From: a virus
Length of the DNA stretch: 64,000 nt
Virus record (IMG/VR): IMGVR_UViG_3300009183_008543
Span: 62,001 to 126,000 of that record
Strand: one strand, 5' to 3'
Shown here: positions 1-64,000 of the stretch, piece after piece
Layout: each line of letters starts with the position of its first letter
Position numbering within the stretch: position 1 is the first letter of the stretch
Made by a program: the position numbers and the translations under genes
The notes under the pieces: generated by a model
Database searches by the model: none
Told to the model about the DNA's origin: nothing
What the model saw: only the letters and a program-made list of their open reading frames with translations

Positions 1-74
1 TGTTCATCGCTATAATTTTTCAATGAAACTGTCAGATCTGATCTTGATGTGTCTAAAATGCTTCCAGAACTCAT
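1..74 (-). CDS. partial hypothetical protein, N-terminus only
   Basis: An ATG at 74 preceded by a good ribosome binding site (GGAG, about 9 bases upstream) opens a frame that runs off the left edge of the window. Only about 24 residues are visible, beginning MSSGSILDTSRSD. The start lies 2 bases beyond the stop of the upstream gene, so it is translationally close to it. Nothing can be said about function. Confidence 0.6.
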   Translation of the reverse strand, partial: MSSGSILDTSRSDLTVSLKNYSDE

Positions 75-76
75 AA

Positions 77-289
77 TTAATTCTCCACTTCAATTTCAAA
101 CACCGCACGGATACAGACACACTGAACTGGTCCTGTTGGAGTTTGAATTGTTTCTGCGTATTGTTTTGCTAATTTATTTACAGCCTCTTCTGCCTTATTT
201 CTGGCACTAAAGGCTCTTTCTGGCTTTACAACAATGTATTCGCCTTCTACTTGTCTTGCGACACTGATAATTGCATAAAATTTTTCCAT
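77..289 (-). CDS. small hypothetical protein (70 aa)
   Basis: I do not recognise this protein. It looks like a compact mixed alpha/beta domain: a beta-like N-terminus (KFYAIISVARQVEGEYIVV), a central helix rich in Ala, Lys and Glu around residues 28-45, and a C-terminal strand ending IEVEN. No signal peptide or membrane segment. It is packed between unknown genes in a minus-strand run. Confidence 0.7.
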   Translation of the reverse strand: MEKFYAIISVARQVEGEYIVVKPERAFSARNKAEEAVNKLAKQYAETIQTPTGPVQCVCIRAVFEIEVEN

Positions 290-309
290 AAAATAATTGA
301 GTATGTTAT

Positions 310-888
310 TTAAAATTCATCATTTGAAATTTCTTTTAATCCATAAGGAATTTTAATTTCTTCTTTTTTTTGCACAATTTCTTCTTGTTTTTGATCTTTT
401 AAAATTTCTTCTTGTTTCGGAAAAATTTCAATTTCTTCTTGTTTTGAAACAATTTCTTCTTGTTTTTGAGTTTTATTTATTTCTGGCATGTCCATTTCAT
501 CAAAATCATTTTTTATGCTTTTGATTGATGGCAAAGACATATTTTTTGGCTCTGGTTTTTTAAAATCGTCATTTAACGAATCTAATTTTTTGTAATTACT
601 ATCACCTAATTCGCCAATAAATAAAGGACGACTTTTATGAGCAGCCTTCTGAGCAATTGCAAGATTATTTTGAAAGTTCTTCCCAAAATTAGAATAAGCA
701 CTGTGTGGATATTTGCTTACCATTTTTTTAAGTTCTTCTTTTACTGTTTCATCGTAACCTCTCTTATCAATCCAAGCAAATATTTTATCTAATGTTAAAA
801 TCCTAAAGTCACGATTTGGCTGTGTATCTTGATCATTTTTTAATTGCGTTACCTTAAATTTCATTGATTCTGCTGAGTGATCTGGCAT
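310..888 (-). CDS. hypothetical protein with C-terminal KQEEI repeats (192 aa)
   Basis: The first 115 residues are an unrecognised, Lys-rich, probably helical region. The C-terminal third carries a short degenerate repeat, (K/Q)(Q/K)EEI, five times between about residues 140 and 180, and looks disordered or coiled-coil. The start is supported by an AGGA-type ribosome binding site that overlaps the stop codon of the preceding gene (TAGGAAATTATG). Probable scaffold, adaptor or virion-associated protein, but this is only a guess from composition. Confidence 0.75.
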   Translation of the reverse strand: MPDHSAESMKFKVTQLKNDQDTQPNRDFRILTLDKIFAWIDKRGYDETVKEELKKMVSKYPHSAYSNFGKNFQNNLAIAQKAAHKSRPLFIGELGDSNYKKLDSLNDDFKKPEPKNMSLPSIKSIKNDFDEMDMPEINKTQKQEEIVSKQEEIEIFPKQEEILKDQKQEEIVQKKEEIKIPYGLKEISNDEF

Positions 889-894
889 AATTTC

Positions 895-1215
895 CTACTT
901 TTTTGTTTTTTCATTTTGAACTGAAATATTTTCCATATCAGGAGTAAGACCAAAAAACGATTTGTCTCCCTGTCTTGCATGACTCATATTTTCAAAAATA
1001 TGTGCTGGAATTGCAAAATCTAAACTTTCTATCGAATTAGAACAATGTTTTACAAGTTCATTTTCTATAAATTCTTTTTTTTGCTGATCCATGCTTCCGA
1101 CAAAGAATACTTTTTTAGAAGTGTGTTCAAAAAAAACCAACACAGATTCCGAAGAATCTTCTTCTTTTAATGTTATTTGGAATGGAGTCAACATATTTAT
1201 TTCTGATATTTGCAT
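895..1215 (-). CDS. hypothetical protein (106 aa)
   Basis: The frame is open to 1329, but the first 38 codons overlap a divergent gene and are unlike the rest. I place the start at the ATG at 1215 (MQISEINMLTPFQ). The protein has beta-strand-like segments (SVLVFFE, KKVFFVG) followed by a helix and a polar tail. Family unknown. Its start is divergent from the plus-strand gene at 1236, leaving only about 20 bases for control signals for both. Confidence 0.65.
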   Translation of the reverse strand: MQISEINMLTPFQITLKEEDSSESVLVFFEHTSKKVFFVGSMDQQKKEFIENELVKHCSNSIESLDFAIPAHIFENMSHARQGDKSFFGLTPDMENISVQNEKTKK

Positions 1216-1235
1216 TGTAACTCGTAAATATAAAC

Positions 1236-1580
1236 ATGAAAAGTAATTTTTCCATGTACTGTAGATTACAAGAGTTATGTGAATCTCACTCTTTGTATAT
1301 TCCAGAAAATTTTGATTGGGTAAAACCATATTTGAGCTTACTGCCCAATTATGATTTGCAATTGCCCATTATAACCAGAAAGTCAAAGATTCACATGATT
1401 CAAAGAAATAAGAATCCAATAACAATACATTTCGAGAACGGAGGAAAAATGTATTGTAGTCACGATGAATTTCTTCGTTTGCCAAAAAATCTGGAGCTTG
1501 GGAAAACAATTGAATACACTCTTTTTGATCGTGGTTTCGATAAGCCCATGATCATAAAATCTTTTAAAATTATTTCTTAA
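1236..1580 (+). CDS. hypothetical protein (114 aa), divergent orientation
   Basis: One of the few plus-strand frames in this part. The protein is well composed (aromatic, Lys/Glu, few rare residues), and the C-terminal half (KNPITIHFENGGKMYC to IKSFKII) reads as alternating strands. No family recognised. No clear ribosome binding site precedes the ATG. The 3' end overlaps the convergent gene by 11 bases. The opposite strand has only a weak shadow frame, so the plus-strand reading is preferred. Confidence 0.6.
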   Translation: MKSNFSMYCRLQELCESHSLYIPENFDWVKPYLSLLPNYDLQLPIITRKSKIHMIQRNKNPITIHFENGGKMYCSHDEFLRLPKNLELGKTIEYTLFDRGFDKPMIIKSFKIIS

Positions 1581-1773
1581 TCTTATTGATATCAATCTTA
1601 TCTGGATCAAATCCGGGAGAAAAAGGCGAAGGAGAGTATTCCCTTTGTAACTTTTGAATAACTCTATCCGCTACTTTATCTACAATGATTTTATTGCAAA
1701 CCAATAAAATAAAAATAAATGAAGCAATAATAACCACCGGAATAAACAATTTGTTTTCTGTAATGTCTTTCAT
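1570..1773 (-). CDS. small single-pass membrane protein (67 aa)
   Basis: Residues 9-26 (KLFIPVVIIASFIFILLVC) form one strong transmembrane helix behind a short charged N-terminus. The remaining 40 residues are basic and polar and should lie on one face of the inner membrane. Small membrane proteins of this design are common in large phages and may act in lysis control or host membrane modification. No family assigned. Lies just downstream of dnaJ in the same direction. Confidence 0.7.
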   Translation of the reverse strand: MKDITENKLFIPVVIIASFIFILLVCNKIIVDKVADRVIQKLQREYSPSPFSPGFDPDKIDINKIKK

Positions 1774-1789
1774 AAGTCTCCTATATTAT

Positions 1790-2836
1790 CTATAAATATT
1801 TTTTTGTTTTTTCAATCCAATCTTGTCTTCTTTTGGAAACATGCTTTTCTTCAAATTCTGTAAGCTTTGCAACAATATCTTCATATTCTTGAGGCATATT
1901 TCTAGGAACATCAAGCTTTGGTATTATAAACATATCGCCCAATACAGATTTGCCACCCGGCAACCCCTTTCCAGCAATTCTAATTTGAGAATTTGGATAA
2001 GTTCCAGATGGTATCTTTGCTACTATTTTTTCTTTATAAACAGTTGGAACCTCTACTTCAAATCCCTTATAAAGTTGAGGATATGTACATGGCATTTCAA
2101 TAATTATATGATTGTCATGTCTCTGAAAAATTTCATGCTTCAATACATTTACCAAAATGATAAGATCACCAGCAGAACCTCTCTTTTCTCGACAAGGCTC
2201 ACCTTGTCCAGAAAATTTCATCATGCCATCAACAGCACCCGCTGCTATATTAATTTGTATTTCTGCAGATTCTTGTTCTTTTGAAAAACTAGATCCAGAA
2301 CACACATCACAAGATTCTGCACTTATTTTTCCAGAACCGGCACAAGTCGAACATTGAGTTTGCAAATTAAAATTTGGCTCTATTTTGACAAATTGCAGAC
2401 CACTTCCATTACATTTATTACATGTCTGAATAGATTTAGAACCACTACCAGAACATGTATTGCAAATCTTACTTTTTGTCACACTAATTGTTTTGGAACA
2501 ACCAGATGCAATTTCTTCTAAAGTTACATCAACTTTAGATTGTATATTTCTACCTTTAAATGTTGATCTTCCAAAAATATCATTCATGGTTTGTGAAAAA
2601 CCATGCGACCATTCATTATTTGATCCAGAAAAACCAAATTGATCAAAATGACCCTTTTTACGAGGATCATTTAAAATGTCATAGGCTTCTTGAACATCAC
2701 GAAATTTTTTTTCGGCATCAAGAACGCCTATATTTCTATCTGGATGATATTGTTTTGCCAACTTTCTGTAGGCATTTTGAATATCATCAGAATTAGAATT
2801 TCTGGAGAGACCCAGTATTTGATAAGGGTCATTCAT
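1790..2836 (-). CDS. dnaJ: DnaJ-type co-chaperone (J protein, 348 aa)
   Basis: J proteins stimulate the ATPase of Hsp70 (DnaK) and hand it unfolded substrates. The J domain is at residues 1-70 with the essential HPD tripeptide (YHPDRN). A short Gly/Phe region follows. The zinc centre has four CxxCxGxG-type repeats (CNTCSGSG, CNKCNGSG, CSTCAGSG, CDVCSGSS; the last has Ser for the final Gly). The C-terminal substrate-binding beta domains are present. Length is slightly under the bacterial norm of about 375. No DnaK is visible in the window, so it probably recruits host DnaK. It is adjacent to the GroES-like gene, suggesting a folding module for phage proteins. Confidence 0.95.
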   Translation of the reverse strand: MNDPYQILGLSRNSNSDDIQNAYRKLAKQYHPDRNIGVLDAEKKFRDVQEAYDILNDPRKKGHFDQFGFSGSNNEWSHGFSQTMNDIFGRSTFKGRNIQSKVDVTLEEIASGCSKTISVTKSKICNTCSGSGSKSIQTCNKCNGSGLQFVKIEPNFNLQTQCSTCAGSGKISAESCDVCSGSSFSKEQESAEIQINIAAGAVDGMMKFSGQGEPCREKRGSAGDLIILVNVLKHEIFQRHDNHIIIEMPCTYPQLYKGFEVEVPTVYKEKIVAKIPSGTYPNSQIRIAGKGLPGGKSVLGDMFIIPKLDVPRNMPQEYEDIVAKLTEFEEKHVSKRRQDWIEKTKKYL

Positions 2837-2847
2837 ATAATAATTTC

Positions 2848-3186
2848 CTACTCAGACAAAACCGCCCTAATTGCCATAGGTTCCATCAAAAAAGTATCTC
2901 TATGTGTTCCGTTTACATTTGGAGATAAAACACCAGCACCACTAATAAGAACTCTATCACCAACCTTAAAGCCCCAAGATTCATCATAGGTTGGTCCTAC
3001 AGCCTTTACATAGCCTTGGAGTGGAACCTTAGGATCAGTTCCATCAGATAGCTTAAGAACAGTATTCATGAGTTCTTGTGCAGTTAAAACTTCAACAAGG
3101 ATTTGAGATCCGCAAGGTTTAACTCCCTTGATAGAAGACGAACAAGATAAAGCCATTCCATCTGCTCCAACAATTTTCTTAGTCAT
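2848..3186 (-). CDS. GroES-like co-chaperonin (112 aa)
   Basis: The protein keeps the GroES layout: an opening strand GSQILVEVL (residues 26-34), a mobile-loop-like segment, GYVKAVGPTYDESWGFKVGD with the usual G-x-V-x-A-V-G and K-V-G-D-R-V pattern, and an ending LMEPMAIRAVL equivalent to the GroES tail. It should cap host GroEL, as T4 gp31 does, to fold phage proteins. It is 10-15 residues longer than GroES, mostly N-terminally. It sits 11 bases upstream of dnaJ. Similarity is moderate, so the assignment rests on pattern rather than close identity. Confidence 0.75.
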   Translation of the reverse strand: MTKKIVGADGMALSCSSSIKGVKPCGSQILVEVLTAQELMNTVLKLSDGTDPKVPLQGYVKAVGPTYDESWGFKVGDRVLISGAGVLSPNVNGTHRDTFLMEPMAIRAVLSE

Positions 3187-3238
3187 ATAAATGCCCTTTG
3201 TAAAAATTCCTGATTATTATTTGTTATAGTAACTTTTA

Positions 3239-3475
3239 TTATATTTCTTCGCTACTAAAATAATGAAAATTTGGCAATATTGGTGCTGTAGTCAAAGTTA
3301 TTTTTCCAACTGAATCAACAATATCTCCTGATGGGAGTTTTTTATAAAAGTCTTCCACTAAATTATCACAAAAATTATCAATTAGGTCTAAATGACCAAA
3401 ACATCCTTCTTGATATACTGATTTCACAAAAGATAAAAGTTCTTCTTTGTTTATAAGTTTGCAATCCTTATTCAT
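3239..3475 (-). CDS. hypothetical protein (78 aa)
   Basis: Unrecognised acidic, helical small protein (helices around residues 9-25 and 30-45) with a short polar C-terminal tail. It begins 8 bases after the stop of the 402-residue unknown protein and is likely co-translated with it. Confidence 0.65.
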   Translation of the reverse strand: MNKDCKLINKEELLSFVKSVYQEGCFGHLDLIDNFCDNLVEDFYKKLPSGDIVDSVGKITLTTAPILPNFHYFSSEEI

Positions 3476-3482
3476 ATAATCC

Positions 3483-4691
3483 TCACAGCCAATAAGTAAT
3501 AAAATAACACTTGTGATCTTTTTCAGCCACTATGATTGGATAAAAAATATTATTTTGAATCATATAACGATCAAAATCAAGCTTGCAATCGTTATAATCT
3601 TTATGTCTTCTTTCACAACCATTCAAATCAACAAAACCATAATGAGACTCATATTCTGGAATCTTAACTGATGGAACAATTATTCCAAAAAAATCAAAAA
3701 TAGGTTTATTTCCAACTTCTGGAAAATTATCTAATGTATTAAAAACGCCATTTACATTATCGGTTACAATAGATTTGAAATAAGATAAAGGATAAATAAT
3801 TGGCTGATATTCAAAGGCATCTAAATTTGAATCGCCAATAAATTTAACTCCCTGCAAATAATCATTTTTTATACTTATTTTTAAATTATCAGAAGAAAAT
3901 TGATAATCTATGTTTTCAACCTTCATTTCAAAGCCAATATTTCTTGCCAATATAATAGCAGATGAAGACATTGTTATTCTGTTGAATCCAAAGTATGTAT
4001 TATATACATGATCTTGAATATTTATAAGGTTTTTTCTAATCTCTTGAGCCAACATCAAACAACCCATTTGTTCGTATCTATCAGCCTTAATTTCCATGTC
4101 TTTTAATTCAGAAAACAAAGATTCATCGAAACGCAAGTGCTTATAAAAATCTTGCGAGTGACTTGTATAATAACTAATTCCTTTTTTATAAACTCCATGC
4201 AAATCAATAAATTGCATCTTCTTTTGACATCTTATTTTTTCAATTTTATCTCTATCGTTGACAAAGCGAACATTACATCTATTTTTTTCTGGTTCATCTA
4301 TTTTCATGATAGAGTTATATTTTTTTTCAATATAATTTATTGAATGTTCCATCAAAATATTTTGAACATGTGCAAATTCTTTTTTTTTCAATAATTTATA
4401 AGATATAATTATTTCATTTATAAAATGCGAAAGATCACTTTTATCTTTAAATGATCCATCATAGCAATTTGAAAGGTCTGGATGTTTTCTATCGATTGAA
4501 GAAAAAAAAGCATACATCTTCTTACCAATACTTCCAAACAATGATTCAATCAATTGCTCGTCACAAGACAAAATTTTATCTATAATCTTACAATCAGACT
4601 TTTTTAATTTTAAATTATTCTTTGTTCGATTGAGTCTTTTACAAAACTCTTCAAAAAAAGCTTTTGTATTATCTGACAAAATATTATTCAT
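3483..4691 (-). CDS. hypothetical protein (402 aa)
   Basis: A full-length, well composed protein that I cannot assign. The first 240 residues are rich in Lys, Glu and Leu and look helical. The last 160 are richer in Phe, Tyr, Pro and Gly and look beta-rich (for example NKPIFDFFGIIVPSVKIPEY). No membrane helix, signal peptide or recognised catalytic motif. Eight bases separate it from infC upstream, so it belongs to the IF-3 transcription unit. Confidence 0.75.
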   Translation of the reverse strand: MNNILSDNTKAFFEEFCKRLNRTKNNLKLKKSDCKIIDKILSCDEQLIESLFGSIGKKMYAFFSSIDRKHPDLSNCYDGSFKDKSDLSHFINEIIISYKLLKKKEFAHVQNILMEHSINYIEKKYNSIMKIDEPEKNRCNVRFVNDRDKIEKIRCQKKMQFIDLHGVYKKGISYYTSHSQDFYKHLRFDESLFSELKDMEIKADRYEQMGCLMLAQEIRKNLINIQDHVYNTYFGFNRITMSSSAIILARNIGFEMKVENIDYQFSSDNLKISIKNDYLQGVKFIGDSNLDAFEYQPIIYPLSYFKSIVTDNVNGVFNTLDNFPEVGNKPIFDFFGIIVPSVKIPEYESHYGFVDLNGCERRHKDYNDCKLDFDRYMIQNNIFYPIIVAEKDHKCYFITYWL

Positions 4692-4698
4692 TTGTGCC

Positions 4699-5256
4699 TC
4701 ATGATTTGGAAAATATACTACAAATCATTTTTGAGCCATCAAATTTTGGTGCAATTTCCACTTGACTTTCTTTAGCTAAACCATCGATCAACTTTTGCAT
4801 CAAAATAATTCCACCTTCACGATGATTCATTTCCCTGCCTTTGAATTTTATTACAAACTGCACCTTATAACCATCTTCAAGAAACTTTCTTGCCTGACTA
4901 AGCTTTGTTTCAATATCTCCACACGCAATTGCTGGACGCAATCTAATTTCTTTATACTGAACAGTTGCTTCTCTTTGCTTTTTTGCCGCCTCTTTTTCCT
5001 TCAGCTTCTTTTCATATTTAAATTTTCCATAATCCATTATTTTACATATAGGTGGAGATGTATTTGCAACTACTTCGACTAAATCTAAACCAGCTTCATC
5101 GGCAATTTTTCTGGCATAGTCTGTATTTACGATTCCAAGCTGTTCATCTCCATTTGAAAGTCTAACTTGTGGTACTTTTATTTGAAAATTTATTCTTAAC
5201 TCACCGGGCTTTAAAAAATTGTTATTGTCTGGTCTTCGATAATTCGAATGATACAT
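4699..5256 (-). CDS. infC: translation initiation factor IF-3
   Basis: IF-3 binds the 30S subunit, prevents premature 50S joining and monitors start codon/initiator tRNA pairing. Both domains are complete: N-domain with EQLGIVNTDYARKIADEAG (about residues 40-58), DLVEVVANTSPPICKIMDYG (59-78) and KFKYEKK; Lys/Glu-rich linker helix; C-domain with KEIRLRPAIACGDIETKL (103-120) and the signature KGREMNHREGG (139-149). At 185 residues it is the normal bacterial length. Its stop/start overlaps the adjacent decarboxylase-like gene, so it is clearly phage-integrated. It could bias initiation towards phage mRNAs together with bS21. Confidence 0.95.
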   Translation of the reverse strand: MYHSNYRRPDNNNFLKPGELRINFQIKVPQVRLSNGDEQLGIVNTDYARKIADEAGLDLVEVVANTSPPICKIMDYGKFKYEKKLKEKEAAKKQREATVQYKEIRLRPAIACGDIETKLSQARKFLEDGYKVQFVIKFKGREMNHREGGIILMQKLIDGLAKESQVEIAPKFDGSKMICSIFSKS

Positions 5257-6767
5257 TAATTTTTTCCTTCATTGAAATTCAAATTTATAATACTAAGCTC
5301 TTTAGATTTTAGGCACTGATTGATTATACTTTCTAAATCAGTCTCGGAATTGGCTGCATAGCCATTTCCAGATCCATAAAAATCTCTAAACATTTTGAAA
5401 TTAAATCCAGTGTTTCCCAAAACGATAATGATTGGGTTTAACTTAAATTTCAATATGGTCGGTAACTCTAACATAGATATTTTAAATGAATTCTCATCAA
5501 TAATAACTATTGGTCTCAATTCTTGCTTTGCTAATTGAACTCCCAAACATCCGGGAATGGCAAATCCACTAGAATATTTGAATGCTGGACTGAAAAATCT
5601 ACTTTGTCTAACTTTAATCTTTGATGCATATATGAGATAATCGCCAGCATCAGATATTACAGTAAGATTCTTATCATTTGCCATAAGTTGATCTATAAAT
5701 GAAAATAATTTTGAATATTTTTTACAATCATTTTCATTTAAAGTTTTATAATCAACAACTTTTTTGGCGAATGATTTTGCAAATAAAGAATTACAAAAAT
5801 CTATAAATGTAACATTGTTATAAACATGATTTTTTATATACAATCCATCGGTAGAACAAAAAACAACTTGCCTTTTAGCAAATCTTGGAGATTCAAATCC
5901 TAAAGTCATATCAGCAATACATTCTCCAAAAACCAACAAACAATCACTACTATCAATCATTTCAATTACTTTTGCATCAGAAGATTTCCCGCAATAAACT
6001 CCACAAAATAAAGGATGATTTTCATCAATCGATGATTTTCCCAATAGCGTTGTCATAAATGGAATATTATACTTTTCAGCAAAACGAACCAATCTATCAC
6101 TTAATCCATAACGAACAACTTGAACTCCAACTAAAATAACTGGTTTATTTGATGATTCAAGCCAAATAGAAGTCTCTTCTATGGCATCACTTAAAGTTTC
6201 CGCATCACTTAATTTTGTGCTTGGTGTGCCTTGACGATAAACATCGTATTTTATTGGTGTGTTTGCAATATCGACTGGTAATTCCAAATAAATTGGTTGT
6301 TTTTTATTTTGTAGATCTTCAATAGCAGAATCTATCGCAAATCCAGCTTTTGTTGCATCATCTAATATTATTGAATTACATGTTATATTTTTAAATATTT
6401 TTTGCTGGTTATCAAAGCTTTTTACCAAATGATGAAGAATAAAATCTTTATTTCTATTTTTTATAGATGGAGAAATAGAAACAACTAAAATAGGAGATTT
6501 TTCTGCGTAGGCTCCAGCAATAGAATTACATAATTTTAATGCACCAGCATTGTAATTTGCACAAACACAACCGACTCCATTTATTCTTGCATATGTATCT
6601 GCAGAAAATCCAGAGCCTGTTTCATCAACATTATTTATGAATTGAATTTTATTGCTTAATTTTATATTTTCAATAAATGGATTGCCGTCTTGTCTAGAAA
6701 CTCCAAATATGTGTTTTACACCTAGATTTTCTAGTCTTTCAATAAGAAATTCAGAGACAGAAGGCAT
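5256..6767 (-). CDS. thiamine-diphosphate-dependent 2-keto acid decarboxylase-like protein (503 aa)
   Basis: The three-domain plan of pyruvate/indolepyruvate/branched-chain keto acid decarboxylases is visible. The PYR domain has the cofactor-activating Glu49 (DETGSGFSADTYAR) and the paired His112-His113 (FILHHL) typical of this decarboxylase branch rather than acetolactate synthase. The middle domain has GKSSIDENHPLFCGVYCGKSS, very like lactococcal KdcA. In the C-terminal PP domain the expected GDG of the ThDP/Mg motif reads DEN (about 424-426, IIDENSF), while the following NTG (452-454) is kept. The protein is about 45 residues shorter than usual. It may be catalytically altered, regulatory, or use an unusual metal site. 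An AGGAG ribosome binding site supports the start. Confidence 0.85.
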   Translation of the reverse strand: MPSVSEFLIERLENLGVKHIFGVSRQDGNPFIENIKLSNKIQFINNVDETGSGFSADTYARINGVGCVCANYNAGALKLCNSIAGAYAEKSPILVVSISPSIKNRNKDFILHHLVKSFDNQQKIFKNITCNSIILDDATKAGFAIDSAIEDLQNKKQPIYLELPVDIANTPIKYDVYRQGTPSTKLSDAETLSDAIEETSIWLESSNKPVILVGVQVVRYGLSDRLVRFAEKYNIPFMTTLLGKSSIDENHPLFCGVYCGKSSDAKVIEMIDSSDCLLVFGECIADMTLGFESPRFAKRQVVFCSTDGLYIKNHVYNNVTFIDFCNSLFAKSFAKKVVDYKTLNENDCKKYSKLFSFIDQLMANDKNLTVISDAGDYLIYASKIKVRQSRFFSPAFKYSSGFAIPGCLGVQLAKQELRPIVIIDENSFKISMLELPTILKFKLNPIIIVLGNTGFNFKMFRDFYGSGNGYAANSETDLESIINQCLKSKELSIINLNFNEGKN

Positions 6768-6786
6768 AGGCTATTCTCCTACACTA

Positions 6787-7542
6787 CTATGACAACTCAT
6801 TACTTGGACTATCATATATCTTAATTTTATATCCCTCTGTATCGACAGGGAACCTTCTGATCCACTCAACATTTTGAGGAAGGCTGCAATTATAGTCAAC
6901 CAAACTAGGATCAGTAAAACTTGGTGTCGCCATTGCAGCTACAGCTACAGGAGTTACCATTTTCATAAGTTTAAATTCTAAAAAATAACAACCCGGCAAA
7001 CATGTGTCTGCTGGTTGCCAATTATAAACCAAGAAACTTTCTGTAAATACATCTTTTTTAGTTGTTCCGTCAATATTGATAATGTCTTCCATTGCCATTT
7101 CTGTGACTGCCGAAACATTTGTGAATTTTATAATCTTTAAAGATTGTCCTTTTTTCCAAGATTGTACCAAAGTTCCATGATAGCCTCTTTCGACTTGAAC
7201 ATAATAATTTGATTCATCGAAAGCAGTTACCAACAAATGTTCGGATTGTCTTGGTCTATCGATTACTATTACATCTCCAATCATGATTTGATTAAAGCCA
7301 ATATTATCAGCCAAAGAAATGTAAGTATCTGAATCTGAAATAGATGACTTAATCTTTCCATTTGCCCACATACTGGCTTCTAACACCAAATCTGTGAGGT
7401 CCAAAGGTCCATCACAATCTTCGACTTTAATTCGCAAGTCAGGCTTTGTGTCATTCCTGCGAATTTTAAAGTCTGGACAATCATTAGTGCCACAATTATA
7501 TTGATCAATGCATCCAGTATTTGTATTTGATGTACATCCCAT
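6787..7542 (-). CDS. probable virion/baseplate-associated protein (251 aa)
   Basis: After a Cys-rich N-terminus (CTSNTNTGC, YNCGTNDCPDF) comes IRRNDTKPDLRIKVEDCDGP with LDLTD, a pattern I associate with N-terminal domains of baseplate-upper and fibre-adaptor proteins (a ligand clause followed by a dG-x-p-x-DLt motif). The middle reads as beta-rich, and FLVYNWQPADTCLPGCYFLE resembles the closing strand of the same domain. This supports a structural role, but no precise homologue is claimed. CATAAATA lies about 14 bases upstream of the ATG and could be a late promoter variant. Confidence 0.55.
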   Translation of the reverse strand: MGCTSNTNTGCIDQYNCGTNDCPDFKIRRNDTKPDLRIKVEDCDGPLDLTDLVLEASMWANGKIKSSISDSDTYISLADNIGFNQIMIGDVIVIDRPRQSEHLLVTAFDESNYYVQVERGYHGTLVQSWKKGQSLKIIKFTNVSAVTEMAMEDIINIDGTTKKDVFTESFLVYNWQPADTCLPGCYFLEFKLMKMVTPVAVAAMATPSFTDPSLVDYNCSLPQNVEWIRRFPVDTEGYKIKIYDSPSNELS

Positions 7543-7546
7543 AAAT

Positions 7547-7969
7547 CTATTTATGCGTGTTTGACAATATATCTTTTGAGCGCATGAAAAAAATATAATC
7601 TCTCATCCAATTAAGATTGCCAACATAGGCAAAAATCTCAATTTCTAATGTCGAACACAAAGAAATAACTTCATCGTTAATTTTGAGCGTTTGGAAAAAA
7701 ATTATTTTTTTTACATAGGAATTAGCCAGCATTTGAATTGATTTGTAATCTGGCGTATATGTAAAAAATACCTCTTTGCATTCTGGAATTCCAGTTGTTG
7801 AAGCCATGAATAGCTCCGGATCTAATGAATCTTTTTCAGATTCTCCAGTACAAATATTGAAGTTGTCAAAATAATCAACAAACAAAATACACTTTCCATG
7901 AATTGTTCTAGATGCACTTAAAAGTGCTATTCCCATATAATAATCATTATCACGAACTTTTATGCTCAT
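7547..7969 (-). CDS. hypothetical protein (140 aa)
   Basis: Unrecognised. It has several strand-like segments (MGIALLSAS, CILFVDYF, EVFFTYTP, KIIFFQTL, EIFAYVG), suggesting an alpha/beta fold of Rossmann character, but no nucleotide-binding motif is evident. Its start overlaps the stop of the next gene upstream, implying coupled translation. Confidence 0.7.
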   Translation of the reverse strand: MSIKVRDNDYYMGIALLSASRTIHGKCILFVDYFDNFNICTGESEKDSLDPELFMASTTGIPECKEVFFTYTPDYKSIQMLANSYVKKIIFFQTLKINDEVISLCSTLEIEIFAYVGNLNWMRDYIFFMRSKDILSNTHK

Positions 7970-8376
7970 TAACTCGCCACCGTCTGTAAAAATTCGACTT
8001 CTAAATTTTTATATCCCTTTTTCTTTACAAATGACTTAATGGCATTTCTCTGCTCTTCATTCATCAATTTGAAACAAAGTTGCTTGCAGATTGGAACTCT
8101 AATTACATAATTTTCATGTAATTTCAAATAACAGCTATAACCAATATAACCAATACTGATAAAGTCAACACATTCACGCAAATAGGAATCTGATGTGCAA
8201 TCATAAGGATAACCACTTATAGCCGTTCCTTGATAACATGGAATATGCATAAGATTATTATTCTTTTGATTTTCATCTGTGAATACAGCAACCAAATATG
8301 TCTTCTTTGTGCAATCTAAACTTAGATTGATGGATTTTTTTTGACTCGACAACAATGTCTTTATGTTAAAACTCAT
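7969..8376 (-). CDS. hypothetical protein (135 aa)
   Basis: Unrecognised. Contains five Cys residues, two near YQGTAISGYPYDCTSDSYLREC and others at YSCYL and CKQLCF. The C-terminal 25 residues are basic and helical (FVKKKGYKNLEVEF). Translationally coupled to the following gene. Confidence 0.7.
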   Translation of the reverse strand: MSFNIKTLLSSQKKSINLSLDCTKKTYLVAVFTDENQKNNNLMHIPCYQGTAISGYPYDCTSDSYLRECVDFISIGYIGYSCYLKLHENYVIRVPICKQLCFKLMNEEQRNAIKSFVKKKGYKNLEVEFLQTVAS

Positions 8377-8446
8377 AATATCATTGTATAGCTAGAACCA
8401 CATTTCAGTCAATATGACACCATAAAAGTAAAGATTGTTGATCAAA

Positions 8447-8965
8447 TTAAGATGATCTTTTGTCTTTCTTGTCTACTTCTGTTTTTTTCTTTGTTTTATT
8501 TAATTCTATTTTTTTCTTAGGCTTATCTTGTTTCGATATTTTTGCCTTATTCTCTTTTTTGTCTTTTTTGTCTTCTTCTTTATCTTTGTCTTCTTCTTTA
8601 TCTGTAACCTTAACGCCATGCTTCTTCATTATCTTTTTAATCTTTTCTTGAGATTCAGACTTTTTCTTGGCAAGTTGTAATTCCCAAAGATCTTTAGCCA
8701 AAGATTCTACTGACTTTATAAATGCATCTATATTAGGATTAACTAACTTTGAAGCAGATGCCTCCCTAATATACCTTTTCTTTCTTTTCTTTTTTTTGTG
8801 GCTTCGCTTTAAAGCTTTGGTAAGCCTTTCGACTTGCCAAGGAGGTGGTGTTCCGTGGCTGAATATATCAGCAACAGGAGGAGCCAAACCTAATGAGGCT
8901 TGTGTTTTAAGCCTTGTTGCTGGACTTGATTCTCGTATTTTTACCCAATCAGAAAATTTAATCAT
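8447..8965 (-). CDS. Lys/Glu/Asp-rich protein with capsid-targeting-like N-terminus (172 aa)
   Basis: The N-terminus MIKFSDWVKIRE resembles the short peptide that directs T4 internal proteins into the prohead, including an I-x-E cleavage-like site. Residues 13-110 contain basic clusters (RSHKKKKRKKRYIR). The last 60 residues are almost entirely Lys, Asp and Glu and must be disordered. This composition suits a DNA-associated or core (scaffold) internal virion protein. No catalytic motif. See the finding on shared N-termini. Confidence 0.7.
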   Translation of the reverse strand: MIKFSDWVKIRESSPATRLKTQASLGLAPPVADIFSHGTPPPWQVERLTKALKRSHKKKKRKKRYIREASASKLVNPNIDAFIKSVESLAKDLWELQLAKKKSESQEKIKKIMKKHGVKVTDKEEDKDKEEDKKDKKENKAKISKQDKPKKKIELNKTKKKTEVDKKDKRSS

Positions 8966-8975
8966 AGTGAACTAG

Positions 8976-9293
8976 TTATACTTTTGGCAATGAAGTTATA
9001 GAAAATTTTCCATTTTCTATTTTTACCAAAAAGTCAAAATCTAATTCTTTTTTAGCTTTAGCATGAGCTTCCTGTAATTTAAGCAAAGCATTCCACATAA
9101 TTTTCATATATCGTTCTTGGCAATATATTCCAGTATGATCGACAAAGTTTCTATAATTCCCAAAGAGAAAAATGTATCTTAAAAAAGAAATCTGAATATT
9201 TGTTGTAAAATATTTCAGCAGATACTTTTTTTCTCTTGGAAATTCATAGTTTTCAAAATCTCCAGCGATAAATATCGCATCTTCCTTAGACAT
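8976..9293 (-). CDS. hypothetical protein (105 aa)
   Basis: Unrecognised. A mostly helical protein with aromatic-rich segments (YFTTNIQISFLRYIFLFGNY) followed by a long amphipathic helix (MWNALLKLQEAHAKAKKEL). The start overlaps the end of the preceding gene by 8 bases, so the two are coupled. Confidence 0.7.
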   Translation of the reverse strand: MSKEDAIFIAGDFENYEFPREKKYLLKYFTTNIQISFLRYIFLFGNYRNFVDHTGIYCQERYMKIMWNALLKLQEAHAKAKKELDFDFLVKIENGKFSITSLPKV

Positions 9294-9693
9294 TAATTTG
9301 AATGCCCTTTACAAATTTCAAATACATTAGCATCATACCGCCAACAAATTGCTGTGGCACTCCTGCCTTACTTATAACAGATATTGATTCCGCAACCATT
9401 TTAATGTCAGGGGCGACATCTCCATTCATCTTGGTATCTTCTTCTGAAATATTACGCATACATTCGTAGGCTATATCGACACTATCGATCAACGATGTTG
9501 ACAAAACCATTGAAACTTTCTTTTCGTTTGTGACCATATACTTAGGAATCTTACCACCACAATGCATACTCTTATCTTCAAAGAATTTGTCTATACATTC
9601 TTTGACAAATTTATGAATACTTTGAGTTATTGGGTCTGAAGATTGATCGCTATTGTCTTCGAAAAAATCGTCTTCAAAAAAATCGTCACGCAT
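9286..9693 (-). CDS. hypothetical protein with duplicated acidic N-terminus (135 aa)
   Basis: Unrecognised. The N-terminus contains a perfect tandem repeat, DDFFEDDFFED, encoded by two near-identical 15-base units, followed by a helical body. The C-terminal segment GVPQQFVGGMMLMYLKFVKG is hydrophobic but not a convincing membrane helix. Divergent from the plus-strand lipoprotein gene, with a 112-base space between them. Confidence 0.7.
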   Translation of the reverse strand: MRDDFFEDDFFEDNSDQSSDPITQSIHKFVKECIDKFFEDKSMHCGGKIPKYMVTNEKKVSMVLSTSLIDSVDIAYECMRNISEEDTKMNGDVAPDIKMVAESISVISKAGVPQQFVGGMMLMYLKFVKGIQINV

Positions 9694-9779
9694 GTGTGCT
9701 TACTCCTTGCAGCTAGGGTGATATTTGTTTGGTATTTAATCCTATATTTCAACCAAACAAAATTTATAGACTTGGTAAG

Positions 9780-9787
9780 TATAAATA
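9780..9787 (+). promoter_or_regulatory. TATAAATA, T4-late-promoter-like box
   Basis: The exact octamer TATAAATA, the consensus of T4-type late promoters, lies 18 bases before the ATG of the lipoprotein gene and just before its GAGGT ribosome binding site. In an AT-rich genome it can occur by chance, and the predicted transcript leader would be very short, so this is tentative. Confidence 0.35.
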
Positions 9788-9805
9788 ACAAAGAGGTGAT
9801 GTCAA

Positions 9806-10294
9806 ATGAAAAATATTATTTTATCAATCATTTTATGTTTTAGCTTAGTTGGATGCTCCAATTTCAATCCACGCATGCAAAATAAAATTGATAATAAGAA
9901 TGGTAAAATAGATGAAATAAAGAATAATCAAAATGGACTCATGCTTGAGCTTGGAAAACTTAGGCAAGATGCAGAAATTCAAAATAGTCAACTTAAAGAA
10001 GTTCAGCAAGGTATGCTAAATTTAAATGCCACAGGAATTCGCAATGAAAATAAAGGAGTTCAAATTTTACAAGGAGATGGAGCTTTGATACTAATATTTG
10101 CTTTAGGAACTGTTGCTATGTTGCTCTTCTATAAGAGAAAGTCAGATAAAAATGAAAAAATTGCAAATATCATGGCTAAAGAAGTGATGTTGCTAAATGA
10201 TCAAAAACTAAATGATAAAATTTTAAATTTATCCATAAAAACAAAACTAGAAAAAGATGTTTACAAGATGATGTTCAAACATATTAGGAAATAA
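9806..10294 (+). CDS. lipoprotein with coiled coil and transmembrane helix, spanin-like (162 aa)
   Basis: A type II signal peptide is clear: MKNIILSIILCFSL followed by the lipobox L-V-G-C (Cys17). A polar Asn/Lys/Gln/Glu stretch with heptad character (residues 20-80) leads to one transmembrane helix (about 93-111, ALILIFALGTVAMLLFYKRK) and a 50-residue basic tail. A protein with an outer-membrane lipid anchor, a coiled coil and an inner-membrane helix is the layout of a unimolecular spanin, which fuses the two membranes in Gram-negative lysis; the long C-terminal tail is unusual for that. It stands alone on the plus strand with its own GAGGT site. Confidence 0.65.
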   Translation: MKNIILSIILCFSLVGCSNFNPRMQNKIDNKNGKIDEIKNNQNGLMLELGKLRQDAEIQNSQLKEVQQGMLNLNATGIRNENKGVQILQGDGALILIFALGTVAMLLFYKRKSDKNEKIANIMAKEVMLLNDQKLNDKILNLSIKTKLEKDVYKMMFKHIRK

Positions 10295-10576
10295 TTACTT
10301 AACATCAAATCCCTGCAAAACTGTTTTTAGCTTTATAAATCCAGAACAATTATCTCCCAAAGGAACTCCATCAAGATAAGGATTATTTCCTTTTGATTTA
10401 GAATTTGCAATAAAATCATCCACATCAGTATCAATCATATGCCTTTTCTGCTTTATCAATTTCAAACAATAGTATTTCGAATGATCCGAATCATCTTGTT
10501 CTAAGTATCTGCATTGATCTGATGGGTTAGAAAAATCTCCATAACAAACATGCTTTATTTGCTTTAGGCTCAACAT
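10295..10576 (-). CDS. hypothetical protein (93 aa)
   Basis: The ATG at 10576 (MLSLKQIKHVCYG) has an ideal AGGAG site eight bases upstream, better than the in-frame start 12 codons earlier that overlaps the deformylase. Four Cys residues (VCYGD, QCRY, YYCLK, NCSG) and several charged segments might bind a metal. Not recognised. Confidence 0.65.
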   Translation of the reverse strand: MLSLKQIKHVCYGDFSNPSDQCRYLEQDDSDHSKYYCLKLIKQKRHMIDTDVDDFIANSKSKGNNPYLDGVPLGDNCSGFIKLKTVLQGFDVK

Positions 10577-10580
10577 ATAA

Positions 10581-11081
10581 TCAACTCCTATGAATAGAAA
10601 TTTGTTTTCCAATTTGTGAAATTAGAATTCCATTAGCATGATCTATTTCGTGCTGACATATAATGCATTTGAATCCAGAAACCTCTTCATCAACATCAAT
10701 AAGATTCAATGTCGGATCTGTGGGAGAAACCACTAGCTTCTTGCCTTTTAATTTTATCTTTGGAAACCTTAATACTTCATATTGCTTTAATGTTCCATCA
10801 TCATTTCGAAGTGACAAACAACCTTCTAAATAATTTATTTTTTCGCCTATCCCATCATAACTGCAATTTACAAGATATTCAAAACCAATATCTTTGATGG
10901 CGATAAAAAAATTATACGGCACATTGACTTGTGTTGCAGATAAGCCAACACCTCTATTTTTTACGCAAAGTTCCTCCATATGAATTGCCAATTTATAAAT
11001 ATCCATCAAATCATCTAATGGAATATCTTTGCCAATTGGTATTTCTTCTGGAGGAATTAATTTAAGATTTTTAAAATCCAT
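10581..11081 (-). CDS. def: peptide deformylase
   Basis: Removes the formyl group from the initiator Met of nascent proteins at the ribosome exit. All three metal-site motifs are present: GVGLSATQ (44-51, GxGLAAxQ), EGCLS with the metal-binding Cys (86-90) and QHEIDHANG with HExxH (143-151). At 166 residues it matches bacterial and phage deformylases. It is followed by a ribbon-helix-helix gene and bS21, forming a small translation-related cluster. Phage deformylases are known from marine cyanophages. Confidence 0.95.
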   Translation of the reverse strand: MDFKNLKLIPPEEIPIGKDIPLDDLMDIYKLAIHMEELCVKNRGVGLSATQVNVPYNFFIAIKDIGFEYLVNCSYDGIGEKINYLEGCLSLRNDDGTLKQYEVLRFPKIKLKGKKLVVSPTDPTLNLIDVDEEVSGFKCIICQHEIDHANGILISQIGKQISIHRS

Positions 11082-11083
11082 TA

Positions 11084-11347
11084 TTATTCTTTAATAGATG
11101 TTAATGTTCCTACAACAGCTTCCACTCTTTGAGATAGCCAATCCTTAAGTGCTACATCATTTTTGCGAAGATCCTTAGGAACTTTCAATATTACCATGTC
11201 AACATTATCTTCTTCATTTAAAAATTTGTCTGCCAAATCTCTTACCAATTTAGAAACAGATACATTTCTTTTCTTGGCAACCGATTTAAGCTTTTCTTGA
11301 ATGTCCGTATCCATGGACAAACTAAGAATATTTCCTTTTTTACTCAT
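11084..11347 (-). CDS. ribbon-helix-helix DNA-binding protein (87 aa)
   Basis: The N-terminal 48 residues read as a ribbon-helix-helix domain: strand GNILSLSMDTD, helix IQEKLKSVAKKRN, turn VS, helix KLVRDLADKFL. This is the CopG/Arc type, which binds operator DNA as a dimer. The 40-residue C-terminal extension probably oligomerises or binds an effector. Flanked by def and the bS21 gene (2 and 5 bases), it may regulate this cluster. No operator was identified. Confidence 0.7.
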   Translation of the reverse strand: MSKKGNILSLSMDTDIQEKLKSVAKKRNVSVSKLVRDLADKFLNEEDNVDMVILKVPKDLRKNDVALKDWLSQRVEAVVGTLTSIKE

Positions 11348-11352
11348 GTTAC

Positions 11353-11637
11353 CTACTTCTTTTTCTTGTTTGTGCGATTGTCTTTCTTTTCCGTTTTTCG
11401 ATTCGGGAAATTCTCACGCAATTTTACTTTCAAACGCTGAAGTTCTGCATCTCTCTTTTTCTTACGCTTCTTGCGTCTCTCGCTTTCATAGAACTCATGT
11501 TCTTTATAATCATGTAAAATTCCAGCATCGGTAACAGCTTTTTTAAATGTAGCGAACATTCTTCTAAACGCTGTTTCTCTTTCATCTCTAGAACAATTAG
11601 GATGCAAGTCACGCATCTCAACTCTAACAAGCCTCAT
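11353..11637 (-). CDS. rpsU: ribosomal protein bS21
   Basis: Contains the bS21 core: a basic opening strand (MRLVRVEMRD), FRRMFATFKKAVTDAGILHD, the hallmark EFYESERRKKRKKKRDAEL and a Lys-rich tail. bS21 sits next to the anti-Shine-Dalgarno helix of the 30S platform and helps select mRNAs. At 94 residues it is longer than the usual 57-71, mainly in the basic tail. The ATG at 11637 is chosen over an in-frame TTG because GAGG lies just upstream. Phage-encoded bS21 can replace the host copy in other large phages; here it accompanies IF-3 and deformylase. Confidence 0.85.
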   Translation of the reverse strand: MRLVRVEMRDLHPNCSRDERETAFRRMFATFKKAVTDAGILHDYKEHEFYESERRKKRKKKRDAELQRLKVKLRENFPNRKTEKKDNRTNKKKK

Positions 11638-11645
11638 AAAACACC

Positions 11646-12782
11646 TCAATCTCTGTTAATTTTCAACAATTTAATGCCTAATTTCAAAGGCTCTATCTCA
11701 CGAACCACTTCCTCGTATGAAACCTTTTCATATATTTCGGATGTCATCGGCCAGTTATCACGATCCAACTCTGGTAAAAATAGATTTAATCTACTAACGA
11801 TGCATTGCAGAATGTCCTGATTCCACATTTCTATAGTTCCATCAGTTATAATAGTGCTAAATGTAAAAATATGCTGCTTTGGAAGTTCCAAAGAAGATAA
11901 ATCTTCCACTTCATAATCTTTAAGATTGTTATATCTAGATCTTTCATCTATACAAAGAAATGGAGTTCTAGCCATCATAGCGAAACGAGAAATCCCATTA
12001 AATACATCAAGTACACAACCAGATGTACGCATGGCGGATAAAACCTTAGTGATATCCTTATCATTAAAAAACAAACAATCATCTATAAATTCTGGCGATA
12101 TATCATATGAAAAATTGCTTTGCCATATGACTGGCACAAATCCATTAGCGATGAGCTTTTTGGTAAGTGCTATCCAGAAATCTTTTTTAGACCTAACATT
12201 TGTAGACTTTCCATTGTGCCATAATTTGCAAAATATAGTTGGAGAAAACAAAACCTTAAATCCAGCCCTATTGTTGATTTGCCTTACAAATTCTTTTCCA
12301 AGAATTGAACTTGAAGGAACAAAAGGAAGAAAAACTTCTATATCTTTTTCTGTAAACTCTTTTTTCAATCCATTAAAATAATTGACAGAAATCTCTTTTA
12401 TATCAATGACATTTCTGAAAAACTCATTCAAATTTCTTTTATATACAGTTATAATATCGCATGTATTTTCGAAGCCAATGGCTTTTTCATATATGCGACT
12501 TATTTGACCTTCATCTGAAAATCCCCAATACTCATCAACATATGGGAACAAACCAGCCATTCCCGGATAAGAACAAAGAATAAAATATTTTGATGTTTTG
12601 TTCTTTTTTCTAAATACATGCAGAAACAAAGAAGATAAAATAAACAAAGTGCAAAAATCGCCAAAAAATGGAATAATGCAAACATCACCAAAATCAGTTG
12701 GAATGTTTTTCTCTTCATATCTTTCACGAACAAATCCATTTCGTTGCGATGCTCTTTTAAGAAAATCTGATACATTATTCAA
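11646..12782 (-). CDS. GT-B-like glycosyltransferase, tandem paralogue 1 (378 aa)
   Basis: The C-terminal half has the layout of a GT-B nucleotide-sugar domain: a helix followed by LTKKLIANGFVPVIWQS, then ITKVLSAMRTSGCVLDVFNG and a turn before ARTPFLCIDE. The next gene shows the same series (LINLLKSMGYNPIWMGE; LEFTLAILSQCKFTIQFYT; VKTPWILFES). Both also share a D-E-Y-W element in the N-domain. This resembles GT9 (heptosyltransferase) proteins, but the donor is unknown. A link to the HldE-like enzyme at 44 kb is possible. Only 1 base separates the two genes. Confidence 0.6.
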   Translation of the reverse strand: MNNVSDFLKRASQRNGFVRERYEEKNIPTDFGDVCIIPFFGDFCTLFILSSLFLHVFRKKNKTSKYFILCSYPGMAGLFPYVDEYWGFSDEGQISRIYEKAIGFENTCDIITVYKRNLNEFFRNVIDIKEISVNYFNGLKKEFTEKDIEVFLPFVPSSSILGKEFVRQINNRAGFKVLFSPTIFCKLWHNGKSTNVRSKKDFWIALTKKLIANGFVPVIWQSNFSYDISPEFIDDCLFFNDKDITKVLSAMRTSGCVLDVFNGISRFAMMARTPFLCIDERSRYNNLKDYEVEDLSSLELPKQHIFTFSTIITDGTIEMWNQDILQCIVSRLNLFLPELDRDNWPMTSEIYEKVSYEEVVREIEPLKLGIKLLKINRD

Positions 12783-12783
12783 T

Positions 12784-13998
12784 TTATACTTTCCTCCACC
12801 AATAATCTAGTTTTTCTGTGTTCATTCTCACCATGTCGGGATTGTCTATCATTGCTATTTTTGTTTCAAAATTTCCAGATGTAATTTCTTGAATTGCTTC
12901 TTTGGCAACTTTAATTCCTTGATCTTCGTCATTTGTCAATTTGAAAAAATTTGCAATAACTATCTTCTTTTTGTCATAGTCAGTAGTCAAAATAACACGC
13001 ATTCCTTCCTGACCATGACCAACTAATTGATCTGCACTCTCGAAAAGTATCCATGGTGTTTTTACCATTGATGCAAGGCGAGTTGATGCTGTGTAAAACT
13101 GTATAGTAAATTTACATTGAGATAATATTGCCAAAGTAAACTCTAAATCTCTTGCCTCTTGCCTATTTGTAAAATCAACTATTGAATCATCTGGACATGG
13201 ATATACACTTTGTTTTTCACCCATCCAAATTGGGTTATATCCCATCGATTTAAGCAAATTGATAAGGCTCTTATAAAATTCAATACTTAAATTTCTTCCA
13301 TATCGCTTTCTGTTTCTAGCAAAAATAGCAACAGAATTTTCTCGCATGATAAGTTTCGCTTGTTCCTTCTTGCCTTCGCTTGGTTTTGGCGTTGAAACAA
13401 ATCTTTTTTTACTTACACCCAAATCACCAAACAAAGGCTTCACCAAATTGGTGCTTGAACATTTATCACACTTTGTATCAATGTGATTGTGCGATACAAA
13501 ATAATTCTTACATTCAGTGCAAAAATATTGCACACACAATTGAGCCATAGAACTGCCAGTAACCACACGACCAAATTGACTTAACTTAATTTCAAACTTA
13601 CTTATATTTCTTGAATCATTACGAAAAGCATCAGAATATTCACGCAACCATTGGTGGTCTTCATCTAACTCCCAATACTCATCAGCTATCTTACTATAAA
13701 GAAATTGTCTTCCATACCAACCGACCACTATCACATAACAATCTGGATTTGCATGAATTATTTGAGGCAAACAAAAGCATATTCCTATAGTCTCGACTCC
13801 AAATTCGTAAAAAGATGGAACCAACAATATCTTCCTGTTGTCGGTTGGTTTAACTCTATTGGTAAATTTATGAATGTGAAAGTTAAGAGATTCTAACTTT
13901 CTTTCTGGTATCATTTTAATTCTACTACCAGAAGCATAATCATAAGCTGGTAGTAATTTTAATTTTTTATTGGGAGTTGTTTTGCTATTTGACCACAT
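12784..13998 (-). CDS. GT-B-like glycosyltransferase with inserted zinc ribbon, tandem paralogue 2 (404 aa)
   Basis: Same overall fold as the downstream paralogue. It opens with a Rossmann-like KILLVPSFYEFGVETIGICF and PDCYVIVVGWYG. Between the halves is a small zinc ribbon, CTECKNYFVSHNHIDTKCDKC (two CxxC pairs, about residues 160-180), absent from the paralogue. The C-domain signature LASMVKTPWILFES and a Lys/Arg-rich phosphate-binding-like strand (FARNRKRYGRNLS) fit a nucleotide-sugar transferase of the GT9 type. Acceptor and donor are unknown. The start overlaps a 59-codon zinc-finger gene by 40 bases. Confidence 0.6.
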   Translation of the reverse strand: MWSNSKTTPNKKLKLLPAYDYASGSRIKMIPERKLESLNFHIHKFTNRVKPTDNRKILLVPSFYEFGVETIGICFCLPQIIHANPDCYVIVVGWYGRQFLYSKIADEYWELDEDHQWLREYSDAFRNDSRNISKFEIKLSQFGRVVTGSSMAQLCVQYFCTECKNYFVSHNHIDTKCDKCSSTNLVKPLFGDLGVSKKRFVSTPKPSEGKKEQAKLIMRENSVAIFARNRKRYGRNLSIEFYKSLINLLKSMGYNPIWMGEKQSVYPCPDDSIVDFTNRQEARDLEFTLAILSQCKFTIQFYTASTRLASMVKTPWILFESADQLVGHGQEGMRVILTTDYDKKKIVIANFFKLTNDEDQGIKVAKEAIQEITSGNFETKIAMIDNPDMVRMNTEKLDYWWRKV

Positions 13999-14138
13999 TT
14001 AGGACACCTAAATCTTCTGAATTGCTTGCATTTAGTACAAGACTTATATTCAAACAAATCCTTAACTTGCTCTGGCTCATTGTCTACGACTCTTGACCAG
14101 CTACATTTGACGCATTTTATAATATGTCTGTTAGCCAT
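13959..14138 (-). CDS. small zinc-finger protein (59 aa)
   Basis: A short frame beginning MANRHIIKCVKC with three CxxC pairs (CVKC, CTKC, CPKC), typical of a treble-clef or double zinc-ribbon mini-protein. The rest is basic (KQFRRFRC), which would suit nucleic acid or ribosome contact. It overlaps the start of the glycosyltransferase by 40 bases and the end of the previous gene by 8, so it is tightly embedded in the operon. The density of Cys pairs makes a chance frame unlikely. Confidence 0.7.
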   Translation of the reverse strand: MANRHIIKCVKCSWSRVVDNEPEQVKDLFEYKSCTKCKQFRRFRCPKCGQIAKQLPIKN

Positions 14139-14532
14139 ATGTAAACCTATTAGACTTAAGCCAATCTGAAAATTTTATATCTTCTCCATTTTGAGCGAAA
14201 ATAAAATCAATAATGTAAAAGTCAGATGACTTCGAAATGATTATCATCCGAGGTTTTTCTACTTTATTTAAGAAATTAATGATTTTATTTTTCGCAGAAG
14301 ATTTTATCTTTAGCGGTGTTTTTCCATAAATACATGATAATTCTCCATTTGAAGTGAAAGAAACTTCAAATGCATCATCGACAATTCTAATGCTTTTAAC
14401 TTTGTATGATTTTCCAAAATTTTCAATAATAGAAGATTTTTTATAATAACCAATACCATTTACAGCACAATAAAGATGAGCAGATATGAGAACAAATAGA
14501 ATTATCAATAAAAAATTTCTTTTACTCATCAT
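14131..14532 (-). CDS. exported or membrane-anchored hypothetical protein (133 aa)
   Basis: A basic start (MMSKR) and a hydrophobic helix (residues 6-22, FLLIILFVLISAHLYCA) form a signal anchor or signal peptide. The remaining 110 residues are strand-rich (KSIRIVDDAFEVSFTSNG, RMIIISKSSDFYIIDFIF) and would lie in the periplasm. No family recognised. Overlaps the start of the small zinc-finger gene. Confidence 0.65.
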   Translation of the reverse strand: MMSKRNFLLIILFVLISAHLYCAVNGIGYYKKSSIIENFGKSYKVKSIRIVDDAFEVSFTSNGELSCIYGKTPLKIKSSAKNKIINFLNKVEKPRMIIISKSSDFYIIDFIFAQNGEDIKFSDWLKSNRFTYG

Positions 14533-14546
14533 ATCCGCATAAGTTT

Positions 14547-15149
14547 TTACTTTTTGGTGTCTATAGTGCTGCCGTTGAGAGAATCGCTCAACTTATCAAT
14601 TTCTTTAAACATCTTGTCAATTGCAGATTGTGCGCTCTTAGAATCTTTTCCAAGAGTTTCATTTTTCTGCATTTCTGACAACATGGAATGAAGTTTTGAT
14701 TTGAGTTCAATCAAATCATCTAAAAGCTTTCCATTTGTGAAATTGTTTTCTGGCTTAATCTTGTTGTCTTTTCCAATAGTATTTGGATAAACAGGATTGT
14801 TTGTATTAGCCATTTTTTTGCTATAACTCTTGATCTTTTTTTTGCTTGGAGTTTTCTCCTCAGTCAAAAAAACATCAGATTCATCAGATTGATCGGAATA
14901 AGAATTATCAGAATAAGATTCCTTATTAGAAAAAGATGAATCGCCAAGCGTTACCATAACATCTTTCCAATTAGAAATATCTGAATCTGTAATTTCAGTA
15001 TCTTTTCCTGTCATCTGACCAAAAAAGTCAACTTCTTTATTGTTGTTATTTGTTTGTTGTTTTGGCTTTACATCATCAAAGATGCCAGCAGCCAAAGCTT
15101 TATCCCATTGTGCGCTTAATTTATCAATATCATCTTTAAAACTAGACAT
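14547..15149 (-). CDS. hypothetical polar protein with C-terminal coiled coil (200 aa)
   Basis: The start is placed at the ATG at 15149 (MSSFKDDIDKLSAQWDKAL). Residues 60-130 are a Ser/Asp/Lys-rich low-complexity region (ESYSDNSYSDQSDESDVF). Residues 145-195 form a predicted helix pair with heptads (LLDDLIELKSKLHSMLSEMQ). No enzyme motif. The start overlaps the end of the small membrane protein gene by 8 bases. Possible scaffold or head-core role; uncertain. Confidence 0.7.
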   Translation of the reverse strand: MSSFKDDIDKLSAQWDKALAAGIFDDVKPKQQTNNNNKEVDFFGQMTGKDTEITDSDISNWKDVMVTLGDSSFSNKESYSDNSYSDQSDESDVFLTEEKTPSKKKIKSYSKKMANTNNPVYPNTIGKDNKIKPENNFTNGKLLDDLIELKSKLHSMLSEMQKNETLGKDSKSAQSAIDKMFKEIDKLSDSLNGSTIDTKK

Positions 15150-15270
15150 TCTTTTCACCATTCTTTCTTCCAAGCAGTTTGTCAACCAATTGTTTAACCC
15201 AGTCTGGTTGAGGTAAAAAATTCCATCCTATTATCAATCCAGCCACAAAACACAATATGTAAGTAACCAT
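15142..15270 (-). CDS. small membrane protein (42 aa)
   Basis: An ATG at 15270 follows a strong AAGGAG site. The product starts MVTYILCFVAGLIIGWNFLP, a single transmembrane helix, followed by PQPDWVKQLVDKLLGRKNGEKNV-type amphipathic residues. The helix-then-Pro-Asp-Trp design is familiar from small membrane proteins of T4-like phages. It overlaps the downstream gene by 8 bases. Upstream on the minus strand is TATATAAATT, a possible promoter shared with the divergent glycosyltransferase gene. Confidence 0.7.
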   Translation of the reverse strand: MVTYILCFVAGLIIGWNFLPQPDWVKQLVDKLLGRKNGEKNV

Positions 15271-15347
15271 ATGACTCCTTCATGTTTAATTTATATATTG
15301 TTTGTTTTTTGATATTCCCTTACAATTAAATAATAAAGGAGAAAAAA

Positions 15348-16298
15348 ATGCCTCACGATCATATGATTTTTTCTGTAGAAGAATGCGAAAACGCAACACT
15401 AATTCCCGAAAAAAATACAGCAATAATAGCCACATATCAAGGTCCGATAAAACTTCTCATGCTGACACTATTCAGCCTCCTTCTTAGGAGTAATCAAAAA
15501 TATCTTGAACACATCATAGTTTGCATCAATGGTCCAGACACAAGATGTGGAGACCCATCACTTCAAGACAAAAAACAGAAATTCCTTGAAGAACTAAGAA
15601 ATATGAAGTGGGAAAACAAAGACATGCCATTGACCGTCATAAGGGCATGGAGCAGAGTTGGACATAGCCAAGCACTAGAAATGGCAATTCCTTGGGTTCA
15701 TACAGAATACTACACAATCATGCATGATGACATCGTTGTGTTGGAAAATGATTGGTGCGAAGAAGCTAATGAAATATTTAAAGATCCCAAGGTTGCCATT
15801 GTACAAAATGGAGTTCCATATTTTGGAGCATGTGCTGAAATAGTCATGGATAAAACCATGAATTGGATTGAAACGGCACATATGAACTCCACATTCATCA
15901 TGTGTAAAAAATCAATTCTCACAGAATTAGGATGCAGATGGTATGGATATTATATTAAAAAAGATTACAGTATGAAGAATATAAATTATAAAGAATATAA
16001 AAACAAAAATATACAGTACAAATCAAATATTGAATTTCCGAAAGAAAATAGCGACTACAATGGTATAAGTTTTGACATAGGATCTTGGGTAATGTACAAA
16101 ATAAAAAACAATAATTACAAAATTGAAATTTTTTCAAATAAAAAAATAGAACATTTTTGGAGTGCCAGTTGGACTCCAGATAAAAATTATCTTGAGAACA
16201 CGGAAATCCAATACAAAAATGTGTTCGAAAGTATTGAAAAAGAAATAAACAACCATCCTCAGTTCGCAGAACTTTACAAAAAATACAATAATTCTTAA
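15348..16298 (+). CDS. GT-A (family 2-like) glycosyltransferase (316 aa)
   Basis: Starts after a good AAAGGAG site. The N-terminal strand AIIATYQGPIKLLMLTLFSLL and the later acidic motif YTIMHDDIVVLENDW (DxD-type metal/nucleotide site, about residues 124-134) define a GT-A fold transferase that moves a sugar from a nucleotide donor. The middle keeps RVGHSQALEMAIPWV, equivalent to the GxxxARNxG element. The C-terminal 100 residues are Asn/Lys/Tyr-rich. Forms a plus-strand pair with the next gene (10 bases apart, GGAG before the second ATG). The acceptor is unknown; virion or host surface glycan modification is plausible. Confidence 0.75.
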   Translation: MPHDHMIFSVEECENATLIPEKNTAIIATYQGPIKLLMLTLFSLLLRSNQKYLEHIIVCINGPDTRCGDPSLQDKKQKFLEELRNMKWENKDMPLTVIRAWSRVGHSQALEMAIPWVHTEYYTIMHDDIVVLENDWCEEANEIFKDPKVAIVQNGVPYFGACAEIVMDKTMNWIETAHMNSTFIMCKKSILTELGCRWYGYYIKKDYSMKNINYKEYKNKNIQYKSNIEFPKENSDYNGISFDIGSWVMYKIKNNNYKIEIFSNKKIEHFWSASWTPDKNYLENTEIQYKNVFESIEKEINNHPQFAELYKKYNNS

Positions 16299-16308
16299 GG
16301 AGTTAAAT

Positions 16309-17964
16309 ATGCTTACATACATCAAAGAACTTGCCATAATACCACAAGATACATGTGAAAAACTTGCTGTTGTTGTCACATACAACCGTAAAGAATTTGT
16401 ATCTAAATGGTTGAAAGCTTGGAACAATGCAGAGCATTATGGCGTTAAACTAGCTGTAATTCATACATTTGAAGGCGATAAACCAAAACAAGATGAAATG
16501 GAAAATATACTTCAATATAAACCAACCTATTATATTCCAGTACATAATAGCATATTAAGAGATTTTGGACCACTTATGATGGTTCTGAAAAATCTCACAG
16601 AACTTCCAAATTGGGAATATCTCTTCTGGTTCACAGACGATATGCTTCCGATGAGAAGAACATTCCTTCGTCCTTTTGTTGAAAAAATAATCTCACCAGA
16701 TGTTGGACTTGTAGCTCAATGTTATGAACCAAAAACTACATCTGGTGGCGGTGGACACATAAGAACCATAGCCTATGCGACAAAAAGAGAAGTAACCGAC
16801 AAGCTTAAACTTCCAGATCCAAAAATACAAGGTGGAAATTGCGGATTTGCATTTGAATACCACGCAGGAAGCCACATACTAGAACAAGTGACTAATCTAG
16901 GATATAGATTCGAATTAGCACATGGTGGTCTTCCCGATTCTTTAGGCTATCAGCATTGGACTTCATTCCTTGATTGGATGTGGGATTGTCATCTTCTTGG
17001 TTCTTGGACAGAATATTTGGATGTTTATGAAGAACAATTCAAATCAATTCAAAGGATTGAACATGCCTCTGGTAAAATTGAAACTTTACTTTCTATTGGC
17101 GAATGCGAAAAAAGAACTTTAAGTCAAAAAAAATTATCATTTTTGATCGAATCCTCTTATTTTTCATCTTCGTGTGATTTTGTCACTTGTATTGCTTCTA
17201 TTTTAAACAATTTCCCAAACAAATATCTAGAAGAAATAATCATCGGAATTCATGGAAATGATGAAGATGTATTAGATCAAAAACAAATAATTTTACAAGA
17301 AATTAAAAAAAATTGTTCAACCATACCAATCTCTTTTATTCGAACATCTAATGGAACTAAATCATCAATAATAAAAGATCAACTTGTATTGATGTGTAAA
17401 AGTGAATCTTATGCACTTCTAGATGACACGGTAAAAATTGAAAAAGGAGATTGGGAAAAGCATATGGATAATTTTTTCTCAAATGATAATTTAGCAATTA
17501 TTTGTTGGCAAAGAAATAATGCCACAAAACTTAAATGCGAAAATGAAAAAATGCAAATGCCAAGTATATCCGATAAATTCATTATATGTAAAAAACATAT
17601 AATGAAAGAAATTAATGCAAGTTGGGAAGATTATGAAATTGAATTTAAATTTGGAATAAGCAATTTTGTCAGTTATAATAAATTTATACAATGGCATGAA
17701 AAAAATAAAAGTATAATTAGCAGACGACCAGAAGAAGACAAGTATTTTGAAAAAATTGTATTAAAAAGCGGTTCATTTGTAATTGATAAAATTATAAATA
17801 ACAATTACACAATTGATAAAATTGATGCAGAAATGATTGTTGAAATAAAAGAATCAGATTGTGGAATTTTTAGAAACACAGAAATAAACAATAATTTTTT
17901 TGTTAATATTAAAAACATCATTGAGATAGAAAAGTTAAATTCTCAGGAACAAGTAATTTCTTAA
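16309..17964 (+). CDS. two-domain glycosyltransferase-like protein (551 aa)
   Basis: The N-terminal domain (1-255) has the GT-A opening KLAVVVTYNRKEFVSKWLKA and a metal site FWFTDDMLPM (about 104-113), then GGGGHIRTIAYATKRE and NCGFAFEYHAGSHIL. The C-terminal domain (about 275-551) restarts a second GT2-like fold (SYFSSSCDFVTCIASIL, EEIIIGIHGNDEDV, YALLDDTVKIEKGDW) that resembles the protein encoded just upstream, suggesting duplication and fusion. The acidic site of the second domain is degenerate. The 3' end overlaps the convergent gene by 47 bases. Confidence 0.7.
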   Translation: MLTYIKELAIIPQDTCEKLAVVVTYNRKEFVSKWLKAWNNAEHYGVKLAVIHTFEGDKPKQDEMENILQYKPTYYIPVHNSILRDFGPLMMVLKNLTELPNWEYLFWFTDDMLPMRRTFLRPFVEKIISPDVGLVAQCYEPKTTSGGGGHIRTIAYATKREVTDKLKLPDPKIQGGNCGFAFEYHAGSHILEQVTNLGYRFELAHGGLPDSLGYQHWTSFLDWMWDCHLLGSWTEYLDVYEEQFKSIQRIEHASGKIETLLSIGECEKRTLSQKKLSFLIESSYFSSSCDFVTCIASILNNFPNKYLEEIIIGIHGNDEDVLDQKQIILQEIKKNCSTIPISFIRTSNGTKSSIIKDQLVLMCKSESYALLDDTVKIEKGDWEKHMDNFFSNDNLAIICWQRNNATKLKCENEKMQMPSISDKFIICKKHIMKEINASWEDYEIEFKFGISNFVSYNKFIQWHEKNKSIISRRPEEDKYFEKIVLKSGSFVIDKIINNNYTIDKIDAEMIVEIKESDCGIFRNTEINNNFFVNIKNIIEIEKLNSQEQVIS

Positions 17965-18511
17965 GGCTTTCTTCAGTTACAATTACTTCTCCAAATTGTC
18001 TGTGCCATCCTCGTCTCTTGCCCTTATATACAGTATTTCCTTCAAGGAAATACTGTATAGCCTTACGAGTTCTTTCAGCATAAAAGTTGCTATAAAGAGC
18101 CTCTTCAAAATTATCTAAAGAAATATCATAGGAACTAGAAGATCTCAATAAAATTGTAAATAAGGATCTTCTCATCGTGTATTTCAGCCACCACTTACTT
18201 GGCTTTACATACATAATATGTTTTTTTTGAGTAGGACCAAAAATACTTTTTTCTTGAACATTTAAAATCGTTTCTATTTTTTCAAAAAAAGCATTTAGTG
18301 ATTTATTTCTTGAGACTGGATGAGCATAAAAAAATAGTTTGGCATTATACATTTGATTGTGCCAAATCTCTCTGCAATGATACCAATTCTTGACAACATA
18401 TCTTTCGTTTTTTATTCCATTCGGTTTCCCGAAAGAACCAATAGAAGGACGATATACAGTATCGATTAAAATCATATCACCAATATTATTCGCTTTTTTC
18501 TTTGTCATCAA
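17918..18511 (-). CDS. hypothetical protein (197 aa)
   Basis: Unrecognised basic protein rich in Trp, Tyr, Arg and Lys (WYHCREIWHNQMYNAK, KPSKWWLKYTMRRS). No membrane helix. The coding region contains a perfect 16-bp inverted repeat around codon 155 (described separately), and the 3' end overlaps the convergent glycosyltransferase gene. Its start overlaps the upstream gene by 26 bases. Confidence 0.65.
   Translation of the reverse strand: MMTKKKANNIGDMILIDTVYRPSIGSFGKPNGIKNERYVVKNWYHCREIWHNQMYNAKLFFYAHPVSRNKSLNAFFEKIETILNVQEKSIFGPTQKKHIMYVKPSKWWLKYTMRRSLFTILLRSSSSYDISLDNFEEALYSNFYAERTRKAIQYFLEGNTVYKGKRRGWHRQFGEVIVTEESLKKLLVPENLTFLSQ
18027..18059. repeat. perfect 16-bp inverted repeat with 1-base centre
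   Basis: The left arm (18027-18042, TATACAGTATTTCCTT) and right arm (18044-18059) are exactly complementary around a single C. It lies inside the 197-residue gene and 63 bases past the end of the convergent glycosyltransferase operon. There is no U-tract on either side, so an ordinary intrinsic terminator is not supported. It could be a protein-binding palindrome, a cruciform site or an mRNA-stabilising hairpin. Confidence 0.9.
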
Positions 18512-18965
18512 TGCTATCTACGATTTTTGCTGTTATTTTACACTTTTTATTCGATGCGTCTAAAAACTCATCCATGTTTTTTACATTTATCAATACCCAA
18601 TGAGGATCATTTGAAGGAAAATTTTCTTTTTGTGTATAATAAAAAGATTCCAAAGTATATTTGTAAACCTTTTTTTCAACATCTTCTTTAGTCATTCCAT
18701 AAACAAGATCATCACAAACTTCTCTTACTATACGAATAGATTCCTTTTCTGTGGCACAACCAAGATTCCTCATTACAGAAACAGCTGCTTCTGCTTTGTC
18801 TTTATGCAACAAATCAATTATATTTTTCTTCATAAGACCATCAATAAATTCAGCAATTGCGGTATACTTTACCATAATCTGACCTTTTTGTGGCTTATGT
18901 CTTCTGACATCAAAAAAATACTGCTCAAAGTTATTCTCATCAATAATCAATTCTGAATCGCTCAT
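18486..18965 (-). CDS. hypothetical protein (159 aa)
   Basis: Unrecognised. An acidic N-terminus (MSDSELIIDENNFEQYFF) is followed by helices (TAIAEFIDGLMKKNIIDLLHKDKAEAAVSVM) and a strand-like stretch near DPHWVLINVKNMDEFLD. It lies immediately downstream of the polymerase half (1 base between them), so it could be a replication accessory factor, but only position supports that. Confidence 0.65.
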   Translation of the reverse strand: MSDSELIIDENNFEQYFFDVRRHKPQKGQIMVKYTAIAEFIDGLMKKNIIDLLHKDKAEAAVSVMRNLGCATEKESIRIVREVCDDLVYGMTKEDVEKKVYKYTLESFYYTQKENFPSNDPHWVLINVKNMDEFLDASNKKCKITAKIVDSIDDKEKSE

Positions 18966-18966
18966 A

Positions 18967-21684
18967 TTATTCCTCTAAACACTTTTCAAATTGTTTCAAA
19001 ACTTCATCATCCGTTTGATATTTTTCATCATCAGAGGCAGGGTTTTTCAACACAATAACCCTAAAATCTAACTCCTTAGTTGGATATTTCTGTTGCCATC
19101 TTTTGTTTGGATCTCTCAGATTCCTTTCTAATGAATACCCATTAAATCCTCCAGATGGCGGAGAAAGCCTCACTCTAAGTAAGTTATCTTTCTTTAATTC
19201 TTCTTCCCATCTAAAAACATCTTCTTCCCAAAAGAATATTCTGTTTTTTTCTCCCATAGCATCTTCGGCTTCTATAGAGATATAATCTTTTCCATTTTTG
19301 GTTTTGTTTTTTTTTGTAGACAAAACTTTAATCTCGACAGGAACAATGCAATTTTCATGTTCCCGCAAAATTTGAAATGTATACCCCTTAAAATCAGAGC
19401 TTTTCTCCAAGTCATGTTCCCATGCAAATCCATAATATTTCAACTCACAAGATGAAACGCTTCTCAATTCTTTGGCAAATGTTTTATCTATCTGATGATC
19501 ATCGGAATTGAAATCAACAAGTTTTGGCAAATCAAAAACCTTAGATTCATCAAACTTTTTAATCGCCCTTTGTCTTCTTGCCCATATTTTTTTCAATTCT
19601 TTTAACTTATTGTAAGTTTTCTTGACCAACATTTTTTTATAAAATCTTTCAGTCTGAACTTCTACAAAGTCATCAGTGCCTTTGACCTTAATATATTCAA
19701 CCTCAATTCTTCTTTCTCCAGTAGTACTTTCGACAATTTTTTCAGTTTCTATGATTTCATCAATATCATATTTTTTCCATTCTGGATCATCGAAAACATT
19801 ATCGCCAACCAAATCAGTTAACTTTCTAGATTCTCCAACACAAATTTTAGAAAAATCTTCTTCGTAATTTTCCATGCCGTCTATAAATCTTTTTCTCTTG
19901 TCCTCTATTTTTTTAACAGCAGATTTATAATGTTCGTAAAATTTCCAAAGCGTAATTGGATCAGCATCTTTGAAGCAACGCAATCCAACAAGTGCTTTTA
20001 ATATGCTAGCATCTGTTCCAAACTTAAAAAGAAAATCTTCAAAATTTGCATATGGCTGATTATCAACAATTTTTTTCGCTGGTATTTCTCCTACGCCTTT
20101 AATGTTTGACAATCCATAATAGATAACATCATCAACAAGAGAAAAGGTTTCTTTAGACTTATTTATATCGACCTTTTCCATCTCAACATCATGCCGTCTT
20201 GCCTCTATCTTGTAGTCCTTTATTTTATCGCTCAATGTTTCGCAGCTAAGAACAGCAGCGTAAAATTCTTGAGGATGATGAGCCTTTAGATATAATAATC
20301 GAGAAGAAACATAGGTATAAGCAACGGAATGACTCATATTGAAGCCATATTCTGCGAAAGATTTTATCTGTTCCCACAAGCTCTGAACTTCTTCCTGAGT
20401 AGCATCTAGATTTTTTTGTCCATTTTCAATAAACATAATTTCATATTTCTTAAAAGCTTCTGCCTTCTTTTTAGAAATAGCTTTTCTTACAACTTCACAA
20501 TCTCTTAAAGGAATTTCACCAACAATATTTAAAATTTTCATAATCTGTTCTTGAAAAACCATAACTCCATATGTGTTTCCAAGAATAGGCTCAATCAATG
20601 GATGTAAGGTGTATTCTTCTTCTTCTTTTTTTCTTTTCGTATATCTTTCATGCATTAACATGCCAAGAGGACCGGGGCGATACAAAGCCGTATATGCAAC
20701 TAAATCTTCAAATCTATCAACACCACCAGCTTTTACCAATCTTCTTATGCCTTCTGAATCAAATTGAAATATGCATTTCAAATCACCTTCATTTGCCATA
20801 GCCAAAGATTTTTGATCATTTCTCCAAGAAGAAACATCTGTCCAATCAGAGTCATCATTGTTAGCACATATGCTTTTTATATTTTTTCTTTTTTTGACCA
20901 ATTCGCAACATGTAGATATTTGTTTTAAATTAGAAATTACAAGCAAATCGAATTTCACCAAACCTACTGGTTGTAAGTCTTGACCATTAAGACCTTCCAC
21001 CCAAGCAGATGCTTGCGGATTATCTTTTCTTTTTACTAATGGAACCATATCGGACAAAGGAACTGAACTTATAATCAAACCTCCAGCATGTTGACCCATA
21101 CCTCTATTTCTATTGATTAACTTGTGTGCTGCCGCAGTTGCTTCGGGATGATCTTCACAATATTTTTTCAATTTTGGATACAATTCCATGGCAGATTCCC
21201 ATGTCATAACATTTCCATCTTCATCTTTTGAATCAAGATTCTTGGTAAGTTCAAGTATTTCTTCTCTAGGATTGTCGTGAACCCGTGCCATATCAATCAA
21301 GGCACTCTTCATTCCGAAGGTTGTATAGTTGCTAATATTACAAACATATTCTTCACCAAAAGTTTCTAAAGCCCACTTGTTTTTTAAATAATCACGAACT
21401 TCAGACAAATAATCCACATCAATATCTGGCATATCGCCTTGGACAAATTTTGGATCAACATCGACATTAAAATCATCACATATACCAAGAAGCCAAGGAA
21501 CAATGATATTGTTTGTATTTTTAAATTTATTTTTCTCGCTAAATAATTTCAAAAAATATTCAGCTTTTCCTTGAACATCTATTTCTCGAAGCTCCCACTC
21601 AAGCCTTTTGCGATATTTTTCTCCAAGATTTCTTTTGTCGAAAACATGCCACAAACCTTTTTCTAATTTTTGAAAAGCATTCAT
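18967..21684 (-). CDS. DNA polymerase III alpha subunit, palm-fingers-OB half (905 aa)
   Basis: A family C replicative polymerase fragment starting just before the catalytic centre. Palm: PDIDVDY (86-92) with two metal-binding Asp, then KFD (Asp246) as the third. Also GMGQHAGGLIIS (195-206), IFQFDSEGIRRLV, YRPGPLG, YGVMVFQEQIM and FAEYGFNMSHSVAYTYVSSR. A helix-hairpin-helix (YGLSNIKGVGEIPAKKI) and an OB fold (TKNGKDYISIEAEDAMG) follow. The PHP domain and the GPGRGSxxGS palm element are missing here and are found in a separate gene at 34.8-36.1 kb. The ATG at 21684 has TGGAG upstream and is preferred to a TTG four codons earlier. Confidence 0.92.
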   Translation of the reverse strand: MNAFQKLEKGLWHVFDKRNLGEKYRKRLEWELREIDVQGKAEYFLKLFSEKNKFKNTNNIIVPWLLGICDDFNVDVDPKFVQGDMPDIDVDYLSEVRDYLKNKWALETFGEEYVCNISNYTTFGMKSALIDMARVHDNPREEILELTKNLDSKDEDGNVMTWESAMELYPKLKKYCEDHPEATAAAHKLINRNRGMGQHAGGLIISSVPLSDMVPLVKRKDNPQASAWVEGLNGQDLQPVGLVKFDLLVISNLKQISTCCELVKKRKNIKSICANNDDSDWTDVSSWRNDQKSLAMANEGDLKCIFQFDSEGIRRLVKAGGVDRFEDLVAYTALYRPGPLGMLMHERYTKRKKEEEEYTLHPLIEPILGNTYGVMVFQEQIMKILNIVGEIPLRDCEVVRKAISKKKAEAFKKYEIMFIENGQKNLDATQEEVQSLWEQIKSFAEYGFNMSHSVAYTYVSSRLLYLKAHHPQEFYAAVLSCETLSDKIKDYKIEARRHDVEMEKVDINKSKETFSLVDDVIYYGLSNIKGVGEIPAKKIVDNQPYANFEDFLFKFGTDASILKALVGLRCFKDADPITLWKFYEHYKSAVKKIEDKRKRFIDGMENYEEDFSKICVGESRKLTDLVGDNVFDDPEWKKYDIDEIIETEKIVESTTGERRIEVEYIKVKGTDDFVEVQTERFYKKMLVKKTYNKLKELKKIWARRQRAIKKFDESKVFDLPKLVDFNSDDHQIDKTFAKELRSVSSCELKYYGFAWEHDLEKSSDFKGYTFQILREHENCIVPVEIKVLSTKKNKTKNGKDYISIEAEDAMGEKNRIFFWEEDVFRWEEELKKDNLLRVRLSPPSGGFNGYSLERNLRDPNKRWQQKYPTKELDFRVIVLKNPASDDEKYQTDDEVLKQFEKCLEE

Positions 21685-21758
21685 AAGTAACTCCAAATAA
21701 AATGAATTAATATTGTATCACGAAATCTAAATAAATCTAGTCAACAAAAGGAGCATAT

Positions 21759-22130
21759 ATGAATTCATCAAAAGAACAGATATTAAAACTTTCTGGTTTG
21801 ATAAACGAACAACAAGCAGAATTGTCAATTGAAGAATTTGCAGAAAAAAGACATGCTGGTGCAGAAAAAATTGCAAATGCCGCAAAAGAAAAAGGTGGCG
21901 TTGCATTACTTACCTATGATCATTTTCATGTCAAATTACCTTATTACAAAAAAACATCAGAAGGAAAATTCAATCGTAAAAAACTTCAAGAAGAATATAA
22001 AGAGTTATGCTCTGAGCTTCATTCCTATATGGATGATATCGCAAGTATAGACCAATCTAAATTTCAAAAATTAGTTGGCAAAATAGAAGTTGTAGGAGAA
22101 TTGCTTATAAAAAACAAAAAGAGCCTCTAG
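21759..22130 (+). CDS. hypothetical protein (123 aa)
   Basis: Starts after an AAAGGAG site. It is a charged helical protein with a strand-like core (GGVALLTYDHFHVKLPYY) and a Lys/Glu-rich helix (RKKLQEEYKELCSELHSYM). The pattern EFAEKRHAGAEKIANAA is reminiscent of small conserved phage proteins of unknown role. It is the only gene of its plus-strand transcript, which ends at an intrinsic terminator overlapping its stop codon. Divergent from the polymerase gene, with 74 bases between the starts. Confidence 0.7.
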   Translation: MNSSKEQILKLSGLINEQQAELSIEEFAEKRHAGAEKIANAAKEKGGVALLTYDHFHVKLPYYKKTSEGKFNRKKLQEEYKELCSELHSYMDDIASIDQSKFQKLVGKIEVVGELLIKNKKSL

Positions 22131-22154
22131 AAAACTAGAGACTCTTTTTTTTTT
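22118..22154 (+). terminator. intrinsic terminator
   Basis: Stem AAAGAG-C-CTCTAG, loop AAAA, CTAGAG-A-CTCTTT, followed by about seven more T. One C/A mismatch interrupts the stem. It overlaps the last codons of the preceding plus-strand gene. From here to 22372 I see no gene or clear signal; a plus-strand frame at 22221-22490 is antisense to a better gene. Confidence 0.9.
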
Positions 22155-22372
22155 GACTTCGATTTAAAGTTGCTCAAGATCCGATCCCGATCTCGATTAA
22201 TTTTGGCGAGTTACTAAGGAATGTGTGGAAAACTAAAACCCACACTTGAAAGTCAACACAACTTTATTCTTTCAGTCTATCTCTGTGCCAGAGTCTCAAA
22301 TTTGCCAAATTTAAGAATAAGAGTTTTGCACTTTAGTTTATTTAAAGAACACGAAGTCGTGGCTAAGATTGA

Positions 22373-22879
22373 TTACTTATTTTCTGGTAATGGTTTAAAT
22401 TCAATAATAGGCTTTGAATCTTTTATAGGATCAACTTGTGGCTTCGAAGAGTCTGTAGCCTTGCTTGGCATCGTCTTTTTTGGATTTTGACTAGCTCCGC
22501 TAACAGCAGGACAATTCATATCATCACAAGCTTTGTGATAACCTTCTTCATAGGAAATGGTTCGAACATAGTCAACTTGATCCATTCCACGATAATATCC
22601 ACTATGCCAAATTGAAGAAATTTCATTTTCTTCTGGTTTTACATTATTGACAATAGATAATATTCCTTCAATCTTTCCTTGTCCTTTTGCATTTTCCATC
22701 ATGCCATCACGATGACTATTTATTTGACTGTATAATAACTCTGTGTAACCGCTTTGTTGCAAACGATCTTTTTGATCCATCAAGTTAGTAATATCCTTAT
22801 ATGTGTCAATTCGATAAATTTGATACGCATTGACAATCAAAGAAAATCCCAAAACAGTACACAAAACATAATTGCTCAT
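22373..22879 (-). CDS. membrane-anchored hypothetical protein (168 aa)
   Basis: An N-terminal helix (YVLCTVLGFSLIVNAYQIY, residues 4-22) anchors the protein. The middle is charged and helical (KDITNLMDQKDRLQQSGYTELL). The last 45 residues are Pro/Lys/Ser-rich and disordered. GGAGAG lies just before the ATG. The conserved-looking HSGYYRGMDQVDYVRTISYEEGYHKACDD may be a small folded domain. No function assigned. Confidence 0.7.
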   Translation of the reverse strand: MSNYVLCTVLGFSLIVNAYQIYRIDTYKDITNLMDQKDRLQQSGYTELLYSQINSHRDGMMENAKGQGKIEGILSIVNNVKPEENEISSIWHSGYYRGMDQVDYVRTISYEEGYHKACDDMNCPAVSGASQNPKKTMPSKATDSSKPQVDPIKDSKPIIEFKPLPENK

Positions 22880-22983
22880 CCCACTCTCCTCAAATTAAAT
22901 AGTCCTTAAATTCAGTAACGAAAAGTAAAATATCACATTTTTTTTTTAAAATCAAGTCATTGAGACAATTATTTTCATATTTC

Positions 22984-23001
22984 TTCCTTATATATAAGGA
23001 A
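22984..23001. promoter_or_regulatory. 18-bp perfect palindrome with TATATATA core
   Basis: TTCCTTATATATAAGGAA is a perfect palindrome 25 bases before the start codon of the acidic repeat protein. The core contains TATATATA, one base off the T4 late box TATAAATA. It could be a late promoter element or an operator; sequence alone cannot decide. Confidence 0.45.
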
Positions 23002-23026
23002 AGACATTCCGTAAGAGGAGATTACC

Positions 23027-23995
23027 ATGGCGTTTAAGAAATTTAGAGAATATTTAAAAGACGAAAAAAATATCGTTGAAAAACCAGAAGTGCAAAAAGT
23101 TCCCGACTATAAAGGACCTTCTAGCTCTGCTCCACCACAAGCAAAAATGGATAAAAATGCTGGTGGTCATGGTTACAAGGGTTCTGCAAAGCCTTACAGT
23201 GCAGGGAAAAATGCTGCCAATCCAAACAAATCAGAAAAAGGATTTGCACACGAAGGCGACAAAGATCTGAAATATGAACCTAAAGTCGATGTCGATACTA
23301 AAGATCCAGCAAAAGGCGAAGAACTTAAATCTTGGCATAAATCCAAAAGTGTATCTGAATGGCTCCAAAAAACACGCAAATTAAGCAATGCTGGCTTTAT
23401 AAAAGGAATGCAAAATGAAGGTATTGCCTATGGAGTTATAAAAGAAACTATAACCGAATGTGCAAAATCAAATAGAAATGTCGCTCAACTTGTCATGGAA
23501 ATGAAACGAAATAAATTGCTTAAATCTTTGATTTCTGAGATTTGCAGTCACGAATCTGCAATTCCTGCGATTCTTTCAGAAATCAAAAAAAATAGTTTGT
23601 TCTTAAAGTACTTAAATGAATTTCATGATATGGACCATGATGAAAATAATAGTGATGATGAAGAACCTATGGAAATGGATGATGAAGAACCTATGGAAAT
23701 GGATGATGATGAATCCATGGGTGATGACGATGAATCCATGGGTGATGACGATGAATCCATGGGTGATGATGATGAATCCATGGGCGATGACGATGAATCC
23801 ATGGATGATGACGATGAATCCATGGGTGATGATGATGAATCCATGGGTGATGATGATGAATCCATGGGTGATGACGATGAATCCATGGGCGATGATGATG
23901 ACGAATCTGCTCTTTCCAACCCAATTGGAAAACACCATGCAAGAAAAGCATTGAAAAAAATGGGACCACCACCCGGTCCTTCTAGTGAATTCTAA
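23027..23995 (+). CDS. acidic-repeat protein with capsid-targeting-like N-terminus (322 aa)
   Basis: Follows a strong AAGAGGAG site. Begins MAFKKFREYLKDE, similar to the short N-termini of several other genes here. Residues 20-110 are Lys/Pro/Gly-rich and disordered. Residues 110-200 are a helical domain (SVSEWLQKTRKLSNAGFIKG, NVAQLVMEMKRNKLLKSLI). Residues 205-295 consist of a tandem acidic repeat with ten DDDES units, mostly DDDESMG. A short basic tail follows. The acidic block could mimic DNA or nucleate a prohead core. It stands alone between a promoter-like palindrome and a terminator. Confidence 0.8.
   Translation: MAFKKFREYLKDEKNIVEKPEVQKVPDYKGPSSSAPPQAKMDKNAGGHGYKGSAKPYSAGKNAANPNKSEKGFAHEGDKDLKYEPKVDVDTKDPAKGEELKSWHKSKSVSEWLQKTRKLSNAGFIKGMQNEGIAYGVIKETITECAKSNRNVAQLVMEMKRNKLLKSLISEICSHESAIPAILSEIKKNSLFLKYLNEFHDMDHDENNSDDEEPMEMDDEEPMEMDDDESMGDDDESMGDDDESMGDDDESMGDDDESMDDDDESMGDDDESMGDDDESMGDDDESMGDDDDESALSNPIGKHHARKALKKMGPPPGPSSEF
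23700..23905 (+). repeat. 21-bp tandem repeat encoding DDDESMG
   Basis: About ten copies of a 21-base unit (GATGATGACGAATCCATGGGT and close variants) differ only at GAT/GAC and GGT/GGC/GAT positions. Two 18-base units encoding EEPMEMDD precede it. The near-identity suggests recent slippage or recombination, so copy number probably varies between isolates. Confidence 0.95.
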
Positions 23996-23997
23996 AA

Positions 23998-24028
23998 AAA
24001 GCAAGCTCCGAAAGGGGCTTACTTTTTT
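23998..24028 (+). terminator. intrinsic terminator after acidic repeat gene
   Basis: A stem made by AAGCAAGCTCC and GGGGCTTACTT with a GAAA tetraloop, containing one mismatch and one G-U pair, is followed by TTTT and lies directly after the stop codon. It separates this gene from the glycosyltransferase/ligase/giant-protein block. Confidence 0.8.
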
Positions 24029-24059
24029 ATAGCAGGAGGCTTTATCATAGCAGGAGGCT
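24029..24059 (+). promoter_or_regulatory. duplicated ribosome binding site
   Basis: The 13-base segment ATAGCAGGAGGCT occurs twice, at 24029-24041 and 24047-24059. The second AGGAGG lies only three bases before the ATG at 24061, tighter than optimal; the first lies 21 bases away. The duplication may act as a standby ribosome site or be a recent slippage event. Confidence 0.7.
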
Positions 24060-24060
24060 A

Positions 24061-24753
24061 ATGATTTTACATGGAAGTAAAGAAAAAATCTTAATTTGTA
24101 TGCCCACCTATCACTCTAAAATGGAGTGGCTTGTTCGATCTGTAGATTCATTGCACTTTCAAACATATAAGAATTTTGATTGCTATGTTGTAAAAGATGG
24201 ATGCTCAGAATCATGCACATTTACCAATTTTGAAAAAACATGTATTGAATGTGCAGATTGCAAAAAAACAAGAATATTTTTTGAAAAAGTTTGCAAGGCA
24301 GATTCTAGATTTAAATTTTTTACATTGCCAATACATCATAGCGGTGCAGGTTGGGGTCCAAGAAATTTTGCCATCATGAATACACATCACAATTACATTG
24401 GATATCTTGATGATGATAATTGGTATGAAAAAGATCATATAGAATTACTTTATAAAACAATAACTGAAACCAAAAGCGACATGTGCTACACAGGAACCAG
24501 ACTTTACGATCACAACAAAAAAGTTGTCGGAGAAAGAATTCATAATGATATTCCAAAAGCTGGTTATATAGATACTTCTGAGATTATGCACACTAGATAC
24601 CTTATAGAAAAACACGGAGGTTGGCGCTATGTAAAAAAGTGCAATGATTGGGATATAGTTTCAAGATGGGTTCCCGATGTGAAATGGAGTCACACCAACA
24701 AGGTAACACTTAATTTCTTTCTGAGGGATGGATGCGGAATACACAGGAAATAA
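24061..24753 (+). CDS. family 2 glycosyltransferase (230 aa)
   Basis: A classical GT2 GT-A protein. ILICMPTYHSKMEWLVRSVDSL is the opening strand and helix, FDCYVVKDG the second. A four-Cys insert (CSESC, CIECADC) may bind zinc. The site HSGAGWGPRNFAIM is equivalent to GxxxARNxG, and the metal-binding motif is YLDDDNWYEKDH (about 118-129). The acceptor is unknown. The 3' end overlaps the ligase-like gene by 22 bases, tying the two functions together. Confidence 0.85.
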   Translation: MILHGSKEKILICMPTYHSKMEWLVRSVDSLHFQTYKNFDCYVVKDGCSESCTFTNFEKTCIECADCKKTRIFFEKVCKADSRFKFFTLPIHHSGAGWGPRNFAIMNTHHNYIGYLDDDNWYEKDHIELLYKTITETKSDMCYTGTRLYDHNKKVVGERIHNDIPKAGYIDTSEIMHTRYLIEKHGGWRYVKKCNDWDIVSRWVPDVKWSHTNKVTLNFFLRDGCGIHRK

Positions 24754-26012
24754 AACAGTTCATCCAGAAGTGGAAAAACTTCACCGATCCTTCCACGCAA
24801 ATTCCTTACGACTACAAACCAATATGCAAAGATTTACTTCTACACGATGAAGAACTTGTTGTCGAAACAATAGACATACTGAAAAGAAACATATCGTCTT
24901 GGGCAGAAAAAAATTCCGAAATTTATGAAAGTAAAAAAGCCTTTACTTTTTTGGAAAAAAAAGATCTCAACGATAAAAGCAAATGGTATGTAAAATCCTT
25001 GGAAAAGGAATCCATGCCAATGAAAAGTAGCGGAAGCACCACTGGCGAGGGATTTGAATACTTGCGATGGGAACCTTTCCTTTATTTCATCGAAGGAGAA
25101 AACCACTACGACCTTATTCTGGATGAGTACGAAATACCACAGAACCCACACATCATGTACTTTTTTAATTCCTCGTTCGGAAGTGGTCCAAGACACATAA
25201 ACAACACATCGAAAAGCAAGAACTTCATGGAACACCACGGAACGAAAAGAACCGCAATGGTTCATTATGCAAACACAAAACTCCAAAAAGAAAAAGAAGA
25301 AGTATTCCAAAAATATCTACTCAAGTATTTAAATGCAAAAAAAATGGATGTAATATTCGCTCCCGGTCCACAAATAAAAAAAATATGCTCTTATATAAAA
25401 AAGGAAAACTATAAGGGTAAACTGTGCAACTTGTTAAGTAATAGCAATGAGAAACTTCTAGATGAGGATGCTAAGTTCCTTCTGGAAAACAAATATGTAT
25501 CACATATATGCGACCACATGCGGTGTTGGGATGGTGGTGCTTCATTCTTCACATGCAAAGACAAGAACTATCACTTGATGGACAACCTTTCTTGGTGTGT
25601 CGAAAACGAAGAAAGACTTATATCAACCGATTACTTCTCCTTGGCTTGTCCTTTCGTAAAATTCTGGAATGGCGATAGGTGCAAGATAGGCGAGAAATAC
25701 CAGAGATGTTCTTGCGGAAGGTTGTACAGAGATTTTAAATTCTTAGAGAATCGACCCTTCGCCATAAAAGGGCATTCGATCAACGAGTATAAGAAAAAGC
25801 TCATGGAAACTGGTCTTACAGAGATAAAACAGGTGAATTGCGGAAATGATTTCATAGAGATCGTATCTAATAAGGAAATAGATCCATCCAAGAAAGATGA
25901 AGTTGCCAAAATATTTAAGTCTCACAAGTTGAGATTCAAGGTTATTCCAGACCAAATATTGGCATCGCAAAAAGTACAGAACAGAAATCCATCTGGAAAG
26001 GATGGAGACTAA
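24732..26012 (+). CDS. PaaK/CapK-like adenylate-forming enzyme (426 aa)
   Basis: The nucleotide loop SSGSTTGE (99-106) matches the SSGTTGxP/A3 motif of phenylacetate-CoA ligase and CapK-type proteins. Later, FWNGDRCKIGE followed by RCSCGRLYRDFKFLENRP reproduces the family's Y-R-T-G-D ... C-x-C-G-R ... GR series with its Cys pair. A C-terminal ACT/lid-like domain (IKQVNCGNDFIEIVSN) closes it. Such enzymes activate a carboxylate as acyl-AMP and pass it to CoA or a sugar/amine. Flanked by a GT2 gene and a giant Cys-rich protein, it may modify a glycan or protein. Its base use looks GC-richer than its neighbours. Confidence 0.7.
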   Translation: MRNTQEIKQFIQKWKNFTDPSTQIPYDYKPICKDLLLHDEELVVETIDILKRNISSWAEKNSEIYESKKAFTFLEKKDLNDKSKWYVKSLEKESMPMKSSGSTTGEGFEYLRWEPFLYFIEGENHYDLILDEYEIPQNPHIMYFFNSSFGSGPRHINNTSKSKNFMEHHGTKRTAMVHYANTKLQKEKEEVFQKYLLKYLNAKKMDVIFAPGPQIKKICSYIKKENYKGKLCNLLSNSNEKLLDEDAKFLLENKYVSHICDHMRCWDGGASFFTCKDKNYHLMDNLSWCVENEERLISTDYFSLACPFVKFWNGDRCKIGEKYQRCSCGRLYRDFKFLENRPFAIKGHSINEYKKKLMETGLTEIKQVNCGNDFIEIVSNKEIDPSKKDEVAKIFKSHKLRFKVIPDQILASQKVQNRNPSGKDGD

Positions 26013-29000
26013 ATGATAGATCCAAAACTGGTAGAAAATTGGAATATAATTTTCGCACTTGCCGACAAAGCTTGTGGGCATTTCGCAACATATGAAGCAA
26101 TAGTCCTTGTGCCACGACCTTGTACCGGAGGGTCAAGTGCTTATTGGACTCTTGGTACTTCTTGTCCAGATGGTTGCACATCTTCTCCTCCTTCTGAATT
26201 GCCAACAAATCCTCCATGCGATCCTAATTACCCTGATAATGGAACGGAAAATGACATAATCGGGTGCTGCGGAGGGATAGTTGAAGTCGAATGCACTGGA
26301 ACCTGCTGTAACTGTGGTGGAGTTCAATGCGAACCATCAGAGACATGCTGCGACAATGTTTGCGTGGACTTGCAAACGGATCATGACCATTGTGGCGGTT
26401 GCCCTATAGTTTGCGAACCTTCAGAAAGCTGCAAGAATGGTGTTTGCAAAGGCGCTTGTGCTTCGAGCAACTGCTCATGGACTTGGAGCGAAGGCTGTCA
26501 GGCTGATTGTGCTTATGTCCTCCTTGATGGTGTGTATGTGCAGAATCAATTTTGCACAGAAGGATCAAATTGCATTTGTCCTGCCGCTCCTGCCGTAACC
26601 GAATCATCACCACTTTATGTATACATTTCTTGTGTTGGAAATCCAAGACCATCGGGTGTTTGGTCACAGACTTCGACATGCCCACAGGGATGCACCTGTC
26701 CAGAAGAAGCACCAACGACAAATGGAACGACAAATGGTCAAGTTATAACCCATGAATGCGTCAGTTGCTCCCCTCCATGCGGAGAAGGACAAGACTGCTG
26801 CGGTGGCGAATGCAAAAACATATATGAAGACAGCAATAATTGTGATGGTTGCGGAAATGTTTGCCCTGAAGCAACACCAACTTGCTGCAATGGCGAGTGC
26901 TGTGTGTCAAACAATTGTTGTTCGGTTGATGGAACAAATACTTGTATTGATGTTATGAATGATCCAAATCATTGTGGTGATTGCATAACATTTTGCAGCG
27001 GTCCAGAAACTACAACGCCACAAAAGTGTTGCCATGGCGAATGCAAATTCACAGAAACAGATAATGAAAATTGCGGATCTTGTGACTTTCCTTGTCCTGT
27101 CGGATACACATGCTGTTTTGGTGTATGCAAAGAACTATATGGTGATGATCGCTTGAACTGTGGCGATTGTGGTAAAACTTGCCCTGTCGGAGAGTTTTGT
27201 AAAGATGGCAATTGCGTAGACCCTTGTACGCTGGAGGAATGCTCATACACATGGGATGCACAAACATGCACATTCATGTACAATAACCCAAATGGGTATA
27301 AAATATGTTCTGGAACTGCGGTCATGAAATGGGTTCCAACTGGACCTCCTAGCGACCCTGATTCAATAACTGGTACATGTCCGGGTCGTTGGGATACAGT
27401 AGTTCCATGCGAATATTCAGATAACTGCGGTTGTATAAATGGGTATGGGTTTGAACAAACTATTGGACCATGCTGGGAATATACACAAGAATGCTATTGT
27501 GGTCAGAGAAATGATGTAATCACTCCATGTGGCGCAATTTTCCCTGTTCTAGATCCAGTTATAGGTTGGGCAGGAGGAACATGGGAACAGTTAACCGACT
27601 GCGATGGTTGTCCAAAACCAGTAGATCCTCCTGCAATACCAGCCTGTATGGGACAAACTTACAGTTTCAACTGTGCAGGATCTTGGATCTACAGACCATG
27701 CCCAAGCTGCGTATGCCCAATAAACGAGCCACTTCGAGAAGGAACACCAAATGAAAAAGTTTCTTCTCCCTGTAAAAACTGTGATCCAGCTTGTGGTGCC
27801 AATCAAAAGTGTTGCAATCATGTTTGTAAAAACATACTTACAGATGTTCGTAATTGCGGAGATTGCGGAAGAGATTGCGGATCTGCTGCGGGAACCGCTT
27901 GCTGTAGGGGAACATGCGTAAACACACTTACAGAAGAACTTTACTGCGGAGGTTGCAATACCGTTTGTGCATGGTCAGAAACTTGTTGCAATGGTTTTTG
28001 CAAAGATACTCACACAGACCCTGCTAACTGTGGTAGTTGCGGACATCCTTGTGCTGCTGGCGAAGTTTGCTGTAATAGTTTTTGCGTAAACACAAATACC
28101 GACAGAAATAACTGTGGAAGTTGCCCATTTGTATGTCCCAACGCAGATAAGTGCATTGACGGAAGATGCGTTCCATGCGACCCCCCATGTCTAGAAGCTG
28201 GAACCGCTTGCTGCAACAATTCATGCATCGACATATTGTCTGACGAGAACAACTGCGGTGGTTGCAACATACCCTGTGCTGGCAAATGCTGCAATGGGTC
28301 TTGCGTATTAGATTTGAACACCATGTACAACTGTGGTGATTGCGGAATAGCGTGTCCGCAAATGATCAACCAGATCAATCTGTGGCAGTGCTGCAATGGT
28401 CAGTGCAAGAATCTAAAAACTGATCCAGAAAACTGCGGTTTTTGCGGAAGAGTATGTCAAGAGCCTCCGGGTGACACATTTAAAGTTCCAAAATGTTTCT
28501 TGGGAAACTGTGCAGAACCAGAATGTGTATGTTTGGGAGGGGAAACCCCCGGACCTGACGATGTTGTTTTCGTATCCACATGCCTTGGGAACACGATAAG
28601 CTGTGAGGGGTCTTGTTATTTTGAGAATGTGGGCGGAAGTTGGGTTCTTCATGAAGAGCCGGGCGGAACTGGATTTTCTGGATCTTGCGGAAAAGAACCA
28701 GACTACACATATTGTGTTGATGACAAATATGCCTGTGTTGGAGATATATATTATTGCGTAAAACCCATAGAAGGACAAGATATGCCAACTTATTGTATAC
28801 CAAAACCATCATTTGACCCATTAGCACAAGCACTAATCGGATCGTATATCGGAGCAGAAAACTGTGCTGCTGGTTGCAGCGGGGATGGAAGCTGTCCAGA
28901 CGGTTGTGCAAACGGATTGACCTGTTGTAATACGGAATGCGTGGACACGCAAACGGACAGTGCCAATTGCGGTGGTTGTGGTGGCGGTCCTTGTGCCTCT

Positions 29001-32000
29001 GATGAGACTTGCAAAGACGGAGCTTGCACGGGTTGCCCTTCTCCATGTGCCGAAGACGAATCGTGCTGCGAAGGAGGAACGACATGCTGCAAGGTCTGCT
29101 GTAATGATGGGTGTTGTGCGGATACCGATCATTGCGGAGAAGGTGGTGCATGCACTCCATGCGAATGTACCGCTGGACAAACCTGCTGCGGTCCTAATTG
29201 TTGCGATCCGGGAAAAGAATGCTGTGGTTCTGGAAGTAGTGCAACATGTTGCACCGGAGATCAATACTGCGATGGAACTGGACACTGCGCATCATGCAAC
29301 CCAGTATGCTACCCGAACGAAACATGCTGCGGTGCGTCTGGATGTATAGCAAACAAGTGTGGCGACTGTCCTAATTCGTGTCCAGAAGGAATAGTTTGCT
29401 GCGGTCTTCCTCACCACGAGGTGTGTTGCGGCGAAGGTCAAACTTGTGTCGATAATAAATGTTACGGATGTACGCCTCCTTGTTCGGAAAGTCAAGATTG
29501 CTGCGATGAGGTGTGTACCGAACTTGGAACCGACACAGATTGTACTGGTTGCGGTGCAGCTTGCGGAGAAGGAACAAAATGTTGCGGTGGCTCATGCATA
29601 GATGTGATGGATGATGTGAACAATTGTGGTGGTTGCGGTGTCGTGTGCGAGGAAGATGGTGCAACTCCTCTTTGCTGCGATGGAACTCCGACAGCAAATG
29701 GAACGAATGAAAATTGCTTGAGTTGCGGAGACACAGCCGATCCAGACAATGCGACAAACCCTACATCATGCTGTCCTAAAGCAGTTGTTGTTGCTGGCGC
29801 TCCAGACACCTCGACTTTCTTTGTTACCGCTACAAACAGTGACGACAAGAATTGCGGTGGTTGCGGAAATGTTGCTGACACATCGCCACAAGTGCAAGAA
29901 AAATGCTGTGCGGGTGAAATCGTTAGCCTTTTGACTGATCCAGACAACTGTGGAGGGTGTGGCGTTAGGGTTGTTGATCCTATGAGTTGCTGTCCAAGTT
30001 GGGGTCCGCCAAATCAGTTTGGCGATCTACCAACACCAACCTCTGGTCCAGTAAACACACAAACAGACAACGACCATTGCGGCGGTTGCAACATCCCATG
30101 CAATCCAATAGAAACTGGTGATGACTGCCCACCTCCCGGCGCTCCACCAACGACAAAATGCAAGGATGGCACATGTGTGCCATGCGGAACATGCAAGCTT
30201 CCGACAGAACAACAACAAGCACAATTGTTGGGATCTCAACCAACTGTATGGGGGTCACACACGACCATACCATGCACCTATGACGGATGTCCTATGCCGG
30301 TAACCGATCCGCCAACTCCTGCCCCTCCGGGGAAAACATGCTTCGGTGGCTGTGACTACAAAGCGGTAGGAAATGTTGGAAACCTGTCATGGGAACTGGT
30401 TGGTTGCGAATGCTACGACTCTTGCACACTTCCAGAATGCAACGCCTCAAATCCACATGCCACTCCATGTCCAAGTGTTGGAACCTGTTCTGGAGAAGGA
30501 CCTTGCGGCGGATGCCTTTATGACGACTATGACCATCCTTCTGCATACAAATGCTTCGCGCCATGGGGTCATGATACTGTTAGCTGCGGGAGTCTCTATA
30601 ACTATAGTAGTACATTTGGCTATTGCTGTACGAAAGACGCAAATCATCCAAATGGCGGAGTTCTATGTCTTAGTGGCAGTTGTTCAGGTGCTGCGGGAGA
30701 CTGCGAACCTTGCGGCGGATCATGTGCCGCAGGACTTACATGTTGCGGGGTTTTTCCGAATGATGTGTGTTTGAACCTGAAAACGGATGAAAGTCATTGC
30801 GGATCATGTACGAATGTTTGTGCCGCAGGAGAGACATGCTGTAATAGCTCATGTAAAAATACCAACACAGACAATAACAATTGTGGCGGTTGCGGTATAA
30901 AATGCAGTGGAGTTTCGGAATGTTGCAATGGCAGCTGCAAAGTTCTAAACACTCCAACTAATTGTGGTGCTTGCGGAATAGTATGTACTGTCCTTGAACC
31001 ACTCTGTTGCAACAATAACTGCACACCGTCTGATGAATTCAACTGCGGAGGGTGCGGAAGAACATGTGATGCTGGTGAAAAATGTTGTGATGGTGAATGC
31101 ACAGAGGTGATGGGCGATGACGAATCTAACTGCGGTGATTGTGGCTTTACTTGTGCTTCTAGTGGAACTTGCTGCTCTGGCGAATGTATCGAAAACCAAT
31201 GCGGAACATGTCCTACTGCATGTACCGAAGGTCAGGGATGTTGTGGTACGCCTCCAAATCTAACTTGCACCGATCTTGGAACAGACGAAAACTGTATCAG
31301 TTGTGGCAATGCTTGCGCTGCAGGAACGAAATGTTGCTTTGATGGAGTTGAAAACTTATGCATATCAGTAATGGGTGCTGATAAAAATAACTGTGGCGAT
31401 TGTAACATAATTTGTGAAAATAATGAACGATGTGAAGACGGTGTATGCATAAATTTAAGTGAAGGGTGTGATCCGGAATGTGTTGAGGGAGAAGAATGTT
31501 GCGAAGGAACTGCCTGTTGTAGTCTGCCAGAATTTCAATGTTGCTCTGGCTCATGTACTGCCGTTTTCTCTTTCCAAACAGATAGTTCCAACTGCGGAAG
31601 TTGTGGAAACGCTTGTGCTGCTGGCGAGCAATGTTGCAATGGCGATTGTATTGCCACTAGCTCTTTCCAAACAGATGAATCTAATTGCGGAACTTGTGGT
31701 AACGCTTGTTCCGGAAGCCAAACTTGTTGCTCTGGCTCATGTATCGCCACTAGCTCTCTCCAAACAGATGAAGCAAACTGCGGAACTTGCGGAAACGCTT
31801 GTGGTGCTGGTGAAACATGTTGCTCTGGTGTTTGTAAAGCACTTCAAACAGATGAAGCTAATTGCGGAACTTGCGGAAACGCTTGTGGTGCTGGTCAAGA
31901 ATGTTGTAGTGGTGTTTGCAAAGCCGTACAAACTGATAGTTCCAACTGCGGAACTTGCGGAAACGCTTGTTCCGGAAGCCAAACATGTTGCTCTGGATCA

Positions 32001-33977
32001 TGTATCGCCACTAGCTCTCTCCAAACAGATGAAGCAAACTGCGGAACTTGCGGAAACACTTGTTCCGGAAGCCAAACATGTTGCTCTGGATCATGTATCG
32101 CCACTAGCTCTCTCCAAACAGATGAAGCAAACTGCGGAACTTGCGGAAACGCTTGTGCTGCTGGTGAACTATGTTGTTCTGGTGTTTGCAAAGCCGTACA
32201 AACAGATGAAGCTAATTGCGGAACTTGCGGAAACGCTTGTGCTGCTGGCGAACTATGTTGTTCTGGTGTTTGCAAAGCCGTACAAACAGATGAAGCTAAT
32301 TGCGGAACTTGCGGAAACGCTTGTTCCGGAAGCCAAACTTGCTGCTCTGGATCATGTATCGCCACTATCTCTCTCCAAACAGATGAAGCAAACTGCGGAA
32401 CTTGCGGAAACACTTGTTCCGGAAGCCAAACATGTTGCTCTGGCTCATGTATCGCCACTAGCTCTCTCCAAACAGATGAAGCAAACTGCGGAACTTGTGG
32501 TAACGCCTGTAGTGCTGGCGAACTATGTTGTGGTGGTGTTTGTAAAATCGTACAAATAGATGAAGCTAACTGCGGAACTTGTGGTAACACTTGTGGTCTT
32601 GGTCAAGAATGTTGTAGTGGTGTTTGTAAATCATTACAAACAGATGAATTTAATTGCGGAACTTGCGGAAACACTTGTGGTGCTGGCGAACTATGTTGTT
32701 CTGGTGTTTGCAAAACCGTACAAACAGATGTAATAAACTGCGGAACTTGTGGTAACACTTGTGGTCTTGGTCAAGAATGTTGTAGTGGTGTTTGCACAGT
32801 ATTTCAAATAGATGAAGACAATTGCGGAAGTTGTGGAAACGCTTGTGCTGCTGGAGAAACTTGTTGTAATAGCGTTTGCACAGTATTACAAACAGATGAA
32901 GGTAATTGCGGAATTTGCGGAAACATGTGTGGTGCTGGTCAAGAATGTTGCTCTGGTGTTTGTAAATCAGTACAAACAGATGAAGCTAATTGCGGAACTT
33001 GTGGAACTGTATGTGGTGCTGGTCAAGAATGTTGCTCTGGTGTTTGCAAATCAATACAAACAGATGAAGAAAATTGTGGAACATGTGGAACTGCATGTGC
33101 TTCTGGCTACACATGTTGCTCTGGTGTTTGTAGAAACACAGCAACCGATCTCAGCAATTGTGGAACATGCGGAAGCTCTTGTAGCGGAACATGTTGCAAC
33201 GGCTTTTGCAAAGCGACATATGAGGATGAATTAAATTGTGGTGATTGCGGAATAGAATGTGCTGTTGGCGAAACATGTTGCTATAGCATCCTTTTGAACA
33301 CTGGAGTTTGCAAAGCCGTACTAACAGATGAAGCTAATTGTGGAACTTGTGGAAACACTTGTGCTGCTGGTTACACATGTTGCTCTGGTGTCTGCAAAGC
33401 ACTTCAAACAGATGAAGCTAATTGCGGAACTTGCGGAAGTGTATGTTCTGCTGGCTACACATGTTGTGATGGTGTCTGCAAAGCACTTCAAACAGATGAA
33501 GCAAACTGTGGAACTTGCGGAAACGCTTGTGCTGCTGGAGAAACTTGTTGCTCTGGTGTTTGTGCAAATACAGAAACAAGTTCATCTAATTGTGGATCTT
33601 GCGGACACGCTTGTGCTGCTGGAGAAACTTGCGAAGAAGGAATTTGCTCTCTGCCTCCACTAACAATAAAATTAGTTTTCCGTGCTTTCGCATGTGCAAG
33701 TAATTTTTCAAATCTTTCAAGTGAGCTTTCTGCTGGATCTAGAAGTGTTAGCTTCACAATCACTGTCAGTGGAACTACTTTTGCCAGTGGTTCTGTTTCA
33801 AACATTGGACCCGGAGGAGTTGCAGCAACCTTAGCATCAATTACGATTCCAACAGGAACATCATTTAATATAAATATAAGTGGATATGCTGGATCTGCAA
33901 TTATTGGTAGTACTAGAGCATCTGGTCAACTGACTTATACTGGTGCTGTTAAAACTGCAGATAATAATGCATGTTAA
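26013..33977 (+). CDS. giant cysteine-rich Stig1-like repeat protein (2654 aa)
   Basis: The largest gene in the window. Apart from about 100 N-terminal and 115 C-terminal residues, it consists of dozens of units of the form G-x-x-CC-x-G-x-C-x-x-x-x-x-D-x-x-N-C-G-x-C-G-x-x-C, roughly 45-50 N-C-G-x-C-like cores by eye, as in Stig1-type repeats. Several larger Trp/Cys/Pro modules (for example CTLEECSYTWDAQTC) are interspersed. The C-terminal cap is Ser/Thr/Gly-rich and looks like a beta sandwich. No signal peptide or membrane helix is visible. A disulfide-stabilised or metal-rich fibre or adhesin on the virion is the likeliest use. It directly abuts the ligase gene and ends at a strong terminator. 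Confidence 0.85.
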   Translation: MIDPKLVENWNIIFALADKACGHFATYEAIVLVPRPCTGGSSAYWTLGTSCPDGCTSSPPSELPTNPPCDPNYPDNGTENDIIGCCGGIVEVECTGTCCNCGGVQCEPSETCCDNVCVDLQTDHDHCGGCPIVCEPSESCKNGVCKGACASSNCSWTWSEGCQADCAYVLLDGVYVQNQFCTEGSNCICPAAPAVTESSPLYVYISCVGNPRPSGVWSQTSTCPQGCTCPEEAPTTNGTTNGQVITHECVSCSPPCGEGQDCCGGECKNIYEDSNNCDGCGNVCPEATPTCCNGECCVSNNCCSVDGTNTCIDVMNDPNHCGDCITFCSGPETTTPQKCCHGECKFTETDNENCGSCDFPCPVGYTCCFGVCKELYGDDRLNCGDCGKTCPVGEFCKDGNCVDPCTLEECSYTWDAQTCTFMYNNPNGYKICSGTAVMKWVPTGPPSDPDSITGTCPGRWDTVVPCEYSDNCGCINGYGFEQTIGPCWEYTQECYCGQRNDVITPCGAIFPVLDPVIGWAGGTWEQLTDCDGCPKPVDPPAIPACMGQTYSFNCAGSWIYRPCPSCVCPINEPLREGTPNEKVSSPCKNCDPACGANQKCCNHVCKNILTDVRNCGDCGRDCGSAAGTACCRGTCVNTLTEELYCGGCNTVCAWSETCCNGFCKDTHTDPANCGSCGHPCAAGEVCCNSFCVNTNTDRNNCGSCPFVCPNADKCIDGRCVPCDPPCLEAGTACCNNSCIDILSDENNCGGCNIPCAGKCCNGSCVLDLNTMYNCGDCGIACPQMINQINLWQCCNGQCKNLKTDPENCGFCGRVCQEPPGDTFKVPKCFLGNCAEPECVCLGGETPGPDDVVFVSTCLGNTISCEGSCYFENVGGSWVLHEEPGGTGFSGSCGKEPDYTYCVDDKYACVGDIYYCVKPIEGQDMPTYCIPKPSFDPLAQALIGSYIGAENCAAGCSGDGSCPDGCANGLTCCNTECVDTQTDSANCGGCGGGPCASDETCKDGACTGCPSPCAEDESCCEGGTTCCKVCCNDGCCADTDHCGEGGACTPCECTAGQTCCGPNCCDPGKECCGSGSSATCCTGDQYCDGTGHCASCNPVCYPNETCCGASGCIANKCGDCPNSCPEGIVCCGLPHHEVCCGEGQTCVDNKCYGCTPPCSESQDCCDEVCTELGTDTDCTGCGAACGEGTKCCGGSCIDVMDDVNNCGGCGVVCEEDGATPLCCDGTPTANGTNENCLSCGDTADPDNATNPTSCCPKAVVVAGAPDTSTFFVTATNSDDKNCGGCGNVADTSPQVQEKCCAGEIVSLLTDPDNCGGCGVRVVDPMSCCPSWGPPNQFGDLPTPTSGPVNTQTDNDHCGGCNIPCNPIETGDDCPPPGAPPTTKCKDGTCVPCGTCKLPTEQQQAQLLGSQPTVWGSHTTIPCTYDGCPMPVTDPPTPAPPGKTCFGGCDYKAVGNVGNLSWELVGCECYDSCTLPECNASNPHATPCPSVGTCSGEGPCGGCLYDDYDHPSAYKCFAPWGHDTVSCGSLYNYSSTFGYCCTKDANHPNGGVLCLSGSCSGAAGDCEPCGGSCAAGLTCCGVFPNDVCLNLKTDESHCGSCTNVCAAGETCCNSSCKNTNTDNNNCGGCGIKCSGVSECCNGSCKVLNTPTNCGACGIVCTVLEPLCCNNNCTPSDEFNCGGCGRTCDAGEKCCDGECTEVMGDDESNCGDCGFTCASSGTCCSGECIENQCGTCPTACTEGQGCCGTPPNLTCTDLGTDENCISCGNACAAGTKCCFDGVENLCISVMGADKNNCGDCNIICENNERCEDGVCINLSEGCDPECVEGEECCEGTACCSLPEFQCCSGSCTAVFSFQTDSSNCGSCGNACAAGEQCCNGDCIATSSFQTDESNCGTCGNACSGSQTCCSGSCIATSSLQTDEANCGTCGNACGAGETCCSGVCKALQTDEANCGTCGNACGAGQECCSGVCKAVQTDSSNCGTCGNACSGSQTCCSGSCIATSSLQTDEANCGTCGNTCSGSQTCCSGSCIATSSLQTDEANCGTCGNACAAGELCCSGVCKAVQTDEANCGTCGNACAAGELCCSGVCKAVQTDEANCGTCGNACSGSQTCCSGSCIATISLQTDEANCGTCGNTCSGSQTCCSGSCIATSSLQTDEANCGTCGNACSAGELCCGGVCKIVQIDEANCGTCGNTCGLGQECCSGVCKSLQTDEFNCGTCGNTCGAGELCCSGVCKTVQTDVINCGTCGNTCGLGQECCSGVCTVFQIDEDNCGSCGNACAAGETCCNSVCTVLQTDEGNCGICGNMCGAGQECCSGVCKSVQTDEANCGTCGTVCGAGQECCSGVCKSIQTDEENCGTCGTACASGYTCCSGVCRNTATDLSNCGTCGSSCSGTCCNGFCKATYEDELNCGDCGIECAVGETCCYSILLNTGVCKAVLTDEANCGTCGNTCAAGYTCCSGVCKALQTDEANCGTCGSVCSAGYTCCDGVCKALQTDEANCGTCGNACAAGETCCSGVCANTETSSSNCGSCGHACAAGETCEEGICSLPPLTIKLVFRAFACASNFSNLSSELSAGSRSVSFTITVSGTTFASGSVSNIGPGGVAATLASITIPTGTSFNINISGYAGSAIIGSTRASGQLTYTGAVKTADNNAC
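31540..33640 (+). repeat. near-identical DNA repeats in giant gene
   Basis: This third of the giant gene is made of units of about 84-105 bases, such as CAAACAGATGAAGCTAATTG followed by CGGAACTTGCGGAAACGCTT, with long exact stretches shared between copies. Two unit types alternate: an SGSQTCCSGSCIATSSL type and an AAGELCCSGVCKAV type. The identity is far above that among the N-terminal repeats, which implies recent amplification or gene conversion and makes this stretch prone to assembly collapse. Confidence 0.95.
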
Positions 33978-33981
33978 AAAA

Positions 33982-34013
33982 ACAGGCTTGAAAATCAAGC
34001 CTGTTTTTTTTCT
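33982..34013. terminator. bidirectional intrinsic terminator
   Basis: ACAGGCTTGA and TCAAGCCTGT pair perfectly around AAA, flanked by a run of A on the left and T on the right. It begins 4 bases after the stop of the giant gene and also lies downstream of the convergent minus-strand membrane protein gene, so it can serve both strands. Confidence 0.95.
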
Positions 34014-34030
34014 TTAATTTATAATTTTTT

Positions 34031-34333
34031 CTATTCTTTGTAGGCTACCCATCGGTTACGAACAAATAAAAGATTTGCAAAAAACCCGCAAAAGGCAGAA
34101 ATGAGATTTCCCGCAAACGGAACATATAGTTCGCCTACTGGATTAAGCACGAATGAAATTCCCAATGAAAACCAAAAACTGCTGCATTCATGGCAGAGCA
34201 TTGGAACATTAACATACGGTATCTTGGCTACCAAGTTTCTAAAAGGTCGTGCAACATCGGTATCAGACCAAGCGTAAGCGACACCAAGACATGTGACCAA
34301 ATAAATCAAAAACATCATAGGAAATATACCCAC
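34031..34333 (-). CDS. small multi-pass membrane protein (100 aa)
   Basis: Three hydrophobic segments (PMMFLIYLVTCLGVAYAW, FWFSLGISFVL, LISAFCGFFANLLFV) separated by a loop with DTDVARPFR and CHECSSFW. A CxxC next to FW after the first helix is typical of small phage and bacterial membrane proteins of the DUF1360 kind, but I hold this only loosely. Its start overlaps the end of the upstream gene by 19 bases. Confidence 0.65.
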   Translation of the reverse strand: MGIFPMMFLIYLVTCLGVAYAWSDTDVARPFRNLVAKIPYVNVPMLCHECSSFWFSLGISFVLNPVGELYVPFAGNLISAFCGFFANLLFVRNRWVAYKE

Positions 34334-34734
34334 ATATAGTCAAATTCTCGAACAACAGAGAAACTTCTGAATGTTTTTCCAACAATAGTCTTGTTGAAAT
34401 TAGCCCAAGCTTCATCACCAAGCTGAACCTTGAATACTTTGCCACCAATAGCATTGTTTACTCTTTTTAGCCTAATAGCTTCGAGTTCTTTGACTATCGC
34501 AGCCTTGTCCTTGTAATACTTTTCCAAGATATTCGGATCAGTAGTCACTTTATCTGAAAAGAACTTGCCAACCTTACCTCTGCATGAGCAGTTTGGGTTG
34601 GTCTTTAATGTTGTTAGGTCGGCAAGAATATCTGGAAATTCCGCCTTTAGTTCAGCGAATGAACTTTCGTCCTTGATGATCATATAGATGAGATCTGGCA
34701 TCGTGCCAAGATCTACAGTGATTGTAGTTTCCAT
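34315..34734 (-). CDS. hypothetical protein (139 aa)
   Basis: Unrecognised. A helical N-terminus (MPDLIYMIIKDESSFAELKAEFP), one CSC near residue 50, a Lys/Glu helix (YYKDKAAIVKELEAIRLKR) and a strand-rich end (KTFRSFSVVREFDYMWVYFL). Directly downstream of the PHP half of the polymerase, in the same direction. Confidence 0.7.
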   Translation of the reverse strand: METTITVDLGTMPDLIYMIIKDESSFAELKAEFPDILADLTTLKTNPNCSCRGKVGKFFSDKVTTDPNILEKYYKDKAAIVKELEAIRLKRVNNAIGGKVFKVQLGDEAWANFNKTIVGKTFRSFSVVREFDYMWVYFL

Positions 34735-34785
34735 AAAATTAATATAGTTTTATTGTTTTATTTTTTTGATTTTTAAAAATATTTT

Positions 34786-36135
34786 TTACAAATCAAAACA
34801 AATAGATCTACCGCCTCTAGCCTCAGACATGAATCGACTAAACAAAAGACCTTCATATACTGGATCTACATCAGTAATTCCAAGACAATAGCAAATTAAA
34901 GAACCACAAGCACTTCCCCTTCCGGGTCCAACAGCTTGAGTTCCATCGCCACCTATATTTTCTCTGCACCACCTTCTTGCTTCATCAGTCATCATCTTTT
35001 GAATAAGAAAATATGTACTAAAACCTTTACGAGTTATAAGGCTCAACTCTTCAATTATTCTATTTTTATACTCTGTAGTCATTGGCAAATTACGATGTTT
35101 AAATCCTCTCAAGACTTCATCCTTAAGCCTTTGGTCACAATCTGGAAATATAGGTAGTTTCAGACTTCTATCTAATTCGACACCTTTTGCTTTACGACAA
35201 ATCTCTACTGTATTTTTTTTAGCTTCGCAAAAAATTTCATAAGGAATAATATCTTTATAATCACTCAGCCACTTTTCATTAAGTTCTTCCTCAGATTTCA
35301 TCCATAGATTAGCATCCTGCAATTCGAAGAAATCCTGCATTGAATCTTCTTTCATTGCCCTTTGAATTTCTTTTAATGTTCTGTTGGTCTGAACCATCAA
35401 CATAAGTCTTTGCAAGTGACTATCTTCTTTACGGCAATAATGACAATCTTGCGTAAGAATAATCTTCAATCCAAATTTCTGCTTTGCTTTAACAATAAAA
35501 GCGTCATAAGGTTTTTGTTTAACAAAATCTAAAAGCATAATTTCAAGCAGATAATTTTCTTTACCAAACATCTGAATGTATCGTTCTATCATTTGAAATC
35601 CAGCTTCTTCTCCGCCAGCATCAAATGCTCTGCCAACTTCGCTGTTATAGCAACAACTTGTAAAAAATAAGCCTTCTTTATGCTTCTCAAGTTGTTCGTA
35701 ATTTACTCTTGGCTTTCTATAAAATCCTTTCGTCCAACCCCAAGATGTCAAACGAACAAGATTTTTATATCCAGTTTCATTGTATGCTATGGCTAATAAG
35801 TGTGGACTTGCTCTCAGTTCCAATAATTCACTTGGAGAGAGAGATTCAGAAAATTTTTGCATGTCTGACAAAGAAGAGGATTGCGGTTGCAATCTATTTA
35901 CATAAAGTTCCGCAGCGAATATGGGAGAAAGTTTATTTTTCCCATATTTATCACATATCTTTTCGCATGCTTTAATTTGTCTGGGAACTGCTCCCAACAT
36001 GCCATGATCACTAATTGTAAGAAAATTTTGATTTATTTCTGTAGCACGAACCGAATATTCTTCGCATGTTCCAAGCCCATCGAGGACGGAAAAATCGGAG
36101 TAACTAATGAAGGTGGAGATGTTCAAAACCAACAA
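34786..36135 (-). CDS. DNA polymerase III alpha subunit, PHP half (449 aa in the long frame)
   Basis: The N-terminal half of a family C polymerase. PHP elements: SDFSVLDGLGT, LTISDHGMLGAV, IFAAELYV, a LVRLTSWGW segment and ILTQDCHYCRKED. It then enters the palm with VGPGRGSACGSLICYCLGIT and DVDPVYEGLLFSRFMSEARG, and stops at RSICFDL, just where PDxDxD should follow; that motif is in the gene at 18.97-21.68 kb. The long frame starts at a TTG (36135) and lacks PHP motif I. A better placed ATG at 36148 encodes HLHLH but hits TAG in another frame (see the hairpin entry), so the true product may need a +1 shift. Confidence 0.88.
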   Translation of the reverse strand: MLVLNISTFISYSDFSVLDGLGTCEEYSVRATEINQNFLTISDHGMLGAVPRQIKACEKICDKYGKNKLSPIFAAELYVNRLQPQSSSLSDMQKFSESLSPSELLELRASPHLLAIAYNETGYKNLVRLTSWGWTKGFYRKPRVNYEQLEKHKEGLFFTSCCYNSEVGRAFDAGGEEAGFQMIERYIQMFGKENYLLEIMLLDFVKQKPYDAFIVKAKQKFGLKIILTQDCHYCRKEDSHLQRLMLMVQTNRTLKEIQRAMKEDSMQDFFELQDANLWMKSEEELNEKWLSDYKDIIPYEIFCEAKKNTVEICRKAKGVELDRSLKLPIFPDCDQRLKDEVLRGFKHRNLPMTTEYKNRIIEELSLITRKGFSTYFLIQKMMTDEARRWCRENIGGDGTQAVGPGRGSACGSLICYCLGITDVDPVYEGLLFSRFMSEARGGRSICFDL

Positions 36136-36157
36136 TCTCCACCTTCATTGTTACTCC
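36097..36157 (-). promoter_or_regulatory. 23-bp hairpin over the start of the PHP-half gene
   Basis: In the minus-strand transcript, GGAGTAAC-AATGAAGGTGGAGAT (36157-36135) pairs with ATCTCCACCTTCATT-A-GTTACTCC (36120-36097), with one bulged base and a 14-base loop. The 5' arm holds the ribosome binding site and the ATG at 36148, so folding should block initiation. That ATG reads a 14-residue peptide, MKVEIVGFEHLHLH, and stops at TAG (36104-36106). HLHLH is PHP motif I, and the next expected residues (SDFSVLDG) are in the +1 frame. Confidence 0.85.
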
Positions 36158-36168
36158 TTTCGTAAATG

Positions 36169-36963
36169 TCATTGTTCAATCTCTTGTTTAGTTTGAAGCC
36201 AAATTAAAAATTCTTGCTTATCGTACTTTGCATTTTTACGACAATTCTCAGAAGCTGAAATTGGTCGTAAATTCTCCAGACAATTAATCAAAGACAAATC
36301 GTAAATCTTATGATCTGAAAACGCCTTTATTGGGAAAATATGGTCAATATGCCACTTTCCATTTTTTACCTTTTCATAATTCTCATGATTGATTATATGA
36401 TTTTGCAATTCTTTATAATCATAGCCAAGTAAAGCTGAAGTTTTAGACTTTTTTACTCTGCCAGTAACAGCCAAACTCATACTCAACAACTTATACGATC
36501 TCTGTCGAAATATCAAGTCCATTTTAAATTTCTCTCGATCATCAACCCATTCATAATGATTTTCTCCAGATCGTTTGGCAATTCCGCAATCCCAACATCT
36601 TTTACCTGTTCTGAAATTATTCCAAGAGATCTTTGCTTCTTTGCCACAAGAACAAATATATCGCATATTCTTGGAAGACTTTTCGTATTGATCCAAAAGC
36701 ATACAACCAACGGCTGCGAATTCAGATTTTATTTTTTCATGAGAATAAGAGAATCGTTCGCTTATTTTGCGAGAACCGCAATTTTTACATCTATTGCCAG
36801 ATTTGAAACTATAAAAAACAATTTTAGATTCGTTTCCACAAGAACAACGATACCTCATTGGTGTGCGAGCATTGATATAAGTATCTTCTAATAATTTGCA
36901 ACCATTTTTTAAGAAGAAACTTTGAACGAATTGATAGGTAAGTCTTTGACTTGAATATTTCAT
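36169..36963 (-). CDS. HNH homing-type endonuclease with zinc repeats (264 aa)
   Basis: The C-terminal HNH nuclease is clear: WHIDHIFPIKAF, then LSLINCLENLRPISASENCRKN. Two N-terminal repeats with paired Cys (YRCSCGNESK ... NRCKNC and YICSCGKEAK ... KRCWDC, about residues 37-120) are likely zinc-binding DNA-recognition modules. Such free-standing endonucleases cut alleles lacking them and often sit beside split replication genes. It is 21 bases upstream of the PHP half of the split polymerase. The ATG at 36963 (MKYSSQRLTYQF) follows GGAGG; an in-frame GTG 11 codons earlier lies inside a hairpin. Confidence 0.9.
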   Translation of the reverse strand: MKYSSQRLTYQFVQSFFLKNGCKLLEDTYINARTPMRYRCSCGNESKIVFYSFKSGNRCKNCGSRKISERFSYSHEKIKSEFAAVGCMLLDQYEKSSKNMRYICSCGKEAKISWNNFRTGKRCWDCGIAKRSGENHYEWVDDREKFKMDLIFRQRSYKLLSMSLAVTGRVKKSKTSALLGYDYKELQNHIINHENYEKVKNGKWHIDHIFPIKAFSDHKIYDLSLINCLENLRPISASENCRKNAKYDKQEFLIWLQTKQEIEQ

Positions 36964-36967
36964 AAAA

Positions 36968-36990
36968 CCTCCAATATATTTAGTTGGAGG
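36968..36990 (-). promoter_or_regulatory. hairpin sequestering the HNH gene ribosome binding site
   Basis: In the minus-strand transcript, CCTCCAA (36990-36984) pairs with TTGGAGG (36974-36968) across a 9-base loop. The second arm is the ribosome binding site, four bases before the ATG at 36963. This is the arrangement known from T4 homing endonuclease genes, where it keeps early translation low. Confidence 0.75.
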
Positions 36991-37036
36991 CTTCACAATT
37001 ATTTCAATCTTTTAGACGGTTCTGCAGAATTAAAAG

Positions 37037-37258
37037 TTATTTCTTAATTGATGCCTTTGTAGGTTCTTCAGACTGTATTTTTTTCCATTTTTCAAATTCA
37101 TCAGATAAAGCTTGAGCTTGAGCTTCAAGTTCTTTTAATTTTACCTGTGTTTTTTCATAATACTCTTTTAATTGTTGTTTAATCTGTTTTTTCTCATTGT
37201 GAATTTCAGAAACTCGCTGAGAAAAAGTGACAAATTCATCTGATAATAGCCAATCCAT
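37037..37258 (-). CDS. small coiled-coil protein (73 aa)
   Basis: A single continuous amphipathic helix from residue 8 to 60 with heptad spacing (VSEIHNEKKQIKQQLKEYY, VKLKELEAQAQALSDEFEKW). Probably a dimeric coiled coil. It starts 11 bases downstream of spoVR and may be co-transcribed, but no link to that system is known to me. Confidence 0.7.
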   Translation of the reverse strand: MDWLLSDEFVTFSQRVSEIHNEKKQIKQQLKEYYEKTQVKLKELEAQAQALSDEFEKWKKIQSEEPTKASIKK

Positions 37259-37269
37259 AATTTTTTCCT

Positions 37270-38847
37270 TTATTTCTTTTCTCGAATTCTTACATTAGCA
37301 GGATCATTATCGAAACATTCGAATACGACATCAGTACCATCATGACCTTTGGTGGAAAGAAAAACATCATTTCCCCAAATGAATCTTAGACCAACCAATA
37401 CATCTCGAACATAAGGCTCATGAAGCGGTCTGCCTTCAAATGTATGCTCAAGCATCAGATAGCCCTTACCACGATAATTAGGCTCTGTTAAACGAATATC
37501 TGGCAGTCCTCCATTTACATGGCGAGCCATCAACAATTTTTTTATCTTATTGTAATCATGACTTTCAAGAATCGTCTCTCCGCTTGGATAACGCTTATGT
37601 TCAAAGTATTCTTGTTCTCGACAGAAATCCTCAGTAAAAAATTCATGTATTAAAGTTAGATCATCGTAATACTTTCTAACTTCAAAAATCTTTTCCTTAC
37701 CAAGCATTGCCTTGGTATCCCATTTTTCTTTCTTACTAGAATTTGTGCAATCATCCCATTCATTGCCGAATTGACCTTTATCCCAACGATTGCGAATATC
37801 GGACAAAAGATTATATCCTAGCTTATAAGGATTGGTGCTATATTTTCCACCAAGAACACCCATCTTGTGTGCAGCGTATTCAATGATTCCAGAATCATGA
37901 GTCTTTTGACCCAAGCCGACATAACCCTGTTCTGCCATGATAACATGGTCAGTCATAGAAGCCCAGCCCTCGTTTAATACTTTGGTTTGTCTCTGTGGGA
38001 AAAAATAAATTGATTCTTCATAGATCATAGACATGATATCTTGTTGCCAAGGCTTAAGTGGAGCATTATCACGCAAAAATCCAAATATATCTTTAACTGG
38101 TTCTATAAAAAATCCAAGTTCCTCTGCAAGATCTTTATCTTTTACCTTTTCATTTTCTCTTTCTTTGAACTCTTTTGTGTTGATGTAATTATCCATATAG
38201 AAGCGATCACTATCAACTTTAAGTCTTTTTGGAAATCTATAATTTCTTTTATCAATAATATTTCTATCTTTGATAACTTTTTGATGCCAAGCCGATGCTC
38301 CATCAACCAAAGTATCGATGCGAAGTAAATAATCAAGAAATTCAGTAACCTTTTCCTTGCCCCATCTAGCCATATATTTTTTAATACGGCTACTATGATT
38401 TGCCATGTTGTTCAACATGTTTGTATCAGTAGCAGAAAAGTGAATATTATTTTTAAAGAAATCATTATGACCAGTGGCGTGAGCGATAACAGTCAGATGA
38501 TCCAATAATGTGTTGCTATCTAAGCAATAGATGTAACATGGCGATGTATTGATTACCATCTCATATATTTTATGCATTTGATTTTCATATCCACGCTGCA
38601 ATTCTTCATATTGCATGCCAAATGACCAATGTGGATATCGTACTGGAAAACCACCATACGCTGCTACTTCGGATATTTCATCGTAGGTAAGAAGCTGCAC
38701 TACGGTTGGATAAAAGTCCAAACCCCAATCTTTACAAACATTCAAAATTATTTGAGCATATTCTTTTAATTGTTTTGGAAGCTGAACTCCGGGAATTGTG
38801 TTATCGCCAATAAGAAGTGAAGAACCATGCATGAACTTATTAGACAT
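37270..38847 (-). CDS. spoVR: SpoVR/YcgB family protein (525 aa)
   Basis: Family signatures are strong: YGGFPVRYPHWSFGMQYEEL, KIYEMVINTSPCYIYCLDSN, VIAHATGHNDFFKNN with conserved His residues, and HRYGLLLD-like HKMGVLGGKYSTNPYKLGYN. SpoVR is needed for cortex formation in Bacillus sporulation; E. coli YcgB is a starvation-induced relative with no known enzyme activity. Full length compared with about 510 in E. coli. Last gene of a three-gene unit with prkA and yhbH (18-base gap), the same partners as in bacterial chromosomes. Confidence 0.93.
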   Translation of the reverse strand: MSNKFMHGSSLLIGDNTIPGVQLPKQLKEYAQIILNVCKDWGLDFYPTVVQLLTYDEISEVAAYGGFPVRYPHWSFGMQYEELQRGYENQMHKIYEMVINTSPCYIYCLDSNTLLDHLTVIAHATGHNDFFKNNIHFSATDTNMLNNMANHSSRIKKYMARWGKEKVTEFLDYLLRIDTLVDGASAWHQKVIKDRNIIDKRNYRFPKRLKVDSDRFYMDNYINTKEFKERENEKVKDKDLAEELGFFIEPVKDIFGFLRDNAPLKPWQQDIMSMIYEESIYFFPQRQTKVLNEGWASMTDHVIMAEQGYVGLGQKTHDSGIIEYAAHKMGVLGGKYSTNPYKLGYNLLSDIRNRWDKGQFGNEWDDCTNSSKKEKWDTKAMLGKEKIFEVRKYYDDLTLIHEFFTEDFCREQEYFEHKRYPSGETILESHDYNKIKKLLMARHVNGGLPDIRLTEPNYRGKGYLMLEHTFEGRPLHEPYVRDVLVGLRFIWGNDVFLSTKGHDGTDVVFECFDNDPANVRIREKK

Positions 38848-38865
38848 CTTATAAATCCTTAAATT

Positions 38866-40062
38866 TTACTTTGATTTTTGAGTACCCATCAAACTTTTAA
38901 TTGCATCTAAAATTTGATTATTTCTAATTTCATCATCACGCATATTCGGATCATTAGGATTTCCATTTCCAAAGTTAATTTCGGTGGTACGAATATTATT
39001 CTTATCAAGCTCTCCACTTTCCAACGCCTTATCGACATGATACTTAACACTATTGGTATAGTTGTAAGGCAAAATTTGTGTGATCCCGACTAAATTAATA
39101 TCCTTTTCTGGAAATGATTCTTTTAATGTGTTGATAAATACTTGATTATCATCGCCCCAATTATCTCCATCCGTAAAGTAAAAAACATAAATGTTCCACT
39201 TTTGCGGAGGGTATCTATTCTCAAATTGCTTTTGAATAAATTTCAAAGCAGAAGAACAAGTTGTTCCTCCACCATATCGGTAGTTATAAAACTTTTCTTC
39301 ATCTACTTCCATGGCAAGAGAATCGTGCCACACAAAAAGTCGATCAACTCTTTTGTAAAATTGTCTAATCCAAACATCAATCCACCAAGCCATATCTGAG
39401 ACGATCTCGCATTTAGCTTGATCCATCGATCCAGATCCATCACGGGCATAAATGATCAAAGCATTGCTAGAAGGAACTTTAACTTCTTTATATTGCCTAT
39501 AACGCTTGTCACGCTTAATTGGCTTGATTGTCTTCATGGGCATGCTAAGACCCGGAACTATTTCAAAATTATTAGCAGTTCCATCTGCACATTGCCTTTT
39601 TAAAGCTTCGATAAAAGTTCTTCTATTATGACGCAAAGATTCGGGACCAACCAAAGATATATTATTATATTTGATTTTTACTTCATCGAATGTATCATTT
39701 ACTTTTGGCTTTAAATTTGGCAATTCCAGTTCATCTTGCATGAACTTCAATACAGTTTCCAAATCAAGACTTACGGTGATTCCTTCACCTTCATCCTGAG
39801 TTGCTCCATTGCCCTTTCCTTTTTTACCCTTATCAATGACATCGCCATCCTTGCCTTTACCTCTGCCGATGCCATTGCCGTTATCACCATAAAGAATTTG
39901 AGGAATATCAATTTTTGGAATTGTGATAGAAATTTTACCTCGTTTGCCACGAGATTTTACTATCTGTCCAGATTTGATAAACTTTTTAAGTGCTTTACGA
40001 AGTTTGCCTGAGACAACATCTATAAAGTCTTTATGATCTTCTTCAATTCTGCGTGGACACAT
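38866..40062 (-). CDS. yhbH: YhbH/YeaH family (DUF444) von Willebrand A-like protein (398 aa)
   Basis: Begins with the family's RRIEEDHKDF and FI.DVVSGKLRKALKK segments, a Gly/Lys-rich linker (GNGIGRGKGKDGDVI) and then a von Willebrand-A-like domain: IIYARDGSGSMDQ carries DxSGSM-like residues (DGSGS), followed by YRYGGGTTCSSAL and YVFYFTDGDNWGDDN. E. coli YeaH is co-transcribed with the YeaG kinase. The phage copy is near full length (about 427 in E. coli), 6 bases from prkA and 18 from spoVR. Confidence 0.93.
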   Translation of the reverse strand: MCPRRIEEDHKDFIDVVSGKLRKALKKFIKSGQIVKSRGKRGKISITIPKIDIPQILYGDNGNGIGRGKGKDGDVIDKGKKGKGNGATQDEGEGITVSLDLETVLKFMQDELELPNLKPKVNDTFDEVKIKYNNISLVGPESLRHNRRTFIEALKRQCADGTANNFEIVPGLSMPMKTIKPIKRDKRYRQYKEVKVPSSNALIIYARDGSGSMDQAKCEIVSDMAWWIDVWIRQFYKRVDRLFVWHDSLAMEVDEEKFYNYRYGGGTTCSSALKFIQKQFENRYPPQKWNIYVFYFTDGDNWGDDNQVFINTLKESFPEKDINLVGITQILPYNYTNSVKYHVDKALESGELDKNNIRTTEINFGNGNPNDPNMRDDEIRNNQILDAIKSLMGTQKSK

Positions 40063-40068
40063 GTTCTA

Positions 40069-42141
40069 TTATTCCTCGGCTAGATCGCCTCTTGCAAATA
40101 TAGATCCAACAAAATCCAGAACATCAGTTGCAGATCTTTCGTTATAACCATACTGTTTGATAAGGCGAGTTTTAATCGCATCTATTTTTTCTTGAATATC
40201 CTTATCAACCACAGTTGCTCCGCTAACATTAAGTGCGGACAACTTAATGGTATCTTTTACATCTTCAAAAAGCTTTGCTTCTAAAGCTTTTCTCAATTTT
40301 GGATTAGAATCCCAACTAAATTGCTTGTGCTTGATTGCAAGGTCGCCAATAAAAGCAGCTATCTGCCTACGGAAATCATCAGCACCCGGTTCTGGTATAT
40401 CGATCTTAGATTCAATGGCTCGCATCAATCTTTCGTCAGGCTTTCTATCTTGCCCTGTGATTGGGTCTTTAATCTTACTTTTGTTGATATACGCCATGAT
40501 ATTATCAATGTAATTGGCACAAAGTCGAATGATCGCATCTTCGTCACCAACAAGAGCCTTCTGAACTTCGGCTTTTAAAATTTCAGTCAACTTCTTAACC
40601 ACCAAATCAATGCATGTGATATATCGACCAACATCATCCTTATTGTTCAACAAAGAACTTCCTTCTAAACCTTCACGAAGCTCATTCAGAACCATGAACA
40701 TATTTACATAGTCATGATTATTGGCTAAACAATTTGAAAGCTTATCTTGAACATAACGAACTGAAACACCACGGGTCATACCCTCATCAGGATACCTATC
40801 CTTCAATTCCTTGACTTGCTCTTCTGTCCATCCAGAAAGAAGCTTGCCGTCATAAAGCTCTGCTTTTTCGACTAAGGAAATTTTACCATCCTTATCATCA
40901 TGAAGTCTGGTTAGAACTGCCCATAGAGCAGCAACTTCAAGTGTGTGTGGTGCGATATGTTGTTTGACCCTATCTACACCATAATCTTTTTCCAAGATTT
41001 TAAGTTCTTCGCCCCATCGAAGAGTATAAGGAACATCGATCTTTACAGTCCTATCACGCAACGCTTCCATATATTGGTTGCTTCGAAGCCTTTCGTATTC
41101 AGGACTATTGGTATGACAAAATATTGCCTCATCAATAGAAACTTGTGCAAACTTCTTTGGCTTAATACTTTGTTCTTGGCTTGCACCCAATAGATCATAT
41201 AAAAATGCTTGATCTAACTTCAAAGCTTCTATAAACTCTATCATTCCCCTGTTTCCGACACAAAATTCTCCGTCAAAATTAAAGCTTCTTGGGTCAGAGT
41301 CAGAACCAAAAGTGCTGATGCGACTAAAATTAATATCGCCTGTGAGTTCTGTAGAGTCTTGATTTTTTTCATCTTTAGGTTGGAATGTGGCGATACCAAC
41401 ACGATCTGCTTCGCTATATGTTTTTCGAATTACTCGAATATGTTTTTCAAGAACTTTTTCGAGATCTCCATCATACCTAATCAAAAGTTCTTTCATGAAG
41501 AACTTGCATCTTGGATCAAGCTCTCCCTCACACTTCAATACATATAGTTCATTTCTTTCTTCTGCAGATACAGACTCAGAAAGAACTCGATTCAAATCAT
41601 CCATAATGGGTTTACGAATTTCTGGCGGGAGCAACTTAAGTGGCTGCTCATGCATTGGGCATTCATCTTCTTCTTTGACATAAATTCCATCTTGTCCAGT
41701 CGGAAGATTTATCCATTTGAAAGTATACCAAGCACCGGCATCGGTTGTAGAATAGTTTTCCAATTCTCGCTTGAACAATCTACAGATTGTAGATTTAGAG
41801 CTACCTACAGGTCCGTGCAAAAGAAGAATTCTTTTTTCAGTACCAAAATATCCAGCTGCACCTTTGATGAACTTAACCAAAGAATCCTTAGTTGGTGTCA
41901 GACCAATGATTGGACATTCCTGATTATCAAAGAAATTATAATGTTTGTATGTCTTTCTATATTCTTCAACGGCATGACAGCCCTTTTCCATAATCATGTC
42001 GTAAATCATTTGCCAAGAATTACGGACAAGTCTTGGCTGCTGATAGCACAGATCAATGTATTCGGAAAATGACATTTCTCCGTTAAGAATTTTAAATTTG
42101 CTTTGATTGAATCTACCTATAAATCTTTTAAGTTCGTCCAT
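40069..42141 (-). CDS. prkA: PrkA/YeaG family serine protein kinase (690 aa)
   Basis: The N-terminal AAA+ module contains Walker A GPVGSSKST (about 110-118) and the family segments FSEYIDLCYQQPRLVRNSWQ, YFGTEKRILLLHG and GNRGMIEFIEALKLDQAFLY with the sensor-like IDEAIFCHTNSPEY. The C-terminal PrkA domain follows (DIPEPGADDFRRQIAAFIG). Members are kinases/AAA proteins linked to sporulation in Bacillus and to nitrogen starvation in E. coli. At 690 residues it is slightly longer than E. coli YeaG (644). First gene of the prkA-yhbH-spoVR unit. Confidence 0.94.
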   Translation of the reverse strand: MDELKRFIGRFNQSKFKILNGEMSFSEYIDLCYQQPRLVRNSWQMIYDMIMEKGCHAVEEYRKTYKHYNFFDNQECPIIGLTPTKDSLVKFIKGAAGYFGTEKRILLLHGPVGSSKSTICRLFKRELENYSTTDAGAWYTFKWINLPTGQDGIYVKEEDECPMHEQPLKLLPPEIRKPIMDDLNRVLSESVSAEERNELYVLKCEGELDPRCKFFMKELLIRYDGDLEKVLEKHIRVIRKTYSEADRVGIATFQPKDEKNQDSTELTGDINFSRISTFGSDSDPRSFNFDGEFCVGNRGMIEFIEALKLDQAFLYDLLGASQEQSIKPKKFAQVSIDEAIFCHTNSPEYERLRSNQYMEALRDRTVKIDVPYTLRWGEELKILEKDYGVDRVKQHIAPHTLEVAALWAVLTRLHDDKDGKISLVEKAELYDGKLLSGWTEEQVKELKDRYPDEGMTRGVSVRYVQDKLSNCLANNHDYVNMFMVLNELREGLEGSSLLNNKDDVGRYITCIDLVVKKLTEILKAEVQKALVGDEDAIIRLCANYIDNIMAYINKSKIKDPITGQDRKPDERLMRAIESKIDIPEPGADDFRRQIAAFIGDLAIKHKQFSWDSNPKLRKALEAKLFEDVKDTIKLSALNVSGATVVDKDIQEKIDAIKTRLIKQYGYNERSATDVLDFVGSIFARGDLAEE

Positions 42142-42224
42142 TTAAGTCTCCAATAAAAATCTAGTTAATTAGATCTGCATTATTATAAGGTGAGTTTACA
42201 AAATTAAAAAAGACATATAAATGA

Positions 42225-42572
42225 TTATTTTACTTCGCCCCATGAAGAATCACTATCAATATCATTTATTGGACTATATGGTTCTGATCCCATATGACTA
42301 TTTTCTTTTGCATTTTTTCTTTGATCTCGGACACCGCCCGGACGATCAACATTGAAATTATGTCGATAATCATGCCCTTTTGAATCACTATTCCAGACAT
42401 CTGTTCCTACTGGATTTGTGAAACTAAAGCGACAAGTCGTCAATAATTTATTCTTCAATTTTGATTTACATTTAGGGCAGGAAACTTTTGAATATTTTCC
42501 AGTTTTATCGTATTCCGCTACTTCTTCCCATACTTTTGTACATTTCTTGCATTCGAACGCATATGTTGGCAT
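42225..42572 (-). CDS. FmdB-type zinc-ribbon protein (115 aa)
   Basis: MPTYAFECKKCTKVWEE and SKVSCPKCKSKL give the paired CxxC zinc ribbon of FmdB-family putative regulators, normally an N-terminal module as here (residues 1-45). The remaining 70 residues are polar (KGHDYRHNFNVDRPGGVRDQ) and likely disordered. Such proteins are frequent in phages and may bind nucleic acid or modulate a host enzyme. Stands upstream of the prkA operon start, separated by 83 bases. Confidence 0.8.
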   Translation of the reverse strand: MPTYAFECKKCTKVWEEVAEYDKTGKYSKVSCPKCKSKLKNKLLTTCRFSFTNPVGTDVWNSDSKGHDYRHNFNVDRPGGVRDQRKNAKENSHMGSEPYSPINDIDSDSSWGEVK

Positions 42573-42582
42573 AAATATATTC

Positions 42583-42858
42583 CTAAATTTCTTGTAGATC
42601 TCGCAACTGAAAATATACCTTCGAGATCATGCTTAATTGAGTTTGCAAACTATAAAACTTCCAAAAGAAAGATTTTTCGCAGACTTTTATAGATTTGGCA
42701 ATTAACTTTTGATTTAAAGCCAAATATGTAAGCTCAACACCTTCTTGCTGTAAGGCTTGGTCTTCTGCTATCAGTTCTTTATATTCTTGTGGTGAGATTG
42801 GAGGTTCATTTGGTTCATCTTCATTCTCTTCATCATCATAATAATCAAATCGTTTCAT
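42583..42858 (-). CDS. hypothetical acidic/helical protein (91 aa)
   Basis: An acidic N-terminus (YYDDEENEDEPNEPP) is followed by a helical region (LTYLALNQKLIAKSIKVCEKSFFWKFY). No recognised family. Ten bases upstream of the zinc-ribbon gene. Confidence 0.65.
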   Translation of the reverse strand: MKRFDYYDDEENEDEPNEPPISPQEYKELIAEDQALQQEGVELTYLALNQKLIAKSIKVCEKSFFWKFYSLQTQLSMISKVYFQLRDLQEI

Positions 42859-42867
42859 TTTTTCTCC

Positions 42868-43485
42868 TCAACAAACACTATGGAAAACATTACATGCATC
42901 TTTCCATATATTTGAAAATCGTCTTTCATTAATAGTAAGCATCACATTGTCATGTTTGGAATAGACACTCAATGGATTCCCAAGTTTATTTATCCATGAA
43001 TCTGTATTAAAGTTCCCCCACCCAGAAGAATATGAAACAAATCTAGAAAATTTATTTTCTTTGACATTAGCAAATAAATTTTCATTTTTTACAACATCAT
43101 CAACTTCGTTATACAAAATATAACAATTTTCTTTTTTATAATTTTGCTTCGAACTGATGATGTTTTCTTCGGCATCTAATTCTTTCAAGCAAATTATGTC
43201 TGGTGATATAACAAGCACGGGATATTTAACATAAGATTTTTTAAGAGCATAGTTCAAGCAAGAAATTGGATTATCATTTTTTGTTATTTCGAATGTAACG
43301 CCAAGACGCTTAGTCCAATTAAATAAATTGAATTTCATATCTTTTCGATTACACAATATTGAAATTTTTGCATCTGGAAGATTTTGCTGGAAAGAATACC
43401 AACTAAGAAATGTCATCCAATCATGATGCAAAAGATGCGAACAACAAATCAAAACGCTTAGATTTTCACCTGTATAACTTATCAT
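42868..43485 (-). CDS. glycosyltransferase-like protein (205 aa)
   Basis: The N-terminus (LSVLICCSHLLHHDWMTFL) and alternating strands ISILCNRKD and YPVLVISPDIICLKEL suggest a GT-A-like Rossmann core. SPDI may stand in for the DxD region, but no clear metal motif is visible. Contains TFEITKNDNPISCLNYALKK, similar to the GT2 helix preceding the acidic site. Shorter than typical enzymes, so it could be inactive or of another family. Confidence 0.45.
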   Translation of the reverse strand: MISYTGENLSVLICCSHLLHHDWMTFLSWYSFQQNLPDAKISILCNRKDMKFNLFNWTKRLGVTFEITKNDNPISCLNYALKKSYVKYPVLVISPDIICLKELDAEENIISSKQNYKKENCYILYNEVDDVVKNENLFANVKENKFSRFVSYSSGWGNFNTDSWINKLGNPLSVYSKHDNVMLTINERRFSNIWKDACNVFHSVC

Positions 43486-43497
43486 GATCTAATGGAG

Positions 43498-43653
43498 TTA
43501 TTTTTTCTTTTTATTCAAGTGCAAAGGAGAAAAGAGGCTGAAAATTGGCTTTGCTGGCTTTACACTTTTAGACATTAATTGTGTAGGAGAATTTGAACCT
43601 CTAGAATTGAAGCCATACATCTTCTCATTTAAAAACTGCTGAAAAGTTTTCAT
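43498..43653 (-). CDS. small protein with T4-like capsid-targeting N-terminus (51 aa)
   Basis: Starts at the ATG at 43653, 3 bases after the stop of the upstream gene. The first ten residues, MKTFQQFLNE, closely match the T4 internal-protein capsid-targeting peptide (MKTYQEFIAE), including an L-x-E prohead-protease-like site. The rest is basic (KSVKPAKPIFS ... LNKKKK), suited to DNA contact in the head. Too short to show a fold. Confidence 0.7.
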   Translation of the reverse strand: MKTFQQFLNEKMYGFNSRGSNSPTQLMSKSVKPAKPIFSLFSPLHLNKKKK

Positions 43654-43656
43654 TTA

Positions 43657-43947
43657 TTACTTTGGAACTCCAGTCGTAGCTTTAGCCTGATCTTTTTGAG
43701 CAGCATCCAATTGATTTTTAATTGTTTTTTGTAATGCTGCTGGATTAAGTGCGACTGGACTTTTAGATTTCAACATCAGATTTTTAACTTCTGTATCTTT
43801 TGTGATCTTGTCGGCAATTGCACTTGGATTTTTTCCAATCTTTGGGTCTGCAGATAGCATCGCTGATTTTCCTTGAATGGCTCCAGAAAGTTGTGCATCA
43901 AAATCACCATCTTCTGTAATTTTCAACCAATTTTTGAATGAATTCAT
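43657..43947 (-). CDS. small protein with capsid-targeting-like N-terminus (96 aa)
   Basis: Begins MNSFKNWLKITE, a variant of the same N-terminal peptide with an I-T-E site, then an Ala/Lys/Asp-rich helical body (GAIQGKSAMLSADPKIGKN, NPAALQKTIKNQLDAAQKDQAK). AAGGAG lies 9 bases before the ATG. Probably an internal virion protein, paired with the following 51-residue gene. Confidence 0.75.
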   Translation of the reverse strand: MNSFKNWLKITEDGDFDAQLSGAIQGKSAMLSADPKIGKNPSAIADKITKDTEVKNLMLKSKSPVALNPAALQKTIKNQLDAAQKDQAKATTGVPK

Positions 43948-43965
43948 ATTTACTCCTTATAAACA

Positions 43966-43973
43966 TATATATA
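43966..43973. promoter_or_regulatory. TATATATA box between divergent genes
   Basis: A symmetrical TATATATA in the 41-base space between a minus-strand gene (start 43947) and a plus-strand gene (start 43989). It lies 16-19 bases from both start codons and resembles a T4-like late box usable in either direction. Weak evidence because the region is AT-rich. Confidence 0.3.
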
Positions 43974-43988
43974 GAAGAAAGGAATAAA

Positions 43989-44192
43989 ATGAAAAAATGT
44001 TGTTTAACTAGAGTTTTGTTTGGTATGATTTTTGGTTTTTTTCTAAGTATTTTCGTAATGTATTCACAACTTTCTGGTGTCAAAAATCAACTTAAACATG
44101 ATCATAAAACATGTAGCATGTGTGTATGTGAAAAAAAATGCAATTGTCCTCACGAAAATGACAAATGTAAAAACAAATGCTTGTGTGATTAA
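43989..44192 (+). CDS. membrane protein with Cys-rich tail (67 aa)
   Basis: The ATG at 43989 follows AAAGGA; an earlier in-frame ATG has no site. A transmembrane helix (LTRVLFGMIFGFFLSIFVMY, residues 6-25) precedes a tail with eight Cys and two His (CSMCVCEKKCNCPH, CKNKCLC), which is probably metal-binding or disulfide-linked. Function unknown. Convergent with hldE, overlapping by 4 bases. Confidence 0.7.
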   Translation: MKKCCLTRVLFGMIFGFFLSIFVMYSQLSGVKNQLKHDHKTCSMCVCEKKCNCPHENDKCKNKCLCD

Positions 44193-45577
44193 ATTATTTT
44201 ATTGATAATTGAATCGATTATATTTGTTGTTGACAATCCATCAACAAATGGAGCAAAAACAACCTTTCCAGCATGATCTCTGCCAACTACTTCCTTGTCA
44301 ATATAATCATGACCTTTTACCAAAACCTCTGGATTTAAATGCTTGATGATTTCAATTGGTGTGTCTTCTTCAAAACAAGCAACATAATCAACACATTCCA
44401 ATGCAGCGAGCATTTGCATTCGATGTTGAATTTTATTCACAGGGCGACCCGGCTTTAACTTTCCAACCGACTCATCACTATTGACAGCAACAAGAAGTTT
44501 ATCACCTTGCTTTTTAGCAAATTCTAAACTCTCTATATGCCCTGCATGTAAAATATCAAAACATCCATTTGTAACGACCAGCTTAAAATCTCTTTTTTTA
44601 AATATCTTGTAATCAACAATTTTGGAAGAACTTCCAATAACTGTTTTTTTAATTGTGTCGATATCTAATGGCTTGTTGTGTTTTTCTGTAACATAAATTA
44701 AACCCATAGAAAATGCGAATTCAGCAGCTTCTTTGAGTGGTATGTTGTTGCCCAAGCATAATCCCAAAAATGCAATAAAACAGTCTCCTGCACCAATAAC
44801 ACTATTGGCTTGTTTGTCTGATTTTGGATTCTTATATTCAAAGTAATTTTCATTAAATCCAAAAAAACCACTTCCTTCTGAAGTTATAATTACAGACTTG
44901 CAATTAGTTTGTTTTATTATTGAATCAATTTGCTTAGGCTTTTCTTTTTCATTGGTAATCGCACAAGCTTCTTGTGTGTTTGGTTTTATTAGTGTGCATC
45001 CTTTCCACTTTGTAATATCTTTTTTTGGATCAACAATCCTTATGGAGCATGGATGTTTTTCTGCCAAAGAAGAAACAATTGAATTAGCAAATAATCCTTT
45101 GTCATAATCAGAAAATATCAAAACATCAAAATCTTTTGACATAATTTTTTTGCAAAGATTTTCAGAAACTTCCTGCAATTCATCTTTGTTCATGCCATAA
45201 TTATTTTTCTCGACATCCCAACGATATGTCGGAAAATCCGAACTATAAAATCTCTTTTTTCTTGGAACCAAATAAGGGCTTATACTCACCGATAATGATG
45301 TATCAATTTTATTTTTTTGTAAAATTTCATTCGCAGAATCATCTAAGAAAGAACATAGAAATGTATTTTTATTTATATTTTTAAGCTGATATGCAACATT
45401 AGCGGCTCCGCCCGGAAGAATTGCACTTGGCATGCATTCCTCTGAATGCATTACTGGAATTGGAAATTCTGGAGATATTTTTCGAACATTTACATTGAAA
45501 TATTCGTCTAGCATAGAATCTCCAACGATTCCAATTTTTAAATTGCTAGAATTAATTGATTCTATAATATTCTTCAT
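44189..45577 (-). CDS. hldE: HldE-like heptose kinase/adenylyltransferase (462 aa)
   Basis: Bifunctional enzyme of ADP-heptose synthesis. The N-terminal PfkB-type kinase has KIGIVGDSMLDEYF, LPGGAANVAYQLKNI, KPNTQEA and the catalytic GAGDCFIAFLG. The C-terminal nucleotidyltransferase has VTNGCFDILHAGHIE, LLVAVNSDESVGKLKPGRP and KGHDY. It matches the E. coli two-domain protein (477 residues). Start chosen at the ATG at 45577; an in-frame TTG at 45622 abuts the thyX stop. It may supply ADP-heptose to the GT9-like transferases at 11.6-14.0 kb or alter host lipopolysaccharide precursors. Confidence 0.92.
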   Translation of the reverse strand: MKNIIESINSSNLKIGIVGDSMLDEYFNVNVRKISPEFPIPVMHSEECMPSAILPGGAANVAYQLKNINKNTFLCSFLDDSANEILQKNKIDTSLSVSISPYLVPRKKRFYSSDFPTYRWDVEKNNYGMNKDELQEVSENLCKKIMSKDFDVLIFSDYDKGLFANSIVSSLAEKHPCSIRIVDPKKDITKWKGCTLIKPNTQEACAITNEKEKPKQIDSIIKQTNCKSVIITSEGSGFFGFNENYFEYKNPKSDKQANSVIGAGDCFIAFLGLCLGNNIPLKEAAEFAFSMGLIYVTEKHNKPLDIDTIKKTVIGSSSKIVDYKIFKKRDFKLVVTNGCFDILHAGHIESLEFAKKQGDKLLVAVNSDESVGKLKPGRPVNKIQHRMQMLAALECVDYVACFEEDTPIEIIKHLNPEVLVKGHDYIDKEVVGRDHAGKVVFAPFVDGLSTTNIIDSIINKII

Positions 45578-45623
45578 ATGTGCAGCCCAATAATAGATGT
45601 TGCTATTATTTGAGTTACACAAT

Positions 45624-46508
45624 TTATTTTTCTATATTTTTAACAGACAAGCCAAGCATTGCAGCTTTAGTTTTCCATTCTTCCTGTTCTCTTTTATTAT
45701 CTGTTTTTAAAGAATTTACAGATATTCCTCCCAAGGATGAGACCATTGCATCTACTTCCAATTTGGTCAATCTAATCGCTCCACGATGCTCATGATAATC
45801 TTCCCAAGCTTCAACAGCCCAAGGAACAATAGGCTTGATAAGTTCTAGCATAGCATTTGCAAACACTCTAATCTCCCATTGAGCATGAGCATCGCAACGC
45901 AAGGCTAAAAAATGCAAAAGATTATGCAGATCCACTTTCCAATACCACTCTGTATACAAATTGACTGGTAGGAGCATTCTGGCTTGTTCTCTAGCAACAC
46001 CATTTTGAATTGCTTTTTCGTATTCCTCATATGATTGATTGCAGATAAAATCTATTTTTTCAATAAATCCATAGGCATCAGTTTCATTTATTGATCCACT
46101 ACCTCCTTGTTTGTTTACTGACGATTGTTGTCTCACATTTTCAATTTCTGGTTTATAGAATTCATCCTTCATCATTGAATATCTTCCACTGTATTCATTC
46201 AAATTTGCAGTTCTGTGGCGCACCATTTGTCTGGCGATGAATATCGGTAATTTAACAGAAAATTTGAATTCAATCATCTCGAATGGAGTTGTGTGCTTGT
46301 GACGAAGTAAATAACGAATTAATCCTCTATCTTCATTAACAGTTTTAGTTCCATCTCCATAAGAAACTCTAGCAGCTTGGACTATTGCGTAATCTGCGGT
46401 CTTCCTATCATCTGGAACAAGTCTTGGCATAACATCAAGAATCGTCACATGACCCTTGTCCAAGCATTTAATTGTTTTTTCAGAAACATTTGTCAAAACA
46501 TCATGCAT
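45624..46508 (-). CDS. thyX: flavin-dependent thymidylate synthase
   Basis: Makes dTMP from dUMP using methylene-tetrahydrofolate and FAD. The ThyX signature RHRTANLNEYSGRY (97-110) fits RHRxxSxNExSxRY, with Ala at the first Ser. PVNLYTEWYWKVDLHNLLHFL and the C-terminal PIVPWAVEAWEDY are also typical. At 294 residues it is somewhat long. Together with dCMP deaminase and dNMP kinase it supplies thymidine nucleotides for phage DNA. Confidence 0.95.
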   Translation of the reverse strand: MHDVLTNVSEKTIKCLDKGHVTILDVMPRLVPDDRKTADYAIVQAARVSYGDGTKTVNEDRGLIRYLLRHKHTTPFEMIEFKFSVKLPIFIARQMVRHRTANLNEYSGRYSMMKDEFYKPEIENVRQQSSVNKQGGSGSINETDAYGFIEKIDFICNQSYEEYEKAIQNGVAREQARMLLPVNLYTEWYWKVDLHNLLHFLALRCDAHAQWEIRVFANAMLELIKPIVPWAVEAWEDYHEHRGAIRLTKLEVDAMVSSLGGISVNSLKTDNKREQEEWKTKAAMLGLSVKNIEK

Positions 46509-46638
46509 GAGATAACTCCAAAATAGTTAAATCTTATTCTATGAATTTATATTATAAAAAAAATAAAGGGAAATGAGAATAGCAATTAGAACCAACCTAT
46601 GTCTCCCATGACAACATCTGGCAGATTAGGAAACATTT

Positions 46639-46842
46639 TTAAAATTTTACTTTTTTTCTTTTTTTTTTCTCAAGATCATCAACAGTTATCAAACTTGGCG
46701 ATTGTCTAGTCACTGTTCCAATGCCAATAGGTCTAGCAAATTTCGCAACATCACCAGTCGATGTCATTCCGCCACCACCCGCAGCTGGTGCTGCTGCTGT
46801 TGCGACTTCATTTTGTTTCAACCATTCTTTGAACGATATCAT
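46639..46842 (-). CDS. small protein with capsid-targeting-like N-terminus (67 aa)
   Basis: The ATG at 46842 overlaps the TGA of the preceding gene (ATGA), which favours it over an upstream in-frame start. Begins MISFKEWLKQNE, then an Ala/Gly linker (VATAAAPAAGGGG), a short folded-looking part (KFARPIGIGTVTRQSPSLIT) and a basic end (EKKKRKKVKF). The N-terminus belongs to the shared family described in the findings. Confidence 0.7.
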   Translation of the reverse strand: MISFKEWLKQNEVATAAAPAAGGGGMTSTGDVAKFARPIGIGTVTRQSPSLITVDDLEKKKRKKVKF

Positions 46843-47315
46843 GTCATTCCTCCCATACCTGCATCTGGAGGCATACCACCTGCATCTGCCGGTGGTGGTG
46901 CAGGAACCCATGCAGTTGTCAAAAATTTTACAAGTTCATCACGACTTAAATAATATTTATCTTTATCTGGTGTAGCCCTATTAAGGCTTCCATTTTTGAG
47001 AAAGCTTCTCATTCCCTTGTTTGGCTTTAAACGAATATATGCTCCATTTTTAGAAATCGAGTCTGGATCGATTTCCCAAGAAGATGCTTTATATGACATT
47101 TCGTGATTTGGCTTGCCCATCATGAAATGAGTTGAAACCCAAGGCTCTGAAGCCAAAAGTGAAGATAAATCTTTCCATTTAATTCCAAACTCATCTTCGA
47201 GTGTATCAATATAATCATTTCCAACTGGCGTAGATTCGCTGCCTTCATCTTCTGATTTTTTCTCAGATGAGGGGTCCATTTCTTCAATATATTTTTTGAA
47301 TCCTGCGAAGCTCAT
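46839..47315 (-). CDS. hypothetical protein with capsid-targeting-like N-terminus (158 aa)
   Basis: The ATG at 47315 gives MSFAGFKKYIEEMD, another member of the shared N-terminal motif with an I-x-E site; a TTG nine codons upstream is less likely. Residues 15-40 are acidic and disordered. The middle (FGIKWKDLSSLLASEPWVSTHF) is helical and the end is Pro/Ala/Gly/Met-rich (PAPPPADAGGMPPDAGMGG). Likely virion-associated. Coupled to the next gene by ATGA. Confidence 0.7.
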   Translation of the reverse strand: MSFAGFKKYIEEMDPSSEKKSEDEGSESTPVGNDYIDTLEDEFGIKWKDLSSLLASEPWVSTHFMMGKPNHEMSYKASSWEIDPDSISKNGAYIRLKPNKGMRSFLKNGSLNRATPDKDKYYLSRDELVKFLTTAWVPAPPPADAGGMPPDAGMGGMT

Positions 47316-47404
47316 ATTTCTATATATAATATTACCTGCCAACTTATGAAGAACAATTAATTAAAATAAACTCTTGTACTGTTCCATAGGAATTTTGTTT
47401 TAGG

Positions 47405-47776
47405 ATGGCGTGGATATATAAATATATGATGAACGATATAGAAAATTTCAAAAACACCATGGCAACTTGGAATACATATCTTCTTAAGGAAGATAAGATT
47501 CAAAATTTTTTTGATGAAAATGAATTAATTTTCTTTTTTCAAAAAGGTGACAATATCTATGGAGCAAACGAAGATGGCAGATTGACATTTGCCACAATGA
47601 ATGACAAAAAAGAAGATAAAAGAGTTCGAGACGAAATTAGAGTCCTTGCAATAAATCTCGTCAAAAGTATCAATGACGAAAAATCAGAATCAATGTTCAA
47701 TATGAAAGAAATGAAAAAAATTAAAATTTTAGACAGAGATGAAGCAGAAAAAATTCTGCACAAAAAAATTAAATGA
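47405..47776 (+). CDS. hypothetical protein (123 aa)
   Basis: A Lys/Glu/Asp-rich helical protein with IENFKNTMATWNTYLLKED near its N-terminus, loosely like the capsid-targeting peptides. Start uncertain: the ATG at 47405 has only AGG before it, and a TATAAATA octamer (47417-47424) lies inside the first codons, so initiation could be further down. The stop overlaps the start of the nuclease gene (ATGA). Confidence 0.6.
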   Translation: MAWIYKYMMNDIENFKNTMATWNTYLLKEDKIQNFFDENELIFFFQKGDNIYGANEDGRLTFATMNDKKEDKRVRDEIRVLAINLVKSINDEKSESMFNMKEMKKIKILDRDEAEKILHKKIK

Positions 47777-48444
47777 CATTGCCATTTCAAAAAAATAATC
47801 ATGTTCGCAAATATCAATGTTTCGTATGTGGCAGAGCCTATTACGAATATGACGAGTATAGCAAACACATAAAGGATACTCACGAACTTGGTCGTGATTA
47901 TGTTGTATGCCCACTACAAAGATGTGGTTGTCCAGTCAGAGATTTAAGGCTACATTTCAAATCAAAGCATCCACATGAAAAAGATATTCCAAAGATAGGA
48001 CAAATGCGAGCAACAATCTGGAAAGATATTGATAAAAAAAGTGGAAAATTAAAGCAGCAAAAGCCAAAATTTCGTGAAGGTTATTTCATGTCAGGAAAAA
48101 ATAGAAAAGAAATGCATTATCGAAGTGGCTACGAAGTAGAAGTATATGAACAATTAGAATATTTGCCAGAAGTTATAAAATACGATGTTGAACCATTCAA
48201 AGTTGATTATATTTTTGAAGGAGAAAAGCATGAATACAATCCCGATCTTAGTATTTACTTTATGGATGGACATGTAGAAATATGGGAAATAAAGCCAGCT
48301 AATCAAACGCAATTGCCAAAAAATCACGCTAAGTGGGCTGCGTGTCAACATCACTGCCAAGCAAGAGGTTGGCAGTTTGTAGTTATGACGGAAGTTGGTA
48401 TAGGAAAACTCAAAAGAAGAGTTGACGAAATAACAAGATCTTAA
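47773..48444 (+). CDS. C2H2 zinc-finger/PD-(D/E)XK nuclease (223 aa)
   Basis: Two C2H2-like fingers open the protein: C16-x2-C19-x12-H32-x4-H37 (CFVCGRAYYEYDEYSKHIKD then TH) and C46-x4-C51-x9-H61-x4-H66. After a basic linker comes a nuclease core: MHYRSGYEVEVYEQLE, VDYIF, YNPDLSIYF (catalytic Asp), VEIWEIKP (E-x-K) and NHAKWAAC. This core resembles TnsA-like and T4 gp4-like endonucleases. The role might be head completion, DNA end processing or host DNA cleavage. C2H2 fingers are unusual in phages. Confidence 0.75.
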   Translation: MTLPFQKNNHVRKYQCFVCGRAYYEYDEYSKHIKDTHELGRDYVVCPLQRCGCPVRDLRLHFKSKHPHEKDIPKIGQMRATIWKDIDKKSGKLKQQKPKFREGYFMSGKNRKEMHYRSGYEVEVYEQLEYLPEVIKYDVEPFKVDYIFEGEKHEYNPDLSIYFMDGHVEIWEIKPANQTQLPKNHAKWAACQHHCQARGWQFVVMTEVGIGKLKRRVDEITRS

Positions 48445-48447
48445 AGA

Positions 48448-48816
48448 CTAATCTCCTTTTTCCAATCTAATCGAATCGCTATCTTCATGATGCGTAGAAA
48501 ATTCTATAATTTTAGCTCCATTTTCTCCAGCTATCATTTGATGTCTTAATCCAGTAGGAATATGAAAAGACATTCCTTCTTTTAAAATAATTGATTTTAA
48601 TTCTTCTCCACCCCATCCATATAACATCTCTATATCATTTTCCAAAATAAATAAAACCTCATCCTTTATAGCATGATAATGGATAGAACATTTCTTTTTT
48701 GGATTAAAAAAAAGAATCTTACCACAATATTTTTCATTATTACATATCCATTGTTCATGTCCCCAACCCTTTGGAACAATAATATTTGGATGTAATGTAT
48801 AATTGTTTACTGGCAT
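48448..48816 (-). CDS. cupin, sugar-phosphate isomerase-like (122 aa)
   Basis: A single cupin barrel with metal ligands in motif 1 (SIHYHAIKDEVLFIL, H-x-H and Glu) and motif 2 (MSFHIPTGLRHQM), ending EFSTHHEDSDSIRLEKGD, a tail seen in mannose-6-phosphate isomerase type II and related sugar isomerases. Substrate unknown. It would fit the glycan genes here. Overlaps dNMP kinase by 10 bases. Confidence 0.75.
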   Translation of the reverse strand: MPVNNYTLHPNIIVPKGWGHEQWICNNEKYCGKILFFNPKKKCSIHYHAIKDEVLFILENDIEMLYGWGGEELKSIILKEGMSFHIPTGLRHQMIAGENGAKIIEFSTHHEDSDSIRLEKGD

Positions 48817-49436
48817 TTATATGTACTCTCAATAAAAGGAATTAATTGGTCTCTAATTTTATAGTGAAGATCGACTATTTCTTTGTCATTTATAAGAAAA
48901 TAATCATAAAGTTCGCTTCCCTCTGGTGCGTTTGGATCATTATGCATGATTTCGCCTTCTTTTTGAGTTTTTAAACACCATTCAATGATTGGTTTTATTT
49001 GAGACTCTGAAGGATTGGTGTCATTGTTGAAATAATTAGTGCGATACATGATAACATTGATACCTTCTCGCCCACGAATGTTTTTTGCCTCATTGATATA
49101 TCGACAATCAGAAACAATGAGTTGCTTGCCATCATCTCTTAAGGCTATATCAATCCATATATCGCTTACAATTTGGCGAAATCCATCGCCAACGAATTGT
49201 AACGCCTTGCGGATATTCATTTTCATTCCGGGCGGTGCTTCATCAATTCTTTTCCATTTTTCTAGAAAATCTCTATCGACATTGAATGCCCTACAAAATG
49301 TGTCTTTTACAGCGTTTGCAAATGCTCCTCTTTCCCATGTTCCGGTAGTTTGAACACGATTAAGTTCGATAGCCAAATAATCGGCTGCGGTATCTTTTCC
49401 CATAGCCAATTGCGATGCAAAACCAATAATTTTCAT
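48807..49436 (-). CDS. deoxynucleoside monophosphate kinase (T4 gp1-like)
   Basis: The P-loop GFASQLAMGKDTAADYL (residues 5-21) has the form GxxxxxGKDT of phage dNMP kinases. KALQFVGDGFRQIVSDIWID and LIVSDCRYINEAKNI fit the LID and substrate regions. 209 residues against 241 in T4. It phosphorylates dTMP, dGMP and modified dCMP to diphosphates for DNA synthesis, complementing ThyX and dCMP deaminase. Confidence 0.85.
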   Translation of the reverse strand: MKIIGFASQLAMGKDTAADYLAIELNRVQTTGTWERGAFANAVKDTFCRAFNVDRDFLEKWKRIDEAPPGMKMNIRKALQFVGDGFRQIVSDIWIDIALRDDGKQLIVSDCRYINEAKNIRGREGINVIMYRTNYFNNDTNPSESQIKPIIEWCLKTQKEGEIMHNDPNAPEGSELYDYFLINDKEIVDLHYKIRDQLIPFIESTYKCQ

Positions 49437-49534
49437 AATAAAATCCTCGTTGTTTTAGTAATCATAAATGATTTATAAATTTTTATCAACAGCCAAGTCT
49501 GTTTTTTATAACCAATTGTCACTTATAATTTCTT

Positions 49535-49807
49535 ATGATACCTATGAAAAAAATAGAACCAATATGTAAAAATTGTTTGCTTTACAATCATGAAAAAAAA
49601 GAATGTAAAGTTGCAGTTCTAATTAATGGCACTGAACACCATCTGCCAGTAGATAAAAATGATAGATGTCATATGGATGAACTTGGAATTGAAGTTCAGC
49701 AAGTCAGATGGTGGACAGAAGACAAGGATGGCAATCCAACAAAAGAAAACGGCATTGTTAAGATTGAATATCCACAGAATTTCTTCGGAAAACAAGAGAA
49801 TCAATAA
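49535..49807 (+). CDS. hypothetical protein (90 aa)
   Basis: Has a four-residue metal-like set, CKNCLLYNHEKKEC and RCHMDELG, similar to small phage and iron-sulfur-like proteins, followed by VRWWTEDKDGNP. A second ATG three codons in (49544) is an alternative start. Not recognised. Three bases upstream of the next Cys-rich gene. Confidence 0.65.
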   Translation: MIPMKKIEPICKNCLLYNHEKKECKVAVLINGTEHHLPVDKNDRCHMDELGIEVQQVRWWTEDKDGNPTKENGIVKIEYPQNFFGKQENQ

Positions 49808-49810
49808 GTA

Positions 49811-50581
49811 ATGGCTTGTGAAGGTCCTTTTAAAAATGGCGTTGCAGGAGATCCAGTCTGTGGTTGCTCATGCTCAGATTCTAAATGTTGTCCACCACCA
49901 TGCTGCAGTAGTGTTAGTCTTTTTTTTGAATTAGGACCAGCTTATGACGAAATAGATTATCCCGAAGGATGTAAATGCGAAGATCCAACTCCGCCAGAAG
50001 AACCCGCACCATTACTAAGAGAATTATCTGAAAAAGAAAATTGGGAAACTATAAACATTGGATCTCATCTCATACCTTTTCCAAAATTTAAAAAAAAATC
50101 AAATAAAAATTCAGATAATTATGTTTTTGCTCTTGGGGGAAGCTGTTCAGTGCCATGCGAAGTGGTAGAAATTCAATTAACTGTTGATAGCTGTTGCATA
50201 GAAATAGTAGATGGAACAGAAGGGCAAACAAACTTTGATCCAGATGTGTCGTTAAGAATGGTTGGTGATGGCTTTGTATTTGCCACATATGATGCTGGTG
50301 ATTGCGAATTTGATTTAAAAATAAATGGCACAACAATAACCGCAGAAGAAGATAGTGTATTTGTTGCTGATGGAGATCCAATTGATGTTTCGCTTGAACC
50401 AAAAGGAATAAATGCAGATTGTTGTACACCCTGCTGGATTGACACCCAATGCACACCATCGAGCATTCTTGCTACAAAGGTCTTCTTTAGAGCTAGATCT
50501 GTGAAAAAGGGTGCAAAGGGCTATTTGAACATAGCAAAGCTAATTGAAAGAGTAAACAGGCTAAAGCGCAGAAAGTCTTGA
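49811..50581 (+). CDS. Cys-rich probable virion protein (256 aa)
   Basis: Dense Cys clusters at the N-terminus (CGCSCSDSKCCPPPCCSS), at GGSCSVPCEV and VDSCCIEIV, and near NADCCTPCWIDTQC, in a mainly beta-rich sequence (FVFATYDAGDCEFDLKING). The C-terminus is a basic helix (LNIAKLIERVNRLKRRKS). The Cys style recalls the giant repeat protein and the protein at 6.8 kb, so a disulfide- or metal-stabilised structural role is plausible. Convergent with the helicase, overlapping by 21 bases. Confidence 0.6.
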   Translation: MACEGPFKNGVAGDPVCGCSCSDSKCCPPPCCSSVSLFFELGPAYDEIDYPEGCKCEDPTPPEEPAPLLRELSEKENWETINIGSHLIPFPKFKKKSNKNSDNYVFALGGSCSVPCEVVEIQLTVDSCCIEIVDGTEGQTNFDPDVSLRMVGDGFVFATYDAGDCEFDLKINGTTITAEEDSVFVADGDPIDVSLEPKGINADCCTPCWIDTQCTPSSILATKVFFRARSVKKGAKGYLNIAKLIERVNRLKRRKS

Positions 50582-52585
50582 TGCAACGCTTTTAATTTCT
50601 TTGACCAAATCTTCTTTAAGATTCAATATTTTTTTCAATTTAGCATCATCTAATTCGGCAACAGAATCAACATCTTTATATCCCAAATCGTATAACTTTG
50701 TTGCTCTAACTTTACCTACATTTGGCAACTGGCACAAATTTATAAGATGTGCTGGTACTCCATGTCTAATGCGACTTCCCAAATCCTTTAAAAATGACTC
50801 TTGACCCCATTTCCCACTCATAGAATCAAGTGCGACCAATATCTGCTGTATTCTTTCAAATTCGCTTTGCAAACTTCTTTGATATCCAGCCAAAGCTGTT
50901 ACATACGATCCATTCAACAAATTAAAATAACAAAAGGCAGATTTCTTGATTCCTTCTGTGAAAAATTTATATTCTGAGTAAAAATCTTTTTGTAGCCTCT
51001 TGTCGAACAAGCTCATTTCTTGTTTTTCTGCGTTGTTGACTATATTTGCTCTATTGGTATCAATTTTTGCCAAAGCCAAAGCAACATGCAAATCAGAGTT
51101 TTGTTTTTTTTCCTTAAATAAAAAATAAAAATTTCTACTGTAGTCAGCGATGTCAAACGGAGAGTAATAAAAAATGCTTGCTATTTTTCCAACACTAGAA
51201 ACTTCCAAATTACCATTATCATTATGAACAATTTTTCTATCGATCATTTCGACAAGCAATTCGCTGATATAGGTCTGATTAAGATTCCTTGCTTGAAAAC
51301 TAGCCAATGATCTTTCATACCACTTCTTAATGTCTGCAACATTTTCAATTGATCTGTGATGAATTTCACTAACCAAATGAAATGCGAGATTTCTTGGCTT
51401 CTCTAAGAGTTTAGAAGTAATGTTTTGTGGAGTATTCAATCTGTCACGATGTCTTTTTGCATTAGAGTTTGGCAATAAGATATAAGCATCGCCACGAGGA
51501 TCGATTCCTAATCGTCCTGATCTACCGACCATTTGAGTCACATTATAAGTTTCTACTTCATCCTTGCCACGATGAACTCCAAGTATAATCACACGCCTAG
51601 CAGGTGTATTAACTCCCCAAGCCAAAGTTGGAGTTGCAACAATAATTCTCAAGCCATCTTTTTTCTTAAATCTTCTTTCTAAATCAATTCTTTTCTCTTT
51701 GTCCAAATCTGCATTATGGAACTCTGAATCAATTGAATTGGCTTTCAATGTCCGAGTTATCAAATCACCAGTTCTTTTTGTGTGTGCAAAAACCAAAAAT
51801 TTATCATCGGGATAATCGTTTATAATATCCAAAGCTTTGTCGATCTTTGCCTTTTCTTCAATGTCATAAGAATAACAATGCTCATCATCGTAGTTTTCAT
51901 AGTGAATTCCCAAAGGCACTGGTCTATACTCAGAATTCAAAATATAAGTTTTCTTTTTATTGAGTTCACATAACCATTCTGCGATTTGACTCACATTTGG
52001 CATAGTTGCAGACAAAAGAACAATCCGACAATTTGGATTAATTTGAGTAAATTTCATCAATCCAACCTCAAGATGTTCGCCTCTTCCGGGAACTGTCAAA
52101 AGATGAGATTCGTCAATTACTAAAGTTCCTATTTCTTTCAGATAGGCACTTTTTTCAGAATTGATATTTCTTGCTCTATGGTTGAGCATTTCCGAAGTCA
52201 TGATGATTAGATTTGATTTCAACAATTCTTCTTGTCTTTTTTCGGTGATCCTATAATCACCTGTGCATATTGAAATATTCAAATCATGAAAATGATATGA
52301 CGAGTCTGTCCATTGGTCTATTTTTTCTTGAGCCAAGGCTTTTAATGGTGCAAGAAACATTCCTTTGCCACCACGCTTACGAATTTCTTGAGCCAAAAAC
52401 ATTTCGGCAATAACAGTTTTTCCAGCACTAGTTCTTGCGGAAACTAAAAAGTTAGCATCATTTTCAAAAACTTCAAAAATTCTACTTTGAACTGGATTGA
52501 AATTTTCATATTCCCATTTTGCGTATGGATATTTCGAACAAGGAACAAGATCCGTCTGATCTATTATTTGGATCAATTCGCTCAT
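50561..52585 (-). CDS. Ski2/Hel308-like superfamily 2 helicase (674 aa)
   Basis: All SF2 motifs are clear: FNPVQSRIF (Q-like), SARTSAGKT (I), VIDESHLL (II, DESH), LLSATMPN (III), VATPTLAWGVN (V) and QMVGRSGRLG (VI). A winged-helix/ratchet region follows, then a C-terminal helix-hairpin-helix (LPNVGKVRATKLYDLGYKDV) as in Hel308/Ski2. Such helicases unwind forked DNA or RNA; Hel308 is best known from archaea and eukaryotes. Start taken at the ATG MSELIQII; a GTG ten codons earlier is possible. Next to an HNH endonuclease gene. Confidence 0.9.
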   Translation of the reverse strand: MSELIQIIDQTDLVPCSKYPYAKWEYENFNPVQSRIFEVFENDANFLVSARTSAGKTVIAEMFLAQEIRKRGGKGMFLAPLKALAQEKIDQWTDSSYHFHDLNISICTGDYRITEKRQEELLKSNLIIMTSEMLNHRARNINSEKSAYLKEIGTLVIDESHLLTVPGRGEHLEVGLMKFTQINPNCRIVLLSATMPNVSQIAEWLCELNKKKTYILNSEYRPVPLGIHYENYDDEHCYSYDIEEKAKIDKALDIINDYPDDKFLVFAHTKRTGDLITRTLKANSIDSEFHNADLDKEKRIDLERRFKKKDGLRIIVATPTLAWGVNTPARRVIILGVHRGKDEVETYNVTQMVGRSGRLGIDPRGDAYILLPNSNAKRHRDRLNTPQNITSKLLEKPRNLAFHLVSEIHHRSIENVADIKKWYERSLASFQARNLNQTYISELLVEMIDRKIVHNDNGNLEVSSVGKIASIFYYSPFDIADYSRNFYFLFKEKKQNSDLHVALALAKIDTNRANIVNNAEKQEMSLFDKRLQKDFYSEYKFFTEGIKKSAFCYFNLLNGSYVTALAGYQRSLQSEFERIQQILVALDSMSGKWGQESFLKDLGSRIRHGVPAHLINLCQLPNVGKVRATKLYDLGYKDVDSVAELDDAKLKKILNLKEDLVKEIKSVASRLSAL

Positions 52586-52652
52586 AACATTATTTCTCTT
52601 AAGGTTGAATTGCACATGATAGCAAAAGCAGCTTTGTTGGGAAAGATAACAT

Positions 52653-53111
52653 TTAAAAATTGGTTTTATTTTCTTTTCTAATTTGCCAGATTTGCGAAAT
52701 GGTTTTGCCCAAAGATCCCATTTCCTCTTGGCTAAAGCTATTGCTCTTTACTTTATTACATGCCAAACAACAAAGAACAATATTATCAAGTGTGTAATCC
52801 TTATCACTATCAATGCGATCTACACCTAATGATTCAACCAACAATCCAATTTGTGAATATATTGATAAATTTAAAATTTCTGCTTCTGTGACACCACAAT
52901 AAAAACATTTTCTCACATGAGATTTTATCCATGTAAGAAATTCTTCTTGGGTGATAGCGACTTGAGGAGTTTTTTTTCTTTTTCTTTTGACGGAACAATT
53001 TGCTTGAATATTTTTATATTTCTGACAATCTTTGCATGTACGCATTTTTCCAGAACTATATCTCAATGTCAAATCATCGGTTTTACAAATAGGACAAGTC
53101 CAAATAATCAT
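52653..53111 (-). CDS. HNH endonuclease (152 aa)
   Basis: N-terminal zinc ribbon CPICKTDD ... CKDC, then the HNH core: CFYCG (metal Cys pair), LGVDRIDSDKDYTLDNIVL with the HNH-type Asp/Arg segment, and CCLACNKVKSN completing the second Cys pair. Probably a free-standing homing endonuclease, lying between the helicase and unknown genes. GGAGAT lies before the ATG but within the loop of an 18-bp inverted repeat (see the hairpin entry). Confidence 0.9.
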   Translation of the reverse strand: MIIWTCPICKTDDLTLRYSSGKMRTCKDCQKYKNIQANCSVKRKRKKTPQVAITQEEFLTWIKSHVRKCFYCGVTEAEILNLSIYSQIGLLVESLGVDRIDSDKDYTLDNIVLCCLACNKVKSNSFSQEEMGSLGKTISQIWQIRKENKTNF

Positions 53112-53149
53112 TTATCTCCATCGTCTGGATATGATTATTTAGACTTGTC
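53093..53149 (-). promoter_or_regulatory. 18-bp hairpin over the start of the second HNH gene
   Basis: In the minus-strand transcript GACAAGTCTAAATAATCA (53149-53132) pairs with TGATTATTTGGACTTGTC (53110-53093); the only non-Watson-Crick pair is a U-G. The 21-base loop contains the ribosome binding site GGAGA, and the start codon sits at the top of the stem. This would hinder initiation, as for the HNH gene at 36 kb. Confidence 0.85.
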
Positions 53150-53163
53150 TGCTATTAAATTTA

Positions 53164-53418
53164 TTAGCGGTGAATATCAAATCTTTTTTGATATTCACGA
53201 TTTACAGCTTCATGCATAGTGTCAACCATGCCATAAAAATCAAAGCATCCAGATGCTCCACCAAGCCATCTGTCGAGATCTTTGTTGTTTCCAACAAAAT
53301 TCAAGACTTCTGGAATGTCGCCTTGATACCTAAAATGAAGTCTACTATGAAGCACTTTTAGATTCTCATCAGAAAGCCTATAAAAGTATTCTTTTAAAAA
53401 ATGATCGATATTTTTCAT
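53164..53418 (-). CDS. hypothetical protein (84 aa)
   Basis: Unrecognised. Two helices (MKNIDHFLKEYFYRLSDENL and LNFVGNNKDLDRWLGG) and a basic end (NREYQKRFDIHR). The last codons form part of a hairpin. Followed by the HNH gene. Confidence 0.6.
   Translation of the reverse strand: MKNIDHFLKEYFYRLSDENLKVLHSRLHFRYQGDIPEVLNFVGNNKDLDRWLGGASGCFDFYGMVDTMHEAVNREYQKRFDIHR
53170..53198. repeat. 12-bp inverted repeat at gene end
   Basis: GTGAATATCAAA (53170-53181) and TTTGATATTCAC (53187-53198) pair around five bases, within the last codons of the 84-residue gene. There is no run of T beyond the stem on the minus strand, so it could be a weak terminator or an mRNA 3'-end stabiliser just ahead of the HNH gene. 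Confidence 0.7.
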
Positions 53419-53432
53419 ACTATACCTCAGAT

Positions 53433-53771
53433 ATGGAAAAGATTTTTAACCAAAAAAAGTTTGAAGAACTACTAGTCTCCAAATGGGCTGAGTTCTTAGA
53501 TGCTCCAAAATTATTGAAAACAATCAATGATTTAGTCCAAGAACATAAAAATAATTTCGACATTGTTCCCAATACATCATATAAACAAAAAGGAACACAA
53601 ATAATGATATCCAGATTCCAACTTACAAATAATGGATTCATTATATGGGTAGACTTTTTGGTTCCACTCGCAGAAAACAAAGTTGCCGTAGGAACTACCG
53701 AGTTGTTCCTACTATCTACAGGAATTCTAAGTCATTCCAAAACTTTAGGCAATATATACGATTGTATTTAA
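53433..53771 (+). CDS. hypothetical protein (112 aa)
   Basis: A plausible plus-strand gene: a helical N-half (FNQKKFEELLVSKWAEFLD) and a strand-rich C-half (GTQIMISRFQLTNNGFIIWV). No clear ribosome binding site. The opposite strand carries a weaker frame rejected for poor composition. Convergent with the next minus-strand gene, overlapping by 4 bases. Confidence 0.55.
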   Translation: MEKIFNQKKFEELLVSKWAEFLDAPKLLKTINDLVQEHKNNFDIVPNTSYKQKGTQIMISRFQLTNNGFIIWVDFLVPLAENKVAVGTTELFLLSTGILSHSKTLGNIYDCI

Positions 53772-54067
53772 ACTACATCCAATCTTCTTACATGGTCTCC
53801 ATCTTGATTGATAAAGCTGTCTTCTAGTATTAAAGATTTTTTATCATCTGCAAAACGAAGCCCTAAATTGAATGCATCAATACATGCTGTTCGATCATTT
53901 TGTGATGCCATAACCCAACAATAGTCATTTTTCTTTATAAATTTTCCTCTTTGGTTTTCTTGTGTTATTCCTATTTCTAATGTAACATTGTCCGGCAAAA
54001 GTAATTCAATTTTCCCATGCCTCATAAGATGCTCTACAATCATAGATTGTATTTTATTTTGGCTCAT
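53768..54067 (-). CDS. hypothetical protein (99 aa)
   Basis: Mixed alpha/beta small protein of unknown family (IELLLPDNVTLEIGITQ, DYCWVMASQNDRTACIDAF), ending DGDHVRRLDVV. Its ending resembles the DGDYTHRFYDG in the neighbour upstream, so the two may be diverged paralogues. Confidence 0.65.
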   Translation of the reverse strand: MSQNKIQSMIVEHLMRHGKIELLLPDNVTLEIGITQENQRGKFIKKNDYCWVMASQNDRTACIDAFNLGLRFADDKKSLILEDSFINQDGDHVRRLDVV

Positions 54068-54087
54068 GATTACACCTCGTAAAATTT

Positions 54088-54558
54088 TTAAATGAAAAAA
54101 ACTTTGCTAGGAGGAATATAAAAGTATTTGAACCCATCATAGAAACGATGTGTATAGTCACCATCTTTACGAATTGGAGATTCAATCACCCTCTCCTCCT
54201 TGTTCAAACAAACTGTCCAACAATATATCTTTTTTTGTTGTTTATAGGTTTCTATGAGAAACAATTCATCATTTCCTAAAAACAACTTTGCAATCTTACA
54301 ATTAACAGAAATCGGCAAAAAGGTGCTATAGTCACCATAAAGCTGTAAAACATCCATATAATAATGTTCATAATCACATCTTTGGTAGTGAGCTACTACA
54401 GAATATCCATCAACGACATATTTTCTACTTTTAAAAATAAGTAGATCTTCTTCGTAAGCTTCTGAATTTTTAATGGGATAATTGTATGGAATCAAAATCT
54501 TTGAGAGATTTTTTAATTCTTGAATCGAACTTTTTATCTTTGTGATGTTGTCCGACAT
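54088..54558 (-). CDS. hypothetical protein (156 aa)
   Basis: Beta-rich, Tyr-rich protein (KYVVDGYSVVAHYQRCDYEH, YYMDVLQLYGDYSTFLPISV) of unknown family, ending FKYFYIPPSKVFFI. It shares the phrase K-D-G-D-Y-x-x-R with the preceding gene product. Confidence 0.65.
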   Translation of the reverse strand: MSDNITKIKSSIQELKNLSKILIPYNYPIKNSEAYEEDLLIFKSRKYVVDGYSVVAHYQRCDYEHYYMDVLQLYGDYSTFLPISVNCKIAKLFLGNDELFLIETYKQQKKIYCWTVCLNKEERVIESPIRKDGDYTHRFYDGFKYFYIPPSKVFFI

Positions 54559-54586
54559 ATATTCACCTTCTATGAAGGTATATATC

Positions 54587-55582
54587 CTAATCCAAGAACT
54601 TATCTTCTATAAATTTATTATTCAATAATGAATTTGAATCTTTTTCGAATTGAAAAACATCATGCTGTTGATGAAATTTGAAATCATTGCCAAACACTCC
54701 ATCAATCTCACATAATATATTCTGCTTCATACGCATAAAAAGCCATTCTTTTACCTCTTTTAGACCAGACGATAAGTTAGAATCATCATCAAATCTAAGC
54801 AATTCCATGACTTTATTGAAATCTAACCAAGCATAGCCAGTCATTTGGTTATTTTTTTCATAATTTTTCAATAATGGTAATTTGGAAGTAATATTTACAA
54901 AATGAAGAAGAAATAAAATGTAATTTTTTGCATCAAAATAATTTAAACAAGCAGATGCATCCATTATTCTAAATTCAATAGTCTGTCTTTTATTGTTTAC
55001 GAAATGATATGTATTAATCGAATAATATTTATGCATCCCAATTGAATTTATAAGTTTATTAGAACTAATAAGTGGGTGTTCAACTTCATCAACAATGTCG
55101 GAAAAAGACAATAACTGGCAATATCTATTTCTTTTTCTTTTAATTGGAACCATGTTTGCGAACACATATTCGCATTTAATCCACCAACTAATTACAGAAG
55201 CAACTTGATCAACAGAAAGATCGTGAACATCAACATGAACATGAAACGAACATCTTTCATCTGCTTTTATATTGCTGTCATTGCTAAAAGCATTGACAAC
55301 AGTAGATACTTTTCTCACTCCATCAATTCCCTTTAAAACTGGTGTGCATACTTCGATACCACAACTACTATCTGGCTTTAAAATCCAAGAATCATTATTG
55401 TGATTATTTCCCCACTTTTGAATAAACACCTTATCTTTGGCAACTTTTTGAACCAGCCAAGAAACATAAAAAATTCCTTTTGGCAAATTTCCCAATTCAT
55501 AATCAAATGGACGACTTCTGCCATCGAAGGCATTAATTTCTAACTCAACTCCAAAACGCCTTTTATTATTACAATTATTCAT
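54587..55582 (-). CDS. amidoligase family protein (331 aa)
   Basis: The ATP-grasp-unrelated amidoligase (glutamine-synthetase-fold) pattern is visible: RRFGVELEINAF (catalytic Glu pair), DSWILKPDSSCGIEVCTPVLKG, CSFHVHVDVHDLS and a late TIEFRIMDAS (E-x-R). These enzymes join carboxyl and amine groups, and phage copies have been proposed to modify peptides or host cell-wall components. AGGTG precedes the ATG at 55582. No partner protease or peptidase is visible beside it. Confidence 0.8.
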   Translation of the reverse strand: MNNCNNKRRFGVELEINAFDGRSRPFDYELGNLPKGIFYVSWLVQKVAKDKVFIQKWGNNHNNDSWILKPDSSCGIEVCTPVLKGIDGVRKVSTVVNAFSNDSNIKADERCSFHVHVDVHDLSVDQVASVISWWIKCEYVFANMVPIKRKRNRYCQLLSFSDIVDEVEHPLISSNKLINSIGMHKYYSINTYHFVNNKRQTIEFRIMDASACLNYFDAKNYILFLLHFVNITSKLPLLKNYEKNNQMTGYAWLDFNKVMELLRFDDDSNLSSGLKEVKEWLFMRMKQNILCEIDGVFGNDFKFHQQHDVFQFEKDSNSLLNNKFIEDKFLD

Positions 55583-55649
55583 GTTCACCTCATTGCCAAG
55601 TCAACGACATCTCTTTTATAATACAGTAACACCAAATCAAGGAGTTTCT

Positions 55650-56132
55650 ATGAATTATTTGATGATTGAATTGAAGGACAAAAGAAAATTTATTACAAAT
55701 AAAAAAAATTTGAGTAATTTAATCGAATTTTCCAAGACATTTAACGCAGATCTTTCAATAATAAGCACTGAGAGTAAAAATTCTCTATCACTAGAACAAT
55801 TGGCAAATGAAATTTGCGACACAAATCGCAAACAAGAAGAATTTGAATATAAAACAATTGAAACTTTGAACAAAAAAGAAACAAACCAAAGTAATTTAAT
55901 ATTTTCACATATAATAAAAACACTTCAAAGCAAAAAAGAAATAGATACAAATAAACTAATTGCAAAATTCAAAAAAAAAGGAATAGATGAAAAAAACATC
56001 TATTCCCAAATAACAAAAGCAAAAAACTACATCAAAAATATAGGAAAAACTTTAAAGAGGCTTGGAAAAACCAAATATAAAATTGATTATTCTTCTATCT
56101 CTGAATCAATTTCATCATCTATTCCTTCTTGA
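55650..56132 (+). CDS. hypothetical Lys-rich protein (160 aa)
   Basis: The ATG at 55650 follows AAGGAG; an earlier in-frame ATG has no site. Begins MNYLMIELKDKRKF. It is strongly helical and Lys/Asn/Glu-rich (NKLIAKFKKKGIDEKNIYSQ). No family. The 3' end overlaps the convergent recA by 46 bases. Confidence 0.65.
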   Translation: MNYLMIELKDKRKFITNKKNLSNLIEFSKTFNADLSIISTESKNSLSLEQLANEICDTNRKQEEFEYKTIETLNKKETNQSNLIFSHIIKTLQSKKEIDTNKLIAKFKKKGIDEKNIYSQITKAKNYIKNIGKTLKRLGKTKYKIDYSSISESISSSIPS

Positions 56133-57295
56133 TTGGTTATGTCTGTTTCTATGACATCACCACCAATCTGGAATTCCATAGCTGCTTTAAATGGCTCCAA
56201 ATAATCAATTATATCTTGTTCAGATGCTGCATCAATAATCGATGGGCATTTGAGCAAGATTTCAAGAGGAATTTCATTCTTGTCTAAGGAGGCTTTGAAT
56301 TTAATTTCCTCACCATTGCTATAAGGCTCTGCAACGATGAAATTTCCAGCACTCTTGGCAATAATCCTATTTGCATCAAGCAAACAAGATAATAAGCCAC
56401 TAACAGGATTTATTCCGTGTTCAAAAAGCAATTGAATGTTTTCTGTTGAAATAAATGGTGTATGAGTCTTATTTTTAACATTTTTAACACGAATGTTAAT
56501 GCCAAGAATCTTGGTTTTTTTTGCACTAATTTTATATTCTATCTTCTTCATTGTCGATGTTTCTAATCGACACGAAGCATAAAACGGTAAAGCATTACCA
56601 CCACCAGCAGTTGTGGTTGGATTTCCATAAAGAACACCAATTTTTGAACGAGTCTGATTCAAAATGACAACAGTAGCATCATTCTTTTCCATAACTGTGT
56701 TCAATTTTCGGAATTCTCTAGAACAAATCTTAGCTCTTTCTCCGGGTTGCTCATGCCCACCAACAATGCGTTTGAAATCAGCTTTCGAAGCGTTCTCTGG
56801 AAGATTAACCTCTCTAAGCTCTCTAGCCGATGGACTTACGCCAATGGAGTCATAAACAATAGCAATCGGACATTCTTTTCTTTTTGATCGAACAAATTCA
56901 ATAGATTTATACATCTTCAAAAAGACATCTTCCAATGCTTGTGGAGTATGTCTGACGATTTTATTCAAATCGCAATGTGATGCTCGTTGAATAAATTCTT
57001 TATTAGCAGAATTCTCACAATCTTCCAAAATAGCAATTCCACCAGAACGCTGGCAACCGAACAAAACATTTGTTCCAATCAAAGATTTTGAACTAGATGA
57101 AGGACCATAAATTTCCGTAAGCTTACCGCCCGGAACTCCACCGCCCATAAACTTTCCACTACAAATATAATTGATTGCCAAATTTCCACTATCTACAAAA
57201 TATTTAACGCTATCAATTTCAGCCACAATATCGCCACCAGTTTCATTTGCTAAATCTTGGAAGAAATTATCTTCATCGACTTTTTTACGAGCCAT
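56087..57295 (-). CDS. recA: RecA/UvsX-like recombinase (402 aa)
   Basis: Strand-exchange ATPase of phage recombination and replication. The core has KLTEIYGPSSSSKS (Walker A 64-71), AILEDCENSANKEFI (catalytic Glu equivalent), IAIVYDSIGV (Walker B), VVILNQTRSKIGV (loop/switch) and GGGNALPFYASCRLE. An N-terminal segment (VDEDNFFQDLANET) precedes it and the C-terminus is acidic (EGIDDEIDSEIEE). AAGGAG precedes the ATG at 57295, so an in-frame upstream Met is rejected. Downstream of the SSB gene, with a hairpin between. Confidence 0.95.
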   Translation of the reverse strand: MARKKVDEDNFFQDLANETGGDIVAEIDSVKYFVDSGNLAINYICSGKFMGGGVPGGKLTEIYGPSSSSKSLIGTNVLFGCQRSGGIAILEDCENSANKEFIQRASHCDLNKIVRHTPQALEDVFLKMYKSIEFVRSKRKECPIAIVYDSIGVSPSARELREVNLPENASKADFKRIVGGHEQPGERAKICSREFRKLNTVMEKNDATVVILNQTRSKIGVLYGNPTTTAGGGNALPFYASCRLETSTMKKIEYKISAKKTKILGINIRVKNVKNKTHTPFISTENIQLLFEHGINPVSGLLSCLLDANRIIAKSAGNFIVAEPYSNGEEIKFKASLDKNEIPLEILLKCPSIIDAASEQDIIDYLEPFKAAMEFQIGGDVIETDITNQEGIDDEIDSEIEE

Positions 57296-57329
57296 AGTAT
57301 CTCCTTTGTATATTATTTGAATATGATAA

Positions 57330-57361
57330 AGCGTGAACACACCCATAGATGCGTTCACGCT
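57330..57361 (-). terminator. hairpin between SSB and recA genes
   Basis: In the minus-strand transcript AGCGTGAAC (57361-57353) and GTTCACGCT (57338-57330) form a 9-bp stem with a 14-base loop, followed by a short TTTAT. It could attenuate readthrough from the highly expressed SSB gene into recA. Confidence 0.55.
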
Positions 57362-57373
57362 AAAAGTGATTGT

Positions 57374-58378
57374 TTAGATTCCGTCAAGTTGCTTCAAGAA
57401 ATCATCATCAGCAAGAGATTCATCTTCGCTAATAACACTCTTTGAAACCTTCTTGGATACAAGAACTTCTTCTCTGATGACATCAGAGCCAGTTATTACA
57501 GATTCTGCAGATTTTGCAGCAGCTTGAACTGGTGATTTGCTATAAAACTCATCGAGTTCTCCAGCTGAGTCACCTTCAACAACCATACCTGTATGAACAC
57601 GAAGACCATGTTTGATTTCTTCGGAAGTCTTCAGTTTTCTCAACGCAGACAAATCGTTAAGATTGCTGAACCAATTTTCCAATTCTTCTGGTGTTCCAGC
57701 AATAGACGCTTCCTCAAACTTTGAAAAATCATAGTTTGGATACTCTCTATTCCCACTTTTAACAACCTTCTTTACAAGCCTAAAATCACGACCAGTTGTT
57801 GGATGTGTGATATCGCCTAGTTCTTTTTCTCCAGCAGCCTCATCACCAGAAATTGCTCTCATAATCTTGCTATGAACTTGCTTGCCACAAGAATAAATCT
57901 TAGGTCCAACATTAGCTGCTGTAGCTTTATTCTTCGGATCAACCTCTGAACGCACAATTACATTGTAATAATAGCGTTCTATAGGCTTGAGTTCTCGTGC
58001 TTTGTTCTGAAGATTTTCCTGTTCTTTTCCAGAAAGACCTTCGGACTTCTGCCACAAGTCAGAATAGTACTTGCAAATAATACATTCGCCACGCCAAGCT
58101 TCTGCACCTTTGTCGTTTGGTGAAAGCTCTCTAGGGCAATGATAGGTTTTCTTTTGATTGGTCGTAGGATTTGTCAGCGTGTGAATTCTGGTCGCACAGT
58201 AGAGTCGATGACCTTTTTTCTTTGGAAGAAATCGCATCATTACGAATCCATCCCTATCTGGCATCTTAACAAACTTTTGAAGGTACTCGTTGTCAAGACC
58301 TCCACCGTTTTCTGAGCTAACTCGTTTAGCTTCTGCTTTAATTTCGTTAATGTCTAGTGGTTCGTAGTCAATTCCCAT
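57374..58378 (-). CDS. gp32-like single-strand DNA-binding protein (334 aa)
   Basis: The layout of T4 gp32: a basic N-terminus, an OB-fold core (GFVMMRFLPKKKGHRLY), a zinc-type element THCPRE-like YHCPRELS ... CIICKYY, YYYNVIVRSEVDPKN and a strongly acidic C-terminus (SLADDDFLKQLDGI) used to bind replication partners. At 334 residues it is near gp32 (301). It coats single-stranded DNA during replication and recombination and probably works with the adjacent recombinase. Confidence 0.85.
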   Translation of the reverse strand: MGIDYEPLDINEIKAEAKRVSSENGGGLDNEYLQKFVKMPDRDGFVMMRFLPKKKGHRLYCATRIHTLTNPTTNQKKTYHCPRELSPNDKGAEAWRGECIICKYYSDLWQKSEGLSGKEQENLQNKARELKPIERYYYNVIVRSEVDPKNKATAANVGPKIYSCGKQVHSKIMRAISGDEAAGEKELGDITHPTTGRDFRLVKKVVKSGNREYPNYDFSKFEEASIAGTPEELENWFSNLNDLSALRKLKTSEEIKHGLRVHTGMVVEGDSAGELDEFYSKSPVQAAAKSAESVITGSDVIREEVLVSKKVSKSVISEDESLADDDFLKQLDGI

Positions 58379-58410
58379 AGTTCGCCTCGTAGTTAAAAGT
58401 TAAGTAGTTT

Positions 58411-58433
58411 AGACAACGAACAACTCGTTGTCT
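58411..58433 (-). promoter_or_regulatory. 9-bp hairpin upstream of SSB gene
   Basis: AGACAACGA and TCGTTGTCT pair around ACAAC in the 129-base space between the coiled-coil gene and the SSB gene (start 58378). On the transcript it is followed by AAACTACTT and no run of U, so it may be a leader structure for translational autocontrol (as in gp32) or a weak terminator. Confidence 0.5.
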
Positions 58434-58507
58434 GACTTCGTTTATTAGTATCATTATCTAGAATTCATTGCAAGATTAATTTATAAAAAAAACTATTCTT
58501 TTAAAAA

Positions 58508-58927
58508 TTAAATATTGATGGGTGAATCTGGATTCTGCAATTTCTCTTCCGACTCAACAACTTCCTTGTGCATTGCTGCGAGTTTATCTTGCAAGTTTCC
58601 ATGTCCTTTGGATTCCAAATCTCCATTGAGATCATCTCTGCTTTGTCGTTCTTTTGAAAATTCTTCCTCTAATGCTTTCAATATTTGTTGATTTTTCAAA
58701 AGCTGCTCTTTGATTTTTGCGTCTCTATCTTCCATGGATTCATCTTTCTTTTTCATGTTGATAATGGGATTTTGTTTTGGCTGAACTAATTTTTCGAGCA
58801 TATATTTCTTGGATTCTTCTTTACGCTCTTTGCGTACAGCCTCACGCCTTAGTAAAACTTTTACTTTAGACTTCTTTTCTCGCTCTTTACGCTTTTTTGC
58901 AATCTTTTCTTCTTTCTTCATGATCAT
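58508..58927 (-). CDS. Lys/Glu-rich coiled-coil protein (139 aa)
   Basis: Almost entirely charged: residues 1-40 are Lys/Arg/Glu (KEEKIAKKRKEREKKSKVKV), residues 60-130 are heptad-rich (ILKALEEEFSKERQSR). No motif. Possibly a scaffold or nucleic-acid-associated protein. Ends shortly before the SSB gene. Confidence 0.7.
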   Translation of the reverse strand: MIMKKEEKIAKKRKEREKKSKVKVLLRREAVRKERKEESKKYMLEKLVQPKQNPIINMKKKDESMEDRDAKIKEQLLKNQQILKALEEEFSKERQSRDDLNGDLESKGHGNLQDKLAAMHKEVVESEEKLQNPDSPINI

Positions 58928-58928
58928 C

Positions 58929-59660
58929 CTACTTTCTTAGGTTAGGCACATTATCAGCAACTGCTCCGCCCCAATAAAGGTTGCCATGTTCCCTTTGTTT
59001 TTGGGTTTCAGAAAAATTCAACTCACTATCCGCCAAAAGATTCACATTGCCGGGAACAAAAAACTTATCGCTTATTTTTATTTCCCGATTAGTGTCATCA
59101 ATAATTGTAAGTATCTCGCCATGTATAGAACCAGTCTTTCCATAAACTGCATACTTTTTATCCACCGTAAGTCTATATCCCTTGTTCCTTACTTCGGTAA
59201 TCATTTGTGGTTCTGGGAAAAACACCACATTGTCTACAATTCTTTTTCCTGACTGCCCACTTGCAGTTAATTCTTTTTTTGAATTTGCCAATTGTTCGTG
59301 GGGATAAAGAGTATTCTGCCCCTGCAATGGAACTACTGCGGTGCTTTTCTCTGGCTCTACTTCTTGTGTTATAAAATTTCCAGAAGTCTGATCAAATAAG
59401 AATTTTTTGTTCTTTATGACCACACCATTATCAGCTTCTCTAAAAGTAATTTTCTTTTTAGCGAGTTCAAATATTTCAACGCCAATAACAAAAATATCTC
59501 TTCTTGCCAATTGACCCATGACACTACTCGCCAATGTTTCTAGAGAAACATCTTCAAATGGATCTCCGACCTTTTTCTTTAAGGTTTTTGTTTCTTCTTT
59601 GTTGTAATTCCCATCCTGTTTTTCATGATAGGAATAAATAATTTCGTAGCCCACACGCAC
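58929..59660 (-). CDS. conserved-looking phage structural protein (243 aa)
   Basis: GTG at 59660 (VRVGYEIIYSYHEK) is chosen because the preceding 20 residues are unlike the rest; GGGG lies immediately before it, and a GTG two codons on is an alternative. The body has VGDPFEDVSLETLASSVMGQ, RRDIFVIGVEIFELAKKKIT and a later beta-rich part (RLTVDKKYAVYGKTGSIHGE). This reminds me of phage proteins starting with GYEIIYS, but the role is unknown to me. Confidence 0.65.
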   Translation of the reverse strand: MRVGYEIIYSYHEKQDGNYNKEETKTLKKKVGDPFEDVSLETLASSVMGQLARRDIFVIGVEIFELAKKKITFREADNGVVIKNKKFLFDQTSGNFITQEVEPEKSTAVVPLQGQNTLYPHEQLANSKKELTASGQSGKRIVDNVVFFPEPQMITEVRNKGYRLTVDKKYAVYGKTGSIHGEILTIIDDTNREIKISDKFFVPGNVNLLADSELNFSETQKQREHGNLYWGGAVADNVPNLRK

Positions 59661-59682
59661 CCCCAGTGAACTAAATAAGTAA

Positions 59683-60309
59683 CTACTTAAACAAAATACC
59701 AGTTCCATATCTTGTTTCAAAAAAATTTGGCTTTACACCAACACTATCAGCAAAAGCCAAATACGCTTGTTTCACAGGTTTTAGATCCAAAGCATTGTCA
59801 ATAATAATACAGCCATCATCTGATAAATATTCCCATGATACTTCAAGCATATAGAGAATATAATCATAATTTTTTTCTTCATTTATAAAAATTGCATCCC
59901 ATTTTCTCTTCCCGATTCTATCGTGAAAATCATCATTTTTCATATCGCCTGTGAAAAAATCAAAATCTTTTTTGTAAGATTTTCTAATATTGTAAAAGCC
60001 CATACGATTAGAAAAGTAAACATTTTTATCAGTTTGATGGAAAGCAAGAAAATACTCTGTTTCTAAACAAGACATAAAAAAACACTTCTCTAATAATCCT
60101 AAATTGAAACTCAAAGATAATACACTCTTTGGCTTTATAAATTTACCTAAATGGTAATAAAAAGGAACATAAAGCGGGTCGCTATATGAAGGACTTCTTC
60201 TAGAATTTTCATCAATTAATTTGCAATCTTGAAGGAGTATCTTGCCGTTTACAAGTTTCTTTCTCAATAACTCTTTAATTTCTTTTTGAATGATATCAAA
60301 ATTAGGCAT
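59683..60309 (-). CDS. class I methyltransferase-fold protein (208 aa)
   Basis: The core reads as a Rossmann-like S-adenosylmethionine domain: KSVLSLSFNLGLLEKCF (motif I, degenerate Gly pattern), FFTGDMKNDDFHD, KWDAIFINEEKNYDYIL (motif IV-like) and GCIIIDNALDLKP. It resembles small O-methyltransferases/cephalosporin-hydroxylase-like proteins. The weak Gly motif leaves catalysis uncertain. It sits beside the UDP-galactopyranose mutase gene and may act on a sugar. Confidence 0.55.
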   Translation of the reverse strand: MPNFDIIQKEIKELLRKKLVNGKILLQDCKLIDENSRRSPSYSDPLYVPFYYHLGKFIKPKSVLSLSFNLGLLEKCFFMSCLETEYFLAFHQTDKNVYFSNRMGFYNIRKSYKKDFDFFTGDMKNDDFHDRIGKRKWDAIFINEEKNYDYILYMLEVSWEYLSDDGCIIIDNALDLKPVKQAYLAFADSVGVKPNFFETRYGTGILFK

Positions 60310-60340
60310 ATAATATTATAGCTTTAACTACGGATATATT

Positions 60341-61453
60341 ATGTACGACTTTATTATTGTTGGATCAGGATTTTTTGGATCAACATTTGCAAGGCGAGTT
60401 ACCGACCTTGGAAAAAAATGTTTAGTTCTAGATAAAAAGCCACACATTGCAGGGGCAGCACACGATATGCCTCAAGATGATTACTATGTTTCATCTTATG
60501 GCGCACATGTATTTCACACACACAGCGAAGAGGTTTGGGAATTTGCCAATAACTTTTCTGAATTTATTCCATTTATAAATAGACCAAAAGTTCTATCGAA
60601 TGAAAAAATATATTCATTTCCAATAAATTTGATGACACTTCAACAACTTTGGGGAATAAAAACTCCAGCTGAAGCAAAAAAAATATTAGAAGAAAAAAAA
60701 ATTCCATGCGAAAATCCAAGTAATTTTGAAGAATGGGCATTATCCATGGTTGGAGAAGAAATATATAAAAAATTCTTCTATGGATATACAAAAAAACAAT
60801 ATATGCGAGAACCAAAAGAACTTCCAACATCAATAATTCAAAGACTTCCTATTCGACTTACATATGACGAAAATTATTTTACTACGAAATTTCAAGGGAT
60901 TCCAAAAAATGGATATACAAATCTAATTTATAATATGCTTGATGGTATTGATGTTGAGGTTGGTGTAGATTTTATAAAACAAAAAGACAAACTAATGCGT
61001 CTCGCAAAACAGATTGTCTATACAGGTCGAATAGATGAATTTTTTGATTTTGAATTTGGGAAACTTGAATACAACACCATGAAATTTGAGAAAAAAGAAT
61101 TTATTGGAGATCAACAAGGAAATGCAGTTATAAATCATGTTGATGAATCGGTTCGATATCTTCGAAGCATAGAGCATCGTCATTTCTACAAACACGGAGA
61201 GTCTATCAAACATTATGCTGGTAAAAAAGAAGATTTCACTAGCGTAATAACCTACGACATTCCAGCAACATATGAAGAAAATCCAGACCCATTATACCCA
61301 ATTAGAAATAAAATAAATTCTGAAATTTATCAAAAATATTCATCAATCAAACCAAGTAATGTAACATTTGGCGGAAGATTGGGAGAATATAAATATTTGG
61401 ACATGGATCAAAGTATGGCTTCTGCTCTTCAAAAGGCTAAATCCTTTGAATGA
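60341..61453 (+). CDS. glf: UDP-galactopyranose mutase
   Basis: A flavoprotein that interconverts UDP-galactopyranose and UDP-galactofuranose. FAD motif IVGSGFFGSTFARR (6-19), LVLDKKPHIAGAAHDM, SSYGAHVFHTHSEEVW, RLPIRLTYDENYF, the substrate clamp and FGGRLGEYKYLDMDQSMASAL near the C-terminus are all typical. 370 residues is full length. It could make galactofuranose for virion or lipopolysaccharide decoration by the phage glycosyltransferases. Confidence 0.95.
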   Translation: MYDFIIVGSGFFGSTFARRVTDLGKKCLVLDKKPHIAGAAHDMPQDDYYVSSYGAHVFHTHSEEVWEFANNFSEFIPFINRPKVLSNEKIYSFPINLMTLQQLWGIKTPAEAKKILEEKKIPCENPSNFEEWALSMVGEEIYKKFFYGYTKKQYMREPKELPTSIIQRLPIRLTYDENYFTTKFQGIPKNGYTNLIYNMLDGIDVEVGVDFIKQKDKLMRLAKQIVYTGRIDEFFDFEFGKLEYNTMKFEKKEFIGDQQGNAVINHVDESVRYLRSIEHRHFYKHGESIKHYAGKKEDFTSVITYDIPATYEENPDPLYPIRNKINSEIYQKYSSIKPSNVTFGGRLGEYKYLDMDQSMASALQKAKSFE

Positions 61454-61455
61454 AA

Positions 61456-61893
61456 TTATTCATGATCATATAGACACAACTCAACACCAGCCTCTTTGAA
61501 CATTGTTCTGGAAATGTCACAGGAATCTTTCCATCTTTTTGCCAATTCTTCTGATAAGTTTGGTGCTATGCATCTTTTAATTCCACTTTGAATGATTAGA
61601 GAGGCACAACCAGAACATGGCATGAATGGATATGTAACTATAGAACATCCATTCAAATTCCTTTGGGCAAATAAAATAGCATTAGCCTCTGCGTGGACTA
61701 CCATTTTATACTTTATATCTCGATCATCATATCTTTGAGGATCATCACAAACACCTTTTGGAAATCCATTGTAACCTATAGAGACTATTCTTTTGTCGGA
61801 ATCAAAAATAACAGCACCAACTTTGGTTGATGGATCTTTGCTCCAAAGAGAAATGTGTTTAGCTAAATCTAAAAATCTAATATCCCAAATCAT
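61456..61893 (-). CDS. dCMP deaminase (145 aa)
   Basis: Zinc-dependent conversion of dCMP to dUMP, the ThyX substrate. HAEAN (67-71) holds the zinc His and catalytic Glu and PCSGC (92-96) the two Cys. LAKHISLWSKDPSTKVGAVI and GYNGFPKGVCDDP match phage and bacterial dCMP deaminases. The ATG at 61893 overlaps the stop of the acetyltransferase gene (TAATG) and has AAGGA upstream. Confidence 0.9.
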   Translation of the reverse strand: MIWDIRFLDLAKHISLWSKDPSTKVGAVIFDSDKRIVSIGYNGFPKGVCDDPQRYDDRDIKYKMVVHAEANAILFAQRNLNGCSIVTYPFMPCSGCASLIIQSGIKRCIAPNLSEELAKRWKDSCDISRTMFKEAGVELCLYDHE

Positions 61894-62435
61894 TAAATTC
61901 CTTCGCAATCTTCAGCATCATAAGCCATTAAATTACTTGCAAATTCGTCTTGTGGCTGGCAATAATTCGTCTTATACAAAAAATGATACGCATCAAAGAT
62001 TCCCTCGTCATCTCTAAAAAAATCTTTTTCTATAGATACAGCTTTAAATCCCATGCTCTTGAAAAAAAGATGGGCATGAAATCTTTCTTCAGAAATATAG
62101 GAATTTATATAATTTCGTTTATCTTTTTCTTCTGGATTGCAAGATTCTGATCCTAGTTTGTCAATCAATTGATCTACCATCGCTCTGGCATAACCACGCC
62201 TACGATAATTTGGATTTATTGCTATATTGATAATATAAAATCCTTTAGGCATCAGTTCGTACAAAATAAAGCCAACTATATTATTATCAACTATAATTAC
62301 CTTTCCAATGTTGCCCCTATTTTTCAAACAATCCAAGAAATCTTTATGACACCAAGGTTGAGAAAAAGAATCTTTTTCAATTTTTACAACCAAATCAATA
62401 TCATCTTTTATCATCCAACGAATATTATATTTCAT
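61893..62435 (-). CDS. GNAT acetyltransferase, RimI-like (180 aa)
   Basis: The acetyl-CoA site is INPNYRRRGYARAMVDQL (about 74-91), and EKDSFSQPW (20-28) resembles the RimI element that receives the ribosomal S18 N-terminus. A later segment, HLFFKSMGFKAVS, is the conserved GNAT strand/turn. The last 20 residues are acidic and extra. Substrate unknown; a ribosomal or phage protein target would fit the translation genes. Confidence 0.75.
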   Translation of the reverse strand: MKYNIRWMIKDDIDLVVKIEKDSFSQPWCHKDFLDCLKNRGNIGKVIIVDNNIVGFILYELMPKGFYIINIAINPNYRRRGYARAMVDQLIDKLGSESCNPEEKDKRNYINSYISEERFHAHLFFKSMGFKAVSIEKDFFRDDEGIFDAYHFLYKTNYCQPQDEFASNLMAYDAEDCEGI

Positions 62436-62441
62436 CTACAT

Positions 62442-62933
62442 TCACCGTTTTAAAATGTCTTCAGCATTGCACAATCCATCACTTCCATCTCTCCCTTCGT
62501 ATATGTCCTTATTTAATTTGTCCAACTCCTTACGCAAAGTATGTCCACGATTTTGTGCATTGTCATGATTTTTATCCCAAGCTTTTAAATACATTTTCAA
62601 AAATCCAACCGCAGATTTTCTTTCTATGACTTTTCCGAACAACTCAACACATTCCTGATTGCATTGAGATTTAGCCTTGCAATAAGTGTCAGAGCCTCCT
62701 TGGTCTTTATTCGAAATGTATATTTCGTTATATTTAGTCTCATAGGCAAGTTCAGCTAGTGATAGCTCTTTGTTTGCCATTTCAAGTTGTTTTCCGTAAT
62801 AATCAATCCAAGCATATTCCTTATCCATATATTCGCTCAATGTAAATTCATTGAATTTCATATTATCTGGATCAAGAATTATTTCTTTATTATTTACAAT
62901 TACCTTAATCTTTTCGCTCGGTATTTCTGACAT
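62442..62933 (-). CDS. hypothetical protein, possibly UvsY-like (163 aa)
   Basis: A mainly helical protein with ELAYETKYNEIYI, CVELFGKVIERKSAVGFLKM and YLKAWDKNHDNAQNRGHTLR. The last two stretches recall the helix/NRGH-like end of recombination mediators such as T4 UvsY, and the gene lies beside a replicative helicase. The likeness is weak and I give it only as an option. Confidence 0.4.
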   Translation of the reverse strand: MSEIPSEKIKVIVNNKEIILDPDNMKFNEFTLSEYMDKEYAWIDYYGKQLEMANKELSLAELAYETKYNEIYISNKDQGGSDTYCKAKSQCNQECVELFGKVIERKSAVGFLKMYLKAWDKNHDNAQNRGHTLRKELDKLNKDIYEGRDGSDGLCNAEDILKR

Positions 62934-62935
62934 GT

Positions 62936-64000
62936 TTATTCCTCTGCATCTATGACGCTATTTTTGGGTGATGTAACTTTCTTCTTCTTCTTATCAACAG
63001 AGTAAGTATCAAAAGCAATATCTTCGCTTCGTTGCATTTGAACCCTAGTGAGCCTTTCCTTGTAAGTTTCCACACTGATCTCGTAAATGTCCAAAGTTCC
63101 CATTGAAAAATCAAAAGCCATCTTGAATGGGAATCTTGATTTTCCATTTCTATGTTTTATAACAAATCCACGACCAACCTCTGCATCTTTTTCAATCGTT
63201 TGTTGATTGATCGACCAAAATCCATCCAAAGGTTTGAACTGGTCGAATGATGTTCCAATATTTGATTCATCAATATATTGCGATATTTCTAACTTTGCGG
63301 CAGTTTGATTTGGTTGCACACAAGTTAATGTGCAATGTTGTTTCTCGACACCAAATCCACGCAAATCTCTCAATATTCTATAAGCAGATTCATACTTTTT
63401 TACAGTTGGATCATCTTTCATTTCACCAACATAATCTATAATAACCAATGCTGGTTTCCATCCCATTGCCTCTAATCGTGAACAATATCCACGAATGCCA
63501 TTCACATCTATAGAACCACCCGGAAATTGCTTTAATATAAAAAGATTTTGATCATCTTTGTCTTTTCCAAATTCAGCAATAGTCTTCTTTATCTGTTCTT
63601 TTGATTCTCTTAAAAGATTAATATCTATCTTTGCAAATTGACTTGTAAATCTCTGAGCAATCCCAACTTCATCCATTTCTAATGTTATGTACAAAACTTT
63701 ATGACCAAGAAGAACATTTGCAACAGCAGCCTTTACTAGTGCCAAACTTTTTCCAGTTCCCGGCAAACCAATCCAAGCTGCAATCTGTCCGGGAAATAAA
63801 CCACCATTCGTCAAGGCATCATCGATGGAAGGAAAACCACTAGTGAATCTTTCCTTGCCTTGAAATTGATCTTCCATTCTTCTGAACATCTCTTCGATAT
63901 TCAAAAAATACTCTAATCCCGGTTCGTAGTCCGTATCCACACTCATAGACTCACGCATTTTTTCATAAACATAAGACCATGTTTTTTCGTCTTCTGGTGC
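62936..64000 (-). CDS. DnaB/gp41-like replicative helicase, partial (N-terminus beyond window)
   Basis: The RecA-like helicase core contains GFPSIDDALTNGGLFPGQI, Walker A GLPGTGKS, LYITLEMDEVGIAQRFTSQ (Walker B region), ALVIIDYVGEM and a late GRGFVIKHRNGKSRFPFK with the Arg-finger-like KHRNG. This matches DnaB/gp41. The frame continues from the first Met at 63958 without a stop to the right edge, so the N-terminal part is probably cut off. The C-terminus is Lys-rich. It drives strand separation at the fork with the DnaE-type polymerase. Confidence 0.9.
   Translation of the reverse strand, partial: APEDEKTWSYVYEKMRESMSVDTDYEPGLEYFLNIEEMFRRMEDQFQGKERFTSGFPSIDDALTNGGLFPGQIAAWIGLPGTGKSLALVKAAVANVLLGHKVLYITLEMDEVGIAQRFTSQFAKIDINLLRESKEQIKKTIAEFGKDKDDQNLFILKQFPGGSIDVNGIRGYCSRLEAMGWKPALVIIDYVGEMKDDPTVKKYESAYRILRDLRGFGVEKQHCTLTCVQPNQTAAKLEISQYIDESNIGTSFDQFKPLDGFWSINQQTIEKDAEVGRGFVIKHRNGKSRFPFKMAFDFSMGTLDIYEISVETYKERLTRVQMQRSEDIAFDTYSVDKKKKKVTSPKNSVIDAEE

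Follow-up and report, generated by a model that had tools for sequence, protein, structure and literature searches.

In the virus record IMGVR_UViG_3300009183_008543, which belongs to a lineage of environmental phages, a family C DNA polymerase of bacterial type is encoded by two separate genes, and the cut falls inside the catalytic palm, between the GS element and the DxD motif. Sequence comparisons suggest that two proteins contribute to one active site of the enzyme, and that natural ribosome-skipping sites form a family at the start of one of the genes. We regard it as rather probable that the pair represents a two-subunit family C polymerase which arose by duplication and reciprocal loss, shares one active site and is translated through a bypassed start, all of these taken jointly.

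A family C polymerase gene in two halves

The window, the whole stretch of 64,000 nucleotides analysed here, is part of a virus contig of 136,406 bases which may be incomplete. A preliminary description of it had reported a DnaE divided between two genes about 13 kb apart and cut beside the catalytic Asp motif. Both proteins are encoded where it had placed them, with 13.1 kb (21697-34785) in between, and the cut was confirmed: GPGRGS is confined to the PHP half, PDIDVDY and KFD to the palm half. Plus-strand translations of both loci are riddled with stops, and the coding strand is the minus strand.

34786-36148, minus strand: PHP half of the split DnaE (leader, interruption and body)
34786-36099, minus strand: PHP-half body after the interruption (SDFSVLDG ... 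SEARGGRSICFDL, stop), from translation and Pfam, kept in relatives
34912-34929, minus strand: GS element of the palm (GPGRGS), carried by the PHP half
18967-21684, minus strand: palm half of the split DnaE, from translation, with PF07733 (100-259), PF17657 and PF14579
21409-21429, minus strand: PDIDVDY, the catalytic Asp pair, in the palm half
20947-20955, minus strand: KFD, the third catalytic Asp, in the palm half

Pfam searches assigned PF02811 and PF07733 positions 3-98 to the PHP half, and PF07733 positions 100-259, the fingers domain PF17657 and HHH_6 (PF14579) to the palm half, which comprises a diverged copy of the GS segment, the catalytic Asp strands, fingers, HhH and a C-terminal part. 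A TTG at position 21696, upstream of the palm half, is also in frame. The PHP and PF07733 catalytic domains of a family C DNA polymerase are thus both present, over two genes, and its palm motifs (GS element, DxD, third Asp) are all there but spread over two proteins. Since two genes instead of a single polypeptide were found in 38 of 43 records, the split pair is a variant of family C DNA polymerase and not an ordinary member.

A duplicated GS segment with diverged copies

The preliminary description had also noted overlapping homology between the halves. It was recovered in a profile-profile comparison (E 9.1e-6, and 3.5e-5 in the reverse direction), where the direct match is limited to 27 columns, corresponding to the RLEWELREIDVQGKAEYFL / RIIEELSLITRKGFSTYFL stretch. 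The overlap consists of two copies of one segment.

34801-35064, minus strand: first of the two segment copies, with helix, GS element and following strand, in the PHP half
21400-21618, minus strand: the other GS-segment copy, which has diverged (RLEWELREIDVQGKAEYF ... NTNNIIVPWLLGI), in the palm half
21508-21519, minus strand: NxNN motif (NTNN) where GRGS would be, in the palm half

In some relatives PF07733 itself spans the diverged copy (7-260 in G038, 2-260 in G040, 3-259 in G004 and G022), and the segment is present in every split palm half for which the start was read. Across the lineage GRGS is replaced by NxNN or NxNG in the palm-half copy; in group B this copy still reads N[KQ]NGLxxxxLLxxTxVxP, and an NxHN variant occurs in the palm halves of L121, L135, L142, L144, L146 and L158. 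Among 19 aligned palm halves N56, N58 and N59 as well as DxD and KFD are invariant, and R395, G396 and S397 of the PHP half are invariant among 32 aligned halves. Eight later conserved Asp/His/Glu/Cys positions of the PHP half are invariant too. A few PHP halves carry GPARGS. Decay of one half was ruled out by these invariant motifs in the aligned relatives.

The invariance of NxNN in the aligned palm halves suggests that the palm half's own copy has a role of its own. Carried further, this would mean a self-sufficient palm half in which NxNN replaces the GS element. The PHP half would then be a nuclease or an accessory protein in its own right, and its GRGS would be retained for folding or for something else. 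The persistence of the segment in the palm halves and its invariance in 19 of 19 are in line with such a view. We nevertheless consider it improbable: a leftover would hardly be expected to show RGS invariant in 32 of 32 PHP halves, GRGS is retained and the NxNN copy absent in fused relatives, and the palm core did not fold alone in a structure model. In this model 721 of 905 residues reach a pLDDT of 70 or more, and values below 50 are found at 81-94, 117-123 and most of 192-250, which include the PDIDVD and KFD stretches. The PHP-half model of the relative L012 matches the PolIIIalpha structure 2hpi (Z 32.5, rmsd 11.9, 382 aligned). Both models are single chains built from shallow alignments (19 and 30 rows), so that the alignment may be what lowers pLDDT in the palm core.

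The duplication also bears on the question whether RNA or protein trans-splicing rejoins the halves into one normal chain. In its favour, intein-like sequences were recognised by reading elsewhere in these genes in relatives (between FA and CELY in L038 and L061, between GPGRG and S in L040) and the PHP genes of L044 and L062 contain group I introns. However, both halves carry overlapping diverged copies, and a simple join would therefore leave a duplication. Furthermore, no intein family was matched in either half in the window, in agreement with the preliminary description, and no intron family was matched at either edge, where the listed rows lie far below the family cut-offs. In L166 only six bases separate the halves. 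Trans-splicing is therefore extremely unlikely.

Distribution and history of the split

The 43 virus records, several of them near-copies (for example G026 and the record of the window), comprise 38 with the same two half genes, two with a fused gene and three that are incomplete. One PHP half and one palm half were found in 25 of 27 records and then in 13 of 16 further ones. An additional PF07733 match, as expected of a complete DnaE elsewhere, is absent from the window's record and from 36 of the 37 other two-half records; the exception, G034, has a distant DnaE-like frame of 573 codons. Where a locus matched the queries for both halves, the two matches lie on the same strand in 102 of 103 cases, fused outgroups included, the palm piece of L040 being found on the opposite strand. 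The PHP half precedes the palm half, with matched domain ends 292 bases to 9.6 kb apart in the split loci measured, a range limited by the flanks. Distances among PHP halves and among palm halves correlate with r 0.89 (19 rows), a value reached in none of 2000 permutations. A family A polymerase is also encoded in the phage (G000, 128073-128870) and in 11 of 15 other records, and the main replicase could thus be an enzyme other than the split one.

The most compact pair is that of L166, in which the halves are adjacent in one frame with six bases (TAG TTT) and no gene between them; a genome search gave one open frame of 1276 codons running through the TAG. Readthrough of this TAG would yield a single chain carrying both copies. 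Reassignment of TAG as an amino acid codon in this phage is not supported, as TAG ends five of 40 long frames in the record, and in the other four the next stop follows 2-6 codons on.

L166 also speaks against a gene split by a homing endonuclease, as in T4 genes 39/60 or Aeh1 nrdA. HNH genes do lie beside the PHP gene in the window and in relatives, but they are located upstream of the PHP start and not at the cut, and an insertion would not leave a duplicated overlap. The endonuclease scan between the halves in the window covered two of the intervening genes. This origin of the split is disfavoured and in our opinion very unlikely.

In the fused relatives, L139 and LR756511, the GS segment and the Asp motif are in one chain which keeps GRGS and has no NxNN copy. 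Trees place them inside or beside the split group A, and they probably arose by re-fusion. Because the palm-only tree may place the fused pair as the sister of group A (78/77) and a group A clade is compatible with the concatenated data (p 0.138), the comparisons also allow that two independent splits may have occurred. The concatenated tree was calculated without L166 and L007, which form long branches, and the clade tests without L166. Beyond fused relatives, the extent of the split over a deep lineage, the nature of the overlap as a diverged second GS copy and the interrupted start of the PHP gene are additions to the preliminary description.

The interrupted start of the PHP gene

The start of the PHP gene had been placed at TTG 36135. 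The gene instead has its good start at the ATG at 36148 behind AAAGGAG, from which the frame runs to codon 14 (HLHLH), is broken by TAG and TTAC and resumes in the +1 frame.

36107-36148, minus strand: PHP leader of 14 codons (ATG ... KVEIVGFEHLHLH) behind AAAGGAG, which also folds into a hairpin
36100-36106, minus strand: interruption of seven bases (TAGTTAC), a stop plus a frame change between a His and a Ser codon
36169-36996, minus strand: HNH endonuclease gene (phrog_559, E 1.8e-17), immediate upstream neighbour of the interrupted PHP gene

In L012 and other uninterrupted relatives the seven bases are missing. An assembly error in the window was excluded, since an identical 43-base element occurs in six other contigs. 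Among 62 distinct starts, 34 are interrupted and 27 uninterrupted, and L068, whose frame is broken in the contig, was assigned to neither class. The interrupted ones comprise 21 with 5-8 bases, seven hairpin inserts (including L016, moved by hand from the 7-base class), three with a TAA hexamer (L049, L055 and L059, measured as zero-gap and set apart as a class of their own) and three introns. Six of the 62 starts escaped automatic measurement and five of these were classed by reading: L047, L135 and L158 as uninterrupted, L115 as a short gap and L146 as an intron-like end, assigned without Rfam. The group I introns of L044 and L062 are located at the same few codons as the gaps.

In the short and hairpin types a stem built from codons stands directly before the gap. 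The longest perfect helix measures 7-15 bp in 27 short and hairpin rows versus 4-6 bp in 27 zero-gap rows. Short-type stems, which alone were used for pairing and covariation (13 distinct), are fully paired in 13 of 13 cases. Their paired cells and covariation score exceed those of shuffles (0 of 500 as high); the number of stem pairs changed on both sides, three, does not, since 150 of 500 shuffles reach it. In the 5-8 base gaps read, the stop after the last His codon is TAG and once TGA, the search pattern having required a stop; in L019 and L028, with gaps of 40-41 bases, no stop stands there. The resume codon is preceded by TAC, TAT, AAC, GAC, CTT, GTC, AAT or CAA, as compared with CAT/CAC at take-off, and Leu codons on both sides of the gap occur only in the TAA type.

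Ordinary frameshifting, stop readthrough or internal initiation past the break could also account for such genes, the leader then being a relic. Some gaps do keep the frame (6 bases in L057, L049, L055 and L059, 42 in L124), and in the window an ATT codon stands at the break in the resumed frame. However, the gap lengths (5, 6, 7, 8, 40, 41, 42, 47 and 54) span all three residues modulo 3, and frameshifting in a single direction was rejected on this ground. Initiation just after the hairpin was likewise rejected, as the resumed frame has no common start codon there; several interrupted genes have no ATG, GTG or TTG in this frame before the conserved SDFS. Judged by a pN/pS of 0.16 among 16 distinct interrupted relatives, the leader is under protein-level constraint, which argues against a relic. 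These explanations are possible but on the whole rather unlikely, and the interruption is probably a mobile translational-bypass site working like that of T4 gene 60.

As to mobility, the TGA of the HNH gene overlaps an in-frame ATG (36172), and a Pfam search with this gene gave no match. An HNH-like gene or remnant lies upstream in 13 of 32 interrupted versus 2 of 23 uninterrupted loci, counted with near-copies and remnants of 34-51 residues and without L115 and L146. On a tree of 51 rows, 47 of them labelled (again without L115 and L146), the interruption state changes 16 times, no fewer than in shuffles. The patchy distribution independent of descent that is expected of a mobile homing cassette is hence seen on the tree.

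Proposed course of events

We propose that an ancestral dnaE gained a tandem copy of about 100 codons, from the helix through the GS element to the strand that precedes the Asp motif. Closure of the frame between the copies would then have left a PHP protein ending past GPGRGS and a palm protein starting before PDxDxD. Through reciprocal loss, the Asp strand of the PHP half may have become a tail and the GRGS of the palm half NxNG or NxNN, and the pair would have been inherited together throughout a deep lineage, with other genes entering the space between the halves. The two proteins would bind without covalent joining, with the PHP half lending its GS element to an active site whose Asps are on the palm half, and the PHP domain would stay a metal-dependent, presumably proofreading, nuclease. 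For a complete PHP protein in the window, ribosomes would have to get across the 7-base interruption that follows HLHLH. They would most likely bypass the stop with the help of the hairpin, at a site that may be mobile and tied to the HNH homing-type gene.

A wider reading joins the polymerase site made from two polypeptides, by duplication, reciprocal loss and some re-fusion, with mobile short bypass elements in the gene that are derived from introns or interchangeable with them. Such elements would have gaps of 5-54 bases, be driven by codon-built 5′ hairpins, need no matched landing codons and share the same few codons with group I introns. We hold this only tentatively.

With two signature motifs on different proteins, assembly of a nucleotidyltransferase palm becomes directly testable. 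From L166 to the window, and with the fused relatives added, one can follow how a single gene was divided and probably joined again. Should the interrupted starts indeed be bypassed, phage genomes would offer many sites of natural bypassing, for which the uninterrupted sister genes could serve as controls.

Comparison with known systems

A search of open-licence literature by titles and abstract openings gave no description of this split or these gaps. The split polymerase shares with bacterial DNA polymerase III alpha (DnaE) the PHP, palm, fingers and HhH domains and the GRGS, PDxDxD and KxD motifs, and solved relatives are 2hpi, 5fku and 7pu7. The bacterial enzyme is one chain, whereas in the phage lineage the palm is divided between GS and DxD and is duplicated in part. 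The cyanobacterial split DnaE carries intein halves at the cut; the intein-family search found none in the two halves of the window. In the actinobacteriophages Crestdrop (gp56/57), Terapin (gp65/67), Zenon (gp74/76) and Trina (gp101/102), DnaE is likewise distributed over more than one gene, but there the cut lies at the border of PHP and palm, and the palm gene holds both the GS element and PDxDxD.

Important enzymes made of two assembling chains, as proposed here, are T4 topoisomerase 39/60, Aeh1 NrdA and gene 43A/43B of Aeromonas phage 25, whose halves co-purify and polymerise (PMC2988022). In contrast to our case, these were split by or near homing endonucleases, gene 43 belongs to family B, and the accessible part of that article reports no reciprocal duplicate. 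Polymerases in two ORFs are also described, in the accessible parts of the respective articles, for MIJ3 (PolB, PMC6892783) and MEP401 (PolA, PMC10580990); these belong to families B and A and have an intein or an inserted ORF at the cut.

For phage bypassing, the accessible part of a review lists, besides T4 gene 60, one other possible case (PMC5009743). The interruptions described here share with the gene 60 type a stop at take-off, a stem-loop just 5′ of it and, in some, an HNH neighbour, and relatives have group I introns at nearly the same place. Unlike in T4 gene 60, gaps of 5-8 bases without a matched landing codon are the commonest, and many variants are scattered at random among the relatives.

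Division of a family C DNA polymerase between two genes

DnaE had been read in the preliminary description as split into two genes, and the domain matches bear this out: PF07733 is divided between two minus-strand genes which lie 13 kb apart in the window, drawn from a 136,406-base IMG/VR virus record (positions 62001-126000). The cut point falls between PF07733 model positions 98 and 100, with GPGRGS on one side and PDIDVD on the other.

34786-36148, minus strand: PHP half, PF02811 and PF07733 positions 3-98
18967-21684, minus strand: palm half, PF07733 positions 100-259, PF17657 and PF14579

All functions proposed here for the split polymerase and for the interrupted start of its PHP gene are predictions from sequence. 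Between the halves, the window carries a gene for a 2654-aa cysteine-rich repeat protein (26013-33977, plus strand) with 23 stretches matched by PF04885 (Stig1); in two relatives, phage tmRNA genes occupy this place (L044, 13703-14061; L062, 16721-17096).

A single-chain model of the palm half (alignment of 19 rows) reached a mean pLDDT of 79 and a pTM of 0.57, with pLDDT below 50 at residues 81-94, 117-123, 192-202, 206-208, 212-250 and 861-864; the Asp strands of this half thus stay unfolded in the model. Its best solved matches are PolIIIalpha structures (7pu7, E 3.0e-25, TM 0.40 by query length). The PHP half of the relative L012 (30 rows, mean pLDDT 82, tail from residue 439 below 50) matched PolIIIalpha 2hpi with Z 32.5 and rmsd 11.9 (382 aligned).

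Conservation of the split among relatives

Loci of relatives from many contigs were gathered by scans with both halves as queries; the virus records compared are fragments. PF07733 matches of both halves were found in 25 of 27 whole records, the exceptions being G005 (PHP half only) and G025 (only fragments of the PHP half), and in 13 of 16 further records, with G030 holding the palm half only and G033 and W01 a fused gene. Overall, both halves occur in 38/43 whole records, several of which are near-copies of one another. The two query matches share a strand in 102 of 103 loci (fused outgroups included); the sole exception is a palm piece (residues 348-857) in L040 (18259-19698), opposite in strand to the PHP half. 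Among the split loci measured, the PHP half lies ahead of the palm half, and 292 bases to 9.6 kb, a flank-limited distance, separate the matched domain ends. In the window's group, PHP halves end 5 to about 40 residues beyond SEARGGR or its variants; this same stretch, 60-70 residues long and ahead of PDIDID, opens the palm halves.

Record G034, which is the record of L124, contains a third PF07733 match distant from the split pair: a 573-codon DnaE-like frame with a whole PF07733 domain (L179, 3885-5606). In some relatives the split genes carry additional insertions; those at FA|CELY (L038, L061) and GPGRG|S (L040) look intein-like by reading, and others lie in the palm near residues 347 and 454 (L023, L032, L016 and others).

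Origin of the cut and history of the split

The overlapping homology of the halves, also described earlier, was recovered by profile comparison over the first helix (27 columns, E 9.1e-6; 3.5e-5 in the reverse direction). Beyond this helix the two stretches agree in pattern, the PHP half reading AVGPGRGSAxGSLxCYCLGITDVDPI and the palm half NxNNLLVxYLLGIVxDFDI; the overlap is a second copy of the segment. In four deeper split relatives (group B: L161, L163, L165, L166; 30-34% identical in the palm), second copies bridge the two patterns: that of L161 reads NKNGLVFPYLLDMTPVDP, and the PF07733 alignment runs through the second copy in L161 and L166 (records G038 and G040). The halves of L166 stand in one frame, separated by TAG TTT only; the genome search gave them as a single 1276-codon open frame. 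In this contig TAG ends 5 of 40 long frames, and in the remaining four a further stop follows 2-6 codons later, so that TAG looks there like a stop; readthrough of the TAG between the L166 halves may still occur.

An internal tandem duplication in dnaE, a stop between the copies and subsequent reciprocal loss would account for both the overlap and the L166 arrangement. Insertion of an endonuclease as the cause of the split does not account for the duplicated overlap and the one-frame halves of L166.

Two relatives have a fused gene, L139 (1185 aa, record G033) and LR756511 (1179 aa, record W01); in both, GRGS and the Asp motif share a chain and the NxNN copy is absent. This pair falls inside split group A beside L115 in the PHP tree (98/96) and again in the concatenated tree (97/99); in the palm tree it joins group A at 100/100 and may be its sister. 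A clade of group A and three of group B excluding the fused pair was rejected (p 2.7e-4, palm; p 3.6e-5, PHP); group A alone as a clade was not rejected (concatenated, p 0.138). The simplest history is a single split and a single re-fusion, with two similar, separate splits as a possible alternative.

Other genes of the phage and its relatives

The window's record also encodes a family A polymerase, in a 467-codon frame (record positions 128073-128870, minus strand, locus L180); of 15 other records, 11 have a match to it. With this polymerase present, the split enzyme may or may not serve in replication. Genes for SpoVR, DUF444 (YeaH-like) and a PrkA kinase stand in a row directly upstream of the PHP/HNH genes (37270-42141, minus strand); frames sharing a C-terminus with these genes lie upstream in some relatives, e.g. 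L008, L010 and L012.

The interrupted start of the PHP gene

In uninterrupted relatives the PHP gene begins with EIVGFEHLHLH[ST]DFSxLDG or a near variant in a single frame. In the window, the 14-codon leader MKVEIVGFEHLHLH is followed by TAG and TTAC, then by SDFSVLDG in the +1 frame. The 62 distinct starts, classed by hand with five resolved by reading, comprise 27 without interruption, 21 with a gap of 5-8 bases, 7 with hairpin inserts, 3 in which a 6-base TAA insert stands a few codons further on, 3 with a group I intron and 1 unclassed. Hairpin inserts are 40-47 bases long where singly measured; L067 has two, totalling 54, and L016 also belongs to this class. The intron was recognized by Rfam RF00028 in L044-46 and L062, and in L044 and L062 it occupies the codon that also takes the 6-base inserts; L146 was assigned to this class from its 3' end only. 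Mapped on a tree built from the remainder of the protein, the interruption changes 16 times, no fewer than under shuffling (mean 15.4; 349/500 shuffles as low). An HNH-like gene or remnant is found upstream of the start in 13/32 interrupted and 2/23 uninterrupted loci (Fisher p 0.013, rows not independent).

Perfect helices at the leader have a maximum length of 7-15 bp in 27 rows of short or hairpin type, versus 4-6 bp in 27 zero-gap rows, the three TAA-type starts included. All 156 cells are paired in 13 distinct short-type stems, a number that none of 500 shuffles reached, and the covariation score is above that of every shuffle; in the same stems, neither the pairs changed on both sides (3; 150/500 as high) nor the pair types (5; 489/500 as high) rose above shuffles. 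By its pN/pS the leader evolves as protein, with 0.158 among 16 distinct interrupted and 0.205 among 18 uninterrupted starts; the shifted frames give 1.7 and 3.9 for the former, 1.0 and 2.4 for the latter. Another eight Asp/His/Glu/Cys positions conserved in the PHP domain, residues of the metal-binding kind, do not vary across the 32 aligned halves, whether interrupted or not, though the leader itself contains His residues of this site.

The phage also carries translation factor genes, namely IF-3 with both domains and peptide deformylase (4699-5256 and 10581-11081, both minus strand), which are of interest alongside a putative recoding site.

Comparison with T4 gene 60

T4 gene 60 displays parts like those of the interrupted PHP start: a stop at take-off, a 5' stem-loop, thought in T4 to pull the mRNA, an adjoining homing endonuclease and a suspected origin from a group I intron. 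Unlike gene 60, the PHP start has a different gap size, and its short-gap type is without the matched codons of T4. As the parts are the same but gap size and matched codons differ, the interrupted start appears to work like gene 60 bypassing, and we do not call it a member of that type.
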